From Lactiplantibacillus mudanjiangensis (GTDB taxonomy: Bacteria; Bacillota; Bacilli; Lactobacillales; Lactobacillaceae), in contig NZ_BJDY01000005.1 in the NCBI RefSeq assembly GCF_005405385.1, positions 186,001 to 250,000 on the forward strand: DNA of 64,000 nt, read 5' to 3'. Each line of letters begins with the position of its first letter. Positions within the stretch are counted from its first letter, which is position 1. A program made the translations under genes and the position numbers. Below the pieces are notes generated by a model, which was not told where the DNA came from, made no database searches, and saw only the letters and a list, made by a program, of their open reading frames with translations. Shown here piece after piece: positions 1-64,000 of the stretch.

Positions 1-2621
1 TCATCCGGGACAGTTACGGTTGTCTCGCCGTTGTCTCCGTTATCCGGATCGGTCACTGTTGTACCACCGTTATTCCCGTTATCCGGATCAGTTACCGTTG
101 CACCACCATTATTTCCGTTGTCTGGGTCAGTCACAGTTGACCCACCATTGTCTCCGCTATCCGGATCAGTTGGCTTTAGAGTATAGGTCACAACGTTTGT
201 CACATCGGCACTCGTTGGCGTCACGGTCACTGCTGGCAACTGTGTTTGATCCGCAGTGTAACCCGTTATTGTTGGCACAGTTACCGCGGCAAACTGATCA
301 TTGTCGGACTGCCAAGCACTATAAGTCACCAGTTGTGTGACAGTATCTAGTTGACCCGTCCGAGTAAAGATGACCGTTGACTGTTGGTCAGGCGCCAACG
401 TCTTGCCAGCTTGATCAACAAACTGAATCGTCCGTGTCACAACTTTTTGTAATTGATCTGCCGCCGTTACAGCTTCCTGACCATGTTGTAAATGAACGAT
501 ATAAGTCGTTGGCGTTGCGGTGTAGGTTGCCCCAGTAGTTGGCCAGTCATCTTGAACCAATTGATAACCTCCAGCTACATAAGCCGCAATTTTTTCAGCG
601 GTCGTATAATCACTAGTCGTTCCCTGATCACCAGTTAACGTATCCGTTGCCAGCGTTTCGCCAGTTATATCATCTAAATAATTAACGATCACGCTGCCTT
701 GAACAACCGGATCCTTCGTGTAAACATAAGTAACGACCCCATTTGCGGCGGTTAATGCTCCGTTGGCCGCCAAACCAGTTGGGTCCATGTGACTGTAGGT
801 GTAGCCCGCAAACGTTTTAGCCGTAGTTTGATAGCTCAAGCCCACATATTGACCATTAGGATAAGTCGCTGTCGTCGTCCCTAACACTTTTTGATCGGTA
901 TCCACATAGTTCACGGTCACCGCTCCAGCAGCCGTTTTAGGGAGCAACATAATATATAAAGTTTGCGGATCTTGACCGAAAGTCCCGGTTACTGGACCGT
1001 TAGTGGCATAGGTCAAGTAATTGTCCACATTTAAGTAACTACTCAAGTCAAAAGCATCGCCCAAATTCACACCATCAATCACTTGATCTGGCAAAGTCGC
1101 GATTGGTTGTGCATTCTGATCAACATATTTAACAGTGACCGTCGGATGTGCTTGGAAATTAACTTGTTGGTAGATCATGGCATCGGCCCGTAATTCGACA
1201 CCATTATTATAAGTGACGTCAATGTAACGATCTGCTTGCCAACCATCTGAATAAGGAACCCCTAAGTTACCATAAACAATGAAACCAGGCACATTGCTGA
1301 TTTGCTGAATATCACTAATTTGATATTGATTATTGCCTAACATCGTAATTTGTTGTTTTCGTTGCGCCACATTGTTAAACGAATAGCCAAAGGTATCGCC
1401 AATCGCCTCACCTTGTACCCCAGTAATAGTTGTTCCGGTAAACGTCGCCGTCTGATTCTCAACCACATTAATTGGATTAGCCGCATCACTACGCCGAACA
1501 ATCATTTGACCAACGGCCGCAATGAAAACACCAGACTTGGTAATGCCTGATAATGATGAAAAATCTGAAAGACTATTGTTGCTTAGACCAATATAGTTAT
1601 TCGAAAGATTATTATTGCCAATGGCCGTAATCCAAGGACTTAATTGGACCAATTGCGCATTTGTCATCCCAAATTGGTGACCTTGATACGAACCGGCATT
1701 ATCGTTTAAATCGATAAAACTAATCGAACTTGGATCAATTTCGGTTAATGGTTGTAAGTTAACATAGCTTAAAGCCGTTGCTTCCACCGTTAGCCGATAG
1801 AGGCTCAAACTTGCCAATGGACTCAAATCAATACTGGTCATCGCATTGTTAGCAATCCGCAGTGTTAAATCTAGCTTATATTTGCTAGGTAAATACTGCA
1901 ATCCTTCAATCCCAGTTAAAGTCGTAATTGGCGTGGTATCGGTGCTAATTTGGAGCCAATTTCCTAATTTATAGTTTCGAATAGCACCGACAGTAATCGG
2001 ACTATCTGTTGATAGCCCCAATCCTTTTTTCACGGCATTGCTCAAATTCGTATCTGCAATGGTGACAACCGTCTCATCGCTAGGGGTTGTCTGATCAGCA
2101 GCTTTAGTTAAGGCCGCCTTTGAGCTTGCTAGTGTCGCAGTTGGCGCGGCGGCTTGACTCGTTGCGGGCGCCTGTGACGTGGTGGTTGCCTGACTCGTTG
2201 CTGTACTTGTAACTTGAGACTTAGGCGCTTGACTGGCCGCGCTCGTAGCGGTTGACGCGGGTGCCTGACTCGCTCTAGGTTCAGTGCTTGTCGCTTGTGA
2301 AGCTGTCGATGAAGCGCTGGTTGCCGTTGAAGCTGGTGCCTGTGATGATGATTGACTGTCAGCGCTAGTTGAGGCGCTGGCCGCAGAACTTTGAGTACTA
2401 GTTGCCGCCGCTTGACCACTCACCGTGGTTGTCGCTTGGCTGGTGGCCGATGTTGCTTTAGTGGCCACGGACGTGGTGGTCACAGTTGTTGTAGCCGCCT
2501 GCGCAACCGGTGCTTGGCTAACCCCAACCGCTAATAATGTGGTGGTAATCCCCATAGCAACCCATAACTTCTTATGTTTATACAACTTAACCCGTGTTTT
2601 GGTTACTTGTTTGTTCAACAT
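1..2621 (-). CDS. Large cell-surface adhesin with LRR-like and MucBP-type domains (partial, 3' end outside window)
   Basis: The reading frame is open from ATG 2621 (preceded by AGGGGGAG) to the window edge, 873 codons. Residues 12-20 fit the KxYKxGKxW-type signal motif and cleavage is likely near AQA at 40-43. Then come a Ser/Thr/Ala/Gln-rich stretch (about 44-165), a leucine-rich region resembling internalin/BspA repeats (about 175-345), MucBP-like domains starting near residues 493, 562 and 642, a Mub-B2-like domain near 727, and Asp/Asn/Gly-rich 13-residue repeats from about 816. Such proteins are normally anchored by a C-terminal LPxTG motif, which lies outside the window. A role in mucus or matrix adhesion is inferred from the domains; the ligand is unknown. 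Confidence 0.88.
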   Translation of the reverse strand, partial: MLNKQVTKTRVKLYKHKKLWVAMGITTTLLAVGVSQAPVAQAATTTVTTTSVATKATSATSQATTTVSGQAAATSTQSSAASASTSADSQSSSQAPASTATSASSTASQATSTEPRASQAPASTATSAASQAPKSQVTSTATSQATTTSQAPATSQAAAPTATLASSKAALTKAADQTTPSDETVVTIADTNLSNAVKKGLGLSTDSPITVGAIRNYKLGNWLQISTDTTPITTLTGIEGLQYLPSKYKLDLTLRIANNAMTSIDLSPLASLSLYRLTVEATALSYVNLQPLTEIDPSSISFIDLNDNAGSYQGHQFGMTNAQLVQLSPWITAIGNNNLSNNYIGLSNNSLSDFSSLSGITKSGVFIAAVGQMIVRRSDAANPINVVENQTATFTGTTITGVQGEAIGDTFGYSFNNVAQRKQQITMLGNNQYQISDIQQISNVPGFIVYGNLGVPYSDGWQADRYIDVTYNNGVELRADAMIYQQVNFQAHPTVTVKYVDQNAQPIATLPDQVIDGVNLGDAFDLSSYLNVDNYLTYATNGPVTGTFGQDPQTLYIMLLPKTAAGAVTVNYVDTDQKVLGTTTATYPNGQYVGLSYQTTAKTFAGYTYSHMDPTGLAANGALTAANGVVTYVYTKDPVVQGSVIVNYLDDITGETLATDTLTGDQGTTSDYTTAEKIAAYVAGGYQLVQDDWPTTGATYTATPTTYIVHLQHGQEAVTAADQLQKVVTRTIQFVDQAGKTLAPDQQSTVIFTRTGQLDTVTQLVTYSAWQSDNDQFAAVTVPTITGYTADQTQLPAVTVTPTSADVTNVVTYTLKPTDPDSGDNGGSTVTDPDNGNNGGATVTDPDNGNNGGTTVTDPDNGDNGETTVTVPD
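3..197 (-). repeat. Five tandem 39-bp coding repeats
   Basis: Copies begin at 3, 42, 81, 120 and 159 with a strict 39-bp period and differ mainly at third positions. They encode 13-residue units of the type TVTDPDNGNNGG, a stalk-like spacer in the surface protein. The array continues past the window edge, so the copy number is unknown. Confidence 0.9.
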
Positions 2622-2952
2622 ATGAACTCCCCCTTTAGTTATGGCTTCCTAATTATGTAATCAATTTAAACAATCAATTTTTCTAATACCAATTTATTTA
2701 CACTCTTATGATAGGCGCTTTTTAGATATAGTTCAATAGGCTAATAGTCTCTTTTTGTAACTATAATCAAACCTAATACCACCCCGAATTAGTTGCTGAC
2801 TTTAACTTTTCGTCAAAATTGGTCAGTATGCTTACGCCTCCAAGCGTTACCCCACTTTTACCAGCGCACATCAGTTTATACATCGCCTATTAACCAATCA
2901 AATACAGTCGCAAATTATTTTTAAAAAATAGGTAATAAAATCGAGCGAACCA

Positions 2953-2992
2953 CAAAAAAAAACGGTACTGACCAATGGCCAGTACCGTTTTC
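2953..2992 (-). terminator. Rho-independent terminator of the MFS gene, displaced by element A
   Basis: AACGGTACTG and CAGTACCGTT form a 10-bp stem with inner CCA/TGG pairs, flanked by nine A on the plus strand (a T-run on minus). Without element A it would lie about 20 bp behind the MFS stop codon; now it is about 570 bp away. Confidence 0.85.
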
Positions 2993-3012
2993 GTTCATTA
3001 TTCATTATCTTG

Positions 3013-3570
3013 ACTAAAGGTTGAAAGCTAAATGTATTGGTCGAAGTCTTACCAACATTGACTCAAGTTGGATTAAATTGTCACCTACGCCAGCCAGCGA
3101 TTCTGCCGGCTGTGGGGACCGGCTCCTGCCAAAGTACGGCTTCCACCTCGCTTTTGAGACTAGCCAAAACCACTAGTCTCAAAAGTCGTCCATATCGTAA
3201 AGCCCGGGAAAATCACCCGGACTAACGATATTTTCACGGCCGGCGTCATCACTAGCTGGCTCCGGTTATATCGTGAAATTAATCAATCTGGTAACTATTT
3301 ATAGCTGATAGCGAGTCCACATTGAGCCCAGCCGCGGGAGTCTCTTAGCGATTTATCTCTTAGCGATTTATCGCTTAGAGACTGGCGCTTTTGAAACACG
3401 GGTTGGGTGGTTCAAAACGACGGTTCAGACCGCCTTTTGGCTGAACCGGTCCGCCCACAGCGTTCCGGCTCAATGTGGGCGAACGGTAGGCGACAAGTAT
3501 GACGAGTTTTGATCGATGAATGCTTATCATATCAACGATTATTGCTAAAAAGCAGCTTTCAACCTTTAGT
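3013..3570 (+). mobile_element. Structured mobile element, copy A (558 bp, non-coding)
   Basis: The ends are a perfect 17-bp inverted repeat (ACTAAAGGTTGAAAGCT and its complement), flanked by the exact direct repeat TATCTTG at 3006-3012 and 3571-3577. No convincing ORF is present. The interior is dense with inverted repeats, for example GGTTCAG 3422-3428 with CTGAACC 3441-3447, a 12-bp pair 3317-3328 with 3467-3478, and a long-range pair 3089-3101 with 3248-3260. The two halves resemble each other in inverted orientation. Homologous copies lie at 56418 and 59576. It supplies the stop codon of the neighbouring MFS gene. A direct tandem duplication of a CTCTTAGCGATTTA-type unit near 3351-3380 enlarges one hairpin in this copy. 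Confidence 0.85.
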
Positions 3571-4735
3571 TATCTTGATCTGTCATCCCCCAAGCTAACA
3601 CAACAATGCCTAAAATTAACGCACCTGCAAAGATGCTGAAAATCATCGGGATCTTCCAACCGCTACCTAACAAGTAGCCTACTAGATAAGGCCCACCAAT
3701 GGCGCCTAACCGCCCCATTGATTGGGTCACGCCAATTCCCATACCACGAATTGCTAATGGATAATGTCCAGGCGTAAAAGCAATCATAATGCCCCAAGCA
3801 CCAAGCGTAAAAAATGATAACCAAGCGCCACTTATTAAAATCACAGCATTAGAATTAGCTAGTCCAAAGGCCACGGCACTAATTAAGGTTCCTACTAAAT
3901 ACCCCATCAGGACCCTCTTACGCGACCATCGTCCCACTAACCACGCAGCCAAATAATACCCCGGTAACTGTGCGATACTCATTAATACTGTATACCCATA
4001 CCCTTTAACCACCGGAAACCCTCGGTTCATTAAAACCGTTGGCAACCACAGAAACATCCCGTAATACACTAACATAATTACAAACCAGAGCACGCCTAAT
4101 CCTAAAGTTGTCCGCCAATACGGCAGTGACCAGACTTGTCGCCACGCAGCTTTAAAATCGTATTTACTAGCAGCGGCAGTATGTGTCTCTGGTAAATGAC
4201 GCCGCATTAAAATGGTATAAACGCCCATCAAAGCCGTTAATAATACGGTCCAACGCCAACCAATTCGGGTCATGACCGAAAAGGCTAGGACCGCGGCCAA
4301 AATCCAGCCGAATGCCCAAAAACTATCAACCAACACTAACATTCGAGAACGTTGACTACCTTTAAAATGATCGGCAATAATTGTTGTGGCAACGGGTAAT
4401 TCGCCACCAAGTCCTAACCCAGTCACAAATCGAATGATGATGAACCACATCACATTCGGTGCTAAAGCCAATAATAAATTACCGATTGAAAATAAGAGCA
4501 GTGTCACTAGCATAATCGGCTTACGTCCAATCTGATCAGCCAAATGGCCAAAAACAATGGCCCCCACAAACATCCCCAATGATGTGATTGAGCCTACTAA
4601 GCCTAACTGATTAGCCGATAAGTGCCAACTGGTTTTAATAGCTGGCATAATAAATGATAGTAACGCGACATCTAACGCGTCAAACAACCATGCGGTCCCA
4701 ATTAATAATAAGAGCTTATGGCCCTTAACTTCCAT
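3566..4735 (-). CDS. MFS transporter, 12-TM metabolite:proton symporter type
   Basis: The protein has 389 residues and begins at ATG 4735 behind GGGGGA. It is strongly hydrophobic, with about 12 membrane segments and the MFS loop signature LADQIGRKP after TM2. It resembles sugar/organic-acid porters of the NaiP/AHS type; the substrate cannot be read from sequence. The stop TAA lies inside the terminal repeat of element A. Rejoining the two target-site copies predicts an original C-terminus one residue longer (DQDNE instead of DQDN), so the insertion barely changed the protein but separated the gene from its terminator. Confidence 0.85.
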   Translation of the reverse strand: MEVKGHKLLLLIGTAWLFDALDVALLSFIMPAIKTSWHLSANQLGLVGSITSLGMFVGAIVFGHLADQIGRKPIMLVTLLLFSIGNLLLALAPNVMWFIIIRFVTGLGLGGELPVATTIIADHFKGSQRSRMLVLVDSFWAFGWILAAVLAFSVMTRIGWRWTVLLTALMGVYTILMRRHLPETHTAAASKYDFKAAWRQVWSLPYWRTTLGLGVLWFVIMLVYYGMFLWLPTVLMNRGFPVVKGYGYTVLMSIAQLPGYYLAAWLVGRWSRKRVLMGYLVGTLISAVAFGLANSNAVILISGAWLSFFTLGAWGIMIAFTPGHYPLAIRGMGIGVTQSMGRLGAIGGPYLVGYLLGSGWKIPMIFSIFAGALILGIVVLAWGMTDQDN

Positions 4736-5080
4736 GCGATAAATCCCCCATACAATTGGTCCCCAAATCGCAGCGCCGCTTTCAATGAGACCTTAGTTAC
4801 CCTTAGAGTGATTTTAGGTTAGCATGCGCCTTTTTCACTGTCAACTAAGCTTTTTTCACAACCGAGTGATTAACCTAGCATTAGACCATGATTGTAGTCT
4901 AGACCAATCAAGAAGGGCTAAACGCCCCGTTTGTTGATTAACCGCTATCATTGTCAACGCCAGCTAAAGATGAGATTGATAGTCATGCATCATCACTGAC
5001 AACTTTAGCTAGACCGCTCATTCACGATTGTCACGCTTTTTTGATATCAAAAGTTTACTGTGATCTTTCTCAGTACAACA
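4736..5080. other. Intergenic region, no gene seen
   Basis: These 345 bases should hold the promoter of the MFS gene. I could not pick a convincing -35/-10 pair, and small frames here lack ribosome sites. Confidence 0.4.
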
Positions 5081-5112
5081 AAAAAGTCACGACAACGAGT
5101 GTCGTGACCGTA
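5081..5112 (-). terminator. Terminator of the 52-residue ORF
   Basis: GTCACGACA and TGTCGTGAC pair around ACGAG, followed on the minus strand by six T. It lies just behind the stop at 5125. Confidence 0.85.
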
Positions 5113-5124
5113 ATTAATTGTCTG

Positions 5125-5283
5125 TTATTGTTGTAAAGCCTGAACCATCCAACCATTAATGGCGGAACGTTCAATGATGGCTTTTTTGATTTCCCAGACA
5201 TCCGCTTTGATATAGCGTTGTCTTGCTGTCATTAAAGGAATATTTTGATAAACCTCATGACCGTTTTTAATCGTTACTCGCAT
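5125..5283 (-). CDS. Small protein of unknown function (52 aa)
   Basis: Starts at ATG 5283 with an AGGAAAGGA ribosome site and ends 15 bp before its own terminator, which supports a real gene. The product is soluble looking and basic (MRVTIKNGHEVYQN...), with no recognisable motif or membrane segment. I do not recognise the family. Confidence 0.7.
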   Translation of the reverse strand: MRVTIKNGHEVYQNIPLMTARQRYIKADVWEIKKAIIERSAINGWMVQALQQ

Positions 5284-5814
5284 TTAATTACGTCCTTTCC
5301 TAACGCTCAGGAAATTTTGCAAATAATTCTGGGTACTTATACTGGGTCAAGTATCATACTGCCATATTTTTCCAAAAATCTGAGATGCTTAATTGATTTG
5401 ATGTTCCTAACAAACCAAGTGTTAACTTTAACACATTGCCCCCACTAAAGCGACTACTTTGCTTCACACTTAACTTCTAGGACACTTTCTTAGGTTAGTC
5501 TTAACCTTTCAATTACCGCATCGCGGCCTCGCCCCCAAATGACTTAGATTAACCAACTCACTCACTATATCATAACTAAAACCAGCACTGGTTCAATTAA
5601 CACAAACCTTACAAATTTTACGTAAATCATACATTTATGTTCGATCGCCACACCCACCTATGAGCATAACCGATACCTTTCAATGACGCACTTTTCAACG
5701 CTTAAACATTAAGTTACCAAACATAACTATTTTTATTTCAGAATTAAGTTGTTAGCGTTGCCATTTAGTACCACTGGCCTTACACTTAGAGCATAGAGAT
5801 AGGAGGTCATTAGC
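5284..5814. other. Long intergenic region with a 16-bp palindrome
   Basis: 531 bases with no convincing gene. The only clear structure is GTGTTAA-CT-TTAACAC at 5419-5434, a candidate operator about 135 bp upstream of the 52-residue ORF. The promoter of the 36-residue ORF at 5815 must also be here. Confidence 0.4.
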
Positions 5815-5925
5815 ATGCGCAATTATAAATATTTAGCATATGGAGGTATTACTGTCGTTTATTTATTCGCTCTGTATGCCCTCTTCCATTTAGTCCGGTT
5901 AGCCTATTTCCTTTTCTTCTTATAG
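5815..5925 (+). CDS. Single-pass small membrane protein (36 aa)
   Basis: ATG 5815 follows AGGAGGTCATTAGC, an excellent ribosome site. The product has a short polar N-terminus (MRNYKYLAYGG) and then one continuous hydrophobic, aromatic segment to the C-terminus. The gene ends just before a strong terminator. Function unknown; such proteins often modulate a larger membrane partner, but no partner is indicated here. Confidence 0.6.
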   Translation: MRNYKYLAYGGITVVYLFALYALFHLVRLAYFLFFL

Positions 5926-5932
5926 ACCCAAC

Positions 5933-5974
5933 AAAAAAATTCAGTTTGGTCAATGACCAAACTGAATTTTTTTA
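5933..5974. terminator. Bidirectional terminator
   Basis: TTCAGTTTGGTCA and TGACCAAACTGAA form a 13-bp stem with A-run and T-run on either side. It serves the 36-residue ORF on plus and the DUF915-type gene on minus, whose stop codon lies in the T-run. Confidence 0.9.
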
Positions 5975-6856
5975 ACGATGCCACAAATAACGATCAATCG
6001 TCAAAGCGACCTTTGCATTTTCATGTAATTGACTGTGTTGTGCATGCTTACCATGGAAGACTTTTTCCGTATAGTGGACGTTATGACCACGTGTCAGATA
6101 TTTCACCGACCGCGCCGACACATTCGTCACTAAACTGTCCGAATTAGACCCATCATCTAAATTACCAATAATATTCAATAGATGAACCCCATTCGGGAAG
6201 TTAGCCCGTTTGGCGTCCAGTAATTCGTAGGCAGCATGTAAATACTTCGGTTGACCAGAAGTTAAAAATGAATTCTGATTAGCCACATCATCTTCACCAA
6301 CAACCCCATCAAACGGCCCCGCAATTGTCACCAGTTTGTGAATCGTTGGTAATTTAAGGCCCGTTGTCATGAGCATGTTCACACTTGCCACACAACCAGC
6401 AGAATGCGCTACTAAGTTGTACGACTTAAATGAATGGGCCTGTTGTACCGTTTGAATAACCTTCGCTAACCAAGCACTTTGTTGATCATACTGAGCCAAA
6501 TTATTTTTAAAGACCACTTGAATAATCGGGTTACGCGTCTTGGCATCCCAATGTCCACTCAGCGTCACTTGCCCACTTGTACTGACCGTTGCCACATAAA
6601 CCTTATGCGCATGTGCGGTTTTTTCAGCATGCGCAATTAATGTATTGGTAGATTTAGCACTACCTTGAAATCCATGCACATAAAACGTCGGCCGTGAACT
6701 AGTCACATAAGCTGATTTCGCCACCGTCCGTTTCGATTGGCTAGTCGTTGACGACGCCTTGTTTGTCGCACACCCCGTCAATAGCATCACCAAGCTCATC
6801 ACTAACCCTAAATAAACCCCTAATCGCCATCGTTGCACTAACTTTCGCCTCATCAT
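5972..6856 (-). CDS. DUF915-family alpha/beta hydrolase lipoprotein
   Basis: The 294-residue protein has a signal peptide ending in the lipobox LLTG|C (Cys near residue 29), so it should be lipid-anchored outside the cell. The nucleophile elbow is AHSAG (Ser about residue 160), preceded by an oxyanion FVHGFQG-type loop near residue 60 and followed by a late His (GKHAQHS). The fold matches the lactobacillal 'cell surface hydrolase' DUF915 group; the substrate is unknown. Its start overlaps the stop of the NlpC/P60 gene (ATGA), so the two are translationally coupled, suggesting a shared role in envelope metabolism. Confidence 0.85.
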   Translation of the reverse strand: MMRRKLVQRWRLGVYLGLVMSLVMLLTGCATNKASSTTSQSKRTVAKSAYVTSSRPTFYVHGFQGSAKSTNTLIAHAEKTAHAHKVYVATVSTSGQVTLSGHWDAKTRNPIIQVVFKNNLAQYDQQSAWLAKVIQTVQQAHSFKSYNLVAHSAGCVASVNMLMTTGLKLPTIHKLVTIAGPFDGVVGEDDVANQNSFLTSGQPKYLHAAYELLDAKRANFPNGVHLLNIIGNLDDGSNSDSLVTNVSARSVKYLTRGHNVHYTEKVFHGKHAQHSQLHENAKVALTIDRYLWHR

Positions 6857-7755
6857 TCTGTTTGCCAGTATCGTTTAACTTGAACTAACTCATCTTTTAA
6901 ATAGGTCGCGGATAATTGTAAATAGGTCACCATTTTACCCGGTGTTGGCGCATGTAATAACCACCCATCGCCTGCGTACAGTGCCACATGATGCAGGGCA
7001 CCTTGACCTTGTTCGTGCGCGAAAAAGCATAGGTCACCTGGCTGCATGTCATCGACAGCCACTGGTTGACCATCCAAGACTTGTTCACTGACATCACGCG
7101 CTAATGTCACGCCAATGCAGCGATGTAAGGCGTAGGCAAAACCTGAGCAGTCGAAACCATACCCGCTCAAACCGCCCCATAAATAACGCAAATCCAAGAA
7201 TGACTCACCTAACTTAATCATCGTTTGTCCGGGCGTTAACGTGGCAGTTTCAAAGCCAAATTGCGTTGCGCGTTTTGCCACTTTTCCAACTCCCAGCGGC
7301 GTTTGGACTAAATCATAACGTGGATCTTTACTCGAAACGACCGGTAGTTGTGTCCCAATACTTAATTGCAACAAGGTGCGGCCGTCTGCTTGTAATAACG
7401 GTGTAAACGCGCGACGAACCGTGACTGTTGGGCCAGTTATCACCGGTAGTGGTATCGTTGATAACTGTGCCGCCCAGATCCAGCCCGGATACCCTTGTGG
7501 ATGACGCACATCACGCTGCGAAACCACATAAACTGCGGCCCAGCCATCGACCACATGATCAATCACCACTGGATCATTAAACAAGGCTTGCGTCACTAAT
7601 CGATTATCACGTTCTAAGGCAATCGTATCTGAATCGCTTAATTGGGCTAACCATGGCGCTAGTCCGGCATTCTGTAACGCTAACGTATCCAACGACCGGA
7701 TTTGTGGTCGTTGCCAAACGTTAGCCACAGCCGCTTGAACTCTAGCTGTTTGCAT
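6853..7755 (-). CDS. NlpC/P60 gamma-D-glutamyl endopeptidase, YkfC type
   Basis: About 300 residues from ATG 7755, chosen over 7797 because GGGAGGAATCAGG lies directly upstream. The N-terminal two thirds look like two SH3b domains; the C-terminal domain has catalytic Cys in YGFDCSGF and His in HHVALYAGDG, with a later His (LLHAP). YkfC-type enzymes cut the D-Glu to diamino-acid bond of peptidoglycan peptides. No signal peptide is visible, which suggests a cytoplasmic muropeptide-recycling enzyme, unless export is non-classical. Memory suggests L. plantarum LytD (lp_2520) as relative; unverified. Confidence 0.85.
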   Translation of the reverse strand: MQTARVQAAVANVWQRPQIRSLDTLALQNAGLAPWLAQLSDSDTIALERDNRLVTQALFNDPVVIDHVVDGWAAVYVVSQRDVRHPQGYPGWIWAAQLSTIPLPVITGPTVTVRRAFTPLLQADGRTLLQLSIGTQLPVVSSKDPRYDLVQTPLGVGKVAKRATQFGFETATLTPGQTMIKLGESFLDLRYLWGGLSGYGFDCSGFAYALHRCIGVTLARDVSEQVLDGQPVAVDDMQPGDLCFFAHEQGQGALHHVALYAGDGWLLHAPTPGKMVTYLQLSATYLKDELVQVKRYWQTE

Positions 7756-7921
7756 TCCTGATTCCTCCCGTTTTTCATTACGTTTATCATACGCCACTTT
7801 GGTTAACCGCGGTAGCGTCCGGTTAAGTTGTTAACCTTTCTTCAAAAATCCGCGGTTAAAATTAAAAACCACTGTGAAAGTATGCTATCATACTTATAAT
7901 TACTCAGGAGGCGTGGCAATT

Positions 7922-8386
7922 ATGGATAAAACCGATTTAAAGATCTTGAACGCCTTACAAGCAGACGCTCGAATCTCGTTGAAGGCCCTCGCCGATCAAT
8001 GTTTCATTTCCTCACCAGCAATTTCAGCTCGAATTGCCCGGTTAAAAAGGAGTGGCATTATTCGCGACTATCAAGCCAACTTGAATTACGATCAATTAAA
8101 CTACCATATTAAAGCTTATATTCAGCTTCAATTAGAACCAACCCAAAAGGAACGGTTTTATCCGTTTGTCGCTAGCATTCCCAACGTTCTCGAATGCGAT
8201 TGTGTGACCGGTGAATACTCACAAATCATGAAAGTCGTTTTTGAATCGACACAAGCGTTGGATGAATTCGTTAACAAGATTCAAGCCTTCGGTAAAACCA
8301 GCACCCAAATCGTCTTTTCAACCAGCGTCCCTAATCGGGGGCTGACCTTACCAGCTGATCACGATCTCAGTCAGATTGTCGATTGA
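7922..8386 (+). CDS. Lrp/AsnC-family transcriptional regulator
   Basis: 154 residues from ATG 7922, behind AGGAGGCGTGG; the longer frame from 7874 lacks a ribosome site. The N-terminal helix-turn-helix (KTDLKILNALQADARISLKA, then SSPAISARIARLKRSG) and the C-terminal RAM/effector domain match the family. These regulators sense amino acids. It faces away from the NlpC gene, and the target genes are not evident. Confidence 0.9.
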   Translation: MDKTDLKILNALQADARISLKALADQCFISSPAISARIARLKRSGIIRDYQANLNYDQLNYHIKAYIQLQLEPTQKERFYPFVASIPNVLECDCVTGEYSQIMKVVFESTQALDEFVNKIQAFGKTSTQIVFSTSVPNRGLTLPADHDLSQIVD

Positions 8387-8437
8387 CGTTCACTCAGACA
8401 ATTAATTAACCGTTTCATCAAATCACTTAGCCAATAT

Positions 8438-8490
8438 CATGACCAAGTCCCCTATCTATCAGGGACGGTCATCGATAATGGCTTTTTTAA
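8438..8490 (+). terminator. Terminator-like hairpin after the Lrp gene
   Basis: GACC-AA-GTCCC pairs with GGGAC-GGTC around a 10-base loop; a T-run comes only 13 bases later, so the call is moderate. Confidence 0.5.
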
Positions 8491-8620
8491 GTTGCCCAAC
8501 TTTTACTAACTTTAAAATCCAGGTGCCGTTTTACCTGCATTTTAATATTAACCGGTGTACCATATCATTAGTAAGCAATTTAATTGGTTCATATCGAAGT
8601 TTGAAAAGAGGTTAATGATT

Positions 8621-9823
8621 ATGGCAACTATTTTAGTACTCGGTGGGGGTTACGCTGGCATGCGGGCTGTTAAATTTTTACAACACGATCTACCAGCCGA
8701 AGATGAGATTATCTTAGTGGACCAAACTGCCCAACACACCGAAAAAACCAATTTACATGAGGTCGCAGCCGGGACAATCGATCCCAGCAAGATTACCTAT
8801 CACATTCCAGAAATTATTCATAAGCGCGTGACCTTTTTACAAGCAACGGTCACTGGGATTCAGGTTGCCGACCAAACCGCAACGTTTACCAACCACCCAG
8901 ACATTCATTATGATTACGTGATTATTGCTCTGGGCTTTCAGTCTGAAACCTTTGGGATTCCAGGCGTTGCCGACAATTCACTACCGCTGGATGATTTAGA
9001 CTCAGCACAGGCTGTTTATCAACATCTTGAAAGTCAATTTGCCAACTATCATAAAACTAAAGATCATGATGATCTTAAAATAGCGGTTTGTGGTGCTGGC
9101 TTTACCGGTATCGAATTACTAGGTGAACTCACCCAGTCTTTGCCAAAACTACAGGCTAAGTATCAGACACCAGCAGCCAAATTAGTCTGCTTCGAACGGA
9201 TGCCATCAATTCTGCCGATGTTTGGTCAAGACTTGCGTGATTATGCCATCAACTTTATGGCTAAACACGACGTTGATATGCGGTTAGGGGCTAAAATTAC
9301 CGCCATTGATCCTGGCGCCGTCTTGTATGAAGATGCTGATGGTCAACCACAAAGCTTTAGTGCCAACTCTATTATTTGGACAGTTGGTGTTAGTGGCTCA
9401 CACGTCATCGCGGACTCACAATTTGAACAGCGTCGTAACCGCGTTGTGGTCAATGATGACTTGTCATTGGCCGATCATCCCGAAGTCTTCATCGTGGGTG
9501 ATGTAGCGGCGGTCATGGACCCTAGCAGCAACCGGCCGTATCCAACTACCGCGCAAATTGCCTTGGCAGCTGGTGAACAAGCCGCTAAAAACATCGCACA
9601 TTTACGCCATCAACAGTCAACCACGGCATTCACTTATGAATCCATGGGGACGGTTGCCTCATTAAGCGACCGTGATGGGATTGGCGAAATTTTCCATAAA
9701 CCTCGTCAGATTCACGGTTACGCGGCCTCGGCGATGAAGAAAATCATTACTGATCGGTCGTTAATGGAAAGTGCTCATTTGAGTACGTTATTTAAGAAAG
9801 GTCGGTTTGACCTTTATCATTAA
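8621..9823 (+). CDS. Type II NADH dehydrogenase (NDH-2 family flavoprotein)
   Basis: 400 residues from ATG 8621, preceded by AAAGAGG. The N-terminal dinucleotide fold LVLGGGYAGM binds FAD, a second GAGFTGIELLGEL motif (about residue 160) binds NADH, and the FAD-proximal VGDVAAV segment lies near 290. NDH-2 oxidises NADH and passes electrons to quinone at the membrane; in lactobacilli this feeds a haem- and menaquinone-dependent respiratory chain or other quinone acceptors. A soluble NADH oxidase role is possible, since no clear C-terminal membrane helix is seen. Confidence 0.85.
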   Translation: MATILVLGGGYAGMRAVKFLQHDLPAEDEIILVDQTAQHTEKTNLHEVAAGTIDPSKITYHIPEIIHKRVTFLQATVTGIQVADQTATFTNHPDIHYDYVIIALGFQSETFGIPGVADNSLPLDDLDSAQAVYQHLESQFANYHKTKDHDDLKIAVCGAGFTGIELLGELTQSLPKLQAKYQTPAAKLVCFERMPSILPMFGQDLRDYAINFMAKHDVDMRLGAKITAIDPGAVLYEDADGQPQSFSANSIIWTVGVSGSHVIADSQFEQRRNRVVVNDDLSLADHPEVFIVGDVAAVMDPSSNRPYPTTAQIALAAGEQAAKNIAHLRHQQSTTAFTYESMGTVASLSDRDGIGEIFHKPRQIHGYAASAMKKIITDRSLMESAHLSTLFKKGRFDLYH

Positions 9824-9832
9824 AGGGTTGCA

Positions 9833-9878
9833 AAAAAGGACGCGACGATTTTTAAAATCGTCGCGTCCTTTTTTGTGC
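9833..9878. terminator. Bidirectional terminator
   Basis: AAAAAAGGACGCGACGATTT pairs with the mirrored half over about 17 bp, with A-run and T-run. It serves NDH-2 on plus and can stop the ABC-F transcript on minus. Confidence 0.9.
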
Positions 9879-10016
9879 ACTGATGTTATGAGTCAAAACG
9901 TGGAACCAAAGCCTGCGACCTGTGCTTAGCTACGGCATCTAAACGATTGAAAAACCCAATCATTTAGGTGCCTAGGCTATGCTCGGTCCCAACCCGGCTT
10001 TGGTCCCACTCTTGAC

Positions 10017-11564
10017 TTATCGGTTCTTCAAACTCAACTTTTCAACATTCAATTGCTTATTAATCCAGCCATCCACAAAACTACTTTCATGGCTGACCAA
10101 GATTAAGTTACCAGGGAAAGCTTGTAAAGCGTGTTTTAACCCTTCCTTGGTTTCATCGTCCAAATGGTTCGTTGGTTCATCCATAATTAAGAAGTTGCTA
10201 GGAACCAGTTCCAATAAGGCTAACTTCACCTTGGTCTGTTCCCCACCACTTAATAAGTGCATCGGTTTCATCGCGTTAGCCGCGTTAATCCCACACTTAG
10301 CCAACTTAGTCCGAATCGTCTTCGGTAACATCGTTGGATATTCATTTTGGATCGTCTCCAACGGCGTTAATTGTGGATTATCCCATTCCAAATCCTGGTT
10401 GAAATAGTTGATCTTAGCCGATGGTGAAAAGTGTGACGTCCCATCTAGCGCTTTAATCACGCCTAAAATAGATTTAATCAACGTCGACTTACCAACCCCG
10501 TTAAACCCTTTAAACGCTAACTTTTCGCCACCAGTCATCGTGAAAGTCACTGGTGCTAGTAATGGCTTGCCATAACCTACGGATAACTTCTTCACCGTTA
10601 AAGCGTTTTGTGAACCCGTATCTAAGTATGGAAACGCAAACTTGGCATGCTCATTTTCACTCGGTGGATCAACCCGGTCCAAATGCGATAGCATCTTCTC
10701 CCGGGACTTCGCCATCGTTGATTTCGAGCCGGCTTTATTCTTCCGAATGAACTTTTCAGCTTTGTCGATCACGACTTGTTGTTTTTCAAAGGCTTTTAAT
10801 TGCGCTTCTTTACGCGCTTCTTTTTGGCGCATCGCCGACTTGAAGTCGCCACGATACTTGATGATCTTGCCAAAGGCCACGTCACAAATACAGTTCGTCA
10901 CTTGTTGTAAGAAGTCGTAATCATGAGAAATGACCATGACTGCCCCTTCAAACCCATTCAGATAGTCGACTAACCACGCAATGTGGGCCGTATCCAAATA
11001 GTTGGTTGGTTCATCTAAGATGATGACATCGGGATCTTCCAGTAACAATTTAGCCAAAATAATTTTTGACCGTTGCCCACCGGACATTTCACTAATGACG
11101 TGGTCACGGCCGATTTCATCTAGCCCTAACCCAGTAATCACTCGTTCCATTTCGGTTTCAATATCGTAGAAGTTGTTGGCTTCCAAGGTTTCTTGAATCC
11201 GGCCGGCCCGTTCCAACAACTTGTCGTCCATCGTTTTCGCATAGTCGGCATACAGTTGTTGCATTTTGCCATCCAAATCATATAACCGTTGGAAAGCGGT
11301 TTTCAGAAAATCATAGAGCGTCATCCCAGCTGGAATATCCGCATATTGATCCAAGTAGCCAGTCCGAACATTACGTTGCCATTTAATTTGACCAGTTAAC
11401 GGTAAAATTTGTCCGGTTAAAATCTTAATTAAGGTACTTTTGCCGGCCCCGTTTTGCCCGACAATCCCCATGTGATCGGCCTTTTCTAATGTAAAGTTGG
11501 CGTCGTCGTATAATTTACGATCCGCAAAACTTTGCGAGAGGTCGGTTACTTCTAGTAAAGCCAT
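10017..11564 (-). CDS. ABC-F family ATPase (translation factor / ribosome protection type)
   Basis: 515 residues with two ABC domains and no membrane part. Domain 1 has Walker A GQNGAGKST (about 36), signature MSGGQ and Walker B IILDEPTNYLD; domain 2 has GFNGVGKST, LSGGEQTK and FLIMDEPTNHLD. Between them lies a charged linker (KFIRKNKAGSKSTMAKSREK) that in this family reaches the ribosomal P-site. ABC-F proteins act on stalled ribosomes or give antibiotic protection. With no resistance context it is most likely a housekeeping factor. Confidence 0.92.
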   Translation of the reverse strand: MALLEVTDLSQSFADRKLYDDANFTLEKADHMGIVGQNGAGKSTLIKILTGQILPLTGQIKWQRNVRTGYLDQYADIPAGMTLYDFLKTAFQRLYDLDGKMQQLYADYAKTMDDKLLERAGRIQETLEANNFYDIETEMERVITGLGLDEIGRDHVISEMSGGQRSKIILAKLLLEDPDVIILDEPTNYLDTAHIAWLVDYLNGFEGAVMVISHDYDFLQQVTNCICDVAFGKIIKYRGDFKSAMRQKEARKEAQLKAFEKQQVVIDKAEKFIRKNKAGSKSTMAKSREKMLSHLDRVDPPSENEHAKFAFPYLDTGSQNALTVKKLSVGYGKPLLAPVTFTMTGGEKLAFKGFNGVGKSTLIKSILGVIKALDGTSHFSPSAKINYFNQDLEWDNPQLTPLETIQNEYPTMLPKTIRTKLAKCGINAANAMKPMHLLSGGEQTKVKLALLELVPSNFLIMDEPTNHLDDETKEGLKHALQAFPGNLILVSHESSFVDGWINKQLNVEKLSLKNR

Positions 11565-11595
11565 GTTGTTTTCATCCTACTTTCATTTATTAACT

Positions 11596-11638
11596 CGGCA
11601 AAACAGGCCCCGTTCGTTTTAACGAGGCCTGTTGCAAA
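11596..11638 (-). terminator. Terminator of the GNAT gene
   Basis: ACAGGCC...GGCCTGT stem with inner GTT/AAC pairs, followed on minus by TTTT. Confidence 0.75.
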
Positions 11639-11652
11639 CACTTAGGTGGCGG

Positions 11653-12240
11653 CTAGGCCATGACTAAGTCTTTATCTAACTCATACTGCATATGAAAATA
11701 CATGTGATCACCAATTGGCTTAATGCCGACCGTTTCATAATCGTGACGGTCGTAAAGCTTTTTGGCACCGGGGTTAGCCATATCCACGTTCAAGCCAATC
11801 CGTTTTTGACCGGCAGCGCGTGCATAGGATGGTAAAGCCGCTAGTAAGCGACCGCCAATCCCGTGACCTTGATAATTGGGATCAACCGCAATCGAATCCA
11901 AGTACCATTCATGTTCATAACTCTCTGCTTCAGCTTCAAATGCTGAACCAAACGCATCGTTATCCGCTGTGACTTGGGCAAGTACCTCATCCACAGCATC
12001 CTCATTTTTGTCAGGGTAACCAAACGCTACCCCGACTACTTGACCATCGGCCTCGGCCACTACCGTCGTCGCCATATCGGACAAATAAGCTGGTGTCCGG
12101 TAGGCGGCAGTAATGGCCTGCTCTAAGTCAGGTTCAGGGATGTCGTCAAGTTCCTCAAGTTGCATTTCATCAAAGATCATATTAATTAGCGGTGCTATCT
12201 GGCCCGCATCGTCTTGATTGGCTGGTCGAATCGTTATCAC
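11653..12240 (-). CDS. GNAT-family N-acetyltransferase
   Basis: 196 residues if started at GTG 12240, which sits seven bases after AGGAGG; the upstream ATG at 12297 lies inside the promoter. The acetyl-CoA loop is visible as YQGHGIGGRLL after the beta4 motif LDSIAVDP. The N-terminal half is acidic. The acceptor substrate is unknown. A monocistronic gene with its own promoter and terminator. Confidence 0.85.
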   Translation of the reverse strand: MITIRPANQDDAGQIAPLINMIFDEMQLEELDDIPEPDLEQAITAAYRTPAYLSDMATTVVAEADGQVVGVAFGYPDKNEDAVDEVLAQVTADNDAFGSAFEAEAESYEHEWYLDSIAVDPNYQGHGIGGRLLAALPSYARAAGQKRIGLNVDMANPGAKKLYDRHDYETVGIKPIGDHMYFHMQYELDKDLVMA

Positions 12241-12268
12241 AAATAGTCCTCCTATCGTAGTAACTAAT

Positions 12269-12297
12269 ACATTACTATGAATCCTAGACGTTGTCAA
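12269..12297 (-). promoter_or_regulatory. Sigma-A-type promoter of the GNAT gene
   Basis: TTGACA (12292-12297) and TAATGT (12269-12274) on minus, spaced 17 bp, about 30 bp upstream of the GTG start. Confidence 0.7.
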
Positions 12298-12355
12298 AAT
12301 TCAGACACGCCGTGGTATACTGGTAACCGAATTCATTTTGAAAGGATTTGAAATT

Positions 12356-12736
12356 GTGAATATTCGCGAAATTGATCATATCGTCTTGACCGTTACTGAT
12401 ATCGCTCGGTCACTGCGGTTCTACCATGAAGTTTTCGACCTACCCGTCATTACCTTTGACGGTGATCGCCAAGCCGTTTTAGTCGGCAAGCAAAAAATTA
12501 ATTTTCAACTCGTTGACCAACCCCATGAACCCGTCGCTGACAAACCCACGCCTGGGAGCGCGGACTTGTGTTTGATTGCTAAGGACAACATTGAAGACAT
12601 TGAACATCACTTGAAGAGTTACTTTGTTGAAATTGTCGACGGCCCCGTTGAACGGACTGGTGCTCATGGCAAGTTAGTGTCGTTGTATGTGCGCGACCCT
12701 GATAATAACTTGATTGAGATTAGTAATTATAAGTAA
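12356..12736 (+). CDS. VOC (glyoxalase/bleomycin-resistance fold) protein
   Basis: 126 residues from GTG 12356, nine bases after AAAGGA. The start IREIDHIVLTVTDI and end DPDNNLIEISNY are typical of single-unit VOC proteins that bind a divalent metal with His and Glu. The reaction is unknown. A decayed copy of its 3' third lies at 17056-17186, on the far side of the ABC/secreted-protein cluster. Confidence 0.88.
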   Translation: MNIREIDHIVLTVTDIARSLRFYHEVFDLPVITFDGDRQAVLVGKQKINFQLVDQPHEPVADKPTPGSADLCLIAKDNIEDIEHHLKSYFVEIVDGPVERTGAHGKLVSLYVRDPDNNLIEISNYK

Positions 12737-12755
12737 CCATTTCTATTTTTAAATA

Positions 12756-12804
12756 ACAAAGGGCCCACAATCAGATTATGCTGATCGTGAGCCTTTTGTT
12801 ATTG
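12756..12804. terminator. Bidirectional terminator
   Basis: AACAAAGGGC...AATCAG pairs with CTGAT...AGCCTTTTGTT. It separates the VOC gene (plus) from the ABC operon (minus). Confidence 0.8.
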
Positions 12805-12810
12805 CACCAG

Positions 12811-13341
12811 CTAAGACTTGAAATTCAATAAATACGAATACTTAGTAAATTGATGATTCTCGTGTGGCACTAAAAAACTAAATCGCGGCGTTGCATTCCG
12901 ACTTCGATAGTTATCAATTGGCGTTCTAAAATTCATGACGATAACTTTATCGCCGCTTTTAGCCATTTCGCCCATCGTCAACAACTTGCCATTCACTTTT
13001 TCAGCACCTTTGGCAACACTGTAATACCCATATGGAATATTGAACCACATATTTTCATCGAAATTAGGATAATTCTGTTTAAAGCCATAATTAGCGGGGC
13101 CCACTTGTTTAATCTTAAGCTTGACACTAGCTAAAGCTTCATCCTTGGTTAATTGTGTTTTAGCAGATAATATTTGAAAATGAACAACTTCATCCTTAAC
13201 CCTCTCACCTTGATGAACCATAACTTCTTTAACCGTTTGCGGTTGATAATGACGATTGACCGCTTGATACCGAAAAAAGCTCCCGACACCTAACAACAAG
13301 AAGATAACAATTAAAACCAAACGTTTAATTTTCATAAACAT
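12811..13341 (-). CDS. Membrane-anchored extracellular protein of the ABC cluster
   Basis: 176 residues with an N-terminal uncleaved signal-type helix (KRLVLIVIFLLLGVGSFF) and an extracellular domain. It starts inside the end of the ATPase gene (17-bp overlap), so it is the last gene of the operon; ATG 13335 is an alternative start. I do not recognise the domain. By position it may be an accessory or immunity factor for the exported peptide; that is inference. Confidence 0.75.
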   Translation of the reverse strand: MFMKIKRLVLIVIFLLLGVGSFFRYQAVNRHYQPQTVKEVMVHQGERVKDEVVHFQILSAKTQLTKDEALASVKLKIKQVGPANYGFKQNYPNFDENMWFNIPYGYYSVAKGAEKVNGKLLTMGEMAKSGDKVIVMNFRTPIDNYRSRNATPRFSFLVPHENHQFTKYSYLLNFKS

Positions 13342-13957
13342 GGCCTGCCTTGACTAAGAATTGACGATTAGCAACCTTAGTTACAAACTCTCGATCATGC
13401 GATGCAATTAGGAAAGTCGTTCCCTGCTTATTTAGCTCATGGATATAAGCAATTAAGCGATCAATGCTCTCTGCATCCAATGCATTGGTAGGTTCATCCA
13501 AGATAATCAATTCACTGTTTCCTAACATCGCCTGGGCAATACCCAACTTTTGCCGCATTCCTAACGAGAATTTTTTAACGCACTTGTGACCATCAATTGG
13601 CAATTCAAATTGCGTTAACAATTGCTCGATCTGCGCGTTATCAACCGATGGCAATAATTTAGCCAATAACTCAAGATTACGTTTGCCCGTAAACTCTTCC
13701 AATACACTCGGATTCTCGATCATAATTCCAGCTTGAATTGGGAAAGCGTCGCCTGCTTTTAATTGCTGGTCATTAATTTTGATTTGTCCAGACGTTCTAA
13801 TTAATCCTAGAATCGCTTTTAAAACTAGTGTTTTCCCGGAACCATTAATCCCTTCAAAAACCGCAATCTCTCCGCTGGAAATTGTTAGATTAACGTCCTC
13901 TAATAATACTTGTCCTTTGACCTTTTTAGATACATGCGTTAATTCAATTAAACTCAT
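13325..13957 (-). CDS. ABC transporter ATP-binding protein
   Basis: 210 residues with Walker A GINGSGKT (about 36), signature FSLGMRQ, Walker B LIILDEPTNALD and H-loop SHD, all intact. It belongs to the small drug/bacteriocin-type ATPases that work with separate ABC-2 permeases. The three permease genes upstream in the same operon are the likely partners. Overlaps the next gene by 17 bp. Confidence 0.92.
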   Translation of the reverse strand: MSLIELTHVSKKVKGQVLLEDVNLTISSGEIAVFEGINGSGKTLVLKAILGLIRTSGQIKINDQQLKAGDAFPIQAGIMIENPSVLEEFTGKRNLELLAKLLPSVDNAQIEQLLTQFELPIDGHKCVKKFSLGMRQKLGIAQAMLGNSELIILDEPTNALDAESIDRLIAYIHELNKQGTTFLIASHDREFVTKVANRQFLVKAGHVYEN

Positions 13958-13974
13958 GGTAAATCCCCCCCATA

Positions 13975-14706
13975 CTAATAGCTGTCAAAGCTTCGATAAA
14001 TATAAAAATAGCTCACCATTAACCCCAATATAAGACCAATCGTTATCAAAATTGTCGTCATATTTAGCACCGTCACACGTTGAAAAATGCTTTGATTTAA
14101 TGGGTTATATTGATTTGGCCAATAAATTGTCAGCACTAATAAAACTGTGGGTGCTATTAAGCCAAGCACCGAACTAGCTAAACTTCCTAACATTTGAATC
14201 AGTAGTAACATCAAGACTTGACCGTAAACCAGTGCGCCCCAAAGCAACCATGCACTACCGCCATTAAAACTACTTATCCTTAATTGAGTCGTCCCATTAA
14301 GCAATGTTACCAACGCCATAGTGGCTATTTCCACTAGTGTATAAACACCAGCTATTAGGCTAACTAATAATAAATTAATTTGAGCAAAGTTTGCTTTTGA
14401 AAACCGATAGCCAAATAATTGAACCGCATGGCGCTGCCACAAAAGTTTGAAACTGTCGCCAACCATGATCAATGGAAAAATAAAATATCCTAGCCATAGA
14501 CTCGGAAAAATAATTTCTTTACTGCGGATATCTAATGCGGTCGGACCCGAAAAGAACCTAGCAACAACATTGGGATAAATACTACCCGTTAATTGCCATC
14601 CCACTAACCAGCTGACAATCCCCAATCCGATACTAATTAATAGAAACCTAAACTTAACCAACTGCCAATAATATCTAAATTGCACGCGCCATAATTGAGC
14701 CATCAT
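13975..14706 (-). CDS. ABC-2-type permease subunit (third)
   Basis: About 243 residues from ATG 14706, which overlaps the stop of the preceding permease (TAATG). About six hydrophobic segments, no soluble domain. Resembles DUF2705-type or ABC-2 permeases encoded next to DUF2712 proteins; assignment is by topology and context. Confidence 0.75.
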   Translation of the reverse strand: MMAQLWRVQFRYYWQLVKFRFLLISIGLGIVSWLVGWQLTGSIYPNVVARFFSGPTALDIRSKEIIFPSLWLGYFIFPLIMVGDSFKLLWQRHAVQLFGYRFSKANFAQINLLLVSLIAGVYTLVEIATMALVTLLNGTTQLRISSFNGGSAWLLWGALVYGQVLMLLLIQMLGSLASSVLGLIAPTVLLVLTIYWPNQYNPLNQSIFQRVTVLNMTTILITIGLILGLMVSYFYIYRSFDSY

Positions 14707-15383
14707 TAAAACTCTCGCTTTAAAACTAACCAATAAGTCAATAGATTGAGAATGGTTATCAGACTAATCAGGATTAACAACTGACCTACTCGAACTGAGA
14801 CACCGCCTAAAGTTGAAAAGTCATAGATCAACGTTGATACACCGCGCATGCTCGCTTCAAAAATACCGATATTAATAATTAGCATGGTCATTACTGACAC
14901 AACCTTATTATTCAGCAGGAAGTAAATACCTAAGCTGCCACTAACAAAAAGCAATTGCACCAATAGTAGATAAATAAATCCTAAAACATTTGCGATAAAA
15001 AATTCTACGGGTACATGTAACTGAAATCGAATAAGCACTAGTACGATTGATACTAAACTCCACCCCAACCAAATAATTAACGTCGTCATGATATTTTGAA
15101 AGCAAGTCTGATAATACAAGACTGAACGTTTTTGACAGATAAAACTGTCACCTAATCGATACTGGGTCATCACGGAACCAGCAACGATTGTTAGTGGTAA
15201 GAAAACATAGTGAATCAAAAAACGATCAAATACACCTTCATAAAGTGACTCAAAATTAGTCGCATAGATAAATAAATCAAAAATCTCTTTTAAGCCGCAC
15301 CCAATTGCAATTAACAAAATGATTACCAATAGCTTGCGCTTGGCCCAGAGCCGACCCCATTCTTGAAGCCAAATATTATTCAA
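14706..15383 (-). CDS. ABC-2-type permease subunit (second)
   Basis: 225 residues with about six membrane segments, overlapping the first permease gene by 8 bp and followed without a gap by the third. Three separate permeases of 225-265 residues with one ATPase is the arrangement expected for a dedicated exporter or an immunity transporter. Confidence 0.75.
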   Translation of the reverse strand: MNNIWLQEWGRLWAKRKLLVIILLIAIGCGLKEIFDLFIYATNFESLYEGVFDRFLIHYVFLPLTIVAGSVMTQYRLGDSFICQKRSVLYYQTCFQNIMTTLIIWLGWSLVSIVLVLIRFQLHVPVEFFIANVLGFIYLLLVQLLFVSGSLGIYFLLNNKVVSVMTMLIINIGIFEASMRGVSTLIYDFSTLGGVSVRVGQLLILISLITILNLLTYWLVLKREF

Positions 15384-16170
15384 TAATGCGATAACGATAG
15401 CCTCCCATTGCTAACACTGCGGTTCCTACCCCCATTAACATCGTCATTAACAAGACAACCCATAGTTGAATATCATTCTGACTTGTCTCTGTCACAAAAT
15501 ACATCGGTACAAAAGTAACCGACAAATCTGTCATGCCATGCACTAATAGAATTGCTAATTGCAAGACAAAACCTGCAGTCATTGCCACGAACCGATTATT
15601 AATGAGTAACGACCAGCCTAAACAAAATATGGCAAACATTGCACCCCAGAAACCTGCAAATATGATTGATAACAAAACATGCATGAACGGATGCTGGAAA
15701 AATAAGCCTACTAAAAGCGTATTTCGATTAATCACTAAAATATTACTATTCAAAAGATTGTCAGGATGAATATTAGGAATCAACAAAAAGTAGAGCAGAA
15801 AATTAACCAATAGTGGTATGACAATAATAGCAGCACCTAACAAAGCTGTTACAAACAAATAAGATTTAAACACCGACTTTACACTTAGTCTAAGTTGTAA
15901 TTGTGCTAAAAAACCACTGTCCAAATCTTTTCTTATCAATGTGCTGACTGGTAATGCCGCCAATAACGGTAATATCAAATAGAAAGCAGTGGATGAAAAA
16001 TGAAAGCTATCAATACCAATCCACTTGGTATACGGTGAATCAAAGAAAGTATTACTTACTAACAATCTGCGGTTTAAGCTTTGAATAACTTGAACGATCG
16101 GCAAGATCAGAGCTATAAAAAAATAAAGAGTGACAATTCTGTAATCTATGCGTTGTAATATAAGTTTCAT
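15376..16170 (-). CDS. ABC-2-type permease subunit (first)
   Basis: 264 residues, ATG 16170 behind TTTAGGAGGAAACC. About six membrane segments with a large extracellular loop after TM1 (about residues 35-60). It is the first transporter gene after the small secreted protein and is separated from it by a hairpin that may reduce read-through. Confidence 0.78.
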   Translation of the reverse strand: MKLILQRIDYRIVTLYFFIALILPIVQVIQSLNRRLLVSNTFFDSPYTKWIGIDSFHFSSTAFYLILPLLAALPVSTLIRKDLDSGFLAQLQLRLSVKSVFKSYLFVTALLGAAIIVIPLLVNFLLYFLLIPNIHPDNLLNSNILVINRNTLLVGLFFQHPFMHVLLSIIFAGFWGAMFAIFCLGWSLLINNRFVAMTAGFVLQLAILLVHGMTDLSVTFVPMYFVTETSQNDIQLWVVLLMTMLMGVGTAVLAMGGYRYRIIE

Positions 16171-16179
16171 GGTTTCCTC

Positions 16180-16214
16180 CTAAAAAATATGTATTACAGA
16201 GCCGAATCTGTAAT
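16180..16214 (-). terminator. Intercistronic hairpin, possible partial terminator
   Basis: ATTACAGA (16193-16200) and TCTGTAAT (16207-16214) enclose a 6-base loop; on minus this is followed by ACATATTTTTT. It lies between the secreted-protein gene and the exporter genes, the usual place for an attenuating hairpin that keeps precursor mRNA above transporter mRNA. Confidence 0.5.
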
Positions 16215-16219
16215 TCTAG

Positions 16220-16627
16220 TTACTTACTATCTGGACTCCAAACTCCAGATGCACTACCATTTGCTTTTCGAATGCTATTAATTCGGACCGAAACACCACT
16301 ACCAGTTGATTCAACTGCATTGTTCCATAAATGAGTTGTTGAACCTACATATGATTTATATTCGTGACCGCCCGAAACGTCTCGACCGTCGTATAACGCA
16401 GCGTGAATATTAATATAATTCATTGAGTTAGTAACTTTGCTGGTATAGTTATAGTACGCTGAGCGATTATTTTTTTTACGTGCAGGCGTGTGGTCATACA
16501 TACTATTAACCGTATATTTATTTGTCCAACTAGTATCACCAGTATTAGATGCTGCTGATAACACACCAAAGCCACTCCCCATGAGTGTTAATGCTAAGGC
16601 ACCTGTTGCAAAACTTTTTTCATATTC
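16220..16627 (-). pseudogene. Small secreted protein, DUF2712-like, with frameshifted signal peptide
   Basis: The mature part (121 codons to the stop at 16220) ends in SGVWSPD, like the SGIWDEE end of DUF2712 proteins. The signal peptide core ALALTLMGSGFGVLSAAS lies in the same frame, but the natural start does not: TTG 16627 / ATG 16621 behind GGGGG runs through six A and stops after a few codons. A seventh A would give MKKSFATGALALT... and restore a perfect precursor. It may be a pseudogene, a phase-variable tract, ribosomal slippage or a sequencing error; an ATT start at 16630 in the right frame is less likely. It resembles a bacteriocin-like exported peptide by context only. Confidence 0.6.
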
Positions 16628-17050
16628 AATGTGATGACCCCCAATTAATTTTTATTCGGCTCTGCACCAACTACAATACATGTACACGTTCTGCATGTCT
16701 ACACTATTTTTAGATATATGTTATGCATATAATTTTATTTATTTATAGACAATCAAACTAGTTGATATTAATAAAATCCAAAAGGTCTTATCAACATCAG
16801 TAATTTCTTGTTACAAAGTAGAGGTTCATAATTAAACATTTCAAATAAGCTACCATATAAAATTCATGTTTTCTCACTGGAAAATAAATAATAAAATATA
16901 GTAACATTCTAAAAATATTAATACTCAAAACAGCATATCTAAATACAAATAAGCCGACTACTTTTCATATAAGGTTGACTTGCGTACATTTAATTTTTTA
17001 ATTAATCGTATTGGAACTAACACGCTTACAAAGTTCTTTGAACAGGCTTT
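16628..17050. other. AT-rich intergenic region, promoter of the secreted-protein operon
   Basis: Very AT-rich, unlike the flanking core genes. On minus, a TAGACA...TATTGT promoter-like pair lies near 16675-16705, within an imperfect TGTA-N15-TACA dyad. TTCGGCTCTG at 16653-16662 is the exact complement of CAGAGCCGAA at 16197-16206 in the intercistronic hairpin. No gene seen. Confidence 0.4.
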
Positions 17051-17055
17051 GTTTT

Positions 17056-17186
17056 TGATAACTAAATTATGGAAAAGTTACATTATAGCCGATCCGATTA
17101 GGCTTACTGGTGCCCATAGCAAGTTAGTGTCGTTGTATATGAGTGACTCTGCTAATGACTTGATTGAAATCAGTAATTATAAATAG
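17056..17186 (+). pseudogene. Decayed 3' fragment of the VOC gene
   Basis: Translation gives KSYII...LTGAHSKLVSLYMSDSANDLIEISNYK-type sequence, matching the last 40 or so residues of the VOC gene at 12356-12736, with a small deletion and several substitutions. Identity continues up to the stop codon. Upstream the sequence becomes unrecognisable. It brackets the ABC cluster together with the intact gene. Confidence 0.75.
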
Positions 17187-17188
17187 AT

Positions 17189-17234
17189 TGAAACAATCCC
17201 GGCCGACAACTTTTGTCAACCGGGATTGTTTAGT
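17189..17234. terminator. Bidirectional terminator
   Basis: AACAATCCCGG...GACA pairs with TGTC..CCGGGATTGTT. It ends the small-gene operon on minus and would end transcription from the VOC fragment on plus. Confidence 0.8.
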
Positions 17235-17260
17235 TAAATGAACACAGCTATCAAACCGTT

Positions 17261-17467
17261 TTAGTTACTCTTATGACTGAGTTTTCCAACCAAATAACGA
17301 TTAAGTTTGCCATCTATTCTGCCATTTACCAGCAACAGCAGCATGATATATATCACACCAAAACTTAGAAAATAATGCTCATTGATAAATGGTATTTCCC
17401 ATAATAAGTACATGCCAAAAATAGCCACGATAAAGATTAGATTTCTAACGATAATTTTTGCCTTCAT
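17261..17467 (-). CDS. Small two-segment membrane protein, paralogue 1
   Basis: 68 residues from ATG 17467 (GGAGG five bases upstream). Two hydrophobic segments and a basic C-terminus GKLNRYLVGKLSHKS. The same end (GKLNSYLVKKVTDKS) is found in the protein at 19095-19304, so the two are paralogues. Function unknown; small tandem membrane proteins near bacteriocin-like loci are often immunity proteins (inference). Confidence 0.65.
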   Translation of the reverse strand: MKAKIIVRNLIFIVAIFGMYLLWEIPFINEHYFLSFGVIYIMLLLLVNGRIDGKLNRYLVGKLSHKSN

Positions 17468-17495
17468 AGTAGCCTCCACTTAGACCAAACAGCTT

Positions 17496-17969
17496 TTACT
17501 GACGTTTACGCCAAAAATAACGACCGATTCGATAAATCACAATGACGATCAGCATCGGTATTGAGAAAACAATAAAAACTGCACGTTTCAAATGAATTAA
17601 GATCAAACTTAAAATATCATCGGAACTACCCTCACCAGCACCACTGGCACCGGCAATATCATACCGATTGGCAGTTGGATTTATCGCATCATGATAACGA
17701 TCTGCATAAGTTTTACCATCATTAAAATTCTTTTTAGTCTGCCGATCTGGAATTAAATCCATGATCAGTCGATTAGACCTTAGCTTAGGTAACAATGCCA
17801 TCACAATCGGATAAATGAGCACATATGAAACCGTCAGCCAAATATTAACTGGGTTCCATTTAAGTACTAACATCGCATCACGATTCGCCGATACAAAGTA
17901 GCCGACTATCAAGTAGAACAAAATACCATACAAATAATCCATCATTAAATGACCTAACGCTTTTCGCAT
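17496..17969 (-). CDS. Membrane protein of unknown function
   Basis: 157 residues, ATG 17969 behind GGAGGTCTTAGAG. Two membrane segments near the N-terminus (about 8-28 and 45-65), a polar middle with AGASGAGEGSSDD, and one C-terminal segment ending in RRKRQ-like basic residues. Close spacing to neighbours on the same strand suggests an operon from about 18.2 kb to 17.26 kb. Confidence 0.7.
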   Translation of the reverse strand: MRKALGHLMMDYLYGILFYLIVGYFVSANRDAMLVLKWNPVNIWLTVSYVLIYPIVMALLPKLRSNRLIMDLIPDRQTKKNFNDGKTYADRYHDAINPTANRYDIAGASGAGEGSSDDILSLILIHLKRAVFIVFSIPMLIVIVIYRIGRYFWRKRQ

Positions 17970-17985
17970 CTCTAAGACCTCCGCA

Positions 17986-18216
17986 CTAAGACTCAGTTTT
18001 TTTACTCAATAAAAACAGCGTTTGGAAGTCCATTCCAAAACAAGCAAATATGGTATCCGCAATGAGCAGACCGGTAATACTGCCAATGATGTTAGATAGT
18101 AAAGAACCAAATATCAGTGGTAGCCAATTGCCACCCAAGCTAACAAAAATCAAGGTGACAGTAACATATAGAAATTTTTTCAATTTTTCAACCACCTCTT
18201 TTAAGTATTTCATCAT
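17986..18216 (-). CDS. Small membrane protein, holin-like size
   Basis: 76 residues from ATG 18216, or 65 from TTG 18183, which has the better ribosome site (GAGGTGG, eight bases). Two hydrophobic segments separated by a Gly/Asn turn, short charged tail. Size and topology recall holins, but no phage genes are nearby. Function unknown. Confidence 0.6.
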   Translation of the reverse strand: MMKYLKEVVEKLKKFLYVTVTLIFVSLGGNWLPLIFGSLLSNIIGSITGLLIADTIFACFGMDFQTLFLLSKKTES

Positions 18217-18299
18217 TGCTAATAAAAAACTGTTAACAATAATTAAAATAACTTATTTGCATTCCTGTCAGCTACTTTGTTCTGACAATTGATTTGGTC

Positions 18300-18840
18300 C
18301 TAATTCAGACAATAAAGGTAAATCGGCCCCAATCTATCTAAATAAATAACTGCTGGCTTGGTTGCAGCCTGATAAGACATCGCGTAAATCTTAGGATTCG
18401 TTGCCAAAGCAGTGTACTCATCCTCCATCCGAATTGATACACGCACAGCTTTTACTGGATCACTAATTGTAGCGTAAGCCCAACGACTAGCCACCCGATT
18501 ATTTGTCAGACTAAAACAGCATACAATTGAAAGTACAACTAAGCCCCAATACAAATAATGGAGTTCAACTTCTGGCTCTAATTTCTGATATAGCACACCT
18601 GCAATCAAACAACTATTAATTAATATCGCCGGCCAACCAAAAATCACCGAATAACTCAAAAAATAAGGAGGGGATGCTAAAGCAGCAATCAAAAGCGTTA
18701 TTATAATTAATCCCCATAACAATCGTATCACCATTCACTTCATTGATTCCATTGTTCCGATAAATCCAACCAATAATTAAAATCAACCATAAAACACCAC
18801 AAAGTATGAGGTTGCAGAATTTTTTTAAGTTCATTTTCAC
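18300..18840 (-). pseudogene. Membrane protein gene in two overlapping frames (probable frameshift)
   Basis: An upstream frame (start GTG 18840 or ATG 18834, behind GAGGTAGG) encodes a lysine-rich start and one membrane helix (LILCGVLWLILIIGWIY); a second frame, ending at 18300, carries further helices and a soluble tail. They overlap by about 119 bp, too much for ordinary coupling. One indel near 18690-18735 would fuse them to a protein of about 178 residues. Two true overlapping genes cannot be excluded. Confidence 0.5.
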
Positions 18841-18849
18841 ACGTTTTAC

Positions 18850-19000
18850 CTACCTCATTTTCATTTTAATAACCCGTACACCAGATATCTTCTTACTACC
18901 ATAAAGCGAAGTTGAAAGTTTTCTATTATAAGCATTATCTGTATGCTGGATATTGATATCTATAAAAGGACCAAATATTTGGCACTTTTTATACGCTTTA
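18850..19000 (-). pseudogene. Remnant of a small-protein gene
   Basis: A start-less frame of about 50 codons ending at 18850 reads ...NRKLSTSLYGSKKISGVRVIKMKMR. The SLYGSKK...VKM pattern recalls EYSGSKKMVCYDVKM in the protein at 19538-19864, suggesting a truncated relative. The similarity is short, so the link is tentative. Confidence 0.35.
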
Positions 19001-19094
19001 TATTAGTCAAGCTGACAGGGATTATAGAAAGACTTTTTCCCACGTCCTTCACCAGCCTCTGACTAATAAATAGTTTTGCTTTTCAATTGATCAA

Positions 19095-19304
19095 CTACTT
19101 TGTCGATTTATCAGTTACCTTTTTAACAAGATAACTATTCAATTTTCCACCGACTTTGCTATAATCCAGCACAAATACTGCTACCCCTGTAATTATAAGA
19201 CCAGGTAATTTATTTGTTCGTAGTTCGGGTATAAAGCCCGAACCCAACATCACAAGAAGTACAAAAATGAACAAATAATTTCTGATTTTTTTCTCAAGCT
19301 TCAT
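19095..19304 (-). CDS. Small two-segment membrane protein, paralogue 2
   Basis: 69 residues with two hydrophobic segments and the C-terminus GKLNSYLVKKVTDKS, shared with the protein at 17261-17467. The ribosome site (GGGTGATACGCA) is weak. Function unknown. Confidence 0.6.
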   Translation of the reverse strand: MKLEKKIRNYLFIFVLLVMLGSGFIPELRTNKLPGLIITGVAVFVLDYSKVGGKLNSYLVKKVTDKSTK

Positions 19305-19338
19305 TGCGTATCACCCATTCTAGTTGACTAAAAACATG

Positions 19339-19494
19339 CTATTCAATAATCGTATCAATCAAAATTATCGTAAACATGATTGCCAGCAAAAGACTCCCAA
19401 TTGTCACAATGACATCAAATACAACTTTGACCTTTTTACGTTGAATGATATCCACAAACAAAGTCGATGTCATTGCTAAAAATTGCCAAATCAT
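19339..19494 (-). CDS. Small membrane protein (51 aa, start uncertain)
   Basis: ATG 19494 gives MIWQFLAMTSTLF, a short basic turn (IQRKKVK) and a second helix (TIGSLLAIMFTIILIDTII). No good ribosome site precedes the ATG, while a strong GAGGAG about 35 bp upstream is in the wrong frame, so the 5' end may be damaged. Confidence 0.4.
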   Translation of the reverse strand: MIWQFLAMTSTLFVDIIQRKKVKVVFDVIVTIGSLLLAIMFTIILIDTIIE

Positions 19495-19537
19495 GTAGCC
19501 ACACCAAAATATTGCACCTAATACTCACTCCTCTAGT

Positions 19538-19864
19538 CTAAGCGATTGGATATGCTGGATAAGCCTTGTATTTATGTGCATTAATTCGTTTAATTCTTAC
19601 CGTAGTTGTATTCGTTCTACCGGGGCCTGCAGAAAAACTCATTTTCACATCGTAACAAACCATTTTTTTACTACCAGAATACTCTGCACTAATATACTTC
19701 GCCGATCTTTTTGGAAACGAAAACATCGAAGCAATCGGATGCCTATTTTCAAGTATGCTTAAGCGAACCGCATTTTGGGGTGTATAGGGAATCAAAAATA
19801 TCGGTGTCGAAACAAGCCATATCGTGATAACGAACATTCCAATTTTTAACCAGCGTTTTTTCAC
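19538..19864 (-). CDS. Small membrane-anchored secreted protein
   Basis: 108 residues from GTG 19864, well spaced behind GGAGCG. One N-terminal helix (IGMFVITIWLVSTPIFLI), then an extracellular domain with SGSKKMVCYDVKMSFSAG and a basic, Tyr-rich end. A possible truncated relative lies at 18850-19000. Function unknown. Confidence 0.6.
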   Translation of the reverse strand: MKKRWLKIGMFVITIWLVSTPIFLIPYTPQNAVRLSILENRHPIASMFSFPKRSAKYISAEYSGSKKMVCYDVKMSFSAGPGRTNTTTVRIKRINAHKYKAYPAYPIA

Positions 19865-19886
19865 TATCCTACGCTCCTTTGGCCAA

Positions 19887-20555
19887 TTACTTAGCGCTCA
19901 CCGTATATCGTTTCAAATTAAAATCAGTCGTCTTCGTACGGACATTAGGCTGCTTGATGATAAATTTGAAATGGCTCTTTTTGCGACTAATCCGTGCCGT
20001 ATAAGTTTTTCCACGATTCGTAAACTTCTTTGTGACACCAACTTTTTTGAATAGTATGTACTTTGGTCGCTGCACGGCTATATCGAAAAAGCTGATCTCG
20101 CCAACATTCATGACACCTTTATCACCGGTTGAAGAGACATCATATCTATACGCGCCTTTACCGGATAGTTGTAGTGATTTTAACGTCTTATCTGCATAAA
20201 CCGTTTGATACAACGTCCCAATTTTGGTCGGCTTTATGTTGACATATGGCACCGCATAAACAAAGACGACCTTTTGTGGCTTAGCTTTAAACACCAGCTT
20301 ACGCTTAACCGATCCCTGTAATAACAAGTTTTTATTATGGTCAAAAACATTGCCTTTGGCCGTATATGATTTGCCAATTTTTCCGGTGACCTTATCCTGA
20401 TCTAAAACGCCACCAGTGTTCATTTTATAAACAATCGTGATAGTCCCCTTATGTACAGCCGCCTGAGCAACATTTTGTTTTGGTCCCATGAACAATCCAA
20501 ACCCGACCATCATCAAACCAACTAGCATGCCCCAAGACTTTCTCAGCTTAACCAT
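19887..20555 (-). CDS. Secreted protein with MucBP-like N-terminal region
   Basis: 222 residues, ATG 20555 behind GAGGGGGAG. The signal peptide (LVGLMMVGFGLFMG, cleavage near AQAA at 32-33) is followed by GTITIVYKMNTGG...GKIGKSYTAKG, which fits the MucBP-type beta pattern, and then a basic domain rich in Lys/Tyr. No LPxTG, so it is probably released or held by charge. It is 21 bp from the next gene. Confidence 0.7.
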   Translation of the reverse strand: MVKLRKSWGMLVGLMMVGFGLFMGPKQNVAQAAVHKGTITIVYKMNTGGVLDQDKVTGKIGKSYTAKGNVFDHNKNLLLQGSVKRKLVFKAKPQKVVFVYAVPYVNIKPTKIGTLYQTVYADKTLKSLQLSGKGAYRYDVSSTGDKGVMNVGEISFFDIAVQRPKYILFKKVGVTKKFTNRGKTYTARISRKKSHFKFIIKQPNVRTKTTDFNLKRYTVSAK

Positions 20556-20576
20556 CTAATCTCCCCCTCAACGACT

Positions 20577-21059
20577 TTAAAGCCCATGAAATTGTCCAAC
20601 GTGACCATAAACCAACATTAATGGCATATTCACCACTAACAACCACCAAAAGACTTGTAACGTTTGTTTTAACGAGGCCTGATACTCCCCCACCCGACCG
20701 GCTAAAATAATAGTCGCGGTTAGTAACAACCAAAAACAGCCAATCGGCGTTAAATCAATGTTAAACCACACCAACGTAATCAAGACAAACACCGCATCAA
20801 ATAATGAAAAGTCATCTAAGTCAAAGCCACCTAGACCAACTGGTTTCCCAGTTAATGGCCGTTGAAGCCATTGTTTCAGCGTCGTAAACAACATAATCAC
20901 CAACGGAATCACGGCCAAAATGACCGCCAACTGATTATGCCAAAAATAATACAAGATACCGGTTTCAATTAGGTTCGCACCTAATAAACCACCGGCAATC
21001 CCCAGGGTTGTTTTTAAATCGACCCATGCAAATTGAGTCCCCGGTCTGTCTAAGCTCAT
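20577..21059 (-). CDS. Multi-pass membrane protein of unknown function
   Basis: 160 residues with about five hydrophobic segments and a short polar loop (GKPVGLGGFDLDD). Start ATG 21059 follows GGTGGGATAACG. Base composition is closer to the core genes than that of the small genes downstream, so the island border may lie between this gene and 19887. Family not recognised. Confidence 0.7.
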   Translation of the reverse strand: MSLDRPGTQFAWVDLKTTLGIAGGLLGANLIETGILYYFWHNQLAVILAVIPLVIMLFTTLKQWLQRPLTGKPVGLGGFDLDDFSLFDAVFVLITLVWFNIDLTPIGCFWLLLTATIILAGRVGEYQASLKQTLQVFWWLLVVNMPLMLVYGHVGQFHGL

Positions 21060-21145
21060 CGTTATCCCACCAATCGCTCGGTTAATTGTTTCCTTGCTTA
21101 ATGATTATTATATGTTGTTGATCACCTTTTAACAATCACTAATCA

Positions 21146-21194
21146 AACCAACAAAAAAATCGTTTACCAGTTTTAAAACACTAGTAAACGATTA
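21146..21194 (-). terminator. Terminator of the pantothenate-kinase-like/hydrolase operon
   Basis: ATCGTTTAC.AG pairs with CT.GTAAACGAT around a 10-base loop, with a 7-T run on minus. It lies 200 bp behind the hydrolase stop because a small structured element sits between. Confidence 0.75.
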
Positions 21195-21218
21195 TTTGAA
21201 TCAACTATTACAGCGGCA

Positions 21219-21380
21219 TCAGGTCAACTTGATGGTCCGTGTCAATGCCGTTTGCTGACGTTTTTAGTCAGCTTAGGGCATGGACAGTTAGTAGACTTGC
21301 TTTTTAGGCTACTAACTGAGGGACCAGACCGCTTTTTGGCTGGGCACGTTCCCCACAGACCATCAAGTTACACCTGATAA
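21219..21380 (+). mobile_element. 162-bp structured element related to copies A-C
   Basis: Ends form a long imperfect stem (TCAGGT and AACTTGATGGTC with their complements), flanked by the direct repeat AGCGGCA (21212-21218, 21381-21387). Inside are perfect GCTGAC/GTCAGC and TTAGTAG/CTACTAA hairpins and the core GACCGC-TTTTTGGCTG-...-CCCCACAG (21327-21358) also found in both halves of the long elements. No ORF. Confidence 0.6.
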
Positions 21381-21393
21381 AGCGGCAACTACC

Positions 21394-22173
21394 TCACCCC
21401 AAAAAGTCCAACATCACCTGATTAAACTTATCCGTCTGTTCCGCCATAATAATATGGCCGGCTTGTGGAATCACGACTGACGAGCCATGTGGGCACAACT
21501 TGGCGGTAGCTGCGGCATGTTCAGCTGGCCAGAATGGCGTTTTTTCACCAGCCATGAATAAGACCGGCACCTGCAACCGCCCGATCACATCTCGCCAATC
21601 TTGAAACGCATGATCGTATAACAGTGGTCGATTCAAGGCATAATCGAATTTATGATCGCCTTGTGCCGCTTTAACTGCGGCAAAGGTACTGTCATCGATC
21701 CGTTTGAAGGTTGTATGCACGTGATACATTTCTTCAGCGGCTTTTGGAAAATTATCCCACGTCAAATCTAGTAATCCATAAGGCCACGACTCATCGCTAA
21801 TCATCTTAGGCGACTGGTCGACACTAATAATCTTATGAATCAAGCGGTCACCATATAGCGAACAATAGGCCCAAATCACTGCGACGCCCATTGAATTCCC
21901 CATCATATCGACATTGCTAACATTCAAGTACGCCAATAATTCCGCCACATCCTTAGCTTGCCGACTCATCCGTAAGCCCTTAGTTGTCGTTTCCGAACGC
22001 CCATGATTACGCCGATCTAAGTTAATCACACGATAGCCTTGTGACACTAACGCTTTAACTTGTGCGCGCCAAATTTCTTTATAGCCAGCGTAACCCGTCA
22101 TGATGAGAATCGGTTGTCCAATCCCCACATCATCGTATGTTAACTGCACGCCATCACTCGTTAAAAATTGCAT
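21394..22173 (-). CDS. Alpha/beta hydrolase
   Basis: 259 residues, ATG 22173 behind AAGGAGG. The nucleophile motif is GNSMG (Ser about 94), with Asp in the VLFMAGEKTPFW strand region and His in PQAGHIIMAEQ near the end: a complete triad. Belongs to the haloperoxidase/esterase-like group. Only 14 bp behind the pantothenate-kinase-like gene, so co-transcribed. Thioester or ester cleavage linked to the CoA module is possible but unproven. Confidence 0.88.
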   Translation of the reverse strand: MQFLTSDGVQLTYDDVGIGQPILIMTGYAGYKEIWRAQVKALVSQGYRVINLDRRNHGRSETTTKGLRMSRQAKDVAELLAYLNVSNVDMMGNSMGVAVIWAYCSLYGDRLIHKIISVDQSPKMISDESWPYGLLDLTWDNFPKAAEEMYHVHTTFKRIDDSTFAAVKAAQGDHKFDYALNRPLLYDHAFQDWRDVIGRLQVPVLFMAGEKTPFWPAEHAAATAKLCPHGSSVVIPQAGHIIMAEQTDKFNQVMLDFLG

Positions 22174-22187
22174 TCCCCTTTACCTCC

Positions 22188-22901
22188 TTAAGCCTGCGCA
22201 ACTGCTGCGACTGTTGATTGACTTGGTTCTAGCCAAGTGAGCTGATGATCCGCATTCATGTGGACTTGCCAAGCGGACAATGACCGTAATGGGGCAACAT
22301 TCTCATTAAAATTACGTTCATTAATTTCTATCCAGCTTCGACGCGCTCGTGGTTCAAATTCCGCCCAAGTGAGTCCTTGTTGCCCGGCCAAGTTCAAATG
22401 TGAACAGCGTTGTAAGTACCATTGATAGTTATCCGTTGGCTCAACATCTAAGAAAAGACTACTCGTTAATAACTGGCGAAACATTGGTTGTAAGACCATT
22501 AGCCCTTCAATAATTAAAATATCCGGTTGATAAACAACTTTCTGTGCTTGCCGGTCGATGTCATTCGTGGCATGATTGTACGTGGGCAATGTGATGGCTT
22601 GATCATGCTTAATCGCCATGACAAATTGCCACACCAACTGCTTATCATAACTGATTGGAAACCCTTTTTTATCACTCAACTGAAATCGCTGTAATTCAGC
22701 GTTTGATCGTAAGAAGTCATCAGTCGAAACCAAGACACAGTTCAACGCTGGCCAACACTGTTGATACGCTTGTTGTAATTGCCGCGCTAGCGTGGTTTTA
22801 CCAGAAGCGACTCGTCCAGTAATTCCAAGAATCACGGGGCAAGCATTGGTCGGTTGCGGTAATATTTTTGTTAAGTCAGTTGTTTTAATTATTGGCATCA
22901 T
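22188..22901 (-). CDS. Short pantothenate kinase (CoaA)-like protein
   Basis: 237 residues from ATG 22901 (AAAGGTGG upstream; ATG 22898 is equally possible). P-loop GRVASGKTT lies near residue 28, followed by STDDFL, KKGFPISYD and PDILIIEGL, all CoaA landmarks, and a C-terminal EIN..N...NVAPLR segment. Normal type I CoaA has about 70-90 more residues before the P-loop, so this is an N-terminally short paralogue. CoaA phosphorylates pantothenate in CoA synthesis. Placed divergently from LysR and beside CoA-ester genes, a CoA-supply role is attractive but the substrate may differ. Confidence 0.75.
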   Translation of the reverse strand: MMPIIKTTDLTKILPQPTNACPVILGITGRVASGKTTLARQLQQAYQQCWPALNCVLVSTDDFLRSNAELQRFQLSDKKGFPISYDKQLVWQFVMAIKHDQAITLPTYNHATNDIDRQAQKVVYQPDILIIEGLMVLQPMFRQLLTSSLFLDVEPTDNYQWYLQRCSHLNLAGQQGLTWAEFEPRARRSWIEINERNFNENVAPLRSLSAWQVHMNADHQLTWLEPSQSTVAAVAQA

Positions 22902-22943
22902 GCCACCACCTTTAAAATTGAGTCTGAAAGAAGGGTCTTTACC

Positions 22944-23855
22944 ATGGATATTCACCAAATCCAATATCTCATCACCATCGTCGACAACGGTTACAATCTC
23001 ACTCAGAGCGCGCGGGCATTGAATGTCTCCCAACCAGCATTAAGTAAACTGATTAGTGAACTTGAAGCCACTGAGAACATTCAAATCTTCATCCACCACA
23101 AGGGTCGGATTACCGGACTCACTCCGATTGGCAAAGATCTGATTCGTCACGGTCGTCAAGTCAGTGCCGATTATGAAAACATGCTCCAAAGTATTCGAGA
23201 TCACGCTGACATTAAACGCGGTAAAGTTAAGATTGGGATCGCCCCCGTGATCATTTCCACGATATTTAATCGGGCGATTCCTGAATTTATTTTAAATAAT
23301 CCCAATATTGAACTTAAAATCATTGAAAAAGGTGCCTACGAACTACAGAAAATGTTGCTACTTCACGAAATCGACTTGGCCGTGATTGTGTCACCGACAA
23401 CATTTCCTTCTATTAAAGAACAAATTATCTACCGTGACTCCGTGGCGGTTTGGTTCAATCCTCAACATCGTTTCCACGAGTTCGATGGCGCGATTCCGAT
23501 AACCGAGATTGGTAAAGAACGGATCGTTACCTTAGATGACAGCTTCATGGTCACCTATCAAGTCAAACAACTCTTCCGTGAGCATGATCTGCATCCCAAC
23601 TTTTTCCTGCAAACTGGCTCGTGGGATTTGATCTTAAACATGTGTGAAGAGATGGATACTGTCGGGATCATTGCGGCGCCAATCGGTGGTAACTATGCCG
23701 GCACCCAAATCGAACACCGAGACTTTGAACCAAACTTTCCCTGGAATATCAGTATTTGTCGGTTTAACGATAATTCCCAAAATAACTTGGTTCGTTATAC
23801 TGAGAAATGGTTCACCGATTATTTTCAAACCGTCCAACAACAAGGACACTTTTAA
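22944..23855 (+). CDS. LysR-family transcriptional regulator
   Basis: 303 residues, ATG 22944. N-terminal winged helix (IHQIQYLITIVDNGYNLTQ, then VSQPALSKLISELE) and a two-lobed effector domain. Only 42 bp separate it from the divergent kinase gene. It is the sole regulator within the acyl-CoA cluster, and LysR-type dyads (ATAAC-N5-GTTAT) lie upstream of fabV and in the aquaporin/crotonase divergent region, so it probably controls them; the inducer may be an acyl-CoA or a short organic acid (inference). Confidence 0.9.
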   Translation: MDIHQIQYLITIVDNGYNLTQSARALNVSQPALSKLISELEATENIQIFIHHKGRITGLTPIGKDLIRHGRQVSADYENMLQSIRDHADIKRGKVKIGIAPVIISTIFNRAIPEFILNNPNIELKIIEKGAYELQKMLLLHEIDLAVIVSPTTFPSIKEQIIYRDSVAVWFNPQHRFHEFDGAIPITEIGKERIVTLDDSFMVTYQVKQLFREHDLHPNFFLQTGSWDLILNMCEEMDTVGIIAAPIGGNYAGTQIEHRDFEPNFPWNISICRFNDNSQNNLVRYTEKWFTDYFQTVQQQGHF

Positions 23856-23900
23856 CTAAAAGCGAGCATGGCCATCGATGCCATGCTCGCTTTTCTATCG
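23856..23900. terminator. Bidirectional terminator
   Basis: AAAAGCGAGCATGGC and its complement pair over 15 bp with A/T runs; it ends LysR (plus) and the CoA-transferase (minus, stop at 23902). Confidence 0.9.
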
Positions 23901-23901
23901 C

Positions 23902-25515
23902 TTAATGCATTGCGGCTGGTAATTGAACCAATTGATCAGCTTGATTGAGCGTGTTTCCCATTAATGGTTCTTGGAAAATCCGCGTATCCATATAACGTAA
24001 GTCACCACTAATCAATGGTTTAAAGTCCATTTGATCTAGGATATCTGTTTGAAGATCCATCCCGGGTGCAATTTCAATCAATTCAATGCCACCAGTCGTC
24101 AATTCAAAGACGGCCCGTTCAGTAACATAATAAATGTTTTGCTTATTTTCAGCAGCCACTGGCCCAGAGAACGTGATCTGTTCCACATCTTGGACGAGCT
24201 TGTGACGACGACCTTCTTGGTCAATTTGTAGCTTGCCATCCACAACCGATTCACGTAGACCACCGGCGGTAAAGGTCCCAGTAAAGACGACCGTTGGGGT
24301 ATTCTGGGTAATATTGACAAAACCACCAGTCCCGGCGATCTTCGGCCCAAACTTCGAAACGTTGATGTTCCCAGCATGATCGAGTTCAGCCAAACCTAAG
24401 AACGCAATATCAATCCCACCACCATCGTAGAAATCAAACATATATGGTTGGTCAATCGTGGCTTCTGGGGCAATGGCACAACCGAAGTCGCCGCCACCCA
24501 TTGGCACCCCACCAAAGGTCCCGGGTTCAACCGTTGTGGTGACATTTTCAGCACTACCTTCAGCTTTCAAAATCAATGAGACCGTTTCAGGATATTTCCC
24601 AATCCCATAGTTAACGATGTTGTCACTATCTTGTTTAAACATCGCCGCACGCCGAGCAATTACCTTCTTGGCATCCAATGGCACTTGAATTGACCCAGCT
24701 GGTTTAATCACATCAGCATCAACATAATCAGGATTGTATTGCGTGGTATTGCTTTGCATCGTCATGGTTTCATCGGCCGTTTCAACGACGTAATCAACCA
24801 ACAAACCAGGAATCCGAATATCCTTAGGTTTCATCGAACCAGACTTAACGATCCGTTTAACCTGGACAAAGACTTTCCCACCATTGTTGTGAGCAGCCAT
24901 CGCAATCGATGTTGATTCCAAGGTCAATGGTTCATCATCAAAGGTGATATTCCCATCTTCATCGGCAAAGGTACCCCGCAAAATCGCAATGTTTGGTTCT
25001 GGGACTTCATAAGCTAAATAATCTTTCCCATGAATTTGCATCTTCGAAACTAAGTCATGTGCTTTAGCGGCATCGTTTAACTTACCGCCTTCAACGTCAG
25101 GATCAACGAATGTTCCTAAACCAACCCGACTGATTTGAATCGGCTTGTGCGCCGCAGAATCCCGAAAGATTTGTGACAATACCCCTTGTGGGAAGTTGTA
25201 AGCTTCGAAATCATTAGCGGCCACGAGTGGTTCTAATTTGGGTGCTAAGCCCCAATGTCCACCGACGATCCGCCGTAATAAGCCTTTGGCAGCGAGATTA
25301 TTGGTGCCCTTGGCATCGCCATCACCAATCCCAGACGCATGCCAAATCTCTAATTGTTTCGGATGACCTTCATCATCAAAGCGCTTGCGAATACTCCGTA
25401 ACATTTCTTCGGCAACATCGGACCCTAAGAAACCTTCCAGTGCAATGGTGGCGTTATCTGGAATTAACTTTGCTGCTTGATCACTATTAATAAATTGTAC
25501 CGTCATGTCTGACAC
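23902..25515 (-). CDS. Family I acyl-CoA:carboxylate CoA-transferase (propionate/acetate CoA-transferase type)
   Basis: 537 residues, a fused alpha-beta enzyme of the Pct/YdiF class. The catalytic Glu is expected in TVEPGTFGGVPMGGG (about residue 330), and Gly-rich loops FDFYDGGGIDIAFLG follow. Such enzymes swap CoA between short acids through a glutamyl-CoA intermediate. It follows fabV by 61 bp on the same strand and presumably shares its promoter. In the module it could activate a 3-hydroxy or enoic acid and release the reduced acid. Confidence 0.9.
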   Translation of the reverse strand: MSDMTVQFINSDQAAKLIPDNATIALEGFLGSDVAEEMLRSIRKRFDDEGHPKQLEIWHASGIGDGDAKGTNNLAAKGLLRRIVGGHWGLAPKLEPLVAANDFEAYNFPQGVLSQIFRDSAAHKPIQISRVGLGTFVDPDVEGGKLNDAAKAHDLVSKMQIHGKDYLAYEVPEPNIAILRGTFADEDGNITFDDEPLTLESTSIAMAAHNNGGKVFVQVKRIVKSGSMKPKDIRIPGLLVDYVVETADETMTMQSNTTQYNPDYVDADVIKPAGSIQVPLDAKKVIARRAAMFKQDSDNIVNYGIGKYPETVSLILKAEGSAENVTTTVEPGTFGGVPMGGGDFGCAIAPEATIDQPYMFDFYDGGGIDIAFLGLAELDHAGNINVSKFGPKIAGTGGFVNITQNTPTVVFTGTFTAGGLRESVVDGKLQIDQEGRRHKLVQDVEQITFSGPVAAENKQNIYYVTERAVFELTTGGIELIEIAPGMDLQTDILDQMDFKPLISGDLRYMDTRIFQEPLMGNTLNQADQLVQLPAAMH

Positions 25516-25576
25516 CCCATTCTCAAATTTACGCCAACCAACGACTGGTGGCTCTGTGTTAATCCTTGTGGCTAAT

Positions 25577-26794
25577 TTATGGTTCTAGCCCTTTTAACAT
25601 GTCTAAATCAACTTCAGTTTCATCGGCACCCGGAACTTCAAATCCATTCAATTGTAAGAATTCACGCCGGAATTCGGCATAACCTGTTAAATCAGAATTG
25701 AAGTTTTCTGGGGTAATCTTGGTCATGAGTTCGGCAACTTGGGCTTGAATGTCTTCACGTTGTTCCCAAGCATCTGGACGTAAGCGACCATTTTCATCAA
25801 CCGTCCGGCAACCACCATAAACCATATCCCGGAATAACCGGTCTTTATGCATGATTGGGGTTTCGTGAGTCCCAGTCTTTTCTTCTACTTTATAAAGCGC
25901 TAAGCAATAGAGTGGGAAGATTGGAATAACAACTGAGGCTTTGGTTGTCACAGCCCGTGAAACGGAAATCAACGCTTCCCCATTAATATCATCGATCACT
26001 TTTTGAATCTTGTGTGATGATGCTTCGGCGGCATCCTTAGCAGCGCCTAAAGTCCCTTCATGATAAAAGGCATAAGTGCTCTTTGGTCCAATGTAAGAAT
26101 AAAGAATGGTCTTAAAGCCTTCTGCTAAGACGCCAGCCTTTTTGAGTTCGTTAACCCAGATTTCCCAATCTTCGCCACCCATAACATGCTTGGTCGCTTC
26201 AATTTCATCTTCGGTTGCGGGTTCAACCGTTTGTTCAAATAATTCATTCTTCTCTAAATTAATGTTTTCACCAGTAACCGTTTCACCAACAGTCTTAATC
26301 ACTGAGCGCCATACTTCATCTGGGTTATCAGGATTGATTCGTTTTGGTGCGGCGACGGAGTAAACTAACAAGTCAATTTGCCCACCAAACGTTTCTTTGA
26401 TGTAATTGATGACTTGATCCTTAATCTCTTGGGTAAAGGCATCACCGTTAAAATTCTTCGCAATCAAGCCAGCTCTTTCAGCAGCTTCGCGGAAGAAAAT
26501 ATTGTTATACCAACCAGCAGTTCCTAACATTTTTTCGTCACGTGGGGCCCGTTCATAAGCCACACTGATGGTGTCAGCACCTTGACCAAAGGCTGCCGTA
26601 ATCCGGCTAGCCAAGCCATAACTAGAAGATCCCCCAATAATCAACGCTTTTTTCGCACCGGCATAATGACCCTTCGCTTGAACATAAGCAATTTGATTCA
26701 GTACGGCTTGACGACAACCGTAAGGGTTCACAGAACGCGCAACGTTTCCTTGTAACTTTTCTGATAATGGCACCATCGTCTTTGTTTCTGACAT
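25577..26794 (-). CDS. fabV: FabV/Ter-type trans-2-enoyl-CoA (ACP) reductase
   Basis: 405 residues from ATG 26794 (AAAGGTGG upstream; GTG 26806 is too close). GGSSSYGLASRI near residue 45 is the nucleotide loop; Glu in VAYERAPRDEKMLGTAGWYN suggests NADH over NADPH; the active site Y-x8-K is seen in YHEGTLGAAK. FabV reduces enoyl-ACP, Ter reduces crotonyl-CoA; the two share this fold. With CoA-transferase, crotonase and MaoC genes nearby, and fatty-acid synthesis genes absent, an enoyl-CoA substrate is more likely. Confidence 0.92.
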   Translation of the reverse strand: MSETKTMVPLSEKLQGNVARSVNPYGCRQAVLNQIAYVQAKGHYAGAKKALIIGGSSSYGLASRITAAFGQGADTISVAYERAPRDEKMLGTAGWYNNIFFREAAERAGLIAKNFNGDAFTQEIKDQVINYIKETFGGQIDLLVYSVAAPKRINPDNPDEVWRSVIKTVGETVTGENINLEKNELFEQTVEPATEDEIEATKHVMGGEDWEIWVNELKKAGVLAEGFKTILYSYIGPKSTYAFYHEGTLGAAKDAAEASSHKIQKVIDDINGEALISVSRAVTTKASVVIPIFPLYCLALYKVEEKTGTHETPIMHKDRLFRDMVYGGCRTVDENGRLRPDAWEQREDIQAQVAELMTKITPENFNSDLTGYAEFRREFLQLNGFEVPGADETEVDLDMLKGLEP

Positions 26795-27140
26795 TTTAAA
26801 AACCACCTTTTCATGTTAGTTACAATTGATTACCAGGCTCATTATCAGACATTGATCACGGTTGAAAGTACTCGTTGGTACACATTAGAGTCCGTGATAA
26901 ACGCCTCATTAACAGGCTTAACCATCAATTGTGCTGATGAGTATTTAGATAATTAAATCGATTGCTACCCGGATTGCCAAGGGAAAGATTAATAATTATC
27001 TTCGTGAATAATGTAAGCCTTTTCAGCTGTTTTCACCAATATGCCTTTTTTATTCACATCATAACCGTAAGTTATGATGTTGCTAACGATGGCTTACTGC
27101 CAATAATTAGCTAATAAATTCACAAACTTTTTTTAACTTA
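26795..27140 (-). promoter_or_regulatory. fabV promoter region with LysR-type dyad and 19-bp shared word
   Basis: ATAACCGTAAGTTAT at 27061-27075 is a perfect ATAAC-N5-GTTAT dyad (T-N11-A). TTGAAAGTACTCGTTGGTA at 26862-26880 occurs identically at 28196-28214 before the crotonase gene. The two sites are about 197 bp apart here and 205 bp there. No other gene seen in this 346-base stretch. Confidence 0.6.
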
Positions 27141-27893
27141 TTACAATCCGAAGAATCCTTTATAAATTAAGATCCCAATAACTGCCCCTACAACTGGCGC
27201 AACCACTGGCACCCAACTGTATTCCCAATGAGAACTTCCTTTATTAGGTACCGGCATCAACGCATGAATCAAACGTGGGCCAAGATCACGCGCTGGATTT
27301 AAAGCGGGACCAGTTGGGCCACCTAATGAAATCACCATGGTCGCAATCAAGAGCCCAACGCCGATGTTGGCAATATCAATACTTTGATGGAAGAACATCC
27401 CCCGATAAAGCCCCATCGCACCAAACGTCAAGACACCAGTACCAATCATTTCGGTCACAAATCCATTCCACCAACTGCCACTGGCATCACCAGTTGAAAA
27501 AGTTCCTAACACTAAACCAGCATCTTTGGTTGCCTTATAATGTGGCCAATAAATGGCTAAAACTAATAATTGCCCCACCATAGCACCGGCAAATTGCCAC
27601 AATATATATGGGGCAACTTGGGCCCAAGGAAAAATCCCGGCGGCGGCTTGAGCGATCGTAATTGCCGGATTTAAATGATTCCCAGAAATTGAGCCAAACA
27701 TCATCGCTGGAATCATAACCCCAAACCCAAATCCTAACGCAATGAATAACCAGCCCCCATTACTTTGACCAGGTTCACCATTACCGGTTGTATTCTTTAG
27801 AAACGAATTCGCCACCGCCCCGTTTCCGAATAAGACCAAAATCAAAGTACCAAAAAATTCCGCGGCGTATCGTGCATCCCATGTTCCTGACAT
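27141..27893 (-). CDS. MIP-family aquaglyceroporin
   Basis: 250 residues, six membrane helices, both half-helix motifs intact (NHLNPA and LNPARD; the Asp after the second motif marks glycerol facilitators). ATG 27893 follows AAGGAGG. It conducts small uncharged solutes such as glycerol, water or undissociated lactic acid. It lies between fabV and the crotonase gene and faces away from the latter, so it may import or export a solute used by the module. Confidence 0.92.
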   Translation of the reverse strand: MSGTWDARYAAEFFGTLILVLFGNGAVANSFLKNTTGNGEPGQSNGGWLFIALGFGFGVMIPAMMFGSISGNHLNPAITIAQAAAGIFPWAQVAPYILWQFAGAMVGQLLVLAIYWPHYKATKDAGLVLGTFSTGDASGSWWNGFVTEMIGTGVLTFGAMGLYRGMFFHQSIDIANIGVGLLIATMVISLGGPTGPALNPARDLGPRLIHALMPVPNKGSSHWEYSWVPVVAPVVGAVIGILIYKGFFGL

Positions 27894-27961
27894 TGTGTGT
27901 TCCTCCTTAGAATGGTAGTTAAATTTTTTTACAGCTTGAACTATATCTGATGAATTCGCCC

Positions 27962-27976
27962 ATGTAAACGTTTACA
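27962..27976. promoter_or_regulatory. CcpA cre site
   Basis: ATGTAAACGTTTACA fits the cre consensus WTGNNARCGNWWWCA at every position and is nearly perfectly palindromic. It lies about 70 bp upstream of the aquaporin start, so carbon catabolite repression is likely. Confidence 0.75.
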
Positions 27977-27992
27977 GTTTTTCATGCCGACC

Positions 27993-28214
27993 ATAGCCGT
28001 AAGTTATAGTCCCCATGGATCAGTCTCCGGATTAACGAAAAGCGCTGATTTTCACAAACTTTTCGTTAAATAAACATTTTGAGTCGATCCTGACCAGTCG
28101 AAGAACGTTGATTCCACGGGATTTTTATTTTTCGGCAAGTTGTAACTTCATTCACAACCAGGTTGCTTTTTTAGACAAACTCGGTAAGATAGTCCTTGAA
28201 AGTACTCGTTGGTA
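27993..28214 (+). promoter_or_regulatory. Crotonase promoter region: LysR-type dyad and shared 19-bp word
   Basis: ATAGCCGTAAGTTAT (27993-28007) is a one-mismatch copy of the dyad at 27061. TTGAAAGTACTCGTTGGTA (28196-28214) is identical to 26862-26880 and ends 33 bp before the ATG. Both sites are also found upstream of fabV, arguing for co-regulation. Confidence 0.6.
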
Positions 28215-28247
28215 ACCACTGATGATTTTTGAAAGGGAGTTACTAAC

Positions 28248-29045
28248 ATGATGAAAATTAACACTTATGACAACATTTTATTGGACGTTACCGATGGCAT
28301 TGCAACCTTAACCATCAACCGGCCAAAATCAATGAACGCTTTGAACACTGCAACATTAGTTGAAATTGGTGAAGCATTAGATGAAATCAAAGCTAACGCG
28401 GCTGACATCAAAGTGGCCGTCATCACTGGGGCTGGTGAAAAAGCCTTCGTTGCTGGCGCCGACATTTCGGAAATGCGTGATATGAATGCGCTAGAAGCTG
28501 CGGAACTCTCAAAGGTGGCCCACAATTCCTTTGGTAAGATCGAAAACTTACCACAATTAACCATCGCTGCAGTTAACGGCTACTGCTTAGGTGGTGGTTT
28601 GGAACTCGCCTCCTCATGTGACATCCGGGTCGTTTCTGAAAAAGCCAAGTTTGGTCAACCAGAAGTAACTTTAGGTATCGTTCCAGGCTTCGGTGGCACC
28701 CAACGATTAACTCGCTTAGTTGGTCGTGGCAAAGCTAAGGAAATGATCGCGATGGGTACCATGATCAACGCGCAAGAAGCTTACCGGGTTGGGATTGCTG
28801 AAGAAATTGCGGCACCAGAAGCTTTGATGGACAAAGTGATGGAAATTGCTCATCAAGTGATGAAGAACGGCTTGTTAGCTGTTGGTATGGCCAAATATGT
28901 TATTGACCGCGCCGCTGATTTGCCACTCGACACTGCCATTGATTTTGAAACCCAAATGTGGGCGCAAACCTTCGCTACTGAAGATCAAACTGAAGGCATG
29001 ACCGCCTTTCTTGAAAAACGGCCAGCTAACTTCACCAGTAAATAG
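28248..29045 (+). CDS. Enoyl-CoA hydratase/isomerase (crotonase) family
   Basis: 265 residues from ATG 28248 (or 28251), behind GGGAG. Oxyanion loops are AGADISEM (about 68) and YCLGGGLELA (about 110), and both catalytic acids are present, Glu in GGGLELA and Glu in GQPEVTLGIVPGFGGTQRL. This indicates a true (S)-3-hydroxyacyl-CoA hydro-lyase rather than a variant crotonase. Monocistronic, with terminator; promoter motifs are shared with fabV. Confidence 0.93.
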   Translation: MMKINTYDNILLDVTDGIATLTINRPKSMNALNTATLVEIGEALDEIKANAADIKVAVITGAGEKAFVAGADISEMRDMNALEAAELSKVAHNSFGKIENLPQLTIAAVNGYCLGGGLELASSCDIRVVSEKAKFGQPEVTLGIVPGFGGTQRLTRLVGRGKAKEMIAMGTMINAQEAYRVGIAEEIAAPEALMDKVMEIAHQVMKNGLLAVGMAKYVIDRAADLPLDTAIDFETQMWAQTFATEDQTEGMTAFLEKRPANFTSK

Positions 29046-29063
29046 GGCTTAAGTTCTAGACTG

Positions 29064-29118
29064 ACAAAAATCCCCTTAAACTTGACGATGTCTATCAAGC
29101 TTAAGAGGATTTTATGAT
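29064..29118 (+). terminator. Terminator of the crotonase gene
   Basis: AAAATCC.CTTAA.CTTGA pairs with TCAAG.TTAAG.GGATTTT. Confidence 0.75.
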
Positions 29119-29164
29119 ATCTGGGCATACCGGGTCGCCTACAACCGCTGACTAACGTCCGTTT

Positions 29165-29468
29165 TAAAGCATACTAGCTAACTTCTAAAGAACTCTCACC
29201 ATTTCCATATTCATTGTCATACCATGAAACAGTTTTTACTAATTGAAATTCACCAGCACTGGTAATTTCCGTTTGTGTTGGATCAAAGATACCGTCAAAA
29301 GTCGTACCGATCACATCTGAAGAAACAATTTCATCATCGTTAAACCCAAAGGACGGATTGTTAACCGTGTGCTTTTTCAAGGCTGCATTGACTTCTTCTA
29401 GCGTGACCTTCCGTCGTAGAACGGTGACCAATTCGGCCAAAGCCATTAATCCCAATATTAATCGTCAT
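29165..29468 (-). pseudogene. Fossil glyceraldehyde-3-phosphate dehydrogenase gene
   Basis: From ATG 29468 (GAAGGGA upstream) the frame reads [14 protein letters not shown], the GAPDH N-terminus, then jumps into another frame with [21 protein letters not shown]...WYDNEYG, the C-terminal quarter. The central NAD and catalytic-Cys parts are gone, and the junction lies in GGCCGAATTGGT, readable as both GRIG and AELV. A third frame shows MVRVL-stop-KLA, the expected end. So one large deletion and at least one more indel. Confidence 0.85.
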
Positions 29469-29647
29469 GAAAAATTATCCCTTCAAAAGTCATTTATTCT
29501 CTACCAATTAGTTGTTTATAAGTTCCGATCTACGCGATGCTTGCCCCCTTTTCTTGATAGTTTCAATTTATCATCGCTTCCAACAATTTAGAAGAAACGT
29601 TTTATTATATCGGGTAGTCCTATTCGTTATGCCTTCATTATTAATCG

Positions 29648-29702
29648 ACAGCAAAAAGCGGTTTTTGCATCGTAATGACCACGCAAAAACTGCTTAGATA
29701 GA
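29648..29702 (-). terminator. Terminator of the TVP38-like gene
   Basis: GC.GTTTTTGC and GCAAAAAC.GC stem, T-run on minus. Confidence 0.65.
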
Positions 29703-29715
29703 ACGCTGATTTTTC

Positions 29716-30393
29716 TTAACTCGTTTTCGTTTGTTTTCGATCCTGTCGAATAATCCACAATAATCCAGCCAGTACCATGACCGCGACCGCCAACCATAAT
29801 AAGTTCTTAAAGTGAGCCTGAATTAACGCATCGCCACCTAATGCATAGATGACCGCGGTCGGCATACTGCCGATCAAAGTCGCAATCATCAGTTGTCGCG
29901 ATGATGTTTTGGTTCTGACCGCCGCTAGACTTACGAGGGACGTTGGGATAAATGGCACCATATAACCAATCACAATTCCCAAAAACGGATGCCGCATTTG
30001 CTCAATACTTTGAACGACACTCTCTGTTTTAGTGGTGGTATGCCGAGCTTCTAGCAACCCATAAACGCGCTGCGACATGAGATTGCCCAGTGTAATCCCA
30101 ACAATATTTAATCCCGCTCCCATCGTTTTACCAAAGCAAATTCCCGCAACGATGCCTACCGCTGAGACTGGCGCACCAGGAATAAACGAAAATGCCATTA
30201 ACAATGGGACGACTAATAATCCGTCAATCATCGGATGACGCCGCACTTGTGCCACAATTTCGGCTTGACTAACCGTTTTTGTGGTTAAGAGCTGCCAAGT
30301 TGGTCGATAACGAATCACCATTAAGACCACTAGCAGTAATGCTAAGCCACCCATCACGATCAACCAGCGTTTTTTTGTGCTTTTTATCTGCAT
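29716..30393 (-). CDS. TVP38/TMEM64 (VTT/SNARE-associated) family membrane protein
   Basis: 225 residues, ATG 30393 behind AAAGGA. About six hydrophobic segments; the VTT signature is seen as FIPGAPVSAVGIVAGICFG and the second re-entrant GYMVPFIPTSLVSLAA. The related DedA/TVP38 proteins are implicated in lipid scrambling or flipping; the substrate here is unknown. Confidence 0.85.
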   Translation of the reverse strand: MQIKSTKKRWLIVMGGLALLLVVLMVIRYRPTWQLLTTKTVSQAEIVAQVRRHPMIDGLLVVPLLMAFSFIPGAPVSAVGIVAGICFGKTMGAGLNIVGITLGNLMSQRVYGLLEARHTTTKTESVVQSIEQMRHPFLGIVIGYMVPFIPTSLVSLAAVRTKTSSRQLMIATLIGSMPTAVIYALGGDALIQAHFKNLLWLAVAVMVLAGLLWIIRQDRKQTKTS

Positions 30394-30473
30394 GCCCGCA
30401 TTCCTTTCGTTAGTTCAATAAACTCATTATCGCGAATTTAGCGGTTCAGTGCAATCAAAGTCCTTTACTGGGC

Positions 30474-30512
30474 GCACAAAAAGACGTTTGAGCGATTCAA
30501 ACGTCCTTCATC
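30474..30512 (-). terminator. Terminator of the MaoC gene
   Basis: GACGTTTGA and TCAAACGTC stem with TTTTT on minus. Confidence 0.85.
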
Positions 30513-30534
30513 TATTATTTTCAACAAAAATCCG

Positions 30535-30972
30535 TTACTTTCGTTGAGCTGGCATAATTTGGGCTTCCCCATCGGTCACCACTTGGCCATCTTGATTCGT
30601 CACTACTGTCGAAAGCGTTACCAATTTAAAGTGCTTTTTTTGATCAATCTTTGTGACTTCCACGCGAACAACTAGCACATCATCAAAGTGAACTGGCGCA
30701 TTGAATTTCAAGCTTTGACCTAGATAGATCGCACCTGGCCCTGGCATTTTCGTCCCTAAACAAGCCGAAATCATCCCAGCCGAGATCATCCCATGGGCAA
30801 TTCGACCATGAAATTGCGTTTGCGCGGCAAACTCATCATCCATGTGCATCGGGTTATAATCCCCCGTCACTTCAGCAAATGATTCAACATCAGCCTTCGT
30901 CACACGCTTTGAAAAATCACCGGTCATCCCTACTTTAATCTCATCATCGTAAATAATTTTATAACTGTCCAT
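30535..30972 (-). CDS. MaoC/PhaJ-like (R)-specific enoyl-CoA hydratase
   Basis: 145 residues from ATG 30972 (GGAGG seven bases upstream). Hot-dog fold with the hydratase-2 motif TGDYNPMHMDDEFA...GRIAHGMISAG, which contains the catalytic Asp and His. PhaJ-type enzymes hydrate enoyl-CoA to (R)-3-hydroxyacyl-CoA. The window therefore encodes both stereo-types of enoyl-CoA hydratase (the crotonase being (S)-specific). Confidence 0.9.
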   Translation of the reverse strand: MDSYKIIYDDEIKVGMTGDFSKRVTKADVESFAEVTGDYNPMHMDDEFAAQTQFHGRIAHGMISAGMISACLGTKMPGPGAIYLGQSLKFNAPVHFDDVLVVRVEVTKIDQKKHFKLVTLSTVVTNQDGQVVTDGEAQIMPAQRK

Positions 30973-31097
30973 TAGGCTAGCCTCCAAATGTGATCTAGTT
31001 CACATATTTTTGTATTGGTTTCATTATAGCGAGACCCAAATCATTTGGAAAATACCAATTATTTATCGAATGCATAACCATTAGTAATGCAATTGAC

Positions 31098-31138
31098 CAA
31101 ATAAAAAAGACCCGTCATGATGACGAGCCTTTTCAACG
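31098..31138 (-). terminator. Terminator of the 66-residue ORF
   Basis: CTCGTCA and TGACGGG arms with flanking A/T runs. Confidence 0.7.
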
Positions 31139-31139
31139 C

Positions 31140-31340
31140 TTAACCGACTAATTGAAGATCAGTCAGTACCAATGCCCCAAAGATGCAAAGCACGGGCACA
31201 ACAATAACTGTTAAAGCTGTATCAGCAGTGATTAATAGCCAACCACTATGATTACGGGTATGTTTGATCAAATGATAGACACCAGCACCCAAAGCCAATA
31301 TCAAATAAATAAACACCACCACATCACCCAGCATTAACAA
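31140..31340 (-). CDS. Small membrane protein (66 aa)
   Basis: Start TTG 31340 lies nine bases behind GGAG; ATG 31334 is the alternative. Two long hydrophobic segments separated by HLIKHTRNHSG. Own terminator follows. Function unknown. Confidence 0.65.
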   Translation of the reverse strand: MLMLGDVVVFIYLILALGAGVYHLIKHTRNHSGWLLITADTALTVIVVPVLCIFGALVLTDLQLVG

Positions 31341-31431
31341 AGCTTGTCACTCCGATCTGTCCTAATTTTCATATCCACTATCATACGCCATGCCGGCGAA
31401 CATCACAAACTTTCTTAAGTGACCTTAAGAT

Positions 31432-31472
31432 TTAAAAAAACGTGACTCCAATTGGAATCACGTTTTTATTGC
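31432..31472 (-). terminator. Terminator of the PTS gene
   Basis: ACGTGA.TCC pairs with GGA.TCACGT, A/T runs on both sides. Confidence 0.9.
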
Positions 31473-31474
31473 GC

Positions 31475-33460
31475 TTATTCAGCGGCACCGACAATCTCGC
31501 CGGCGGTCACTGTTTGAGTTTGATTTAATTGAAAATCATGAACTTGATCCATATTCGTCATGACGACCATCATCGTCGTTGCTTTGTCAGCTGCTTTGAT
31601 CATAGCTAAATCAACCGTAGCAACCGCTGTTCCAGCGGCAATCTGATCGCCAGATTCAACGTGCAAGTCAAACGGTTCACCGTTCATTTCAACCGTGTTG
31701 ATCCCCATGTGAAGGAGAATTTCCAACCCACTAGCTGTCTTGATCCCCAAGGCATGCTTAGTTGGGAAAATACTAGTCACTTCACCACTAACTGGGGCCA
31801 CAATCTCACCATTAGTGGGTTCAACGGCATAGCCATCACCCAATAACTTTTGCGCAAAGGTTGCATCGTCAACGTCACTAATTGGCACTAATTTACCGGT
31901 CGCTGGCGCCTGTAGCACCGTTGTGACTGGCACAGCTTCAGCAGCTGGTGTTGCCATCGTTGCTGTGGTTGCCGTTGCAGTATCGTCTACTACCGCAGCA
32001 ACGGGTTCGGCGCTCACTTGACCACTAAATAATTTTTGCAAGGCTTCAGCCACAAATTGCACTTCGGTCCCGATGACGATATGGATATTATGCACATCCA
32101 ACACGTTTAATCCGGGTACGCCCGCTGCTTTAACGGCGGCTTGGTCTACTTTACCTGTGTCTTTTAATTGTAACCGTAAGCGTGTCGTACAGTTATTAAT
32201 CACGCTAATATTAGCGGTCCCACCAATCGCTGCAAAAATCTTCTTAGCTTGACGCATATACTTATCGTCACCACTAGTCGCGTCATCCGCCACTGCCGCT
32301 TCATCTGCAGCAGTTAACGGTTCACGCCCGGGCGTCTTCAAATCAAATTTCTTAATTGCAAAATCAAAGCCGAAGTAATAAATCACGGCCATGACCAGCC
32401 CTTGAACCAATAACATGTAAGGCTGGTTCGCTAATGGCATTCGGAAACTTAACAAATAATCGACTAAACCGCCACTAAATGAGAAGCTCGCTGTCCAATG
32501 CATGAAAGCCGCAAAACCTAGCGACAAGCCCATGAATACTGCATGTAACACGTATAATGGCCAAGCCACAAACATGAATGAGAATTCTAACGGTTCAGTA
32601 ACCCCGGTAAAGAATGAAGCAAACGCCCCGGCTAACATCAAAGAACCCGTTTCTTTTTTTCGTTCTGGTAAGGCATTGCGATAAATCGCATAGGCCCCAG
32701 CAGGTAAGCCGAACATCATAATTGGGAAGAAGCCGGCTTCATACATCCCGGTAACACCCTTGATTCCTTTGCTAGCCCAGAAGTTACCAATATCATTGAT
32801 TCCAGCAACGTTGAACCAGAAAACCGAATTCAAAGCATGATGCAAGCCAGTTGGAATCAATAACCGGTTAAAGAACCCGTAGAGTGCGGCACCCACAAAG
32901 CCCATCTTAGAGATGCTAGTCGCAAATAACACAATCGCATCATACAAAAATGGCCAAACAAAATACATTACAGCCGTGAATACTAGCATGACAAACGCCG
33001 CCATAATTGGCACTAACCGTTTTCCGCTGAAGAAAGATAACGCCATTGGTAACTTCACTTCATGGAAACGATTATACAATGCCGCCGCAATTAGCCCAGC
33101 ACTGATCCCAATTAACACATTATTGTCGATCGCACTAAAAGCCGCATTTAAGTGACTCGCTTTGATATTGACAATTTGTGTTAATACCTTTGGTGACAAC
33201 ATTGTAATCGGCACTTCATAAGCAACGACCCCGGCAATTGCCGCAGCGCCATCCTTATTACTGGCCATCCCAATAGCTAGCCCAACAGCAAACAACAAAG
33301 CCAAATGGTTTAAAACCACATCGCCACCTTGAATTAAAAAGTTAGCGAATATCCAGCCTTTAGGTAAATAGTTCCCAATCCCAACTAAAATTGCCGCGGC
33401 GGGTAACGTCGCAATTGGCAACATGAGGGATTGCCCCATTCTTTGAAAATATGTCTTCAT
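31475..33460 (-). CDS. PTS glucose/N-acetylglucosamine EIICBA permease
   Basis: 661 residues: EIIC membrane domain (about 1-380), EIIB with phosphorylated Cys in NNCTTRLRL (about 425), an Ala/Thr-rich linker (about 485-515), and EIIA with active His in LLHMGINTVEMNG (about 590). It transports and phosphorylates a hexose using phosphoenolpyruvate via HPr. The C-B-A order and N-terminus FQRMGQSLMLPIATLPAAA are typical of NagE/PtsG-type proteins; I recall L. plantarum Pts18CBA as the match. GlcNAc supply could feed the PNAG cluster near 58 kb. Confidence 0.92.
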   Translation of the reverse strand: MKTYFQRMGQSLMLPIATLPAAAILVGIGNYLPKGWIFANFLIQGGDVVLNHLALLFAVGLAIGMASNKDGAAAIAGVVAYEVPITMLSPKVLTQIVNIKASHLNAAFSAIDNNVLIGISAGLIAAALYNRFHEVKLPMALSFFSGKRLVPIMAAFVMLVFTAVMYFVWPFLYDAIVLFATSISKMGFVGAALYGFFNRLLIPTGLHHALNSVFWFNVAGINDIGNFWASKGIKGVTGMYEAGFFPIMMFGLPAGAYAIYRNALPERKKETGSLMLAGAFASFFTGVTEPLEFSFMFVAWPLYVLHAVFMGLSLGFAAFMHWTASFSFSGGLVDYLLSFRMPLANQPYMLLVQGLVMAVIYYFGFDFAIKKFDLKTPGREPLTAADEAAVADDATSGDDKYMRQAKKIFAAIGGTANISVINNCTTRLRLQLKDTGKVDQAAVKAAGVPGLNVLDVHNIHIVIGTEVQFVAEALQKLFSGQVSAEPVAAVVDDTATATTATMATPAAEAVPVTTVLQAPATGKLVPISDVDDATFAQKLLGDGYAVEPTNGEIVAPVSGEVTSIFPTKHALGIKTASGLEILLHMGINTVEMNGEPFDLHVESGDQIAAGTAVATVDLAMIKAADKATTMMVVMTNMDQVHDFQLNQTQTVTAGEIVGAAE

Positions 33461-33604
33461 ACCAATTTCTCCCTGTCATCTTTTATAACACGTTGTAAAT
33501 AGTATCACAGCAAGGGATTTAATCAAGGTACATGTCACGTCCTTATGTATAGACCAATGCTTTTGTATCCGTTACCATCATGATTAACTTACGATTTATT
33601 CGAA

Positions 33605-33650
33605 TGAAAAAAGTTCTGAAAAAATTTCATTTTTTTCAGAACTTTCTATC
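33605..33650 (-). terminator. Terminator of degV gene
   Basis: AAAGTTCTGAAAAAA pairs with TTTTTTCAGAACTTT. Confidence 0.9.
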
Positions 33651-33680
33651 AAACTCGCACTATTTACTTATTTTAAATGC

Positions 33681-34583
33681 CTATGAGCCTTGTATTCGTT
33701 GATGATTTAACTCATTCAATAACGGTTTCCAATCATACGACCAGATCATCCCTAACGCGTGTTCACCAGTTAGTACACCCATAACTGGACCAATTTCACC
33801 AGTCTTCACTCGAACTGCGGGGAACCGATAACGTAATTCACTAGCCCAGTTTTCCGCAATCGGCTCATCGTTGGCGCTAATAATATCTAACCGGATCGGT
33901 TGTTGACTACGCATCACAAACTGATTAAAGGCATCTTCAACGGCCTGTTGCGCATTTTTAAGCGTCCGTTCCTTACCCCAAATCTGTAATTTACCATGAG
34001 TATTAAACGTCATGATTGGCTTATTGCGTAGGACCATCGTTCCAGCTAAACTACTATTATTGTAAATTCGACCATTCTTCACTAAGTGGCGCATACTATT
34101 CACAATTAAAATCGTCTGCGTGGTTGCCCGTAAAATCGTCAATTGATCGACAATCGCATCCAACTCATAACCAGCTAACGCCATGGCGGCCGCTAATTTA
34201 ACCATATTGGCCGTCCCCGCACAGGCCGTTCGTGAATCAAACACTTCGACATCTAAATCTTTGACTGATGGCGCATACGTCTTCAAATTATTAACATAGC
34301 CACTAATCCCACTACTCAACCCAATCACTAACACTTGCTCATACCCAGCCGCTTTTAAGTCATCAAAAACGACTTGCATTTCTGGCATCGAAATTTGTGA
34401 AATCGTCGGAATTTCTTTTTCAACTTTTAATAATCGGTAAAACTGATCCGTCGTAATATCCACATTTTCATGATAGACATGGTTTCCAAACATAATCGGA
34501 TCATTGACCACCGTAATTTTGTAATCAGCCGCGGCTTGCGCCGTTAAATTGGCCGAACTATCGGTGACTACCGCAATTTTCAT
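33681..34583 (-). CDS. DegV-family fatty-acid-binding protein
   Basis: 300 residues from ATG 34583, eight bases behind GGAG. The start KIAVVTDSSANL is the family signature, with lipid-head contact residues in ISMPEMQ and GLSSGISGY. In Firmicutes these are FakB subunits that hold a fatty acid for phosphorylation by FakA. The gene stands alone; no FakA partner in the window. Confidence 0.9.
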   Translation of the reverse strand: MKIAVVTDSSANLTAQAAADYKITVVNDPIMFGNHVYHENVDITTDQFYRLLKVEKEIPTISQISMPEMQVVFDDLKAAGYEQVLVIGLSSGISGYVNNLKTYAPSVKDLDVEVFDSRTACAGTANMVKLAAAMALAGYELDAIVDQLTILRATTQTILIVNSMRHLVKNGRIYNNSSLAGTMVLRNKPIMTFNTHGKLQIWGKERTLKNAQQAVEDAFNQFVMRSQQPIRLDIISANDEPIAENWASELRYRFPAVRVKTGEIGPVMGVLTGEHALGMIWSYDWKPLLNELNHQRIQGS

Positions 34584-34647
34584 ATTTTTCACTCCAATTT
34601 AGCGAACACGATTCGCAGATTAAGACTGAACTTAATCTGCCACTCAG

Positions 34648-34699
34648 CGTCCACAAAAAAAGACGCTCCAATACAGTATACTGTACCAGAGTGTCCTTT
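34648..34699 (-). terminator. Terminator of the met operon
   Basis: Long stem GACACTC...GTACAG with CTGTA...GAGCGTC, seven T on minus. Confidence 0.85.
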
Positions 34700-34700
34700 T

Positions 34701-35981
34701 TCAAATCGCCATTTTAGTCGCAACGGCCGATTGTGATGTCGCCGCAGCGGTTGACCAAACCACCGACCCAGCAATGGGGATTAATTGCGCACCAGTTGCC
34801 GTTAAGCCCCGGACTTGATCTGAGGTTAAGACGCCCGTTTGATAGCCGTTTCCACCAAAGCTACGCCAATCGACAACAGAAACACCGGTTAACTGGCTTA
34901 ACGTTGCCGAAGCGACTGGACTAAATAATAAATACGCTTGCGGGACTTGCGCCAAGCTAGCCACTGGTAAATCTCGCTTTTGCAAATTAAAGGCGCGGCC
35001 GGCCGTATGGGTCAATCGATGTTGAGCAGCGATTAGAACATCATTTAAGACACTATTAGCCGTCGCGGTACTTCCCGCTCCAGGCCCCGTATACAAACTT
35101 GATCCGATGGCGCGACTCGTCACAGCGACACCGTTTTGAACACCACTTACCTGACTCAGCGCTTGACCAAGTGGTACGGCCACCGGCGCTACCCGGCAAT
35201 AGAGTTTTCCTTTAGCCAATTGGGCTTGCGCCAATAATTTTATTTGCCAGCCATATTTTGCGGCTTGTTGACAGCTGGCTGCCGTCAGGGTCGTTATGCC
35301 GACTGGCTGTAAACTGGCTAACGACGGGCCTTGTCCAAAGGCAAATTGACTTAAAATGATGAGTTTGTAGGCGGTATCCCAACCAGCAACATCATTAGTC
35401 GGATCAGCTTCCGCGTAGCCAGCTTGCTGGGCCGCAACTAAGGCTTGCTCATAAGATTGTCCTTGCGTCATCGCACTTAAAATATAATTAGCCGTCCCAT
35501 TAATAATGCCAGCTACGGCGGTAATTTGGTCGGTCGCGTAACTATCTGTTAAGGTCCGTAAGATCGGAATTCCGCCTGCGACACTGGCTTCATAGAATAA
35601 ATCAACTTGTTGTTGCTGCGCCAAAGCAATGAGTTCAGCCCCAGCGGTCGCCATTAAGTCTTTATTAGCCGTAATCACGGATTTGCCGTGCGTTAAGGCG
35701 GTTATAATCGCTTGTTTGGCGGTCGTCACCGTTCCCATGACTTCAATCACCAATTGAATCTGTGGATCAGTAACTACCGTTTGAATCGAATCGGTCAGCC
35801 GCGTTCCAATCGGCAACGTGACTGATCTCGGTGCGTTTAAATGATTCACGGCTACTGCGGCTAAATGCAAGCGGAAGCCTTGTGTCTGTTCAATTTTTTG
35901 AGTAGCTTGGTGCAATCGCGTCACTACGCCACTCCCCACTGTACCTAGTCCTAGCATGCCCACTTCAATAGTCGTTGTCAT
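34701..35981 (-). CDS. hom: Homoserine dehydrogenase
   Basis: 426 residues, ATG 35981 behind AGGAAGGTG. N-terminal Rossmann fold GMLGLGTVGSGVV, catalytic region VITANKDLMA (Lys) and EASVAGGIPILRTL, AEADPTNDVAGWD. It reduces aspartate semialdehyde to homoserine. The C-terminal ACT-like region looks poorly conserved, so feedback control may be altered. Third gene of the Met T-box operon; asd at 63.5 kb makes its substrate. Confidence 0.93.
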   Translation of the reverse strand: MTTTIEVGMLGLGTVGSGVVTRLHQATQKIEQTQGFRLHLAAVAVNHLNAPRSVTLPIGTRLTDSIQTVVTDPQIQLVIEVMGTVTTAKQAIITALTHGKSVITANKDLMATAGAELIALAQQQQVDLFYEASVAGGIPILRTLTDSYATDQITAVAGIINGTANYILSAMTQGQSYEQALVAAQQAGYAEADPTNDVAGWDTAYKLIILSQFAFGQGPSLASLQPVGITTLTAASCQQAAKYGWQIKLLAQAQLAKGKLYCRVAPVAVPLGQALSQVSGVQNGVAVTSRAIGSSLYTGPGAGSTATANSVLNDVLIAAQHRLTHTAGRAFNLQKRDLPVASLAQVPQAYLLFSPVASATLSQLTGVSVVDWRSFGGNGYQTGVLTSDQVRGLTATGAQLIPIAGSVVWSTAAATSQSAVATKMAI

Positions 35982-36005
35982 TTAACTCACCTTCCTATTA
36001 ACTGA

Positions 36006-38155
<2,150 letters not shown>

Positions 38156-38204
38156 GTGGATAACTTCCTCTCATAATTGACTGCTATAAATTTTGTCACT
38201 GATG

Positions 38205-38500
38205 GGCAACAAAAAAAGCTTCCGCCCACCAGTCTCTCTACAGAAACTGACGGACGAAAGCTTTCGCGTTACCACCGTGATTCATTATCAGTTCACACTG
38301 ATAACCTCGACAAGTACCCCGCTAAATGGGGATACTCCGCAATATATCGGTTGCAACCGCACACGTAGCCGTTCGACCCGTGTCATGACTCCGAGCTCAT
38401 CTTCGCTTGACCGCCCACTGCTTCTCTCACCAACCGAAGCTCTCTGGAAAGTCGTTGACCAAGCTACTCTTCTCTTCAACGTCTTAATCGTTTTATAATA
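38205..38500 (-). promoter_or_regulatory. Met-specific T-box leader
   Basis: On minus: the GAAGAGAAGAGTAGC start, AGAGAGCTTCGGTTGGTGAGAG stem I hallmark, specifier ATG (38398-38400) in GAAGATGAGCTC...GGAGT, antiterminator GGTGGTAACGCG (about 38262-38275), and a terminator with seven T ending near 38210. Uncharged tRNA-Met should allow read-through into metA-metY-hom. Confidence 0.92.
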
Positions 38501-38596
38501 TGATATTAATCTAACACCATCTTTTTTAATTGTCAACACACTAATCGTGTTCCCAGTAAAATGCCATTTTATTTTCTAACTTTTTTCACATTTAGC

Positions 38597-38626
38597 TTGA
38601 CTTTAATTTTAAGATTGTCTTATACT
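38597..38626 (+). promoter_or_regulatory. Promoter of the ABC-transporter leader
   Basis: TTGACT (38597-38602) and TATACT (38621-38626), 18-bp spacing; start near 38633, about 29 bases before the leader-peptide ATG. Confidence 0.65.
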
Positions 38627-38661
38627 TATTGCATTCAATAAACGAAAGCGAGGAACCAAAG

Positions 38662-38712
38662 ATGACACAGTTAAGTCAATTCAATTTGAATAGTTCATGG
38701 CAAAGCCGGTGA
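38662..38712 (+). CDS. Candidate leader peptide (16 aa, one Trp)
   Basis: ATG 38662 follows GAGGAACCAAAG and encodes MTQLSQFNLNSSWQSR, ending at TGA 38710. It sits just after a good promoter and before a chain of hairpins that ends in a strong terminator upstream of the ABC operon. The single Trp codon (38698-38700) lies just before AAGCCGG, one arm of the first hairpin. Attenuation by ribosome position is inferred. Confidence 0.5.
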   Translation: MTQLSQFNLNSSWQSR

Positions 38713-38871
38713 TTCAGATTGTACTTCCGTTGCACGGATACAATCTGGCAAACAGTTTGTATCTGTGCCGGCTTAACTTTGATATCCAAAGGAGTCTGCA
38801 TGGGTTTAAGACACAGCAGGCTTCCGGTTCCGAAAGGGCAAACCAGTCGCTAGCTGGTTTGCCCTTTTTTT
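38703..38871 (+). promoter_or_regulatory. Attenuator-like leader RNA with terminator
   Basis: AAGCCGG (38703-38709) can pair with a CCGGCTT near 38770; inside are CAGATTGTA/TACAATCTG arms. The terminator is GGGCAAACCAG (38836-38846) with CTGGTTTGCCC (38854-38864) and seven T. GGAACCAA beside the leader-peptide ribosome site (38652-38659) is complementary to TTGGTTCC (38873-38880) after the terminator. No T-box motif is seen. Confidence 0.6.
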
Positions 38872-38911
38872 CTTGGTTCCAGTAGTTTAAATCTATTATG
38901 AGGTGATTATA

Positions 38912-39919
38912 TTGAAACGCATGATTGCATTTATTAGCGCCCTCGTTATTTTTCTAGGTGTTGCCTTCGTGATGACGAGCAACCCGAGTTCTAAGACAAC
39001 AACGAGTTCAAAAAAAGTGCCAACAGTTGGTATACTTCAACTGCAAACTCATCCGGCGTTAGACGCCATTCACCGCGGGATTATCGCGGGATTAAAAGCA
39101 GAGGGTTATACACCAGGCAAGAATATCAAAATTGATTATCAAAATGCCCAAGGTGATCAAAGTAACTTAAAGACAATGAGCCAAAAGTTTATCAATGAAA
39201 ATGCTGATGAAACGATCGCCATTGCCACCCCCGCTGCTCAAGCCTTAGCAAATGCAGCTGGCAAAACCACACCGGTTATCTTAGCCGGAATCACTGATCC
39301 CGTCGGCGGTAGCCTAATCAAGAGTAACCAACATCCTGGTGCTAATATCACTGGGACGTCTGGTGAATCACCACTCAAGTCACATTTAGACTTATTACGA
39401 AAACTCGTCCCTAAAGCTAAAAAGATCGGGATCATCTATACCACGTCTGATCATGGTGGCGAATATAACGCCAAGAAGTTTGCCAAGATTTGTAAACAAG
39501 AAGGCATCGCGTACAAGTTATACACCATTTCTTCTACTAATGATATGCAACAAGTTGCCGAAACCATGGCCTCACAAGTCGATGCCGTTTATGCACCACA
39601 AGATAATGGCGTTGCCAGTGCCATGAAGACCTTGATTTCTGTCACCAATAAAGCCAAAGTTCCCGTTATTCCAGCTGTTGATACCATGGTTAAAGATGGC
39701 GGTCTTGCCACCTTATCAGTTAACCAATACAAGCTAGGTAAATTATCCGGTGAAATGGCCGCTAAAGTCTTAAAAGGCAAATCACCATCAAACTACGCAA
39801 TTAAATTAATTACTAAAGGTGAAATGACGATTAATTTGTCAGAAGCTAAAAAGCTAGGAATTACCTTCCCAGCTAGCGTCATTAAAGAAGCCAAACAGAA
39901 AGGGGAAATTTACAAATGA
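38912..39919 (+). CDS. ABC transporter substrate-binding protein (TrpX-like, PF04392 type)
   Basis: 335 residues from TTG 38912 (GAGGTG upstream). One N-terminal helix (MIAFISALVIFLGVAFVM), then VGILQLQTHPALDAIHRGIIAGL, the start of this family, and ITGTSGESP. Relatives are called TrpX in tryptophan uptake systems. There is no lipobox Cys, so it seems anchored by an uncleaved helix, unusual for a Gram-positive binding protein. Substrate, by leader Trp codon and family, may be tryptophan or another aromatic compound. Confidence 0.85.
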   Translation: MKRMIAFISALVIFLGVAFVMTSNPSSKTTTSSKKVPTVGILQLQTHPALDAIHRGIIAGLKAEGYTPGKNIKIDYQNAQGDQSNLKTMSQKFINENADETIAIATPAAQALANAAGKTTPVILAGITDPVGGSLIKSNQHPGANITGTSGESPLKSHLDLLRKLVPKAKKIGIIYTTSDHGGEYNAKKFAKICKQEGIAYKLYTISSTNDMQQVAETMASQVDAVYAPQDNGVASAMKTLISVTNKAKVPVIPAVDTMVKDGGLATLSVNQYKLGKLSGEMAAKVLKGKSPSNYAIKLITKGEMTINLSEAKKLGITFPASVIKEAKQKGEIYK

Positions 39920-40821
39920 GTATGATTGTATCGAGTATTGGTCAAGGCCTCTTGTGGGCCATTCTAGGGATTGCCCTTTTCTTAACCTTCCGAATTTTAG
40001 ATTTTCCAGATATGACGGTTGAAGGGACCTTCCCATTAGGCGCGGCGACCGCCGTTACTGCCATTGCTAACGGGGTTAACCCTTACTTAGCCACTTTATT
40101 AGCCTTTGTCACCGGTGCCGCTGCCGGCTTAATCACCGGCCTATTGTATACCAAGGGTAAGATTCCCATTTTATTGGCCGGCATCTTAGTCATGACCGCC
40201 TGCCTTTCCGTCAACTTACGAATCATGGGTAGCGCCAATGTTTCCTTATTAGGTAAAAAGACCATCTTTTCGAGTCACTTTTTAGAATCATTACCTAAGT
40301 ATTTCGACAGCGTTTTTATTGGCCTAGTGGTCATTGTCATTGTCACCGTCTTGCTGATTCTCTTCTTACAAACCAACCTTGGTCAAGCCTTCATCGTCAC
40401 TGGTGACAACAAGATCATGGCCCGTTCAATTGGGATCAACACTGATAACATGACCATGATGGGCCTAATGGTTTCCAATGGCCTAATTGGCATGGGTGGC
40501 GCCTTAATCGCACAAAACAATGGTTATGCCGACGTCAACATGGGAATTGGGATCATCGTTATCGCCTTAGCCTCCATTATTATTGGTGAAGTCGTTTTTG
40601 GTGAATTAACCTTAAATCAACGTTTAGTTGCCGTAACTTTAGGGAGTATCCTCTATCGCTTTGTTTTACTAATCGTGTTGCAATTAGGCTTCAGTACCAA
40701 CGACTTAAACTTACTTTCCGCAATCATCTTAGCAGTCTGCCTGATGTTACCGCAATTAAGTAAATTCCTTCATTTAAATCACGTCTTACAGAAAGGAGTC
40801 GCTAAATATGACGAAGACTGA
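39916..40821 (+). CDS. ABC transporter permease (TrpY-like)
   Basis: 301 residues, about eight to nine membrane segments, BPD_transp_2 fold (branched-chain amino acid permease type). Starts within the stop of the binding-protein gene (ATGA overlap) and ends 14 bp inside the ATPase gene, so the three are translationally coupled. Confidence 0.88.
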   Translation: MSMIVSSIGQGLLWAILGIALFLTFRILDFPDMTVEGTFPLGAATAVTAIANGVNPYLATLLAFVTGAAAGLITGLLYTKGKIPILLAGILVMTACLSVNLRIMGSANVSLLGKKTIFSSHFLESLPKYFDSVFIGLVVIVIVTVLLILFLQTNLGQAFIVTGDNKIMARSIGINTDNMTMMGLMVSNGLIGMGGALIAQNNGYADVNMGIGIIVIALASIIIGEVVFGELTLNQRLVAVTLGSILYRFVLLIVLQLGFSTNDLNLLSAIILAVCLMLPQLSKFLHLNHVLQKGVAKYDED

Positions 40822-41587
40822 TACCCCTTTAATTTCTTTAAACCATATTGTCACCAAGGTTAACACCGGCACGCCAAACGAAGTGATGATTTTACGGCAT
40901 TTAGATTTAGACATTTATGACGGCGACTTCATTACCGTGCTTGGGTCCAATGGGGCTGGGAAGTCGACCCTCTTCAATACGATTAGTGGCGAACTTCCAG
41001 TTGACGCTGGCACCATTAGCTTGAAGGGCCAAGACATTACAACAATGACCGTTGAAAAACGAACCGCCTTTCTCGCGCGTGTCTTCCAAGATCCTAAGAT
41101 GGGCACGGCACCTCGAATGACGGTAGCCGAAAATTTATTACTTGCTAGTCAACGTGGCAAACGTCGGACGTTACGATTACGTCGTCTGAAACAACAGTTA
41201 CCACACTTCAAAGCTTTAACGGCTACGATGAACAACGGGTTAACAGAACGGTTAAACACCGCCACGGAAAACTTATCCGGCGGGCAACGCCAAGCCTTAA
41301 GTTTCTTAATGGCAACCGAACAGCACCCTGATTTATTATTACTTGATGAACATACGGCCGCGCTTGATCCCAAAACCAGTGCCGAATTGATGCATCAAAC
41401 CAATCAACGGGTTACCGAAGAAAACCTGACTTGTTTAATGATTACCCATCATTTAGACGATGCATTAAAATACGGCAATCGTTTAATTGTGCTCGATCAG
41501 GGTCAAGTGAAATTCGATGTTCGTGGCGCTGAGAAAGCTGAACTAACAAAAGAAAAACTCCTAAGTTTCTTCGATATTATCGAATAA
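40808..41587 (+). CDS. ABC transporter ATP-binding protein (TrpZ-like)
   Basis: 259 residues: Walker A GSNGAGKST (about 46), Q-loop FQDPKMGT, signature LSGGQRQ, Walker B LLLLDEHTAALD, H-loop THH. The Walker B Glu is followed by His (DEH) instead of Pro, as often seen in this subgroup. Third gene of the uptake operon. Confidence 0.92.
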   Translation: MTKTDTPLISLNHIVTKVNTGTPNEVMILRHLDLDIYDGDFITVLGSNGAGKSTLFNTISGELPVDAGTISLKGQDITTMTVEKRTAFLARVFQDPKMGTAPRMTVAENLLLASQRGKRRTLRLRRLKQQLPHFKALTATMNNGLTERLNTATENLSGGQRQALSFLMATEQHPDLLLLDEHTAALDPKTSAELMHQTNQRVTEENLTCLMITHHLDDALKYGNRLIVLDQGQVKFDVRGAEKAELTKEKLLSFFDIIE

Positions 41588-41596
41588 TCATTCAAC

Positions 41597-41640
41597 AAAA
41601 AGGCTGGTCAGCTAACCATTAGCGACCAGTCTTTTTATAT
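41597..41640 (+). terminator. Terminator of the ABC uptake operon
   Basis: GGCTGGTC/GACCAGTC with inner GCTAA/TTAGC, then TTTTT. Confidence 0.9.
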
Positions 41641-41719
41641 TCCTAAAGTACAAGTGATTGTGCCCCTAAATTTAATTAGCGACCTACACTGTTATTTTCA
41701 TCGAGTTAGTGTTACGATT

Positions 41720-41738
41720 GTTTAGAACAATTCTAAAC
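41720..41738. promoter_or_regulatory. Palindromic operator candidate upstream of nox
   Basis: GTTTAGAACAATTCTAAAC has perfect 8-bp arms around CAA and ends 22 bp before the nox ATG. It could overlap the start site; the regulator is not known (Fur/PerR-like spacing is one possibility). Confidence 0.55.
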
Positions 41739-41760
41739 TATATTTGGAGGCAGCTTAATT

Positions 41761-43116
41761 ATGAAAGTTATTGTTGTAGGTTCTTCACACGGTGGTTACG
41801 AAACCGTTCGTGGTATCTTAGCCACTCAGCCAGACACTGAAATTCAATGGTATGAACAAGGTGACTTCCTGTCATTCTTATCTTGTGGCATGCAATTATA
41901 CTTAGAAGGCACCGTCAAAGATGTCAATCAGGTACGTTATGCCACTCCTGAAGGTATGACTAAAGCTGGCGTACACGTGTTTATAAAACAAGAAATTTCT
42001 AAGATTGATCCTAATAATCGTACCGTCCACGTCATCAATCATGCCGACGGTACTGAACGTGATGAAACTTATGATAAGTTAGTGTTGAGTGTAGGGGCCG
42101 TCCCATTTGAGCTCCCCGTTCCTGGCCATGAGTTACAAAATATCTACGCGATGCGTGGCCGCGATTGGGCCATCAAGCTAAAAGCCAAGACCGTTGATCC
42201 TGACATTAACAATGTTGTGGTCATTGGGTCTGGTTACATCGGCATTGAAGCCGCTGAAGTCTTCGCTAAAGCGGGCAAACATGTAACGGTCATTGACTTA
42301 TTACCACGCTTGCTGAGCTTATATCTTGATGAAGAATTCACCTCGACTTTAACAGCTGAAATGGCTACACACCATATCACTGCAGCCGTTAATCAACAAG
42401 TTCAAGCTTTCAATGGTGAGGCTGGTCACGTTGTGAGTGTCACTACTGACCAAGCCACATATCCAGCTGATTTAGTCGTTTCAGCTGCTGGCATCAAGGC
42501 CAATACCACCATGCTTAAAGGTGTCGTGGACTTAGACGACCATGGCTTAATCAAGATCAATCAATACCTTCAAACCAGTCAACCAGATATCTATGCGGTA
42601 GGCGATGCCACCTTAGTTCCATTCGCACCAACTGGTCAATCCGCACGAATTGCCTTAGCCACCAACGCCCGGCGCCAAGGTCGTTTTGCTGCTAAAAATC
42701 TATTAGGAATCCCTAGTCCAATGCCAGCCGTGTCAGGTTCTTCAGCTTTATCCGTCTTTGATTATCACTTTTCCTCTACTGGTGTCAAGACTGGAACGAG
42801 CAAAAAGCTGGGGATTAGGTCAGCCTCAGTGCTGGTTACCGATACCGTGCGGCCAAAGTTTGTCCCCAATAATGCCGGTAATGATAAGGTCTGGTTCAAA
42901 CTAACTTTTGATCCAGATGATGGCCGCGTGCTTGGTGCCCAGATTATGTCTAAAATTGATGTGACAGCTAATATTAATACAATTTCATTGGCGATTCAGG
43001 CACGTTTAACCGTGGCTGATTTGGCCTATACTGACTTCTTCTTCCAACCCGGTTTCGATCGGCCTTGGAATATCATGAACGTTGCTGCCCAAAAAGCTTT
43101 AGCAACACTAGCCTAA
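41761..43116 (+). CDS. nox: NADH oxidase, pyridine nucleotide-disulfide class
   Basis: 451 residues, TTGGAGG upstream. FAD motif VVGSSHGGYE, redox-active Cys in FLSFLSCGMQLYL (about 42), NADH motif VVIGSGYIGIEAAEVFAKAG, and YAVGDATLV. It oxidises NADH with oxygen, mostly to water, renewing NAD. A perfect 8-bp-armed palindrome precedes it. Confidence 0.92.
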   Translation: MKVIVVGSSHGGYETVRGILATQPDTEIQWYEQGDFLSFLSCGMQLYLEGTVKDVNQVRYATPEGMTKAGVHVFIKQEISKIDPNNRTVHVINHADGTERDETYDKLVLSVGAVPFELPVPGHELQNIYAMRGRDWAIKLKAKTVDPDINNVVVIGSGYIGIEAAEVFAKAGKHVTVIDLLPRLLSLYLDEEFTSTLTAEMATHHITAAVNQQVQAFNGEAGHVVSVTTDQATYPADLVVSAAGIKANTTMLKGVVDLDDHGLIKINQYLQTSQPDIYAVGDATLVPFAPTGQSARIALATNARRQGRFAAKNLLGIPSPMPAVSGSSALSVFDYHFSSTGVKTGTSKKLGIRSASVLVTDTVRPKFVPNNAGNDKVWFKLTFDPDDGRVLGAQIMSKIDVTANINTISLAIQARLTVADLAYTDFFFQPGFDRPWNIMNVAAQKALATLA

Positions 43117-43135
43117 CCTAATTAAATATGGTCAA

Positions 43136-43188
43136 GAAAGTCGGCCCATCTTAATCAGAACTAATCCGATTAAGATGGGCCGACTCAT
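43136..43188. terminator. Long-stem bidirectional terminator
   Basis: AGTCGGCCCATCTTAATC pairs with its exact complement around an 11-base loop. T-runs are short, but position between convergent genes fits. Confidence 0.75.
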
Positions 43189-43199
43189 GTTTATTCACT

Positions 43200-44057
43200 T
43201 TAATAAATGTTAATTAGCCCCTGTGTCCCTTGATCACCAAGGCCTTTAACATCAACCATCACTTCGTATAATCGCTTAGCTTGCGCCGTGGCAACTAAGT
43301 CTAAGCCCATCGCATCAGCTTCCGTTAACGCAATCCGTAAATCTTTCAAGAAATGCCGTGCAAAGAAGCCTGGCGTGTAATCATCTTTCAAGATTCGTGG
43401 CACATAGTTATCCATGCTCCAATTTTCTGCGCCACCACTCGACAAGGTTTCTAAAACGGTTTGTGGCTCAAGTCCAGCGGCTTTCGTATAAAGTAACATT
43501 TCAGTTAAGCCGGTCATTGTCCCAGCAATCATAATTTGATTGGCCATCTTGGCATGTTGACCCGTTCCGGCCGCACCGAAATGGTTCACTTGATGACCCA
43601 TGATCTTAAATAACGGTAAAACGGCCTGATACGTTGCCTCATCGCCACCAACCATTACCGTTAACGTGGCATTCTTAGCCCCAATATCGCCACCAGAAAC
43701 CGGCGCATCCAGTGCTTGAAAGCCATGTTGCTTGGCATAATCCGCGATTTTAACCGCTAATTTAGGTTGACTCGTTGTCATATCGACCACTATTTTGCCA
43801 GCTTTCAAGCCACTAAAGATGCCATCATCGCCAAAATAAACTTGTTCAACGTCTTTTGGAAAGCCAACCATTGTAAAGACGACGTCACTTTTAGCCGCAA
43901 CCAATGCCGGTGTCGCTGCCCAAGTGGCCCCTGCCGCAACTAAAGCATCGGTCTTACTTTTGGTCCGATTATAAACCGTCATTTGATGACCCGCTGCCAT
44001 TAAATTCTTGGCAATCGCGGCTCCCATCACACCGGTTCCTACAAATCCTAATTGCAT
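43200..44057 (-). CDS. NAD(P)-dependent beta-hydroxyacid dehydrogenase (GarR/HIBADH family)
   Basis: 285 residues from ATG 44057; the longer frame has no ribosome site. GFVGTGVMG binds the cofactor, DAPVSGG is the substrate loop, and the catalytic Lys lies in HAKMANQIMIAG (about 172). Family members reduce tartronate semialdehyde or oxidise 3-hydroxyisobutyrate-type acids. A 3-hydroxyacid link with the acyl-CoA module is conceivable but the genes are far apart. Confidence 0.9.
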   Translation of the reverse strand: MQLGFVGTGVMGAAIAKNLMAAGHQMTVYNRTKSKTDALVAAGATWAATPALVAAKSDVVFTMVGFPKDVEQVYFGDDGIFSGLKAGKIVVDMTTSQPKLAVKIADYAKQHGFQALDAPVSGGDIGAKNATLTVMVGGDEATYQAVLPLFKIMGHQVNHFGAAGTGQHAKMANQIMIAGTMTGLTEMLLYTKAAGLEPQTVLETLSSGGAENWSMDNYVPRILKDDYTPGFFARHFLKDLRIALTEADAMGLDLVATAQAKRLYEVMVDVKGLGDQGTQGLINIY

Positions 44058-44216
44058 ATTTCCATCCAACCTTTCTAAGCAATAATCGTTTAATATCGAA
44101 CTCACACTACACGTTTCAGTATACCCGTTTTAACGCTAACTTTTAATAATTGCAATTCAGTTTGATTTAAACTTCACTGAAAAGCGCGTACGCTAAGATC
44201 ATGAGGAGATGACACA

Positions 44217-44570
44217 ATGGAAATGGGGACCTTATCTGAATGGATTGCAGCAACCGCTGAAACGTTGGCTGTGATTGTCGCCCTATTTTTACCCTACTAT
44301 ACACAGCGCCAAGAACGACAACGTCGCAAAAAACGATTCAAAAAAATTATCCAGCAAAGCTTAGCTAATTTCGCGCATGGTGATCTATCCGGTCGCGATG
44401 ATTTTCAATCGTTTGTTAAAATTTCATCATTGCTAGAAATTGACGAGGATTTATTAGCTATTTTACAAATTGGTGACGCCGCAATTGATCTCATGGGGAC
44501 TACATCATCGTTAACCCAGCAACAACAGCAGCAACTAATCGAACTTCAACAACAATTACGGCTTGTTTAA
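44217..44570 (+). CDS. Small membrane-anchored protein
   Basis: 117 residues, ATG 44217 behind GAGGAG. One N-terminal hydrophobic segment (WIAATAETLAVIVALFLPYY), a very basic stretch (RQERQRRKKRFKK) and a soluble tail with a Gln run. Function unknown. The basic stretch suggests an inside-facing C-terminus. Confidence 0.75.
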   Translation: MEMGTLSEWIAATAETLAVIVALFLPYYTQRQERQRRKKRFKKIIQQSLANFAHGDLSGRDDFQSFVKISSLLEIDEDLLAILQIGDAAIDLMGTTSSLTQQQQQQLIELQQQLRLV

Positions 44571-44637
44571 TTGTGGCTTCACTAACACAACTGTGGGCAA
44601 CACCCGATCGCTTTTAATCACCTGTCAGATTACTTCA

Positions 44638-44674
44638 ATAAAAAAATCGGTCATTGACCGACTTTTTTATTGTT
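44638..44674. terminator. Bidirectional terminator
   Basis: AAAAAATCGGTCA/TGACCGACTTTTTT between convergent genes. Confidence 0.9.
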
Positions 44675-45233
44675 CAGACAAATCCAACGACCGAATGACC
44701 CGTGCTGGCACACCGCCAACCAATGAATGATCAGGAACATCTTTAGTCACGACCGCACCAGCCGCAATCACCACGTCATTGCCAATCGTGACGCCAGGAG
44801 TAATGGTTACCTTTCCACCAATCCACACATCATCGCCGATCGTTACCGGTAGTGCCTTGGCTAAGTACTGCCGCCTTCCTTGAGCGGTCATGGGATGGTT
44901 CACGGTATAAATATCAACGTTAGGCCCAATCATGACATGCGCACCAATCTTAACCGGTGCCAAATCTAAGATCGTTAAATTGTAGTTACTTAAGAAATCT
45001 TCTCCAACGGTAATATTTTGCCCATTATCGCAACGAAATGGGCTCTGCACAGAAACACGCTTCCCAAAGCCACCTAAAATTTCCTTAATCTTAGCCGTCT
45101 GTCCTTGGACATCGGTTGCTGCCAACGCATTAAATTCCTGACACAATTGTGCTGCACGAGCTTTTTGTGCCGCAACTTCTGCGTCGGAAAAATTGTACCA
45201 GTCACCTTGGTTAATCTTTTCTAACTCACTCAT
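44667..45233 (-). CDS. Maltose/galactoside O-acetyltransferase family (LacA/NodL)
   Basis: 188 residues from ATG 45233 (GGAGG nine bases upstream; 45239 is too close). Hexapeptide-repeat left-handed beta helix: GDDVWIGGKVTITPGVTIGNDVVIAAGAVVTKDV, catalytic His in VNHPM. Transfers acetyl from acetyl-CoA to a sugar hydroxyl. Stands alone. Confidence 0.92.
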   Translation of the reverse strand: MSELEKINQGDWYNFSDAEVAAQKARAAQLCQEFNALAATDVQGQTAKIKEILGGFGKRVSVQSPFRCDNGQNITVGEDFLSNYNLTILDLAPVKIGAHVMIGPNVDIYTVNHPMTAQGRRQYLAKALPVTIGDDVWIGGKVTITPGVTIGNDVVIAAGAVVTKDVPDHSLVGGVPARVIRSLDLSEQ

Positions 45234-45295
45234 TTTCATCAGCCTCCTTGTTTACCATCACTTTACAACTTAGAGCGGGCTCTAAGTCAAATCAG

Positions 45296-45332
45296 GTACA
45301 AAAAAAGTTTGAGACAAAGCCCAAACTCTCTT
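45296..45332 (-). terminator. Terminator of the his operon
   Basis: AGTTTG...CAAACT stem and seven T on minus behind hisC. Confidence 0.85.
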
Positions 45333-45334
45333 GA

Positions 45335-46411
45335 CTAAGCATCATTTTGATAAGACAAGATCAATTGTTGAATCGCCTGATTATCCGCTGCGGTCCCAAT
45401 TGTGAACCGAATCCAGTCTGACTGTAATCCCGTCCGCAAACTATACCCGTGATGCAATAAATAATCAGCTAACTGATCGGCCTGTGGATATTTGAAGAAA
45501 ATGAAGTTGGCATCACTGCGATCATATTGAATCTGTTGTGCATCAAAGAACGCTTCCCATTTTGTCCGCTCTACGGCATTTTTAGCAACGGTTGTCTGCA
45601 CGAAATTCTGATCATTAACGGCCGCTAACGCCGCTGCTTGGGTCAAAGAATTCACGTTATAAGGTAACCGAACCGCCTGCATCGTTGGCGCATAAGTCTT
45701 AGAAAAGACCGCATAACCGACTCGGAAGTTGGCTAACCCGTACGCCTTAGAAAACGTCCGCATGACCACAACATTATCATAACGACTTGGCAATTGCATC
45801 GCCGTTAACTTGGCTGCATCCGTTGCAAAGTCAATATAGGCTTCATCAATTAACACCATCGTCTCGGCTGGTACTTGTTGGATAAAGGCTTCTAAATCAG
45901 CCAACGTCTCACTAGTCCCAGTGGGGTTATTCGGATTACATAACCAAACCATTTTGACATCAGGAGTTAGCGCTTGTGCCATCGCTGGAAAATCCACATG
46001 TCCATCAGCTAACGTTGGTACACTGACTAAGGTGGCTTCCTCAATTTCAGCGTGTAGACCATATTCAGAGAAGGTCGGTGCCGCCACCAAGACTTGGTCA
46101 CCCGGGGCTAAAAACGTCCGTGACACCATCACGATCATTTCGTCTAAGCCAACACTAAAGACCAGTTGTTCTGGATCAACATGTTGTTGGCTCGCCACCG
46201 CTAGTCGTAATTCGGTCGCATCGCCATCCGGATAACGATTACTACCAGAAAAGTCCCAATTTTTAACGGCGGCTTCAACTGCCGGTGAAGTGCCATAAGG
46301 ATTCTCATTAGCGGATAGACGCACTAACCGGTTGACACCCAATTCTGCTTGCAACGTTGCTAATGGTTTCTCCGGCACATAAGGTTGGAGTTTTTTGACA
46401 CTTTCTTTCAT
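45335..46411 (-). CDS. hisC: Histidinol-phosphate aminotransferase
   Basis: 358 residues. SANENPYGTSP start, NPNNPTGT, PLP-Lys in RTFSKAYGLANFRVGY, substrate Arg near WIRFTIG. Converts imidazole-acetol phosphate to histidinol phosphate with glutamate. Last gene of the operon, 12 bp behind hisE. Confidence 0.95.
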   Translation of the reverse strand: MKESVKKLQPYVPEKPLATLQAELGVNRLVRLSANENPYGTSPAVEAAVKNWDFSGSNRYPDGDATELRLAVASQQHVDPEQLVFSVGLDEMIVMVSRTFLAPGDQVLVAAPTFSEYGLHAEIEEATLVSVPTLADGHVDFPAMAQALTPDVKMVWLCNPNNPTGTSETLADLEAFIQQVPAETMVLIDEAYIDFATDAAKLTAMQLPSRYDNVVVMRTFSKAYGLANFRVGYAVFSKTYAPTMQAVRLPYNVNSLTQAAALAAVNDQNFVQTTVAKNAVERTKWEAFFDAQQIQYDRSDANFIFFKYPQADQLADYLLHHGYSLRTGLQSDWIRFTIGTAADNQAIQQLILSYQNDA

Positions 46412-46423
46412 ATAAGGTACCTC

Positions 46424-46744
46424 CTACAAATTCTTGATTTCAGGACGATCTTTAAAGCTGCTCATCTTACCTTCGCGTTTAGCTAGTTCGGCCTTGATTT
46501 GATCAAAGCTAACGCCTCGTTCGACTAACAGCACTAACACGTGGTAAAACAGGTCCGCTGTTTCGTAAACTAATTCATCATCACCCGGATTTTTAGCCGC
46601 AACGATCACTTCTGTCGATTCTTCACCGACTTTTTTCAAAATTTTATCGATACCTTCCGTGAATAAATAATCCGTGTAAGAACCTTTTTTAGGCGTTTGT
46701 TTCCGGGCAGCGATCAGTTGATAAAGTTCTTCCATATTTTGCAT
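46424..46744 (-). CDS. hisE: Phosphoribosyl-ATP pyrophosphatase
   Basis: 106 residues from ATG 46744, nine bases after GAGG and directly behind the hisI stop. [15 protein letters not shown] and [13 protein letters not shown] are the metal-binding MazG-like motifs. Separate from hisI, as in several lactobacilli, not fused as in E. coli. Confidence 0.94.
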
Positions 46745-46745
46745 A

Positions 46746-47081
46746 TTAATTAACCTCTTTCTGTGTTTGAACGGTTTTAAAGAAACAGCTGTAGTGACCA
46801 GTATGACAAGCTGGACCATGCGGTGTCACCGCGATCAGCAATGTATCGTTGTCACAATCGAGTTTAATGCTGACCACGTCTTGTAAATTGCCACTCGTGG
46901 CGCCTTTATGCCATAATTCTTGGCGCGATCGTGACCAAAACCACGTTTGACCAGAAGCTAACGTCCGTTGGTAGCTTTCCGCATTCATCCAAGCCACCAT
47001 TAACACGTCTTTAGTCATCGCATCCATAACGACCGTGGTTACCAGGCCATCGCCTTTTTCAAAGTCAGGTTGTTCATTCAT
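46746..47081 (-). CDS. hisI: Phosphoribosyl-AMP cyclohydrolase
   Basis: 111 residues with [31 protein letters not shown] and the metal ligands DCDNDTLL and [10 protein letters not shown]. Opens the purine ring of PR-AMP. Overlaps hisF by 4 bp. Confidence 0.95.
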
Positions 47082-47836
47082 CTCACGATCACCCCTTTAG
47101 CGGCTAGTGCCTGTTTGACTTGACTAATCGTTAACTCACCATAATGAAATACCGATGCCGCTAACGCCCCATCAACCGGCGCCTGGTCAAAGACCTCGAC
47201 AAAGTCAGCTAAGTTTCCAGCCCCGCCAGAAGCAATCAGGGGTACGGCGACAACCTCGCCTAAAGCTTGATAAAGGTTCAGATCAAAGCCGGCCTTAGTC
47301 CCATCGCGATCCATGCTGGTCACTAACAATTCACCGGCCCCTAAGGCAACAGCTTGTTGCGCCCAGTCTAAAGCATCCAGATCCGTCGCTTTTTTGCCGC
47401 CATGGGTATAAACACGGTACATCTGTGCCGCTTCATCCCAAGCCGCATCAATTGCCACCACAATACATTGGTTGCCAAACTTTTCGGCCCCAGCCTTAAT
47501 CAAAGCTGGATTGGCAACCGCCGCGGAATTAATCGCCACTTTATCAGCACCCGCTTTTAAGATCCGTTGCATATCATCAACACGACTAATGCCGCCACCA
47601 ATCGTTAGTGGCATAAAAACTTGTGCCGAAACTTCTTCAACCAAATCGGCCATCGTTCGACGCTGTTCATTAGTCGCAGAAATATCGAGGAAAACCAGTT
47701 CATCGGCACCTTGTTGTTGATAGGCGGCGGCAATTTCAACTGGATCACCGATATCGGTCAAATTCACAAAATTGACGCCTTTTTTCACGCGACCATCGGC
47801 AACATCCAAACATGGAATTAACCGTTTTGCTAACAT
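47078..47836 (-). CDS. hisF: Imidazole glycerol phosphate synthase, cyclase subunit
   Basis: 252 residues; catalytic Asp in [17 protein letters not shown] (11) and in [13 protein letters not shown] (about 130). Works with HisH to form imidazole glycerol phosphate and AICAR. Overlaps hisA by 7 bp. Confidence 0.96.
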
Positions 47837-48555
47837 GCATCCACCTCCGCTAATTCGGCCAATGAAACGGTGCCGGCATACAATGCCTTACCGACAATCG
47901 CATCTTTAATGCCGGCCGCCTGTAATATTTTCAAATCATCGACATTGCGAATCCCACCACTAGCAACTAAATTAGCCGCTGGCAACTGTGCGTGAAGGTC
48001 AGTTAACAGTTCTAAGTTTGGCCCTTGCAAGGTACCATCGCGGGCCACATCGGTGACGATGAAGTGCCGTGCGCCACTCACCATCATCGTCTGAATCAAA
48101 GTACTCATCTTCGTTTGTGATTGAGACAGCCAACCGTCAATCGCGACTTGACCGTCCTTACCATCAACCCCAATTACGATCCGATTACCACCAAAATCAG
48201 TCAGTAATCGTTTGACTAAGTCGGGATCTGTCAAAGCTGCTGAACCGATAATCAACCGATCTAAGCCGAGGTCTAAGTATCGTTTCGCTAAGTCATAATT
48301 GCGAATACCGCCGCCCAATTCCAAGGTGCCAGTAAACGCCGCCCGCACGGCCTTAACGGTAGTAAAGTTTTCTGGTTGTCCGGATTTGGCACCATCTAAA
48401 TCAACCAAATGGAGTTGATTTAACCCGGCAGCTTGAATCTGTTGCGCTTGTTCAACCGGATCAGTATTAATTAACGTTGCCTGGTCAAAATCACCTTGGT
48501 ATAGCCGCACGCTTTGGCCGGCTTTTAAATCAATTGCTGGAAAAATCATTGGCAC
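47830..48555 (-). CDS. hisA: ProFAR isomerase
   Basis: 241 residues, TIM barrel, [19 protein letters not shown] start with catalytic Asp, second Asp in [14 protein letters not shown]. Overlaps hisH by 26 bp. Confidence 0.96.
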
Positions 48556-49156
48556 TCACCATGTCCTTAAAAGTTGCTAATTGTTGTAGTCCGACTTGTC
48601 CACTTTTTTCAGGATGAAATTGCATCCCCACCACATTATCGCGTTGAACGATGCTTGGCACTGTCACGCCATGTTGAACCGTGGCGACAATTTCATCAGT
48701 TGGGCATACCGCATAATATGAATGAACAAAATACGTATAGTTTTGATCAATGGCTTTAAAAGCACTCGCTGGTTGTTGCAACACATTTTGATTCCAACCC
48801 ATTTGTGGCACTTTCACACCCAGATCAGCTGGCAGAGCAGTGACCCGCCCTTTTAATAGACCTAATCCAACATGATCACCATATTCATTACTACTCTTAA
48901 ATAAGAGTTGCATCCCTAAACAAATGCCGAGCATCGGTTTGCCATCACGAGCTAACCGTTGTAACACTGGCACAAGTTGTCGTTCATTTAAAGCAGCCAT
49001 CGCCGCAGCGAAGGCCCCAACACCAGGTAAGATAACCGCATCCGCCGCCGCTAGTTCAGCCGGATCGGCCGTTAATACCGTAGCGACATCTAAATAATCG
49101 AATGCTTTTTTTAAGTTACGGGTATTCCCCGTATCGTAATCCACGATTGCAAACAT
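48530..49156 (-). CDS. hisH: Imidazole glycerol phosphate synthase, glutaminase subunit
   Basis: 208 residues; class I amidotransferase with Cys in GICLGMQLL (about 80) and His/Glu in GMQFHPEKSG. Supplies ammonia to HisF. Confidence 0.96.
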   Translation of the reverse strand: MFAIVDYDTGNTRNLKKAFDYLDVATVLTADPAELAAADAVILPGVGAFAAAMAALNERQLVPVLQRLARDGKPMLGICLGMQLLFKSSNEYGDHVGLGLLKGRVTALPADLGVKVPQMGWNQNVLQQPASAFKAIDQNYTYFVHSYYAVCPTDEIVATVQHGVTVPSIVQRDNVVGMQFHPEKSGQVGLQQLATFKDMVSANDFSSN

Positions 49157-49741
49157 CTAAATCACACCCTTTGTCGAGTTGACCCCCTGAATTTCAGGAT
49201 TGACCGTCACGGCCGCGCGCATCGCCCGGCCTAAGGCTTTGAATAAGCTTTCCACTTTGTGATGGGTATTACGACCGTAGAGAATTCGAGCGTGTAAGTT
49301 CATCTCAGCGGCAAAAGCCAAGGCTTGGAAGAAATCTTCTACCGTTTCGGTATCTAGTCCCCCGAGACGTGGATTGGTGAGTTCAGCATCAAAAACCAAG
49401 TAAGATCGACCACTCAAGTCAACACTCACTTGACCTAATGTTTCATCCATCGGTACGAATTCAGTACCGTACCGTTCAATCCCAACTTTATCGCCAAGAG
49501 CTTGTTTAAAACATTCCCCCAGCACAATCCCAGTGTCTTCAGTCGTGTGATGTGGGTCAACGTCCAAGTCCCCGTTGGCTTTGACGACTAGGCCAAACCG
49601 ACCATGCTTGGCGAATAACGTTAACATGTGGTTTAAAAAGCCAATCCCAGTATCAATGTCGATGCCACTCTGTTCGTCTAGATTCAAACTAATTTCGATT
49701 TGCGTTTCTTTAGTGTTCCGTTTAATCGTTGCCTGTCGCAT
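49157..49741 (-). CDS. hisB: Imidazoleglycerol-phosphate dehydratase
   Basis: 194 residues, monofunctional. Mn-binding His motifs [25 protein letters not shown] and [18 protein letters not shown]. Lacks the phosphatase half of enterobacterial HisB; that job falls to the PHP enzyme at 53.2 kb. Confidence 0.96.
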
Positions 49742-49752
49742 GTGTCTTCCTC

Positions 49753-51039
49753 CTAGTCATAGTACGTGTCAAAACGTGATTCAATCGCACGGGCATGCCC
49801 CTCTAGACCTTCAACTCGAGCCAACGTGGTAATGGCTTGGGCTTCTTTTTGTAAGGCCGTCTTCGTGTATTGCACAAATGACGTCCGTTTGACAAAATCA
49901 TAAACGCCTAATGGTGAACTGAAGCGGGCCGTGCCGCTTGTTGGCAAAATGTGATTAGGACCCGCCACATAGTCACCTAATGGTTCCGAGGCATATCTCC
50001 CTAAGAAGACGGAACCCGCATTTTTAATCAAATTCAAGTATTGGGTCGGATTAGGCAATTGAATTTCCAAGTGTTCGGGGGCCACGGTATTCATTAAGTC
50101 AAACATGTCTTCAACTTGATCAACTACCGCGATGAACCCCTTATTGGTAACCGAGGCTGTCGCAATCTCAGTCCGAGGCAACACTTTTAGTTGAGAATCC
50201 ACATTATCACTGACTGCTTGGGCCAGTTTAGCGCTATTGGTAATCAGGATCGGCCGGGCAAGCTTGTCATGTTCCGCTTGGCTCAACAAGTCAGCGGCCA
50301 GTTCACGCGGATTGGCACTGTCATCGGCGATGATGCCGATTTCAGATGGACCCGCGACCATATCAATCGCCACTTGACCGAAAACTTGTTTCTTGGCCGT
50401 GGCTACAAAAACGTTCCCAGGACCAATAATTTTATCCACTTGAGGAATTGATTCGGTTCCATATGCTAACGCCGCAATTGCTTGGGCCCCACCGACTTGG
50501 TAAACCGCATCGACACCAGCAATCTTAGCAGCAGCTAGTACGGCGGGATTAATCCCATCGGTTTGTGGTGGTGTGACCATCACCACTTCATTAACCCCAG
50601 CAATTTTAGCCGGCAAGGCACTCATCAAAATGGTCGATGGATAAGCCGCGGTACCACCTGGAACGTAGAGACCCACACGATTCAGTGGTAAGAATTTTTG
50701 ACCGCGTAAGACCCCTGGTTGCTCAGCGTCCACAAAACCAGTGGCCTTTTCTTTTTCGTGGAAACTGGTGATATTACGTTTGGCTAAGAGCAACGCCGCT
50801 TTAACGTCTGGATCTAAGTTATCGTAAGCCGCATCAATCGTAGCTTGGTCCAACTTGAATTGATCAACAGCCACGCCGTCAAATTGTTGACCGTAGTCTT
50901 TTAAGGCCGTATCACCATTTTCAATCACGTTGGTGATAATTCTTTGAACAGCTGTGACCACGTTTTGATCAGTTAATTGTTGTGTTTTGGTTTGAACTAA
51001 TTTTTTTAAGCTGGCTAAATCTTCATTAATAATTTTCAT
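49753..51039 (-). CDS. hisD: Histidinol dehydrogenase
   Basis: 428 residues; [38 protein letters not shown], and Zn/base region [17 protein letters not shown]. Two-step NAD-linked oxidation of histidinol to histidine. Overlaps hisG by 4 bp. Confidence 0.96.
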
Positions 51040-51698
51040 GATGGCATGACTTCCTTTTTGGCATTGGCATTGACAACATCAGCTAAACGATCAACTAAAT
51101 CATAAATTGCATTGGCTTGTTGCTTGAGAGCTAATCGATTGACCACTAACCGCGTCGAGACGGGTTGTAAGTAGTCGTAAATCTGTAAGTGATTCTCACG
51201 AATGGTGGTCCCGGTTTCGGTAATATCAACAATGGCATCCGCTAATCCGGTTAACGGTGCTAGTTCAACCGAACCTTCAATTTTGATAATTTCAACATCT
51301 TGGCCCAGGCGGTCAAAATAACGTTTCGTAATCAATGGATATTTGGTGCCAATAATCTTGCGCCGCGGCGCTTTCGGGTCAAAATCTTGCGTTGAGGCTA
51401 GGACAAACTGACATTCACCAATTCCCAAATCGAGTAATTCATATTGGGTACTTTGGTGTTCAACCAAAATATCACTACCGACAATCCCAATATCGGCGGC
51501 ACCGCGTTCGAGAAAAGTGGTGACATCCGGGCCTTTCGCTAAAATAAATTCATACGGTTGCGTTTCAGAATCAAAGATCAAGCGTCGCTGTTTATGCCGA
51601 ACCAAGTCGCAATCAATTCCAGCTTGTTCCAACAATGGCAAGACTTGTTTTTCAACGCGTCCTTTGGTCAAGGCAATTTTCAAACGTTTAGTTGGCAT
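51036..51698 (-). CDS. hisG: ATP phosphoribosyltransferase, short form catalytic subunit
   Basis: 220 residues, lacking the C-terminal regulatory domain, so it needs HisZ. KIALTKGRVEK start and DAIVDITETGTTIRENHL PRPP loop. First committed step of the pathway. Overlaps hisZ by 11 bp. Confidence 0.95.
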   Translation of the reverse strand: MPTKRLKIALTKGRVEKQVLPLLEQAGIDCDLVRHKQRRLIFDSETQPYEFILAKGPDVTTFLERGAADIGIVGSDILVEHQSTQYELLDLGIGECQFVLASTQDFDPKAPRRKIIGTKYPLITKRYFDRLGQDVEIIKIEGSVELAPLTGLADAIVDITETGTTIRENHLQIYDYLQPVSTRLVVNRLALKQQANAIYDLVDRLADVVNANAKKEVMPS

Positions 51699-52842
51699 CT
51701 GACGTCCCCTCCGTTAAATCAATTAAAGCTGCACCCAATTGTTGGGCTTCAATAATCGCACCGGCCCGATCCGCGGCCAAACTTAGAGTCGCTTGTGGCT
51801 GGGTGGCTAATACTTGTTCCGCCTGTGTCCATTGATCAGGGTTAAAATAAATCACTTGTTTAGGTGTCGTCACTGTCGTGTTTAAGGCCAATTCCGTTAA
51901 GAGATCGACATCTAATCCCATCCCAACAGCCGGTTCACTTTTGGTCTGAAAGTTCGCTAGTAGTTGATCGTAACGGCCACCACTGAATAAGTAACCCGCA
52001 CCAGCCTGTGAGAATCCCCGGAACGTCAAACCGGTGTAATACTTCTGCGGCGCTTGGCTACTCAAATCAATTGAGACCGCTTGATCAGGCATGGTCGTTT
52101 GCATCCAAGTCACCACCGTTTTTAGTTCATCAATCCATTTGGTGACCGTCTCAGGTAGCGGCGCTTGGGCCAATCGTTGAAAAATCTGCTTGGGTTGACC
52201 GAATAACCGTGGCCATTGTTGCAAAAAGGGATAGATGGGCTGATCTTGATACGCCGCAATTAACGCGGTATACTGTGGAATTTGCTTATTGAACAAAGCA
52301 GTCTTAATCGCCGTTTGTTGCTCAGAATCAGTCGTCAAACTGGCCACAACTTGTTGGGCGAATGGCGCACTGCCGAGTTCAATTTCAACTGCGTCATCAA
52401 TTAATTCAGCGCTCAACTGATTGGCAATCGCCAAACATTCTAATTCGGCTTTCAAGGACGCATACCCTACTAACTCAACGCCGGCTTGCGTAATCTGATT
52501 GTAAGACCCAGACAGACGTCGACTCACACGAAAAATATCGCCAACGTAGCCAAATTTCTGTGGCAGCGGCACTTTGGTCGCACTGAGAAAACGTGCAATG
52601 GGTAACGTCATATCCGGTCGTAAAACTAAGGTCTGGCCTTCCGTATCAAGTAACCGGTATAACTGATAATTGCCCATCTGGTAAGGATCAAAGACCGCTT
52701 GATTTTCCAACAACGGTGTTGCGATTGGAGCCAAACCACGTTGCTTAAAATGGGCTTGGATCACCGCGATGAGTTGTTGTTTAGTCGCGGCCCGGCGACC
52801 AAATTCATCGCGCGTACCAAGTGGTAATAAATTGCTTAACAT
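51688..52842 (-). CDS. hisZ: ATP phosphoribosyltransferase regulatory subunit
   Basis: 384 residues from ATG 52842, eight bases behind GGAGG (the TTG at 52848 is too close). HisRS-like fold without the anticodon domain: LRPDMTLPIARFL motif 2 region and FSGGRYDQLL motif 3. Gives histidine feedback control to HisG. Confidence 0.93.
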   Translation of the reverse strand: MLSNLLPLGTRDEFGRRAATKQQLIAVIQAHFKQRGLAPIATPLLENQAVFDPYQMGNYQLYRLLDTEGQTLVLRPDMTLPIARFLSATKVPLPQKFGYVGDIFRVSRRLSGSYNQITQAGVELVGYASLKAELECLAIANQLSAELIDDAVEIELGSAPFAQQVVASLTTDSEQQTAIKTALFNKQIPQYTALIAAYQDQPIYPFLQQWPRLFGQPKQIFQRLAQAPLPETVTKWIDELKTVVTWMQTTMPDQAVSIDLSSQAPQKYYTGLTFRGFSQAGAGYLFSGGRYDQLLANFQTKSEPAVGMGLDVDLLTELALNTTVTTPKQVIYFNPDQWTQAEQVLATQPQATLSLAADRAGAIIEAQQLGAALIDLTEGTSDAN

Positions 52843-52881
52843 GTCCAAGACCTCCTTAATTTTTCCTGCCGAATGTCAAAT

Positions 52882-53140
52882 AAAAAAACGCCCTCTTAGC
52901 TTAATTGCTAAAAGGACGTTTACGCGTGGTTCCACCTTTGTTCGTTACTAGCTCACACTAGTAGCCTCATGTTGACAAATCGTCAACTTGGATAACGAAA
53001 CCATTCGGCCAAGGCTAATCTACCTGGTTCACCTTGGCAGTTCATAGATGTGGGTTCATTAATAATATCTGCTCGGTTCTCAGCTACCCGAACTCTCTGG
53101 ATGAGGAAGTTATTAACTACTTTTTCTAATCACAACCGTT
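52882..53140 (-). promoter_or_regulatory. His-specific T-box leader
   Basis: On minus: CCAGAGAGTTCGGGTAGCTGAGAA stem I hallmark (about 53075-53100), specifier CAC within CCCACAT (53048-53054), antiterminator GGTGGAACCACGCG (about 52922-52937), and the terminator CTTAGC/GCTAA with seven T at 52882-52921. CAT, one base on, cannot be excluded as specifier but is also His. Confidence 0.92.
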
Positions 53141-53201
53141 TTATTAAAATTTGATTAGGCGTTTAATTTAAAATTCATTCTAGTAGTCTTTTTTTAACTT
53201 G

Positions 53202-54038
53202 TCAACCAACAATTAATTTTTTTATGAGATGCTGTCCCCGACCGACACTGATAATATCGTGTGAATCTGAACCATAAATCAGCGGAATCTCAAGCTTTTG
53301 AGCCCGCTTCAAAATTTGATTGCCCGGATAAAAATCATTACAAAAAGGTTTGAACAAACCAGCTAAATTTAAATCTAATTCACGGTGTTGCGTTTTAAGT
53401 AACGCTAAAATCTGATCAACTAAAGCTAAGTTATCGGCATCCAACGGTTCGATCAACTTGAAGTAATCTTGATACTTACGCACCAAGCTCATATGACCAA
53501 TCCGTTGCGGCGCATACGGCCCTAAGTCAGCTTGTACGGATGCCAGGACCGTTTGGTAGTACTGTTTAAAGAGCTGTTGGGGCTGATCTATCCAAGGTTC
53601 AAAAGCCACGCCAAAGTTTTCTGGACTTAAATCAATCCCCCAAGTTTTACGTTGGGCCCCAGTCATGAAGTGCACCGACAAAATGCTTTCCTGAGTTTGT
53701 GGACCATATGTCTTCAAAAAATCACGTGTCCAAGTTTCAAAGCCGGCTAAATAATCCACTTCAAAGCCAATCGAAATGTCAATCTGATCACGATACTTAG
53801 CTTGTAATCGTTGCCCTAACGCCAAATACGTTGGCACTTGGTCAAGTGTCAGCGAAGCTTCCGTAATGCCTTCAGACATGCCAGCATAAGTTGCCGCAAA
53901 CTCTGGTGGCAACGGTGCATGCTCCGTCAAACAATACTTCTGCATGCCTAACTGAATCGCCCGCTGCACCATTTTCTCAGTCGACTCACCACTGCCATGC
54001 GGACATAATTCCGTATGCGTATGACCATCCATTAACAT
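53202..54038 (-). CDS. hisK: Histidinol-phosphatase, PHP family
   Basis: 278 residues from ATG 54038 (GGAG eight bases upstream). PHP metal motifs DGHTHTELCPHG at the start, GFEVDY near 110, SVHFM, and GSDSH near the end. Dephosphorylates histidinol phosphate, the step missing from hisB here. It lies directly upstream of the T-box, transcribed in the same direction but outside T-box control. Confidence 0.93.
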   Translation of the reverse strand: MLMDGHTHTELCPHGSGESTEKMVQRAIQLGMQKYCLTEHAPLPPEFAATYAGMSEGITEASLTLDQVPTYLALGQRLQAKYRDQIDISIGFEVDYLAGFETWTRDFLKTYGPQTQESILSVHFMTGAQRKTWGIDLSPENFGVAFEPWIDQPQQLFKQYYQTVLASVQADLGPYAPQRIGHMSLVRKYQDYFKLIEPLDADNLALVDQILALLKTQHRELDLNLAGLFKPFCNDFYPGNQILKRAQKLEIPLIYGSDSHDIISVGRGQHLIKKLIVG

Positions 54039-54091
54039 ATTCTCAGCTCCTTTTAATAATTGTTCACTATTCAACCATAAATTATCATAAA

Positions 54092-54136
54092 TAGCAATAT
54101 TCAAAAAAAAGCCTGAGCCTTAACCCAAGCTAGTCT
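54092..54136 (-). terminator. Terminator of the TetR gene
   Basis: AGCTTGGG/CTCAGGCT (with wobble pairs) and eight T on minus. Confidence 0.75.
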
Positions 54137-54139
54137 CAA

Positions 54140-54754
54140 TTAAGCTTTTTCAGATGCACTACCCGCATGGCGATAAGCCGGCACTAAAATATCATCGACC
54201 AACAATTTCACCTTATCATCGCCAATCGTTTCACGCGTAAATACATGATATCGTAACCACTCAAACGGTAATAATTTTAAATCGTTTGAAAAAGCAGTTG
54301 TCGTGATTTCACCCCGAGTTTGCGCCCGTTCGAGTACCCGATCAATGGCGTGAATATCAATAGTTGAGCTTTCTTCAACAATTTTTGAAATCACAGTCCC
54401 TTGTTCTTGATTTAAAACACTAAAAAAAGTCGTCACATATGACTGACCAAAAGTATTCATACTAATAACGAATCGTTTCATAACTTGCATTAAATCCTCG
54501 CGTAAACTATCACCAGTAAATACCACCTCATCAGTTCGACCATTGTTCTCAGCCTTAATCTGATCCTGAACTGCCGCTAACGATAATTCAAAGGGTGACT
54601 TCCAGCGCCGGTAGATCACGGGTTTACTCGTTCCAGCTGCGGCTGCCACTTTCGGAAACGTTAGTCCCGCTAATCCTTCAGTCGCTAATATCTCACGTGT
54701 TGCTTGAAAAATAGCCTTTTCTAATTCAACCCCACGGCGACGTGTTTTTGTCAT
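54140..54754 (-). CDS. TetR-family repressor
   Basis: 204 residues from ATG 54754, nine bases behind GGAG. N-terminal HTH with LTFPKVAAAAGTSKPVIYRRW; the C-terminal ligand domain is typical (DUF-like TetR_C). Divergent from the MFS gene, with two palindromes between; expected to repress that gene and itself until bound by a substrate. Confidence 0.92.
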   Translation of the reverse strand: MTKTRRRGVELEKAIFQATREILATEGLAGLTFPKVAAAAGTSKPVIYRRWKSPFELSLAAVQDQIKAENNGRTDEVVFTGDSLREDLMQVMKRFVISMNTFGQSYVTTFFSVLNQEQGTVISKIVEESSTIDIHAIDRVLERAQTRGEITTTAFSNDLKLLPFEWLRYHVFTRETIGDDKVKLLVDDILVPAYRHAGSASEKA

Positions 54755-54773
54755 CACGATTCACTCCTTATTT

Positions 54774-54855
54774 AAGAAACCAAAAGTTTCTTATTGACTT
54801 TTTTCTCTCTAAGCGTATTATAGCAGTTGTGCTTTTAAGATACCAAAAGTTTCTT
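54774..54855. promoter_or_regulatory. TetR twin operators around an MFS promoter
   Basis: AAGAAACCAAAAGTTTCTT (54774-54792, perfect 7-5-7 dyad) touches the -35 box TTGACT (54794-54799); -10 TATTAT is at 54816-54821 (16-bp spacing). The second dyad, one mismatch, at 54837-54855 lies in the 5' leader just before AAGGAG. Confidence 0.85.
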
Positions 54856-54872
54856 ATGTAAGGAGAAAGAAA

Positions 54873-56351
54873 ATGAAAAAACAACCTACCAAAATTTCAA
54901 AATCAACGATGACCATTGCTTGGGTCATCGTATTCGGTGCCATGGCACCGCTATTAGATTCAACCATGATGAACATCGCCATCAACAACTTGGTCAAAAG
55001 CTTTAACAGTTCGGTGACCACGGTTCAATGGACGATTACTTGTTACCTACTGGCTACTGGTGTCGCCGTACCATTTTCCAGTTGGCTACTCAACAAATTT
55101 GACGGTAAACTCGTCTTTATGACTGGTGAAATTTTATTTGGTGTCGGATCAATTTTATCCGCAATCTCACCAAATATTCAATTTCTAATCGGTGCGCGCT
55201 TAATTCAAGGGTTTGCTGGCGGTTTAATCATGCCACTGTTAACGACCTTGTTAGTCCAAACTGCCGGAACTGCTGTGATGGGTCAAATGATGGCAACAGT
55301 AGGGCTTCCCATGATTCTTGGACCACTTTTTGGACCCGTTATCGGCGGGGTTATTATCAAGTTTCTTTCTTGGCACTGGATTTTCTGGATTAACGTGCCC
55401 GTCACCTTAATTTCAATGTTCTTAATCATTTGGAAAATGCCTAACTACCCCGCACAAAATAAAGCAGCTAAAATGGATTTCATTGGAATCTTATTGTTAA
55501 TCGTGTCATCCAGTTCAATTATTTATGCGATCGTCAAGGCTGCTCACAGTGCTAATTTCACCAATCATACGACGGTCACTTTCTTAATTATTGGCGCCGT
55601 AGCCTTGATCTTGTACATTATCTGGGCCGCCTTTCGTCGTGAACAGGCCGTTTTGCCACTTAGTCTATTCACCTTCCCATCATTTGATGGTTCAGTCGTC
55701 GGGCTGTTTCTCGCCGGGACAGTTCTCAATGGTGCCATGCTATTACTGCCACTTTTCCTCCAAAATGTGCAAGGGATGAGTGTCATCATGGCCGCCTTAG
55801 CCTTGGTACCACAAGGCCTTGGTATGTTAGTTTCACGGCCACTAACCGGTAAGCTCACAGACCAAATTGGGGCTAAATATGTGGTCTTCACCAGTGTCTT
55901 AATCACGTTTATTGGCACACTACCGTTCTTTTGGATTGGTATTCACACGGCTTATTGGTTAATCGCCATCGTCTTGTTTGTTCGCGGTATCGGTGCTGGT
56001 GGGATTTTGATGCCATTAATGGCTGACTCTTACACCGGTATGGACAATGCCCAAGTACCAGCCGCAACGATTGGGTCTCGGATTATCCAAAATGTCGGCA
56101 GTGCATTTGGTTCGGCGTTAATCACCACTTTGGTCACGGCTTACTCCAACTCGCACGTTAAAACATTTGAACATCGTCTGGCAGCTGGTCATTACCATGT
56201 AGCCGCAAGTCATTTGAAAGCATTCACGACTCAACACTTAGTTAACATTCGCCTTGAAGCATTTCAATATGGTTTCTTATTCATCTCAATCGCAGCCTTA
56301 GTCATCATTTTGCCAACCCTATTCTTATCTAACAAAATGAAAAAAGTTTAA
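54873..56351 (+). CDS. DHA2-type 14-TM multidrug MFS transporter
   Basis: 492 residues, ATG 54873 behind AAGGAGAAAG. About 14 membrane segments; motif C-like GLPMILGPLFGPVIGG in TM5 marks an antiporter, and LDSTMMNIAI in TM1 is the DHA2 (EmrB/QacA) signature. Proton-driven efflux of drugs or related compounds; substrate unknown. Controlled by the adjacent TetR. Confidence 0.92.
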   Translation: MKKQPTKISKSTMTIAWVIVFGAMAPLLDSTMMNIAINNLVKSFNSSVTTVQWTITCYLLATGVAVPFSSWLLNKFDGKLVFMTGEILFGVGSILSAISPNIQFLIGARLIQGFAGGLIMPLLTTLLVQTAGTAVMGQMMATVGLPMILGPLFGPVIGGVIIKFLSWHWIFWINVPVTLISMFLIIWKMPNYPAQNKAAKMDFIGILLLIVSSSSIIYAIVKAAHSANFTNHTTVTFLIIGAVALILYIIWAAFRREQAVLPLSLFTFPSFDGSVVGLFLAGTVLNGAMLLLPLFLQNVQGMSVIMAALALVPQGLGMLVSRPLTGKLTDQIGAKYVVFTSVLITFIGTLPFFWIGIHTAYWLIAIVLFVRGIGAGGILMPLMADSYTGMDNAQVPAATIGSRIIQNVGSAFGSALITTLVTAYSNSHVKTFEHRLAAGHYHVAASHLKAFTTQHLVNIRLEAFQYGFLFISIAALVIILPTLFLSNKMKKV

Positions 56352-56359
56352 TCTAACTA

Positions 56360-56408
56360 AAAAAGATGATCACAACAGCCAATATTGGCGTTGTGATCAT
56401 CTTTTTAT
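56360..56408. terminator. Bidirectional terminator
   Basis: AAGATGATCACAAC/GTTGTGATCATCTT with inner CCAATATTGG; ends the MFS gene on plus and originally the deacetylase gene on minus, from which element B now separates it. Confidence 0.92.
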
Positions 56409-56417
56409 ATTTTCATC

Positions 56418-56955
56418 ACTAAAGGTTGAAAGCTGAATTTCAGACTTAACCATTGATAGGATAGACATTTAACGGTCAAAAATAGCGAAACTTGCCGCCT
56501 ACCGTTCGCCCAATCCGGGCCGGAACGCTGTGGATGGACAATCCAAGCCAAAGTTCGGTCTTGGATTTCGTTTTGAACCGCAAAGGTCGGCGTTTCAAAA
56601 GCGCCAGTTTCTAAGCAAAAACCGCTAAGAAACGCCCACGGCTGGGCCCAGATTAGACTCACTTTCGGCTAGAGTTGTGATCAAATCATTGATCATCGCT
56701 TAACCGCAGGCTGTCAGTGATGGCGCCAACCGTGAAAACGTCGTTGTCCGGGTGTTTTTGCCGGACTTACAACGTGGACGTCTTGAAAGACTAGTGGTGT
56801 TTGCTAGGCTTTCAAGCGAGATTGAAGCCCGCCTTTTGGCTGAAATCGGTCCCCACAGCTGGCAGAATCACTGACAGCCGGAGGTGACCGATTTAAGAGT
56901 ATTCAAGTCAGCTCTAGCAAGGTCCTACTAACGATGAGTAAGTTCAACCTTTAGT
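56418..56955 (-). mobile_element. Structured mobile element, copy B (538 bp, inverted)
   Basis: Same terminal repeats (ACTAAAGGTTGAA at both ends) and exact direct repeat TTTCATC at 56411-56417 and 56956-56962. Read on minus it aligns with copies A and C along its length but is the most divergent. Pairing is kept with different bases: AATCCAAG/CTTGGATT (56540-56547, 56560-56567) where A has GGTTCAG/CTGAACC, and a perfect 13-bp long-range pair GGCTGTCAGTGAT (56709-56721) with its complement (56868-56880). It lies 2-9 bp behind the deacetylase stop. Confidence 0.85.
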
Positions 56956-56963
56956 TTTCATCA

Positions 56964-57857
56964 TTAATTTTGTGTCAGCCATTTCTTAATACTTGGCCAA
57001 CTATTTCCGTTCACGATCATTCGTGGTAAGTTGTTCATTGCCGTTTCATCGGTGACAATCCCGACATCTAAGGTTGCAATACCTTCAGTCAAATGTTGCT
57101 TACTCAAGAAATTATTAATCCGTTTAGGGCCACTCCCATATGGATAGGCAAACATCTTCGCAGTAACCCCCATATGCGCTTTTAACTCACGCTTACTTAA
57201 CGCAAAATCACGTTTAAAGTTTTGATATTCATGTGGTTGATCAAAAATCGGTGTAAACTTCTTGGTTAAATAATGCATATCATGCGTATGCAAGCCTAAA
57301 GTCATCAATGATCCTGCCGACTTTTTAGCAGCCTTGATCTGTGACCAAGTTGCCAATTGCGTGCCTTCACGGTAACGGCCAGTATTTCCGGTAATCACAA
57401 ACGTGGTAAACGGCATGTGATACTTCTTCATAATTGGCATGGCATTATCAATCGTGGTTCGATCAATATCATCAAAGGTTAAGACAACGTATTTGCCCTT
57501 AATCGGTTTGCCGCTAGCTTTCATTTGCGCCATTTGCGCACTCGAAATCACTTTCACGTGTTGCTCATGAAGGGTCTTCATTTGGGCGGCAAATTGATCT
57601 AATGGCACATTAAAGTCATGTAACTGTGAGTTACTCGACAAGATTTTTGATAATTGGACCCCGGCAGTATTCTTCAAAATCCGGTGATAACAAAAAATAA
57701 TGATCCCATTTTTCGCGCGCGCATCTTCTGGGCGTAACGCATAATCTTCGTTGCCACCCTTATTAAATTGGAAATTCTGTTTAACGGTGAAGCCCATGGC
57801 CACGACCACTAATAATGCTAACAGCCAAATTAATCCTTTTCGTTTCCACCGCTTCAT
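56964..57857 (-). CDS. Polysaccharide deacetylase (IcaB/PgaB type)
   Basis: 297 residues from ATG 57857, overlapping the PgaD-like gene by 4 bp. Signal/anchor helix (GLIWLLALLVVVAMGF), then IIIFCYHRIL, metal/catalytic LTFDDIDRT, HTHDMH and FAYPYGSG motifs of CE4. In the ica/pga systems this enzyme removes some N-acetyl groups from poly-beta-1,6-GlcNAc outside the cell, which aids attachment. Loss of its nearby terminator through element B may affect mRNA ends. Confidence 0.9.
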   Translation of the reverse strand: MKRWKRKGLIWLLALLVVVAMGFTVKQNFQFNKGGNEDYALRPEDARAKNGIIIFCYHRILKNTAGVQLSKILSSNSQLHDFNVPLDQFAAQMKTLHEQHVKVISSAQMAQMKASGKPIKGKYVVLTFDDIDRTTIDNAMPIMKKYHMPFTTFVITGNTGRYREGTQLATWSQIKAAKKSAGSLMTLGLHTHDMHYLTKKFTPIFDQPHEYQNFKRDFALSKRELKAHMGVTAKMFAYPYGSGPKRINNFLSKQHLTEGIATLDVGIVTDETAMNNLPRMIVNGNSWPSIKKWLTQN

Positions 57858-58141
57858 GCTTGTTTCCCCCGTAATTTCCGTAACCGCCACGCGGCATAAC
57901 CCCAAACTATCAGTGAAACAAGCACAATGATACCAACCACAATGCCATATAACTGATAATCCAAATTCATCAACAAGTAAAAGCTAACCAGTGTATCACT
58001 GTAGACGTGAAAGATGAACGCGAGATTCACGACCACAACAAAAATCACAAATAGCCACATCGCCGCAATCAACAAAATCCGCCCACCAGTCCGATGCGCA
58101 CTAGTCTGCTTACGAATCACAAATTTTTCATTATCCCGCAT
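57854..58141 (-). CDS. PgaD/IcaD-like small membrane subunit
   Basis: 95 residues from ATG 58141, which shares a base with the synthase stop (TAATG). Two long hydrophobic segments and a basic C-terminus. Size, topology and place directly after the synthase fit PgaD/IcaD, the partner needed for full synthase activity. Confidence 0.75.
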   Translation of the reverse strand: MRDNEKFVIRKQTSAHRTGGRILLIAAMWLFVIFVVVVNLAFIFHVYSDTLVSFYLLMNLDYQLYGIVVGIIVLVSLIVWGYAAWRLRKLRGKQA

Positions 58142-59364
58142 TACTTCAACCCCCGATCTGGACTGGTCCACGTCCCAATCCGATCTGGATCTAAGACGAA
58201 CGAAATGATGGCCGCGATACAACTGACCAAGTTAATCATCCAATAATAGATGATATAAACTGGTATCAATAATAGATCGCGCCATTCCAAATAGGCCGCA
58301 GCTTGTGATGCTTTAAACCCAATCCCGAATTGGGTAAAACTGATGACCAATAAGATCAACAAAATATCGCCATCCAGCTGCACCGAGTGCACCATAATCA
58401 AATTTAGCACCCATGAAATAAGACTTAATGAGGTACAAATCGCCCAAACATTACTAATCACTGTTTCATAAAGTAAAACGCGTTTACTCCAGCTACCATG
58501 AGCCAGGACATCACGGTTTCCCACCAGCACTTCAAGCCCACCACGTGACCAACGTTGCCGTTGCTTGATCAGATTCCGTACGCTTTCGGGCACAAGAATC
58601 CAGCAAATTGCTCGTGGTTCATAACGCACTTGCCAGCCATGCCGATACATCCGCCACGTAATATCAATATCTTCAGTCATAACCGCTGGATTCCAACCGC
58701 CAACTGCCAGTAATGCGTCTCGACGAAAGGCAACAATGACGCCAGAAACTGTTGTAATCCGGCCCGTCAAAAAGGCTTGGGCTTTCTTAATAATGTCAAT
58801 AACCCCAATATATTCCAATAACTGTAGCCGACCCAAAATAGTCGTCCGATTCCGAACCACTGGTTTACCAGCCACTGCTCCAATATGAGGATCACTATTT
58901 AACGTCTTCACAAGTTCAGATAATGACTGATAGTCTAGGATCGAATCTGAATCGATCCCCAACAAATACTCACCGTTAGCCACTTTTAGTCCCTGGTTCA
59001 TCGCGTTAGCTTTGCCTTGATTAACTTCAATTGGCACAACTTTAATCAAAAAACGATTTTCATAAGCTTTTTGTAACTCATACATGATGTTCAACGTATC
59101 ATCACTGCTCTTGTCATCAATCAGAATGATCTCAAAATTATGATAATGTAGCGCCGCAATCGATGCCACGGCCCCTTTTAAGGTATCCTGTTCATTATGC
59201 GCTGGCACGAGAATCGACACTAACGGTGCAGTATCAGGCGTTAGCACTGGTCGTTTTTCAGTTCGCTGTAACTTACCAAAATAAAGACACCCAATAATCC
59301 ACAGGGACGCCACTAAGATTGGATAACCAATCACAAAGTCATTCATTAAATTAATCAACCACAT
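58141..59364 (-). CDS. pgaC: Processive GT2 glycosyltransferase, PNAG synthase type
   Basis: 407 residues: N-terminal membrane segment, GT-A domain with SILVPAHNE, IDDKSSDDT, GIDSDSI, VMTEDIDITWRM (catalytic base Asp) and QRQRWSRGG, then about four C-terminal helices. This is the IcaA/PgaC layout. It polymerises UDP-GlcNAc into poly-beta-1,6-N-acetylglucosamine and exports the chain. The cluster has synthase, PgaD-like and deacetylase but no IcaC acyltransferase. Confidence 0.9.
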   Translation of the reverse strand: MWLINLMNDFVIGYPILVASLWIIGCLYFGKLQRTEKRPVLTPDTAPLVSILVPAHNEQDTLKGAVASIAALHYHNFEIILIDDKSSDDTLNIMYELQKAYENRFLIKVVPIEVNQGKANAMNQGLKVANGEYLLGIDSDSILDYQSLSELVKTLNSDPHIGAVAGKPVVRNRTTILGRLQLLEYIGVIDIIKKAQAFLTGRITTVSGVIVAFRRDALLAVGGWNPAVMTEDIDITWRMYRHGWQVRYEPRAICWILVPESVRNLIKQRQRWSRGGLEVLVGNRDVLAHGSWSKRVLLYETVISNVWAICTSLSLISWVLNLIMVHSVQLDGDILLILLVISFTQFGIGFKASQAAAYLEWRDLLLIPVYIIYYWMINLVSCIAAIISFVLDPDRIGTWTSPDRGLK

Positions 59365-59575
59365 ATTTTTTTAATTACTCCTTTTAATCGTTCCCCATCA
59401 ATAAGCATATTATTTTAACACATAATTGCCGATTGACTAGTTGAATCACATAATCGGTGGATTTTGGTTCCTAAACGTTTATGACGTAATTAAGTGGCAA
59501 TTTCTTTATTTTCTATGAAAAAAAGGTGAATGACCATCATTCAGTCACAATTCTCCAGTACAATGGGTTTAATTA

Positions 59576-60095
59576 ACTAAAAGTTGAAAAATAATTATAG
59601 TGATGGAACCCTTACCAGTACTATCCTGAGTTATGCTAAATCGGTCACCTACGCCAGTCAGTAATTCTGCCGGCTGTGGGGATCGGTTCCAGCCAAAGTA
59701 CGGGCTTCCACCTCACTTTTGAGCCTAGCCCAAATCGCTAGTCTCAAAAGTCGTCCACATCGTAAGCTCGGGAAAACCACCCGAACTAACGATATTTTCA
59801 CGGCCGGCGCCATCACTGGCTGACTCCGGTTATTTCGAATTAATCAACTTGGTAACTATTATAGCCGATAGTGAGTCCACATTGAGCCCAGCCTTGGGAG
59901 CTCTTAGCGATTTATCGCTTAGAGCTCGGCGCTTTTGAAACACGGGTTGGGTGGTTCAAAACGACGTTTCAGACCGCTCTTTGGCTGAGCCGGTCCGCCC
60001 ACAGCGTTCCGACTCAATGTGGGCGAACGATAGGTGGCAAGTATGACTAGTTTTTATCAATGATTATCGATAAAAACTATCTTTCAACCTTTAGT
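59576..60095 (+). mobile_element. Structured mobile element, copy C (520 bp)
   Basis: Terminal repeats ACTAAAAGTTGAAA...TTTCAACCTTTAGT (one C.A mismatch), flanked by TTAATTA at 59569-59575 and 60096-60102. Closely similar to copy A, with single-copy GAGCTC-type hairpin where A has a tandem duplication. Several arms keep pairing with altered bases (TCGGG/CCCGA where A has CCGGG/CCCGG). It lies in the 5' region of the VanZ-RDD gene, 28 bp before its ATG, so it may have replaced or displaced the promoter. Confidence 0.85.
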
Positions 60096-60123
60096 TTAAT
60101 TAATTCATCGGGGGGACGCCATT

Positions 60124-61287
60124 ATGCGAAACTTAATCACTAAACTCTATCAACTGGCTCAATCTAGTCATATCGTCAGTACGTTGCTCGAACCCGCGCA
60201 CATTATTATTTTGGCGTTGCCATTCGTCACCTTACTAATTGCCTTAATCGTTCTATCCGGTCAGTTACACAGCCACGAAACCCTCAGTGAACGGCGAATT
60301 GTCAGTACTTACTCCTTTATCTGGTACCTAGCAGCCAGCTATTTACTGATTATTTTGCCACTCCCTTCACGCAGTTCAGTGGCCGCCTTAACGAGCGCCG
60401 AATATAATCTCCAACCTTTTTACTTCGTCACGCAGCTTAAGCTACTCACCGGTTTTCAGCTAAGCAATCCGGCGACATGGTTAGCAACATTTAAAACATC
60501 GACTTTTTTCCAACCGTTTTTTAACGTGATTCTCTTAATGCCATTTGGCGCTTATCTGAAAGGCCGTCACCATTGGCCAATTTGGTTAATCACGTTGGCT
60601 AGCTTCGCCCTATCGTTATTCTTTGAAACCACTCAACTCACTGGGCTGTACGGCTACTACAGTCGGGCTTATCGCATGTTTGACGTGGATGATCTGATCA
60701 CCAACACGTTCGGTGGCTTTTTAGGTGCCGTGGCACTAGGCTTTATTCCTAAAAAATGGTGGCAAACCGATCATTCTCGTCAACTTAATCATCAAGATCA
60801 TCCCATCAATTGGCGTCGTATTGGGGCACTTATCATTGACTGGGGCTTAATTGCATGCTTTGATGCCGGTTACTTTGTACTCGTTAAACATTTTAATTGG
60901 CCACTACCGCATGATTTTCGTTGGCTGTATGTCTTTAACATCTTAGCGTTCTTCTGGTTACCAGCCAAACTCTGGCGTGGTAAAACGATTGGTGGTTGGT
61001 TAACCAATAGTCGCCTTTTAAGTACCACCGGTCAGCCAGCTAGTGGTTGGCAACTTTTAGTTCATTATGGTGGTCTTTATTTCATTAGTTTGCCACTACT
61101 TTTCTTAGACTTGTGGTTATTCAATAAACTGGGAAACGTTCCTAGCCCAACACTCAATCGGTTAGATATTAGCCTTGTCATCGTTTCTTTAATCTTACTC
61201 ATTATTAGTTACGATCTACTCTTAACTTTCTTCAGTCGCGAGCATCAAATGTGGTGTGAACGGTTAAGTCGGACGACTGTTCATTAA
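60124..61287 (+). CDS. VanZ-RDD fusion membrane protein
   Basis: 387 residues, ATG 60124 behind GGGGGGA. N-terminal VanZ-like domain (about 1-215; PFFNVILLMPFGAYL, SLFFETTQLTG, FDVDDLITNTFGGFLGA) and C-terminal RDD domain (about 228-385; RRIGALIIDWGLI, GKTIGGWLTNSRL). VanZ domains relate to lipoglycopeptide tolerance; RDD proteins to transport. Function of the fusion unknown. Not linked to van genes here. Confidence 0.88.
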   Translation: MRNLITKLYQLAQSSHIVSTLLEPAHIIILALPFVTLLIALIVLSGQLHSHETLSERRIVSTYSFIWYLAASYLLIILPLPSRSSVAALTSAEYNLQPFYFVTQLKLLTGFQLSNPATWLATFKTSTFFQPFFNVILLMPFGAYLKGRHHWPIWLITLASFALSLFFETTQLTGLYGYYSRAYRMFDVDDLITNTFGGFLGAVALGFIPKKWWQTDHSRQLNHQDHPINWRRIGALIIDWGLIACFDAGYFVLVKHFNWPLPHDFRWLYVFNILAFFWLPAKLWRGKTIGGWLTNSRLLSTTGQPASGWQLLVHYGGLYFISLPLLFLDLWLFNKLGNVPSPTLNRLDISLVIVSLILLIISYDLLLTFFSREHQMWCERLSRTTVH

Positions 61288-61357
61288 AACGCCCTTTACG
61301 TTCGGGGCCAAAGCATGTTAAATTGAGAGTAAATCAAAAATCTGGAAGTTTACAAAC

Positions 61358-62266
61358 ATGATAAAAGTAGAAGCCCTAAGCGACGATTTCCGGTGGGTCG
61401 CAGTTAACAATTATACGGATAATGATTATAATCAGCTCATTAATGAAGAAGGCGTCACCGATGAAATGTTGGGTTACGCCACCGACCGACATGAACGTGG
61501 CCGACTCGAATACGATGCCAAAAGTGCCATTACCACGTTGATTTTTGACGTGGTGACCAAGAACATTGATGAAGGGACTTACACCGCTCAAGTCAGTTTT
61601 ATGTTGGTTGAACACACGTTGCTCACCTTCACGACTGACCACACTGATTTTGTTGAAGACATGTTGGCGGATGTGATCGATGCCGATTGGGAAAAAGTCC
61701 AACATCCCATCGATTATATCTTTGACGTGATGTACAAGTTATCACGTCAATACTTTCAAGCAATTAATGCCATCAACAAAGACCGGCAAAATATCCAATC
61801 CAAAATGCGTAAACAAATCCAACGTTCCGTCATTCTACAACTGATGGAATTAGAAACGACATTGGTTTACTTTTTGACTTCGCTCAAAACCAATAATGAC
61901 ATGTTACAATCGCTCAAACGCTTTGCACCAATTAAATTATCAACGACACAAAAAGAACGCCTTGATGATATCATTGTTGAAGCACAACAAGGGCTCGAAA
62001 TGGCTAACATCGCTTCTGATATTATTGGTCGAGTTTCCAACGCCTATTCAAACATCTTAGATAATAGTTTGAACAACACCATGTGGCTATTAACGATCTT
62101 TTCAATCGTGTTGACGATGCCAAATATCGTTTTTGGCTTTTTCGGTCAAAACGTCGATCTCCCATTCACCAAAAATCCATTCGGTTGGGAGATTACGGTC
62201 ATCATCGCGATTGGCTTGTGCGCCCTCACCATTTGGCTACTCCGTCGTAATTCATTTCGTAAATAA
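61358..62266 (+). CDS. CorA-like divalent cation transporter with GQN motif
   Basis: 302 residues: acidic cytoplasmic domain, long helix (about 120-230), two C-terminal membrane segments. The signature loop is FFGQNVDLP where Mg-transporting CorA has GMN. Such variants occur in lactobacillal CorA-like proteins; ion preference may differ (Zn, Co or Mn) or the protein may be regulatory. Confidence 0.87.
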   Translation: MIKVEALSDDFRWVAVNNYTDNDYNQLINEEGVTDEMLGYATDRHERGRLEYDAKSAITTLIFDVVTKNIDEGTYTAQVSFMLVEHTLLTFTTDHTDFVEDMLADVIDADWEKVQHPIDYIFDVMYKLSRQYFQAINAINKDRQNIQSKMRKQIQRSVILQLMELETTLVYFLTSLKTNNDMLQSLKRFAPIKLSTTQKERLDDIIVEAQQGLEMANIASDIIGRVSNAYSNILDNSLNNTMWLLTIFSIVLTMPNIVFGFFGQNVDLPFTKNPFGWEITVIIAIGLCALTIWLLRRNSFRK

Positions 62267-62271
62267 GCCTC

Positions 62272-62318
62272 AAAAAAGGTCGCCGATTCGAAAATTCGAA
62301 TCAGCGACCTTCTTTTGA
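62272..62318. terminator. Terminator of the CorA-like gene
   Basis: AAGGTCGC.GATTCGAA pairs with TTCGAATC.GCGACCTT, T-run on plus. Confidence 0.9.
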
Positions 62319-62343
62319 TGTCAGAATATTTATTGCCAAAACG

Positions 62344-62453
62344 TGCACCAAAAGTCAATCAGTTCCGCTTAACCCTGCTAACCAAGCAATCCAAGTTCAG
62401 GATTGTTCGGTTAGCAACGTTAATGCTCGCTGACTGCCCGACTTTTGGCTCAC
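62344..62453 (-). other. Long nested hairpin behind asd
   Basis: CCAAAAGTC/GACTTTTGG enclose TTAAC/GTTAA, GCTAACC/GGTTAGC and CAATCC/GGATTG, all stacked in one arm. No T-run, so it is not a standard terminator. Could be a 3'-end stabiliser or a further small structured repeat. Confidence 0.5.
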
Positions 62454-62460
62454 TCTAATC

Positions 62461-63522
62461 TTATTGCATGTGTAACAAGCCTAACTTATCTAAGTGTTCG
62501 GCGATTTGAACGGAGTTCCAAGCCGCACCCTTCAATAAGTTGTCAGAAACGTCCCACATATGGAAAGCCATTGGATCTTCTTGATCAGGACGAACCCGGC
62601 CAACGAAAGTATCCTTAGACCCTTCAGCATTGTGAGCTTGTGGGTAAATTTGATGATCTGGATCATCTTGTAACACGATCCCAGGAGCAGCAGCTAAAGC
62701 GGCTTGAATGCCTTTAACGTTAGCTTTAGGGTCTTCAACTTCAAAATAGACAGCTTCGGAATGACTAACAGGTACCGGAATCCGGACACAAGTAGCCGTA
62801 ACTTTGATATCATCACTATCCATATCGCCACCACACATGATCTTCTTGGTTTCATGGATCATTTTCCATTCTTCATGGGTATAACCGTCTTCTTCAAAGA
62901 CATCAATTTGTGGTAACGCATTAAAGGCAATTGGATAATGCTTCTTATCACCAGAAACGGGTAAAATGCTAGCTTCCATTTCCTTACCATCTAAATAAGC
63001 TTGTGCTTCATCACGTAATTCTTGTACCGCACGGTTACCAGCACCACTAACGGCTTGATACGTGGACACAATGACCTTCTTCAATCCAAAGGCCTTGCGA
63101 ATTGGTTCCAATGCCACGACCATTTGAATCGTTGAGCAATTTGGATTGGCAATAATGCCATGATGCTTGTACAAAGCATCTTCGTTCACTTCTGGTACCA
63201 CTAATGGGACTTCGGGGTCCATTCGGAACGCACTTGTATTATCAACAACGACTGCACCACGTTTAACAGCTTCAGGCGCAAACTTCTTAGAAACTGAGCC
63301 ACCCGCTGAGAATAAGGCCAAATCAATCCCTTCAAATGATTCTGGGACAGTTTCTTCAACCGTTAACGTTTGACCGTTGAACTGCAATTCTTTACCCGCC
63401 GACCGACTCGAAGCCAGTAATTTAACTGAATTGACTGGTAAACTCGTTTGTTCCACCATTTTGATCATCCGGGCACCTACAGCACCGGTTGCACCGACAA
63501 TCGCGACGTTATATCCACTCAC
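62461..63522 (-). CDS. asd: Aspartate-semialdehyde dehydrogenase
   Basis: 353 residues from GTG 63522, eight bases behind GAGG. NADP motif [13 protein letters not shown], catalytic Cys in [10 protein letters not shown] (about 128), His in [10 protein letters not shown]. Makes aspartate semialdehyde for lysine/diaminopimelate and, via hom at 35 kb, methionine. The ATG at 63573 lies in the promoter region. Confidence 0.95.
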
Positions 63523-63557
63523 AATGAAGACCTCGCTTTGATAGTTATTGAAACTCA

Positions 63558-63566
63558 AGTATAGCA
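63558..63566 (-). promoter_or_regulatory. Extended -10 promoter of asd
   Basis: TGCTATACT on minus, an extended -10 box 36-44 bp upstream of the GTG. No clear -35, no lysine riboswitch or T-box seen. Confidence 0.5.
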
Positions 63567-63822
63567 CATTCAAAAAAATTAAAAACTAATGAGATCTAAA
63601 AAAATAATGATCCTAATCTCAAATCAATTGAGGACGACTTAACTGTTAGCGATTAAGCCTTATCAAATCAACGTTTACTCGCTTATCAGGCGTTCATTAA
63701 GTAATCAAAAAAATTATTTTTGCGCCCTTGACCGCATGAAAGCGTTGTCAGATTAGTTAACCCGTTTCACTTTAGTTGCTTATTCCACTGAAATGAGTCA
63801 AAATATATATCGAGGTGAAGAA
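63567..63822. other. Intergenic region, nothing clear
   Basis: 256 bases between divergent genes; AT-rich, no hairpin or operator convincing enough to call. Holds the promoter of the last gene. Confidence 0.4.
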
Positions 63823-64000
63823 ATGCCAACCAAAAAACGATCGACGCGCGTTAGATTATTCGCTGATGTGAATCACGTCTTGGATACTTTGGAAATGAAT
63901 TCTGCTCATTTAGTTTCAGAGTATTATCATCAGATGGCAACCACCGGTTTGATTCCCAAAGGTTTTCATGCCGATCAGGCTTGCCAAACAGCTAAAGATG
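63823..64000 (+). CDS. Unknown protein (partial, 5' end only)
   Basis: ATG 63823 follows GAGGTGAAG and the frame stays open to the window edge (59 codons). The start MPTKKRSTRVRLF is basic, followed by DVNHVLDTLEMNSAHLVSEYY. No family recognised from this part. Confidence 0.7.
   Translation, partial: MPTKKRSTRVRLFADVNHVLDTLEMNSAHLVSEYYHQMATTGLIPKGFHADQACQTAKD

Follow-up and report, generated by a model that had tools for sequence, protein, structure and literature searches.

Probable IS4-derived mobile elements carrying a conserved structured unit in Lactiplantibacillus mudanjiangensis

Three related elements in a 64,000-nucleotide stretch of the L. mudanjiangensis genome (hereafter the window) are, in our judgement, probably elements with IS4-type ends that were mobilised in trans and that carry older, divergently arranged structured units, for which RNA is the best guess. 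The fold of the unit has been kept by compensatory changes.

A sequence-only reading of the window had described three homologous copies of about 520–560 bp bounded by terminal inverted repeats (TIRs). All were recovered, at 518–556 bp, with ends that read CTAAAGG...CCTTTAG, and element boundaries were set with these as the outermost letters. The target-site duplications (TSDs) it reported were confirmed at all three copies, but they are 9 bp long and not 7 bp, one base per side having been missed. Inside every window element lie two divergently oriented units of approximately 190 nt, scored below with R1, a covariance model of the unit whose E-values are rough.

3014-3569, + strand: element copy 1, 556 bp; TIRs CTAAAGGTTGAAA/TTTCAACCTTTAG; TSD TTATCTTGA at 3005-3013 and 3570-3578
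3109-3234, - strand: copy 1 left-arm structured unit (R1, 97.9 bits, E 1.3e-22)
3336-3461, + strand: copy 1 right-arm structured unit (R1, 53.3 bits, E 1.6e-11)
21242-21359, + strand: lone unit, its long outer stem spanning about 21213-21386 (R1, 76.3 bits, E 3.1e-17)
56419-56954, - strand: element copy 2, 536 bp, inverted; TSD TTTTCATCA at 56410-56418 and 56955-56963
56527-56636, - strand: copy 2 structured unit (R1, 50.4 bits, E 8.6e-11)
56735-56859, + strand: copy 2 structured unit (R1, 107.9 bits, E 4.3e-25)
59577-60094, + strand: element copy 3, 518 bp; TSD TTTAATTAA at 59568-59576 and 60095-60103; insertion site empty in sister species G003
59673-59798, - strand: copy 3 left-arm structured unit (R1, 110.9 bits, E 7.6e-26; member of the seed alignment)
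59895-60005, + strand: copy 3 right-arm structured unit (R1, 59.9 bits, E 3.6e-13)

The lone unit had been overlooked in the earlier reading; a CTAAAGG-type end was sought around it in 20501-22200, with up to three mismatches allowed, and none was found.

Beyond the window, the same genome holds at least 40 copies of the element (40 of 40 scored candidates match, from 221 candidates), an abundance that the sequence-only reading had also missed, and numerous copies are truncated or rearranged. Thirteen-base TIR sequences occur 132 times with at most one mismatch, compared with 6 for the reversed pattern. In the stretches of this genome that were examined, 38 elements have recognisable ends; 23 are flanked by exact duplications of 7–9 bp, seven by duplications with one mismatch and eight by none. 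As a control, random placements were made 20,000 times, and an exact repeat of at least 7 bp turned up in only 2. The 15 elements lacking an exact duplication are a point against our preferred explanation. The site of copy 3 is empty in sister species G003, which demonstrates insertion only.

An autonomous insertion sequence (IS) with the common TIR and a 7-bp duplication, another item on which the first reading could be checked, was found in relatives and is of the IS4 family. ISs of 1559–1569 bp (~1.56 kb) with element-type ends are present in five genomes (G140, G163, G004, G012 and G001) and are flanked by 7-bp duplications in G140, G163, G012 and G001; in the seven complete copies for which both flanks were read, the duplication is 7 bp in four, 5 bp in one and missing in two. 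Two of the transposases match NCBIfam NF049925 (E 8.7e-145 and 2.7e-150), and both contain Y-2-R-3-E-6-K (YREK), a motif of IS4-type transposases. Transposase matches were obtained in 7 of 21 genomes of the genus, and in L. mudanjiangensis the only trace found is a 48-residue fragment adjoining an orphan TIR. As same-ended ISs exist in relatives and only a transposase fragment was found here, we regard the window elements as non-autonomous, MITE-like IS derivatives. The original suggestion of a MITE-like element moved in trans is therefore well supported by the TIRs, the duplications, the empty site and the same-ended ISs in relatives; we infer that the IS transposase did the moving. With the transposase found only as that fragment, the elements would now be stranded in this genome.

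The elements are non-coding, in agreement with the earlier judgement that they hold no convincing open reading frame (ORF). This was examined in 48 copies, kept from 66 merged copies in the genome after partial and duplicate ones were left out. Their longest stop-free frame averages 70 aa compared with 77 aa after shuffling, no three-base periodicity was detected, and of 521 gaps in a per-row count, 399 are not multiples of three; a protein-coding element was rejected on these three grounds. In the same 48 copies, mean column identity is highest in the two arms (0.925 and 0.936); the TIRs reach 0.865 and 0.833, the spacers 0.752 and 0.843 and the centre 0.829, although copies found by whole-element similarity and aligned on the element may flatter the core. 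At one orthologous site, compared among L. fuyuanensis, L. parabrevis and one metagenome-assembled genome, 176 of 193 unit columns are identical, versus 235 of 349 upstream intergenic columns.

Each unit comprises an outer stem and three hairpins, with bulged bases in the conserved hairpins. Folding z-scores for copy 3 are -8.3 on the + strand and -10.9 on the - strand, and the impression that the folding goes far beyond simple MITE hairpins is backed by strong covariation. In a hand-picked seed alignment of 40 rows (A1), two-sided change is seen at 32 of 40 base pairs, as opposed to 22.0 after shuffling and 11–18 with partners slid; the corresponding cells number 293, as opposed to 80.8 after shuffling (none of 500 shuffles reached 293) and 20–59 with partners slid. 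To build A1, 261 windows were reduced to 187 by a motif filter, 70 of these were aligned and 17 were dropped, among them four right arms from L. mudanjiangensis and several chance matches; 39 of the remaining 53 were used, plus one other row. The right arms of this genome lie outside the seed and the left arm of copy 3 inside it. When 95 R1 matches that passed a flank-motif filter were realigned without the model, a longer outer stem was supported. Stem-rich, multicopy DNA is prone to template-switch correction, and the covariation might accordingly be a mutational artefact: polymerases that switch template inside an imperfect palindrome would preserve pairing in the stems with no selection on the fold. 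We consider this very improbable, as unpaired positions, among them GGGACG, CGAGG and AGACC...GGCU, are conserved too, and G-U cells outnumber A-C cells on one strand, subject to the caveats that attach to the strand counts.

Those counts bear on which strand is selected. On pairs that the folds of the two strands share, the left arm read on the + strand has 106 A-C versus 35 G-U cells, and the right arm read likewise has 60 G-U versus 25 A-C; A1 has 69 G-U versus 35 A-C. If only the + fold supplies the pairs, the left arm instead has 195 G-U versus 107 A-C. Moreover, 36 of the 106 left-arm A-C cells come from three columns and cells are not independent events, leaving the strand assignment soft. 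The counts nevertheless overturn the sense strand first judged from A-rich loops, and with that caveat we infer from wobble tolerance that selection acts on each arm through the strand that reads outward from it. The working form is therefore more likely to be two divergent strands than one through-transcript. Among 39 pairs of neighbouring units, with four loci of duplicate DNA left out, 31 are divergent, eight tandem and none convergent.

The unit is far more widespread than the element. The covariance model finds it in 110 of 397 Lactobacillaceae genomes and in 12 of 40 genera sampled, with three weak matches outside the family in an order-wide search; eight candidates were scored per genome in these surveys, and copy numbers are floors. 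In L. mudanjiangensis all 150 scored candidates match (of 1,003). Two genomes of the same genus, G018 and G019, gave no match in 150 scored candidates each; the unit is therefore dispensable, which weighs against the preferred explanation. Element ends with a duplication surround 5 of 117 units (control 0 of 65), and two elements of the genus Lactiplantibacillus account for four of these units. Because such ends with a duplication were found around one unit only outside that genus, the unit is probably older than its IS4-type carrier, which would have taken it up as cargo. A general search for TIRs and duplications gave a result for 5 of 31 dimers, namely the three window copies and two others of the genus (null 1 of 60), and one unit in G072 is followed at about 100 bases by an exact right end, its only left-end candidate having three mismatches. 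Elements at L. fabifermentans loci match those of a genus-mate (G005) at up to 90% identity across 189 nt. Copy 3 has no match in plasmids or phages, one pattern has no exact match in viral contigs and one Levilactobacillus unit has no plasmid match; a plasmid or phage origin was set aside on these results, though a diverged plantarum-type relative is present on nine plasmids.

Units sit almost entirely between genes: with a simple ORF caller, 119 of 120 distinct units lie outside ORFs of at least 150 aa and 116 of 120 outside ORFs of 120 aa. Relative to the genes on either side they show no single orientation: 27 are same-same, 30 anti-anti, 29 convergent and 10 divergent, and 23 further units have no gene on one side in the stretch examined. 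A cis-regulatory leader was rejected for this reason. The intergenic placement, the excess of units between convergent over divergent genes and the many damaged copies would all suit a purely selfish MITE, in which the fold, being structured and untranslatable, only keeps insertions harmless and does nothing in trans. This we think rather unlikely, since the arms are conserved above the TIRs that a MITE needs and since the unit in other genera mostly occurs without these ends.

As unit orientation follows no gene, our best guess at function under the preferred explanation is a stable, structured RNA that acts in trans. The promoter evidence does not favour it: of 92 units, 9 have an upstream sequence with at least 9 of 12 promoter matches, compared with 10.9 after shuffling, and at the level of 10 of 12 the count is 3 compared with 1.05, while two further promoter searches at units also stayed near shuffled levels. 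A separate small-RNA gene driven from a promoter of its own close by was rejected accordingly, and the absent signal counts against the preferred explanation itself. Runs of five Ts within 110 nt past the unit number 20, as opposed to 6 after shuffling, and may belong to neighbouring genes.

The main alternative to RNA is a folded single-stranded DNA site, in which an enzyme would spread the unit by recognising one of its strands in folded form while the DNA is replicated or transferred, IS4-type ends being a later carrier. Integron attC sites and REP/BIME hairpins offer the comparison, REP/BIME systems being short hairpins (20–60 nt for REP) with a RAYT transposase. The lack of promoter signal and of a consistent orientation to genes would suit such a site, as would the bulged bases, the strand-dependent wobble, the divergent pairing with no convergent pair and the abundance of the unit, with 150 or more matches in a single genome. 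The unit is, however, far larger than REP hairpins, and in the single orthologous comparison it stays put and is conserved; we hold this alternative to be possible though doubtful. With similarly limited confidence we put forward the full form of the RNA explanation: a family-wide structured RNA lacking an Rfam entry would act in trans as a dispersed gene family, with at least 150 copies in some genomes, normally in divergent pairs, as cargo of transposon ends in at least two genera, and with the L. plantarum supermotifs (LPSMs) as one branch. The gene spread by the carrier would then be one for RNA and not one for protein. A large covariation-supported unit without an Rfam match occurs in more than one in four of the sampled Lactobacillaceae genomes, and non-autonomous IS4-type derivatives carry structured nucleic acid that is conserved above the transposon ends.

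A known RNA family was rejected for want of a credible cmscan match. At the gathering threshold the window matched T-box alone, with no hit to ROOL, GOLLD or another family, and for 15 loci searched at E up to 1 every match fell below the gathering score. The unit resembles ROOL, GOLLD and OLE in having a large, ornate RNA-like fold, as those RNAs are described in PMC12286853, but it is multicopy and, here, TIR-bounded. With REP/BIME and MRSC-type repeats it shares a structured, multicopy, intergenic nature and no consistent orientation (as described in PMC11109978 and PMC2267715), but it is larger and has a TIR carrier in this genus; the MRSC-type repeat motif MRSC-65-2 (PMC11109978) and the stem-loop repeat families of a survey whose sole Lactobacillus is L. 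johnsonii (PMC2267715) are set apart by description.

The closest likeness is to LPSMs, described as large, intergenic, multicopy, cruciform-like and without known function (Wels et al., 2009, as cited in PMC5643018). The unit is likewise large, intergenic and present in many copies per genome, a likeness that goes by the description in PMC5643018. Candidate LPSMs in two sister genomes (G010 and G015) contain an R1-type unit, and 11 of 14 such loci share a repeat of 636–1040 bp; a second, divergent unit was found at 3 of 18 such loci searched in plantarum-group genomes, where inverted ends are readable and a target duplication was sought and not found. The window elements differ in their IS4-type ends, which are lacking at 14 of 14 candidate-LPSM loci, and in being shorter than the 800–1000 nt cited for LPSMs; the unit's range of 12 genera also contrasts with the absence of LPSMs from other Lactobacillus species as cited there (PMC5643018). 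The diverged sister-genome relatives, mostly 636–1040 bp, resemble LPSMs as so described, and the unit family probably includes the LPSMs. The idea of an undescribed family thus stands as far as Rfam goes and probably fails with respect to LPSMs, and the unit spans much of Lactobacillaceae. LPSMs would accordingly go from a species oddity to a family-wide puzzle with a defined, testable core.

Finally, the elements are like MITEs of IS4-family ISs in being short and non-coding, in sharing their TIRs with an autonomous IS that has a YREK transposase, and in being flanked by target duplications of 7–9 bp. They differ in that the body is a two-armed structured cargo, conserved above the ends that carry it.

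The three insertions proposed in the sequence-only reading are present and clean. Each carries the terminal inverted repeats (TIRs) of one family; the duplication claimed around each is real, its true length being 9 bp, of which the 7 bp originally reported are the inner part. In the window the elements are:

3014-3569, element copy 1, ends CTAAAGG...CCTTTAG, 9-bp duplication
56419-56954, element copy 2, ends CTAAAGG...CCTTTAG, 9-bp duplication
59577-60094, element copy 3, ends CTAAAGG...CCTTTAG, 9-bp duplication

The site of copy 3 is unoccupied in a sister species (G003), where a single diverged copy of the target is found. In the stretches examined of the same genome (GCF_005405385.1), the ends of 38 elements can be recognised: 23 of these elements have exact 7-9-bp duplications, a further seven have one with a single mismatch, and eight have none; random placement gave an exact repeat of at least 7 bp in 2 of 20,000 trials and of at least 6 bp in 10 of 20,000. 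The ORF at 3566-4735 on the minus strand takes its stop codon, TAA, from the end of copy 1 (window 3566-3578), so the insertion changed the last codons of that gene. Copy 3 lies upstream of the ORF at 60124-61287, its end 29 bp from the start (window 59560-60124), and may be within the leader of that ORF; a TACAAT box just before copy 3 is also present in the empty site of G003. The window also holds a T-box leader at 52909-53142 on the minus strand (Rfam RF00230, 114 bits).

The exact 15-base element end was found in 13 of 151 Lactobacillaceae genomes. It bounds 1569-bp copies with 7-bp duplications in two genomes (G140 and G163), and in a third (G061) a copy of 1564 bp. The transposases of G140 (449 aa) and G061 (451 aa) both match NCBIfam NF049925 (IS4 family) and contain the YREK motif. 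Of 21 Lactiplantibacillus genomes, 7 have transposase matches. Complete insertion sequences with the same ends have 7-bp duplications in G012 and G001 and one of 5 bp in G004, and the two degraded copies, in G013 and G017, have none. An autonomous insertion sequence with the same TIR and a 7-bp duplication thus exists in relatives (G140, G163, G012 and G001), and the sole transposase match in the element-bearing genome itself is 48 residues with one stop, adjoining an orphan TIR. From the shared ends, the matches within the genus and this lone fragment, we would naturally infer that the elements were mobilised in trans by an IS4-family insertion sequence.

That genome contains at least 40 element copies (40 of 221 candidates from a DNA search were scored, and all 40 match), with at least five inside one 16.5-kb stretch; many are truncated or have undergone internal rearrangement. 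With one mismatch allowed, the TIR 13-mer is found 132 times, vs 6 for the reversed pattern. Across 48 copies, the two arms have mean column identities of 0.925 and 0.936 and the TIRs of 0.865 and 0.833; for the spacers the values are 0.752 and 0.843, and for the centre 0.829. Core conservation may be flattered in these values, as copies were collected and aligned by whole-element similarity. That the arms exceed the TIRs runs against a pure MITE, in which conservation of the ends should equal or exceed that of the body. At an orthologous site, L. fuyuanensis, L. parabrevis and a metagenome-assembled genome agree in 176 of 193 unit columns, vs 235 of 349 in the upstream intergenic sequence and 44 of the 60 that follow downstream.

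Each half of an element is a copy of one unit, diverged from the other half and inverted relative to it. When 40 half-units of several species are aligned (A1), 91.6% of the pairings in a 40-pair structure are standard; 32 of the 40 pairs change on both sides, vs 22.0 after shuffling (reached in none of 500 shuffles) and 11-18 after sliding, and 293 cells do so, vs 80.8 and 20-59. The covariance model built on A1 (R1), whose seed includes three left arms and no right arm from this genome, detects the left and the right arm of each window element. Outward extension and realignment of 95 R1 hits added a long outer stem, bringing the unit to about 190 nt. The window has one further hit:

21242-21359, lone unit, R1 hit

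With its outer stem the lone unit spans 21213-21386, just downstream of the gene at 21394-22173 (minus strand), and no CTAAAGG-type end was found nearby with up to three mismatches.

Among pairs present in both the plus-strand and the minus-strand fold, in plus-strand reading, the left arm has 106 A-C vs 35 G-U and the right arm 60 G-U vs 25 A-C (counts of cells, not events), so each arm looks to have been selected on its own outward strand. The balance depends on the fold: plus-fold pairs alone give 195 G-U vs 107 A-C in the left arm, and minus-fold pairs 61 G-U vs 73 A-C in the right. A1 has 69 G-U vs 35 A-C, and 34 vs 15 at 75% redundancy. A search upstream of 92 units gave no promoter signal, which counts against a promoter per unit.

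R1 matches occur in 110 of 397 Lactobacillaceae genomes and 12 of 40 genera, including 19 Lactiplantibacillus genomes; two others of that genus (G018 and G019) gave none among 150 scored candidates each, and the genome under study has at least 150 (all 150 scored of 1,003 candidates). In a sample of the order Lactobacillales, 25 of 395 genomes match, 22 of them within the family. The other three are weak, single or double matches in another family (L292 and L294, from G685 and G510, and G661:C1:1744301-1744410), either chance or remote relatives. A pattern scan names Companilactobacillus nantensis, five Levilactobacillus species, Lactobacillus sp. HBUAS51381, an uncultured Lactobacillus and Lactiplantibacillus fabifermentans; viral contigs had no exact match to one specific pattern. 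In all, 119 of 120 distinct units fall outside ORFs of at least 150 aa, and 116 do so when the limit is lowered to 120 aa; their orientation relative to genes is not consistent. Among 120 units, the 39 neighbouring pairs within 700 bases comprise 31 divergent, 8 tandem and no convergent. Outside the genus, only one unit was found to be flanked by IS4-type ends and a duplication, in a 339-bp element of C. nantensis that holds this single unit (L233:1123-1461; 7-bp duplication TTACTAC), and the unit is therefore not tied to an IS4-type carrier. In sister species, other units occur at the same intergenic region as copy 3 in G017 (L276:4364-4443, E 2e-5) and G004 (L277:1023-1137, E 1.4e-5), and as copy 2 in G005 (L280:3932-4050, E 7e-21), as if these regions attract or retain units.

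The finding is real: the elements are MITE-like derivatives of an IS4-family insertion sequence, and the structured cargo they carry is unusual. No Rfam family matches credibly. The cargo is itself part of a broader Lactobacillaceae family, which, where an undescribed one had been suggested, probably includes a known, unexplained repeat. R1 matches diverged repeats in the sister genomes G010 (25), G012 (11), G015 (12) and G016 (10), at E 1.7e-7 to 9e-4. Across 14 G010 and G015 loci, the sequence common to other loci covers 636-1040 bp in 11 and 267 bp in one, and continues into longer common sequence in two; none of the 14 has CTAAAGG ends. A second, divergent unit was found in 3 of 18 plantarum-group loci searched. 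Nine plasmids, from Ligilactobacillus salivarius and Lactiplantibacillus plantarum, each carry one plantarum-type relative, among them pSF118-44 (L270:6001-6216). R1 detects the unit in three of four plasmid regions viewed; in these four, the relatives adjoin ABC-transporter genes, except for one beside a gene of the thioredoxin family. The L. plantarum supermotifs (LPSMs) are cited as intergenic, transcribed, cruciform sequences of 800-1000 nt not found in other species (PMC5643018). We infer from this description that the G010 and G015 repeats are LPSMs, which they resemble in size, copy number and setting as given in that cited description (PMC5643018).
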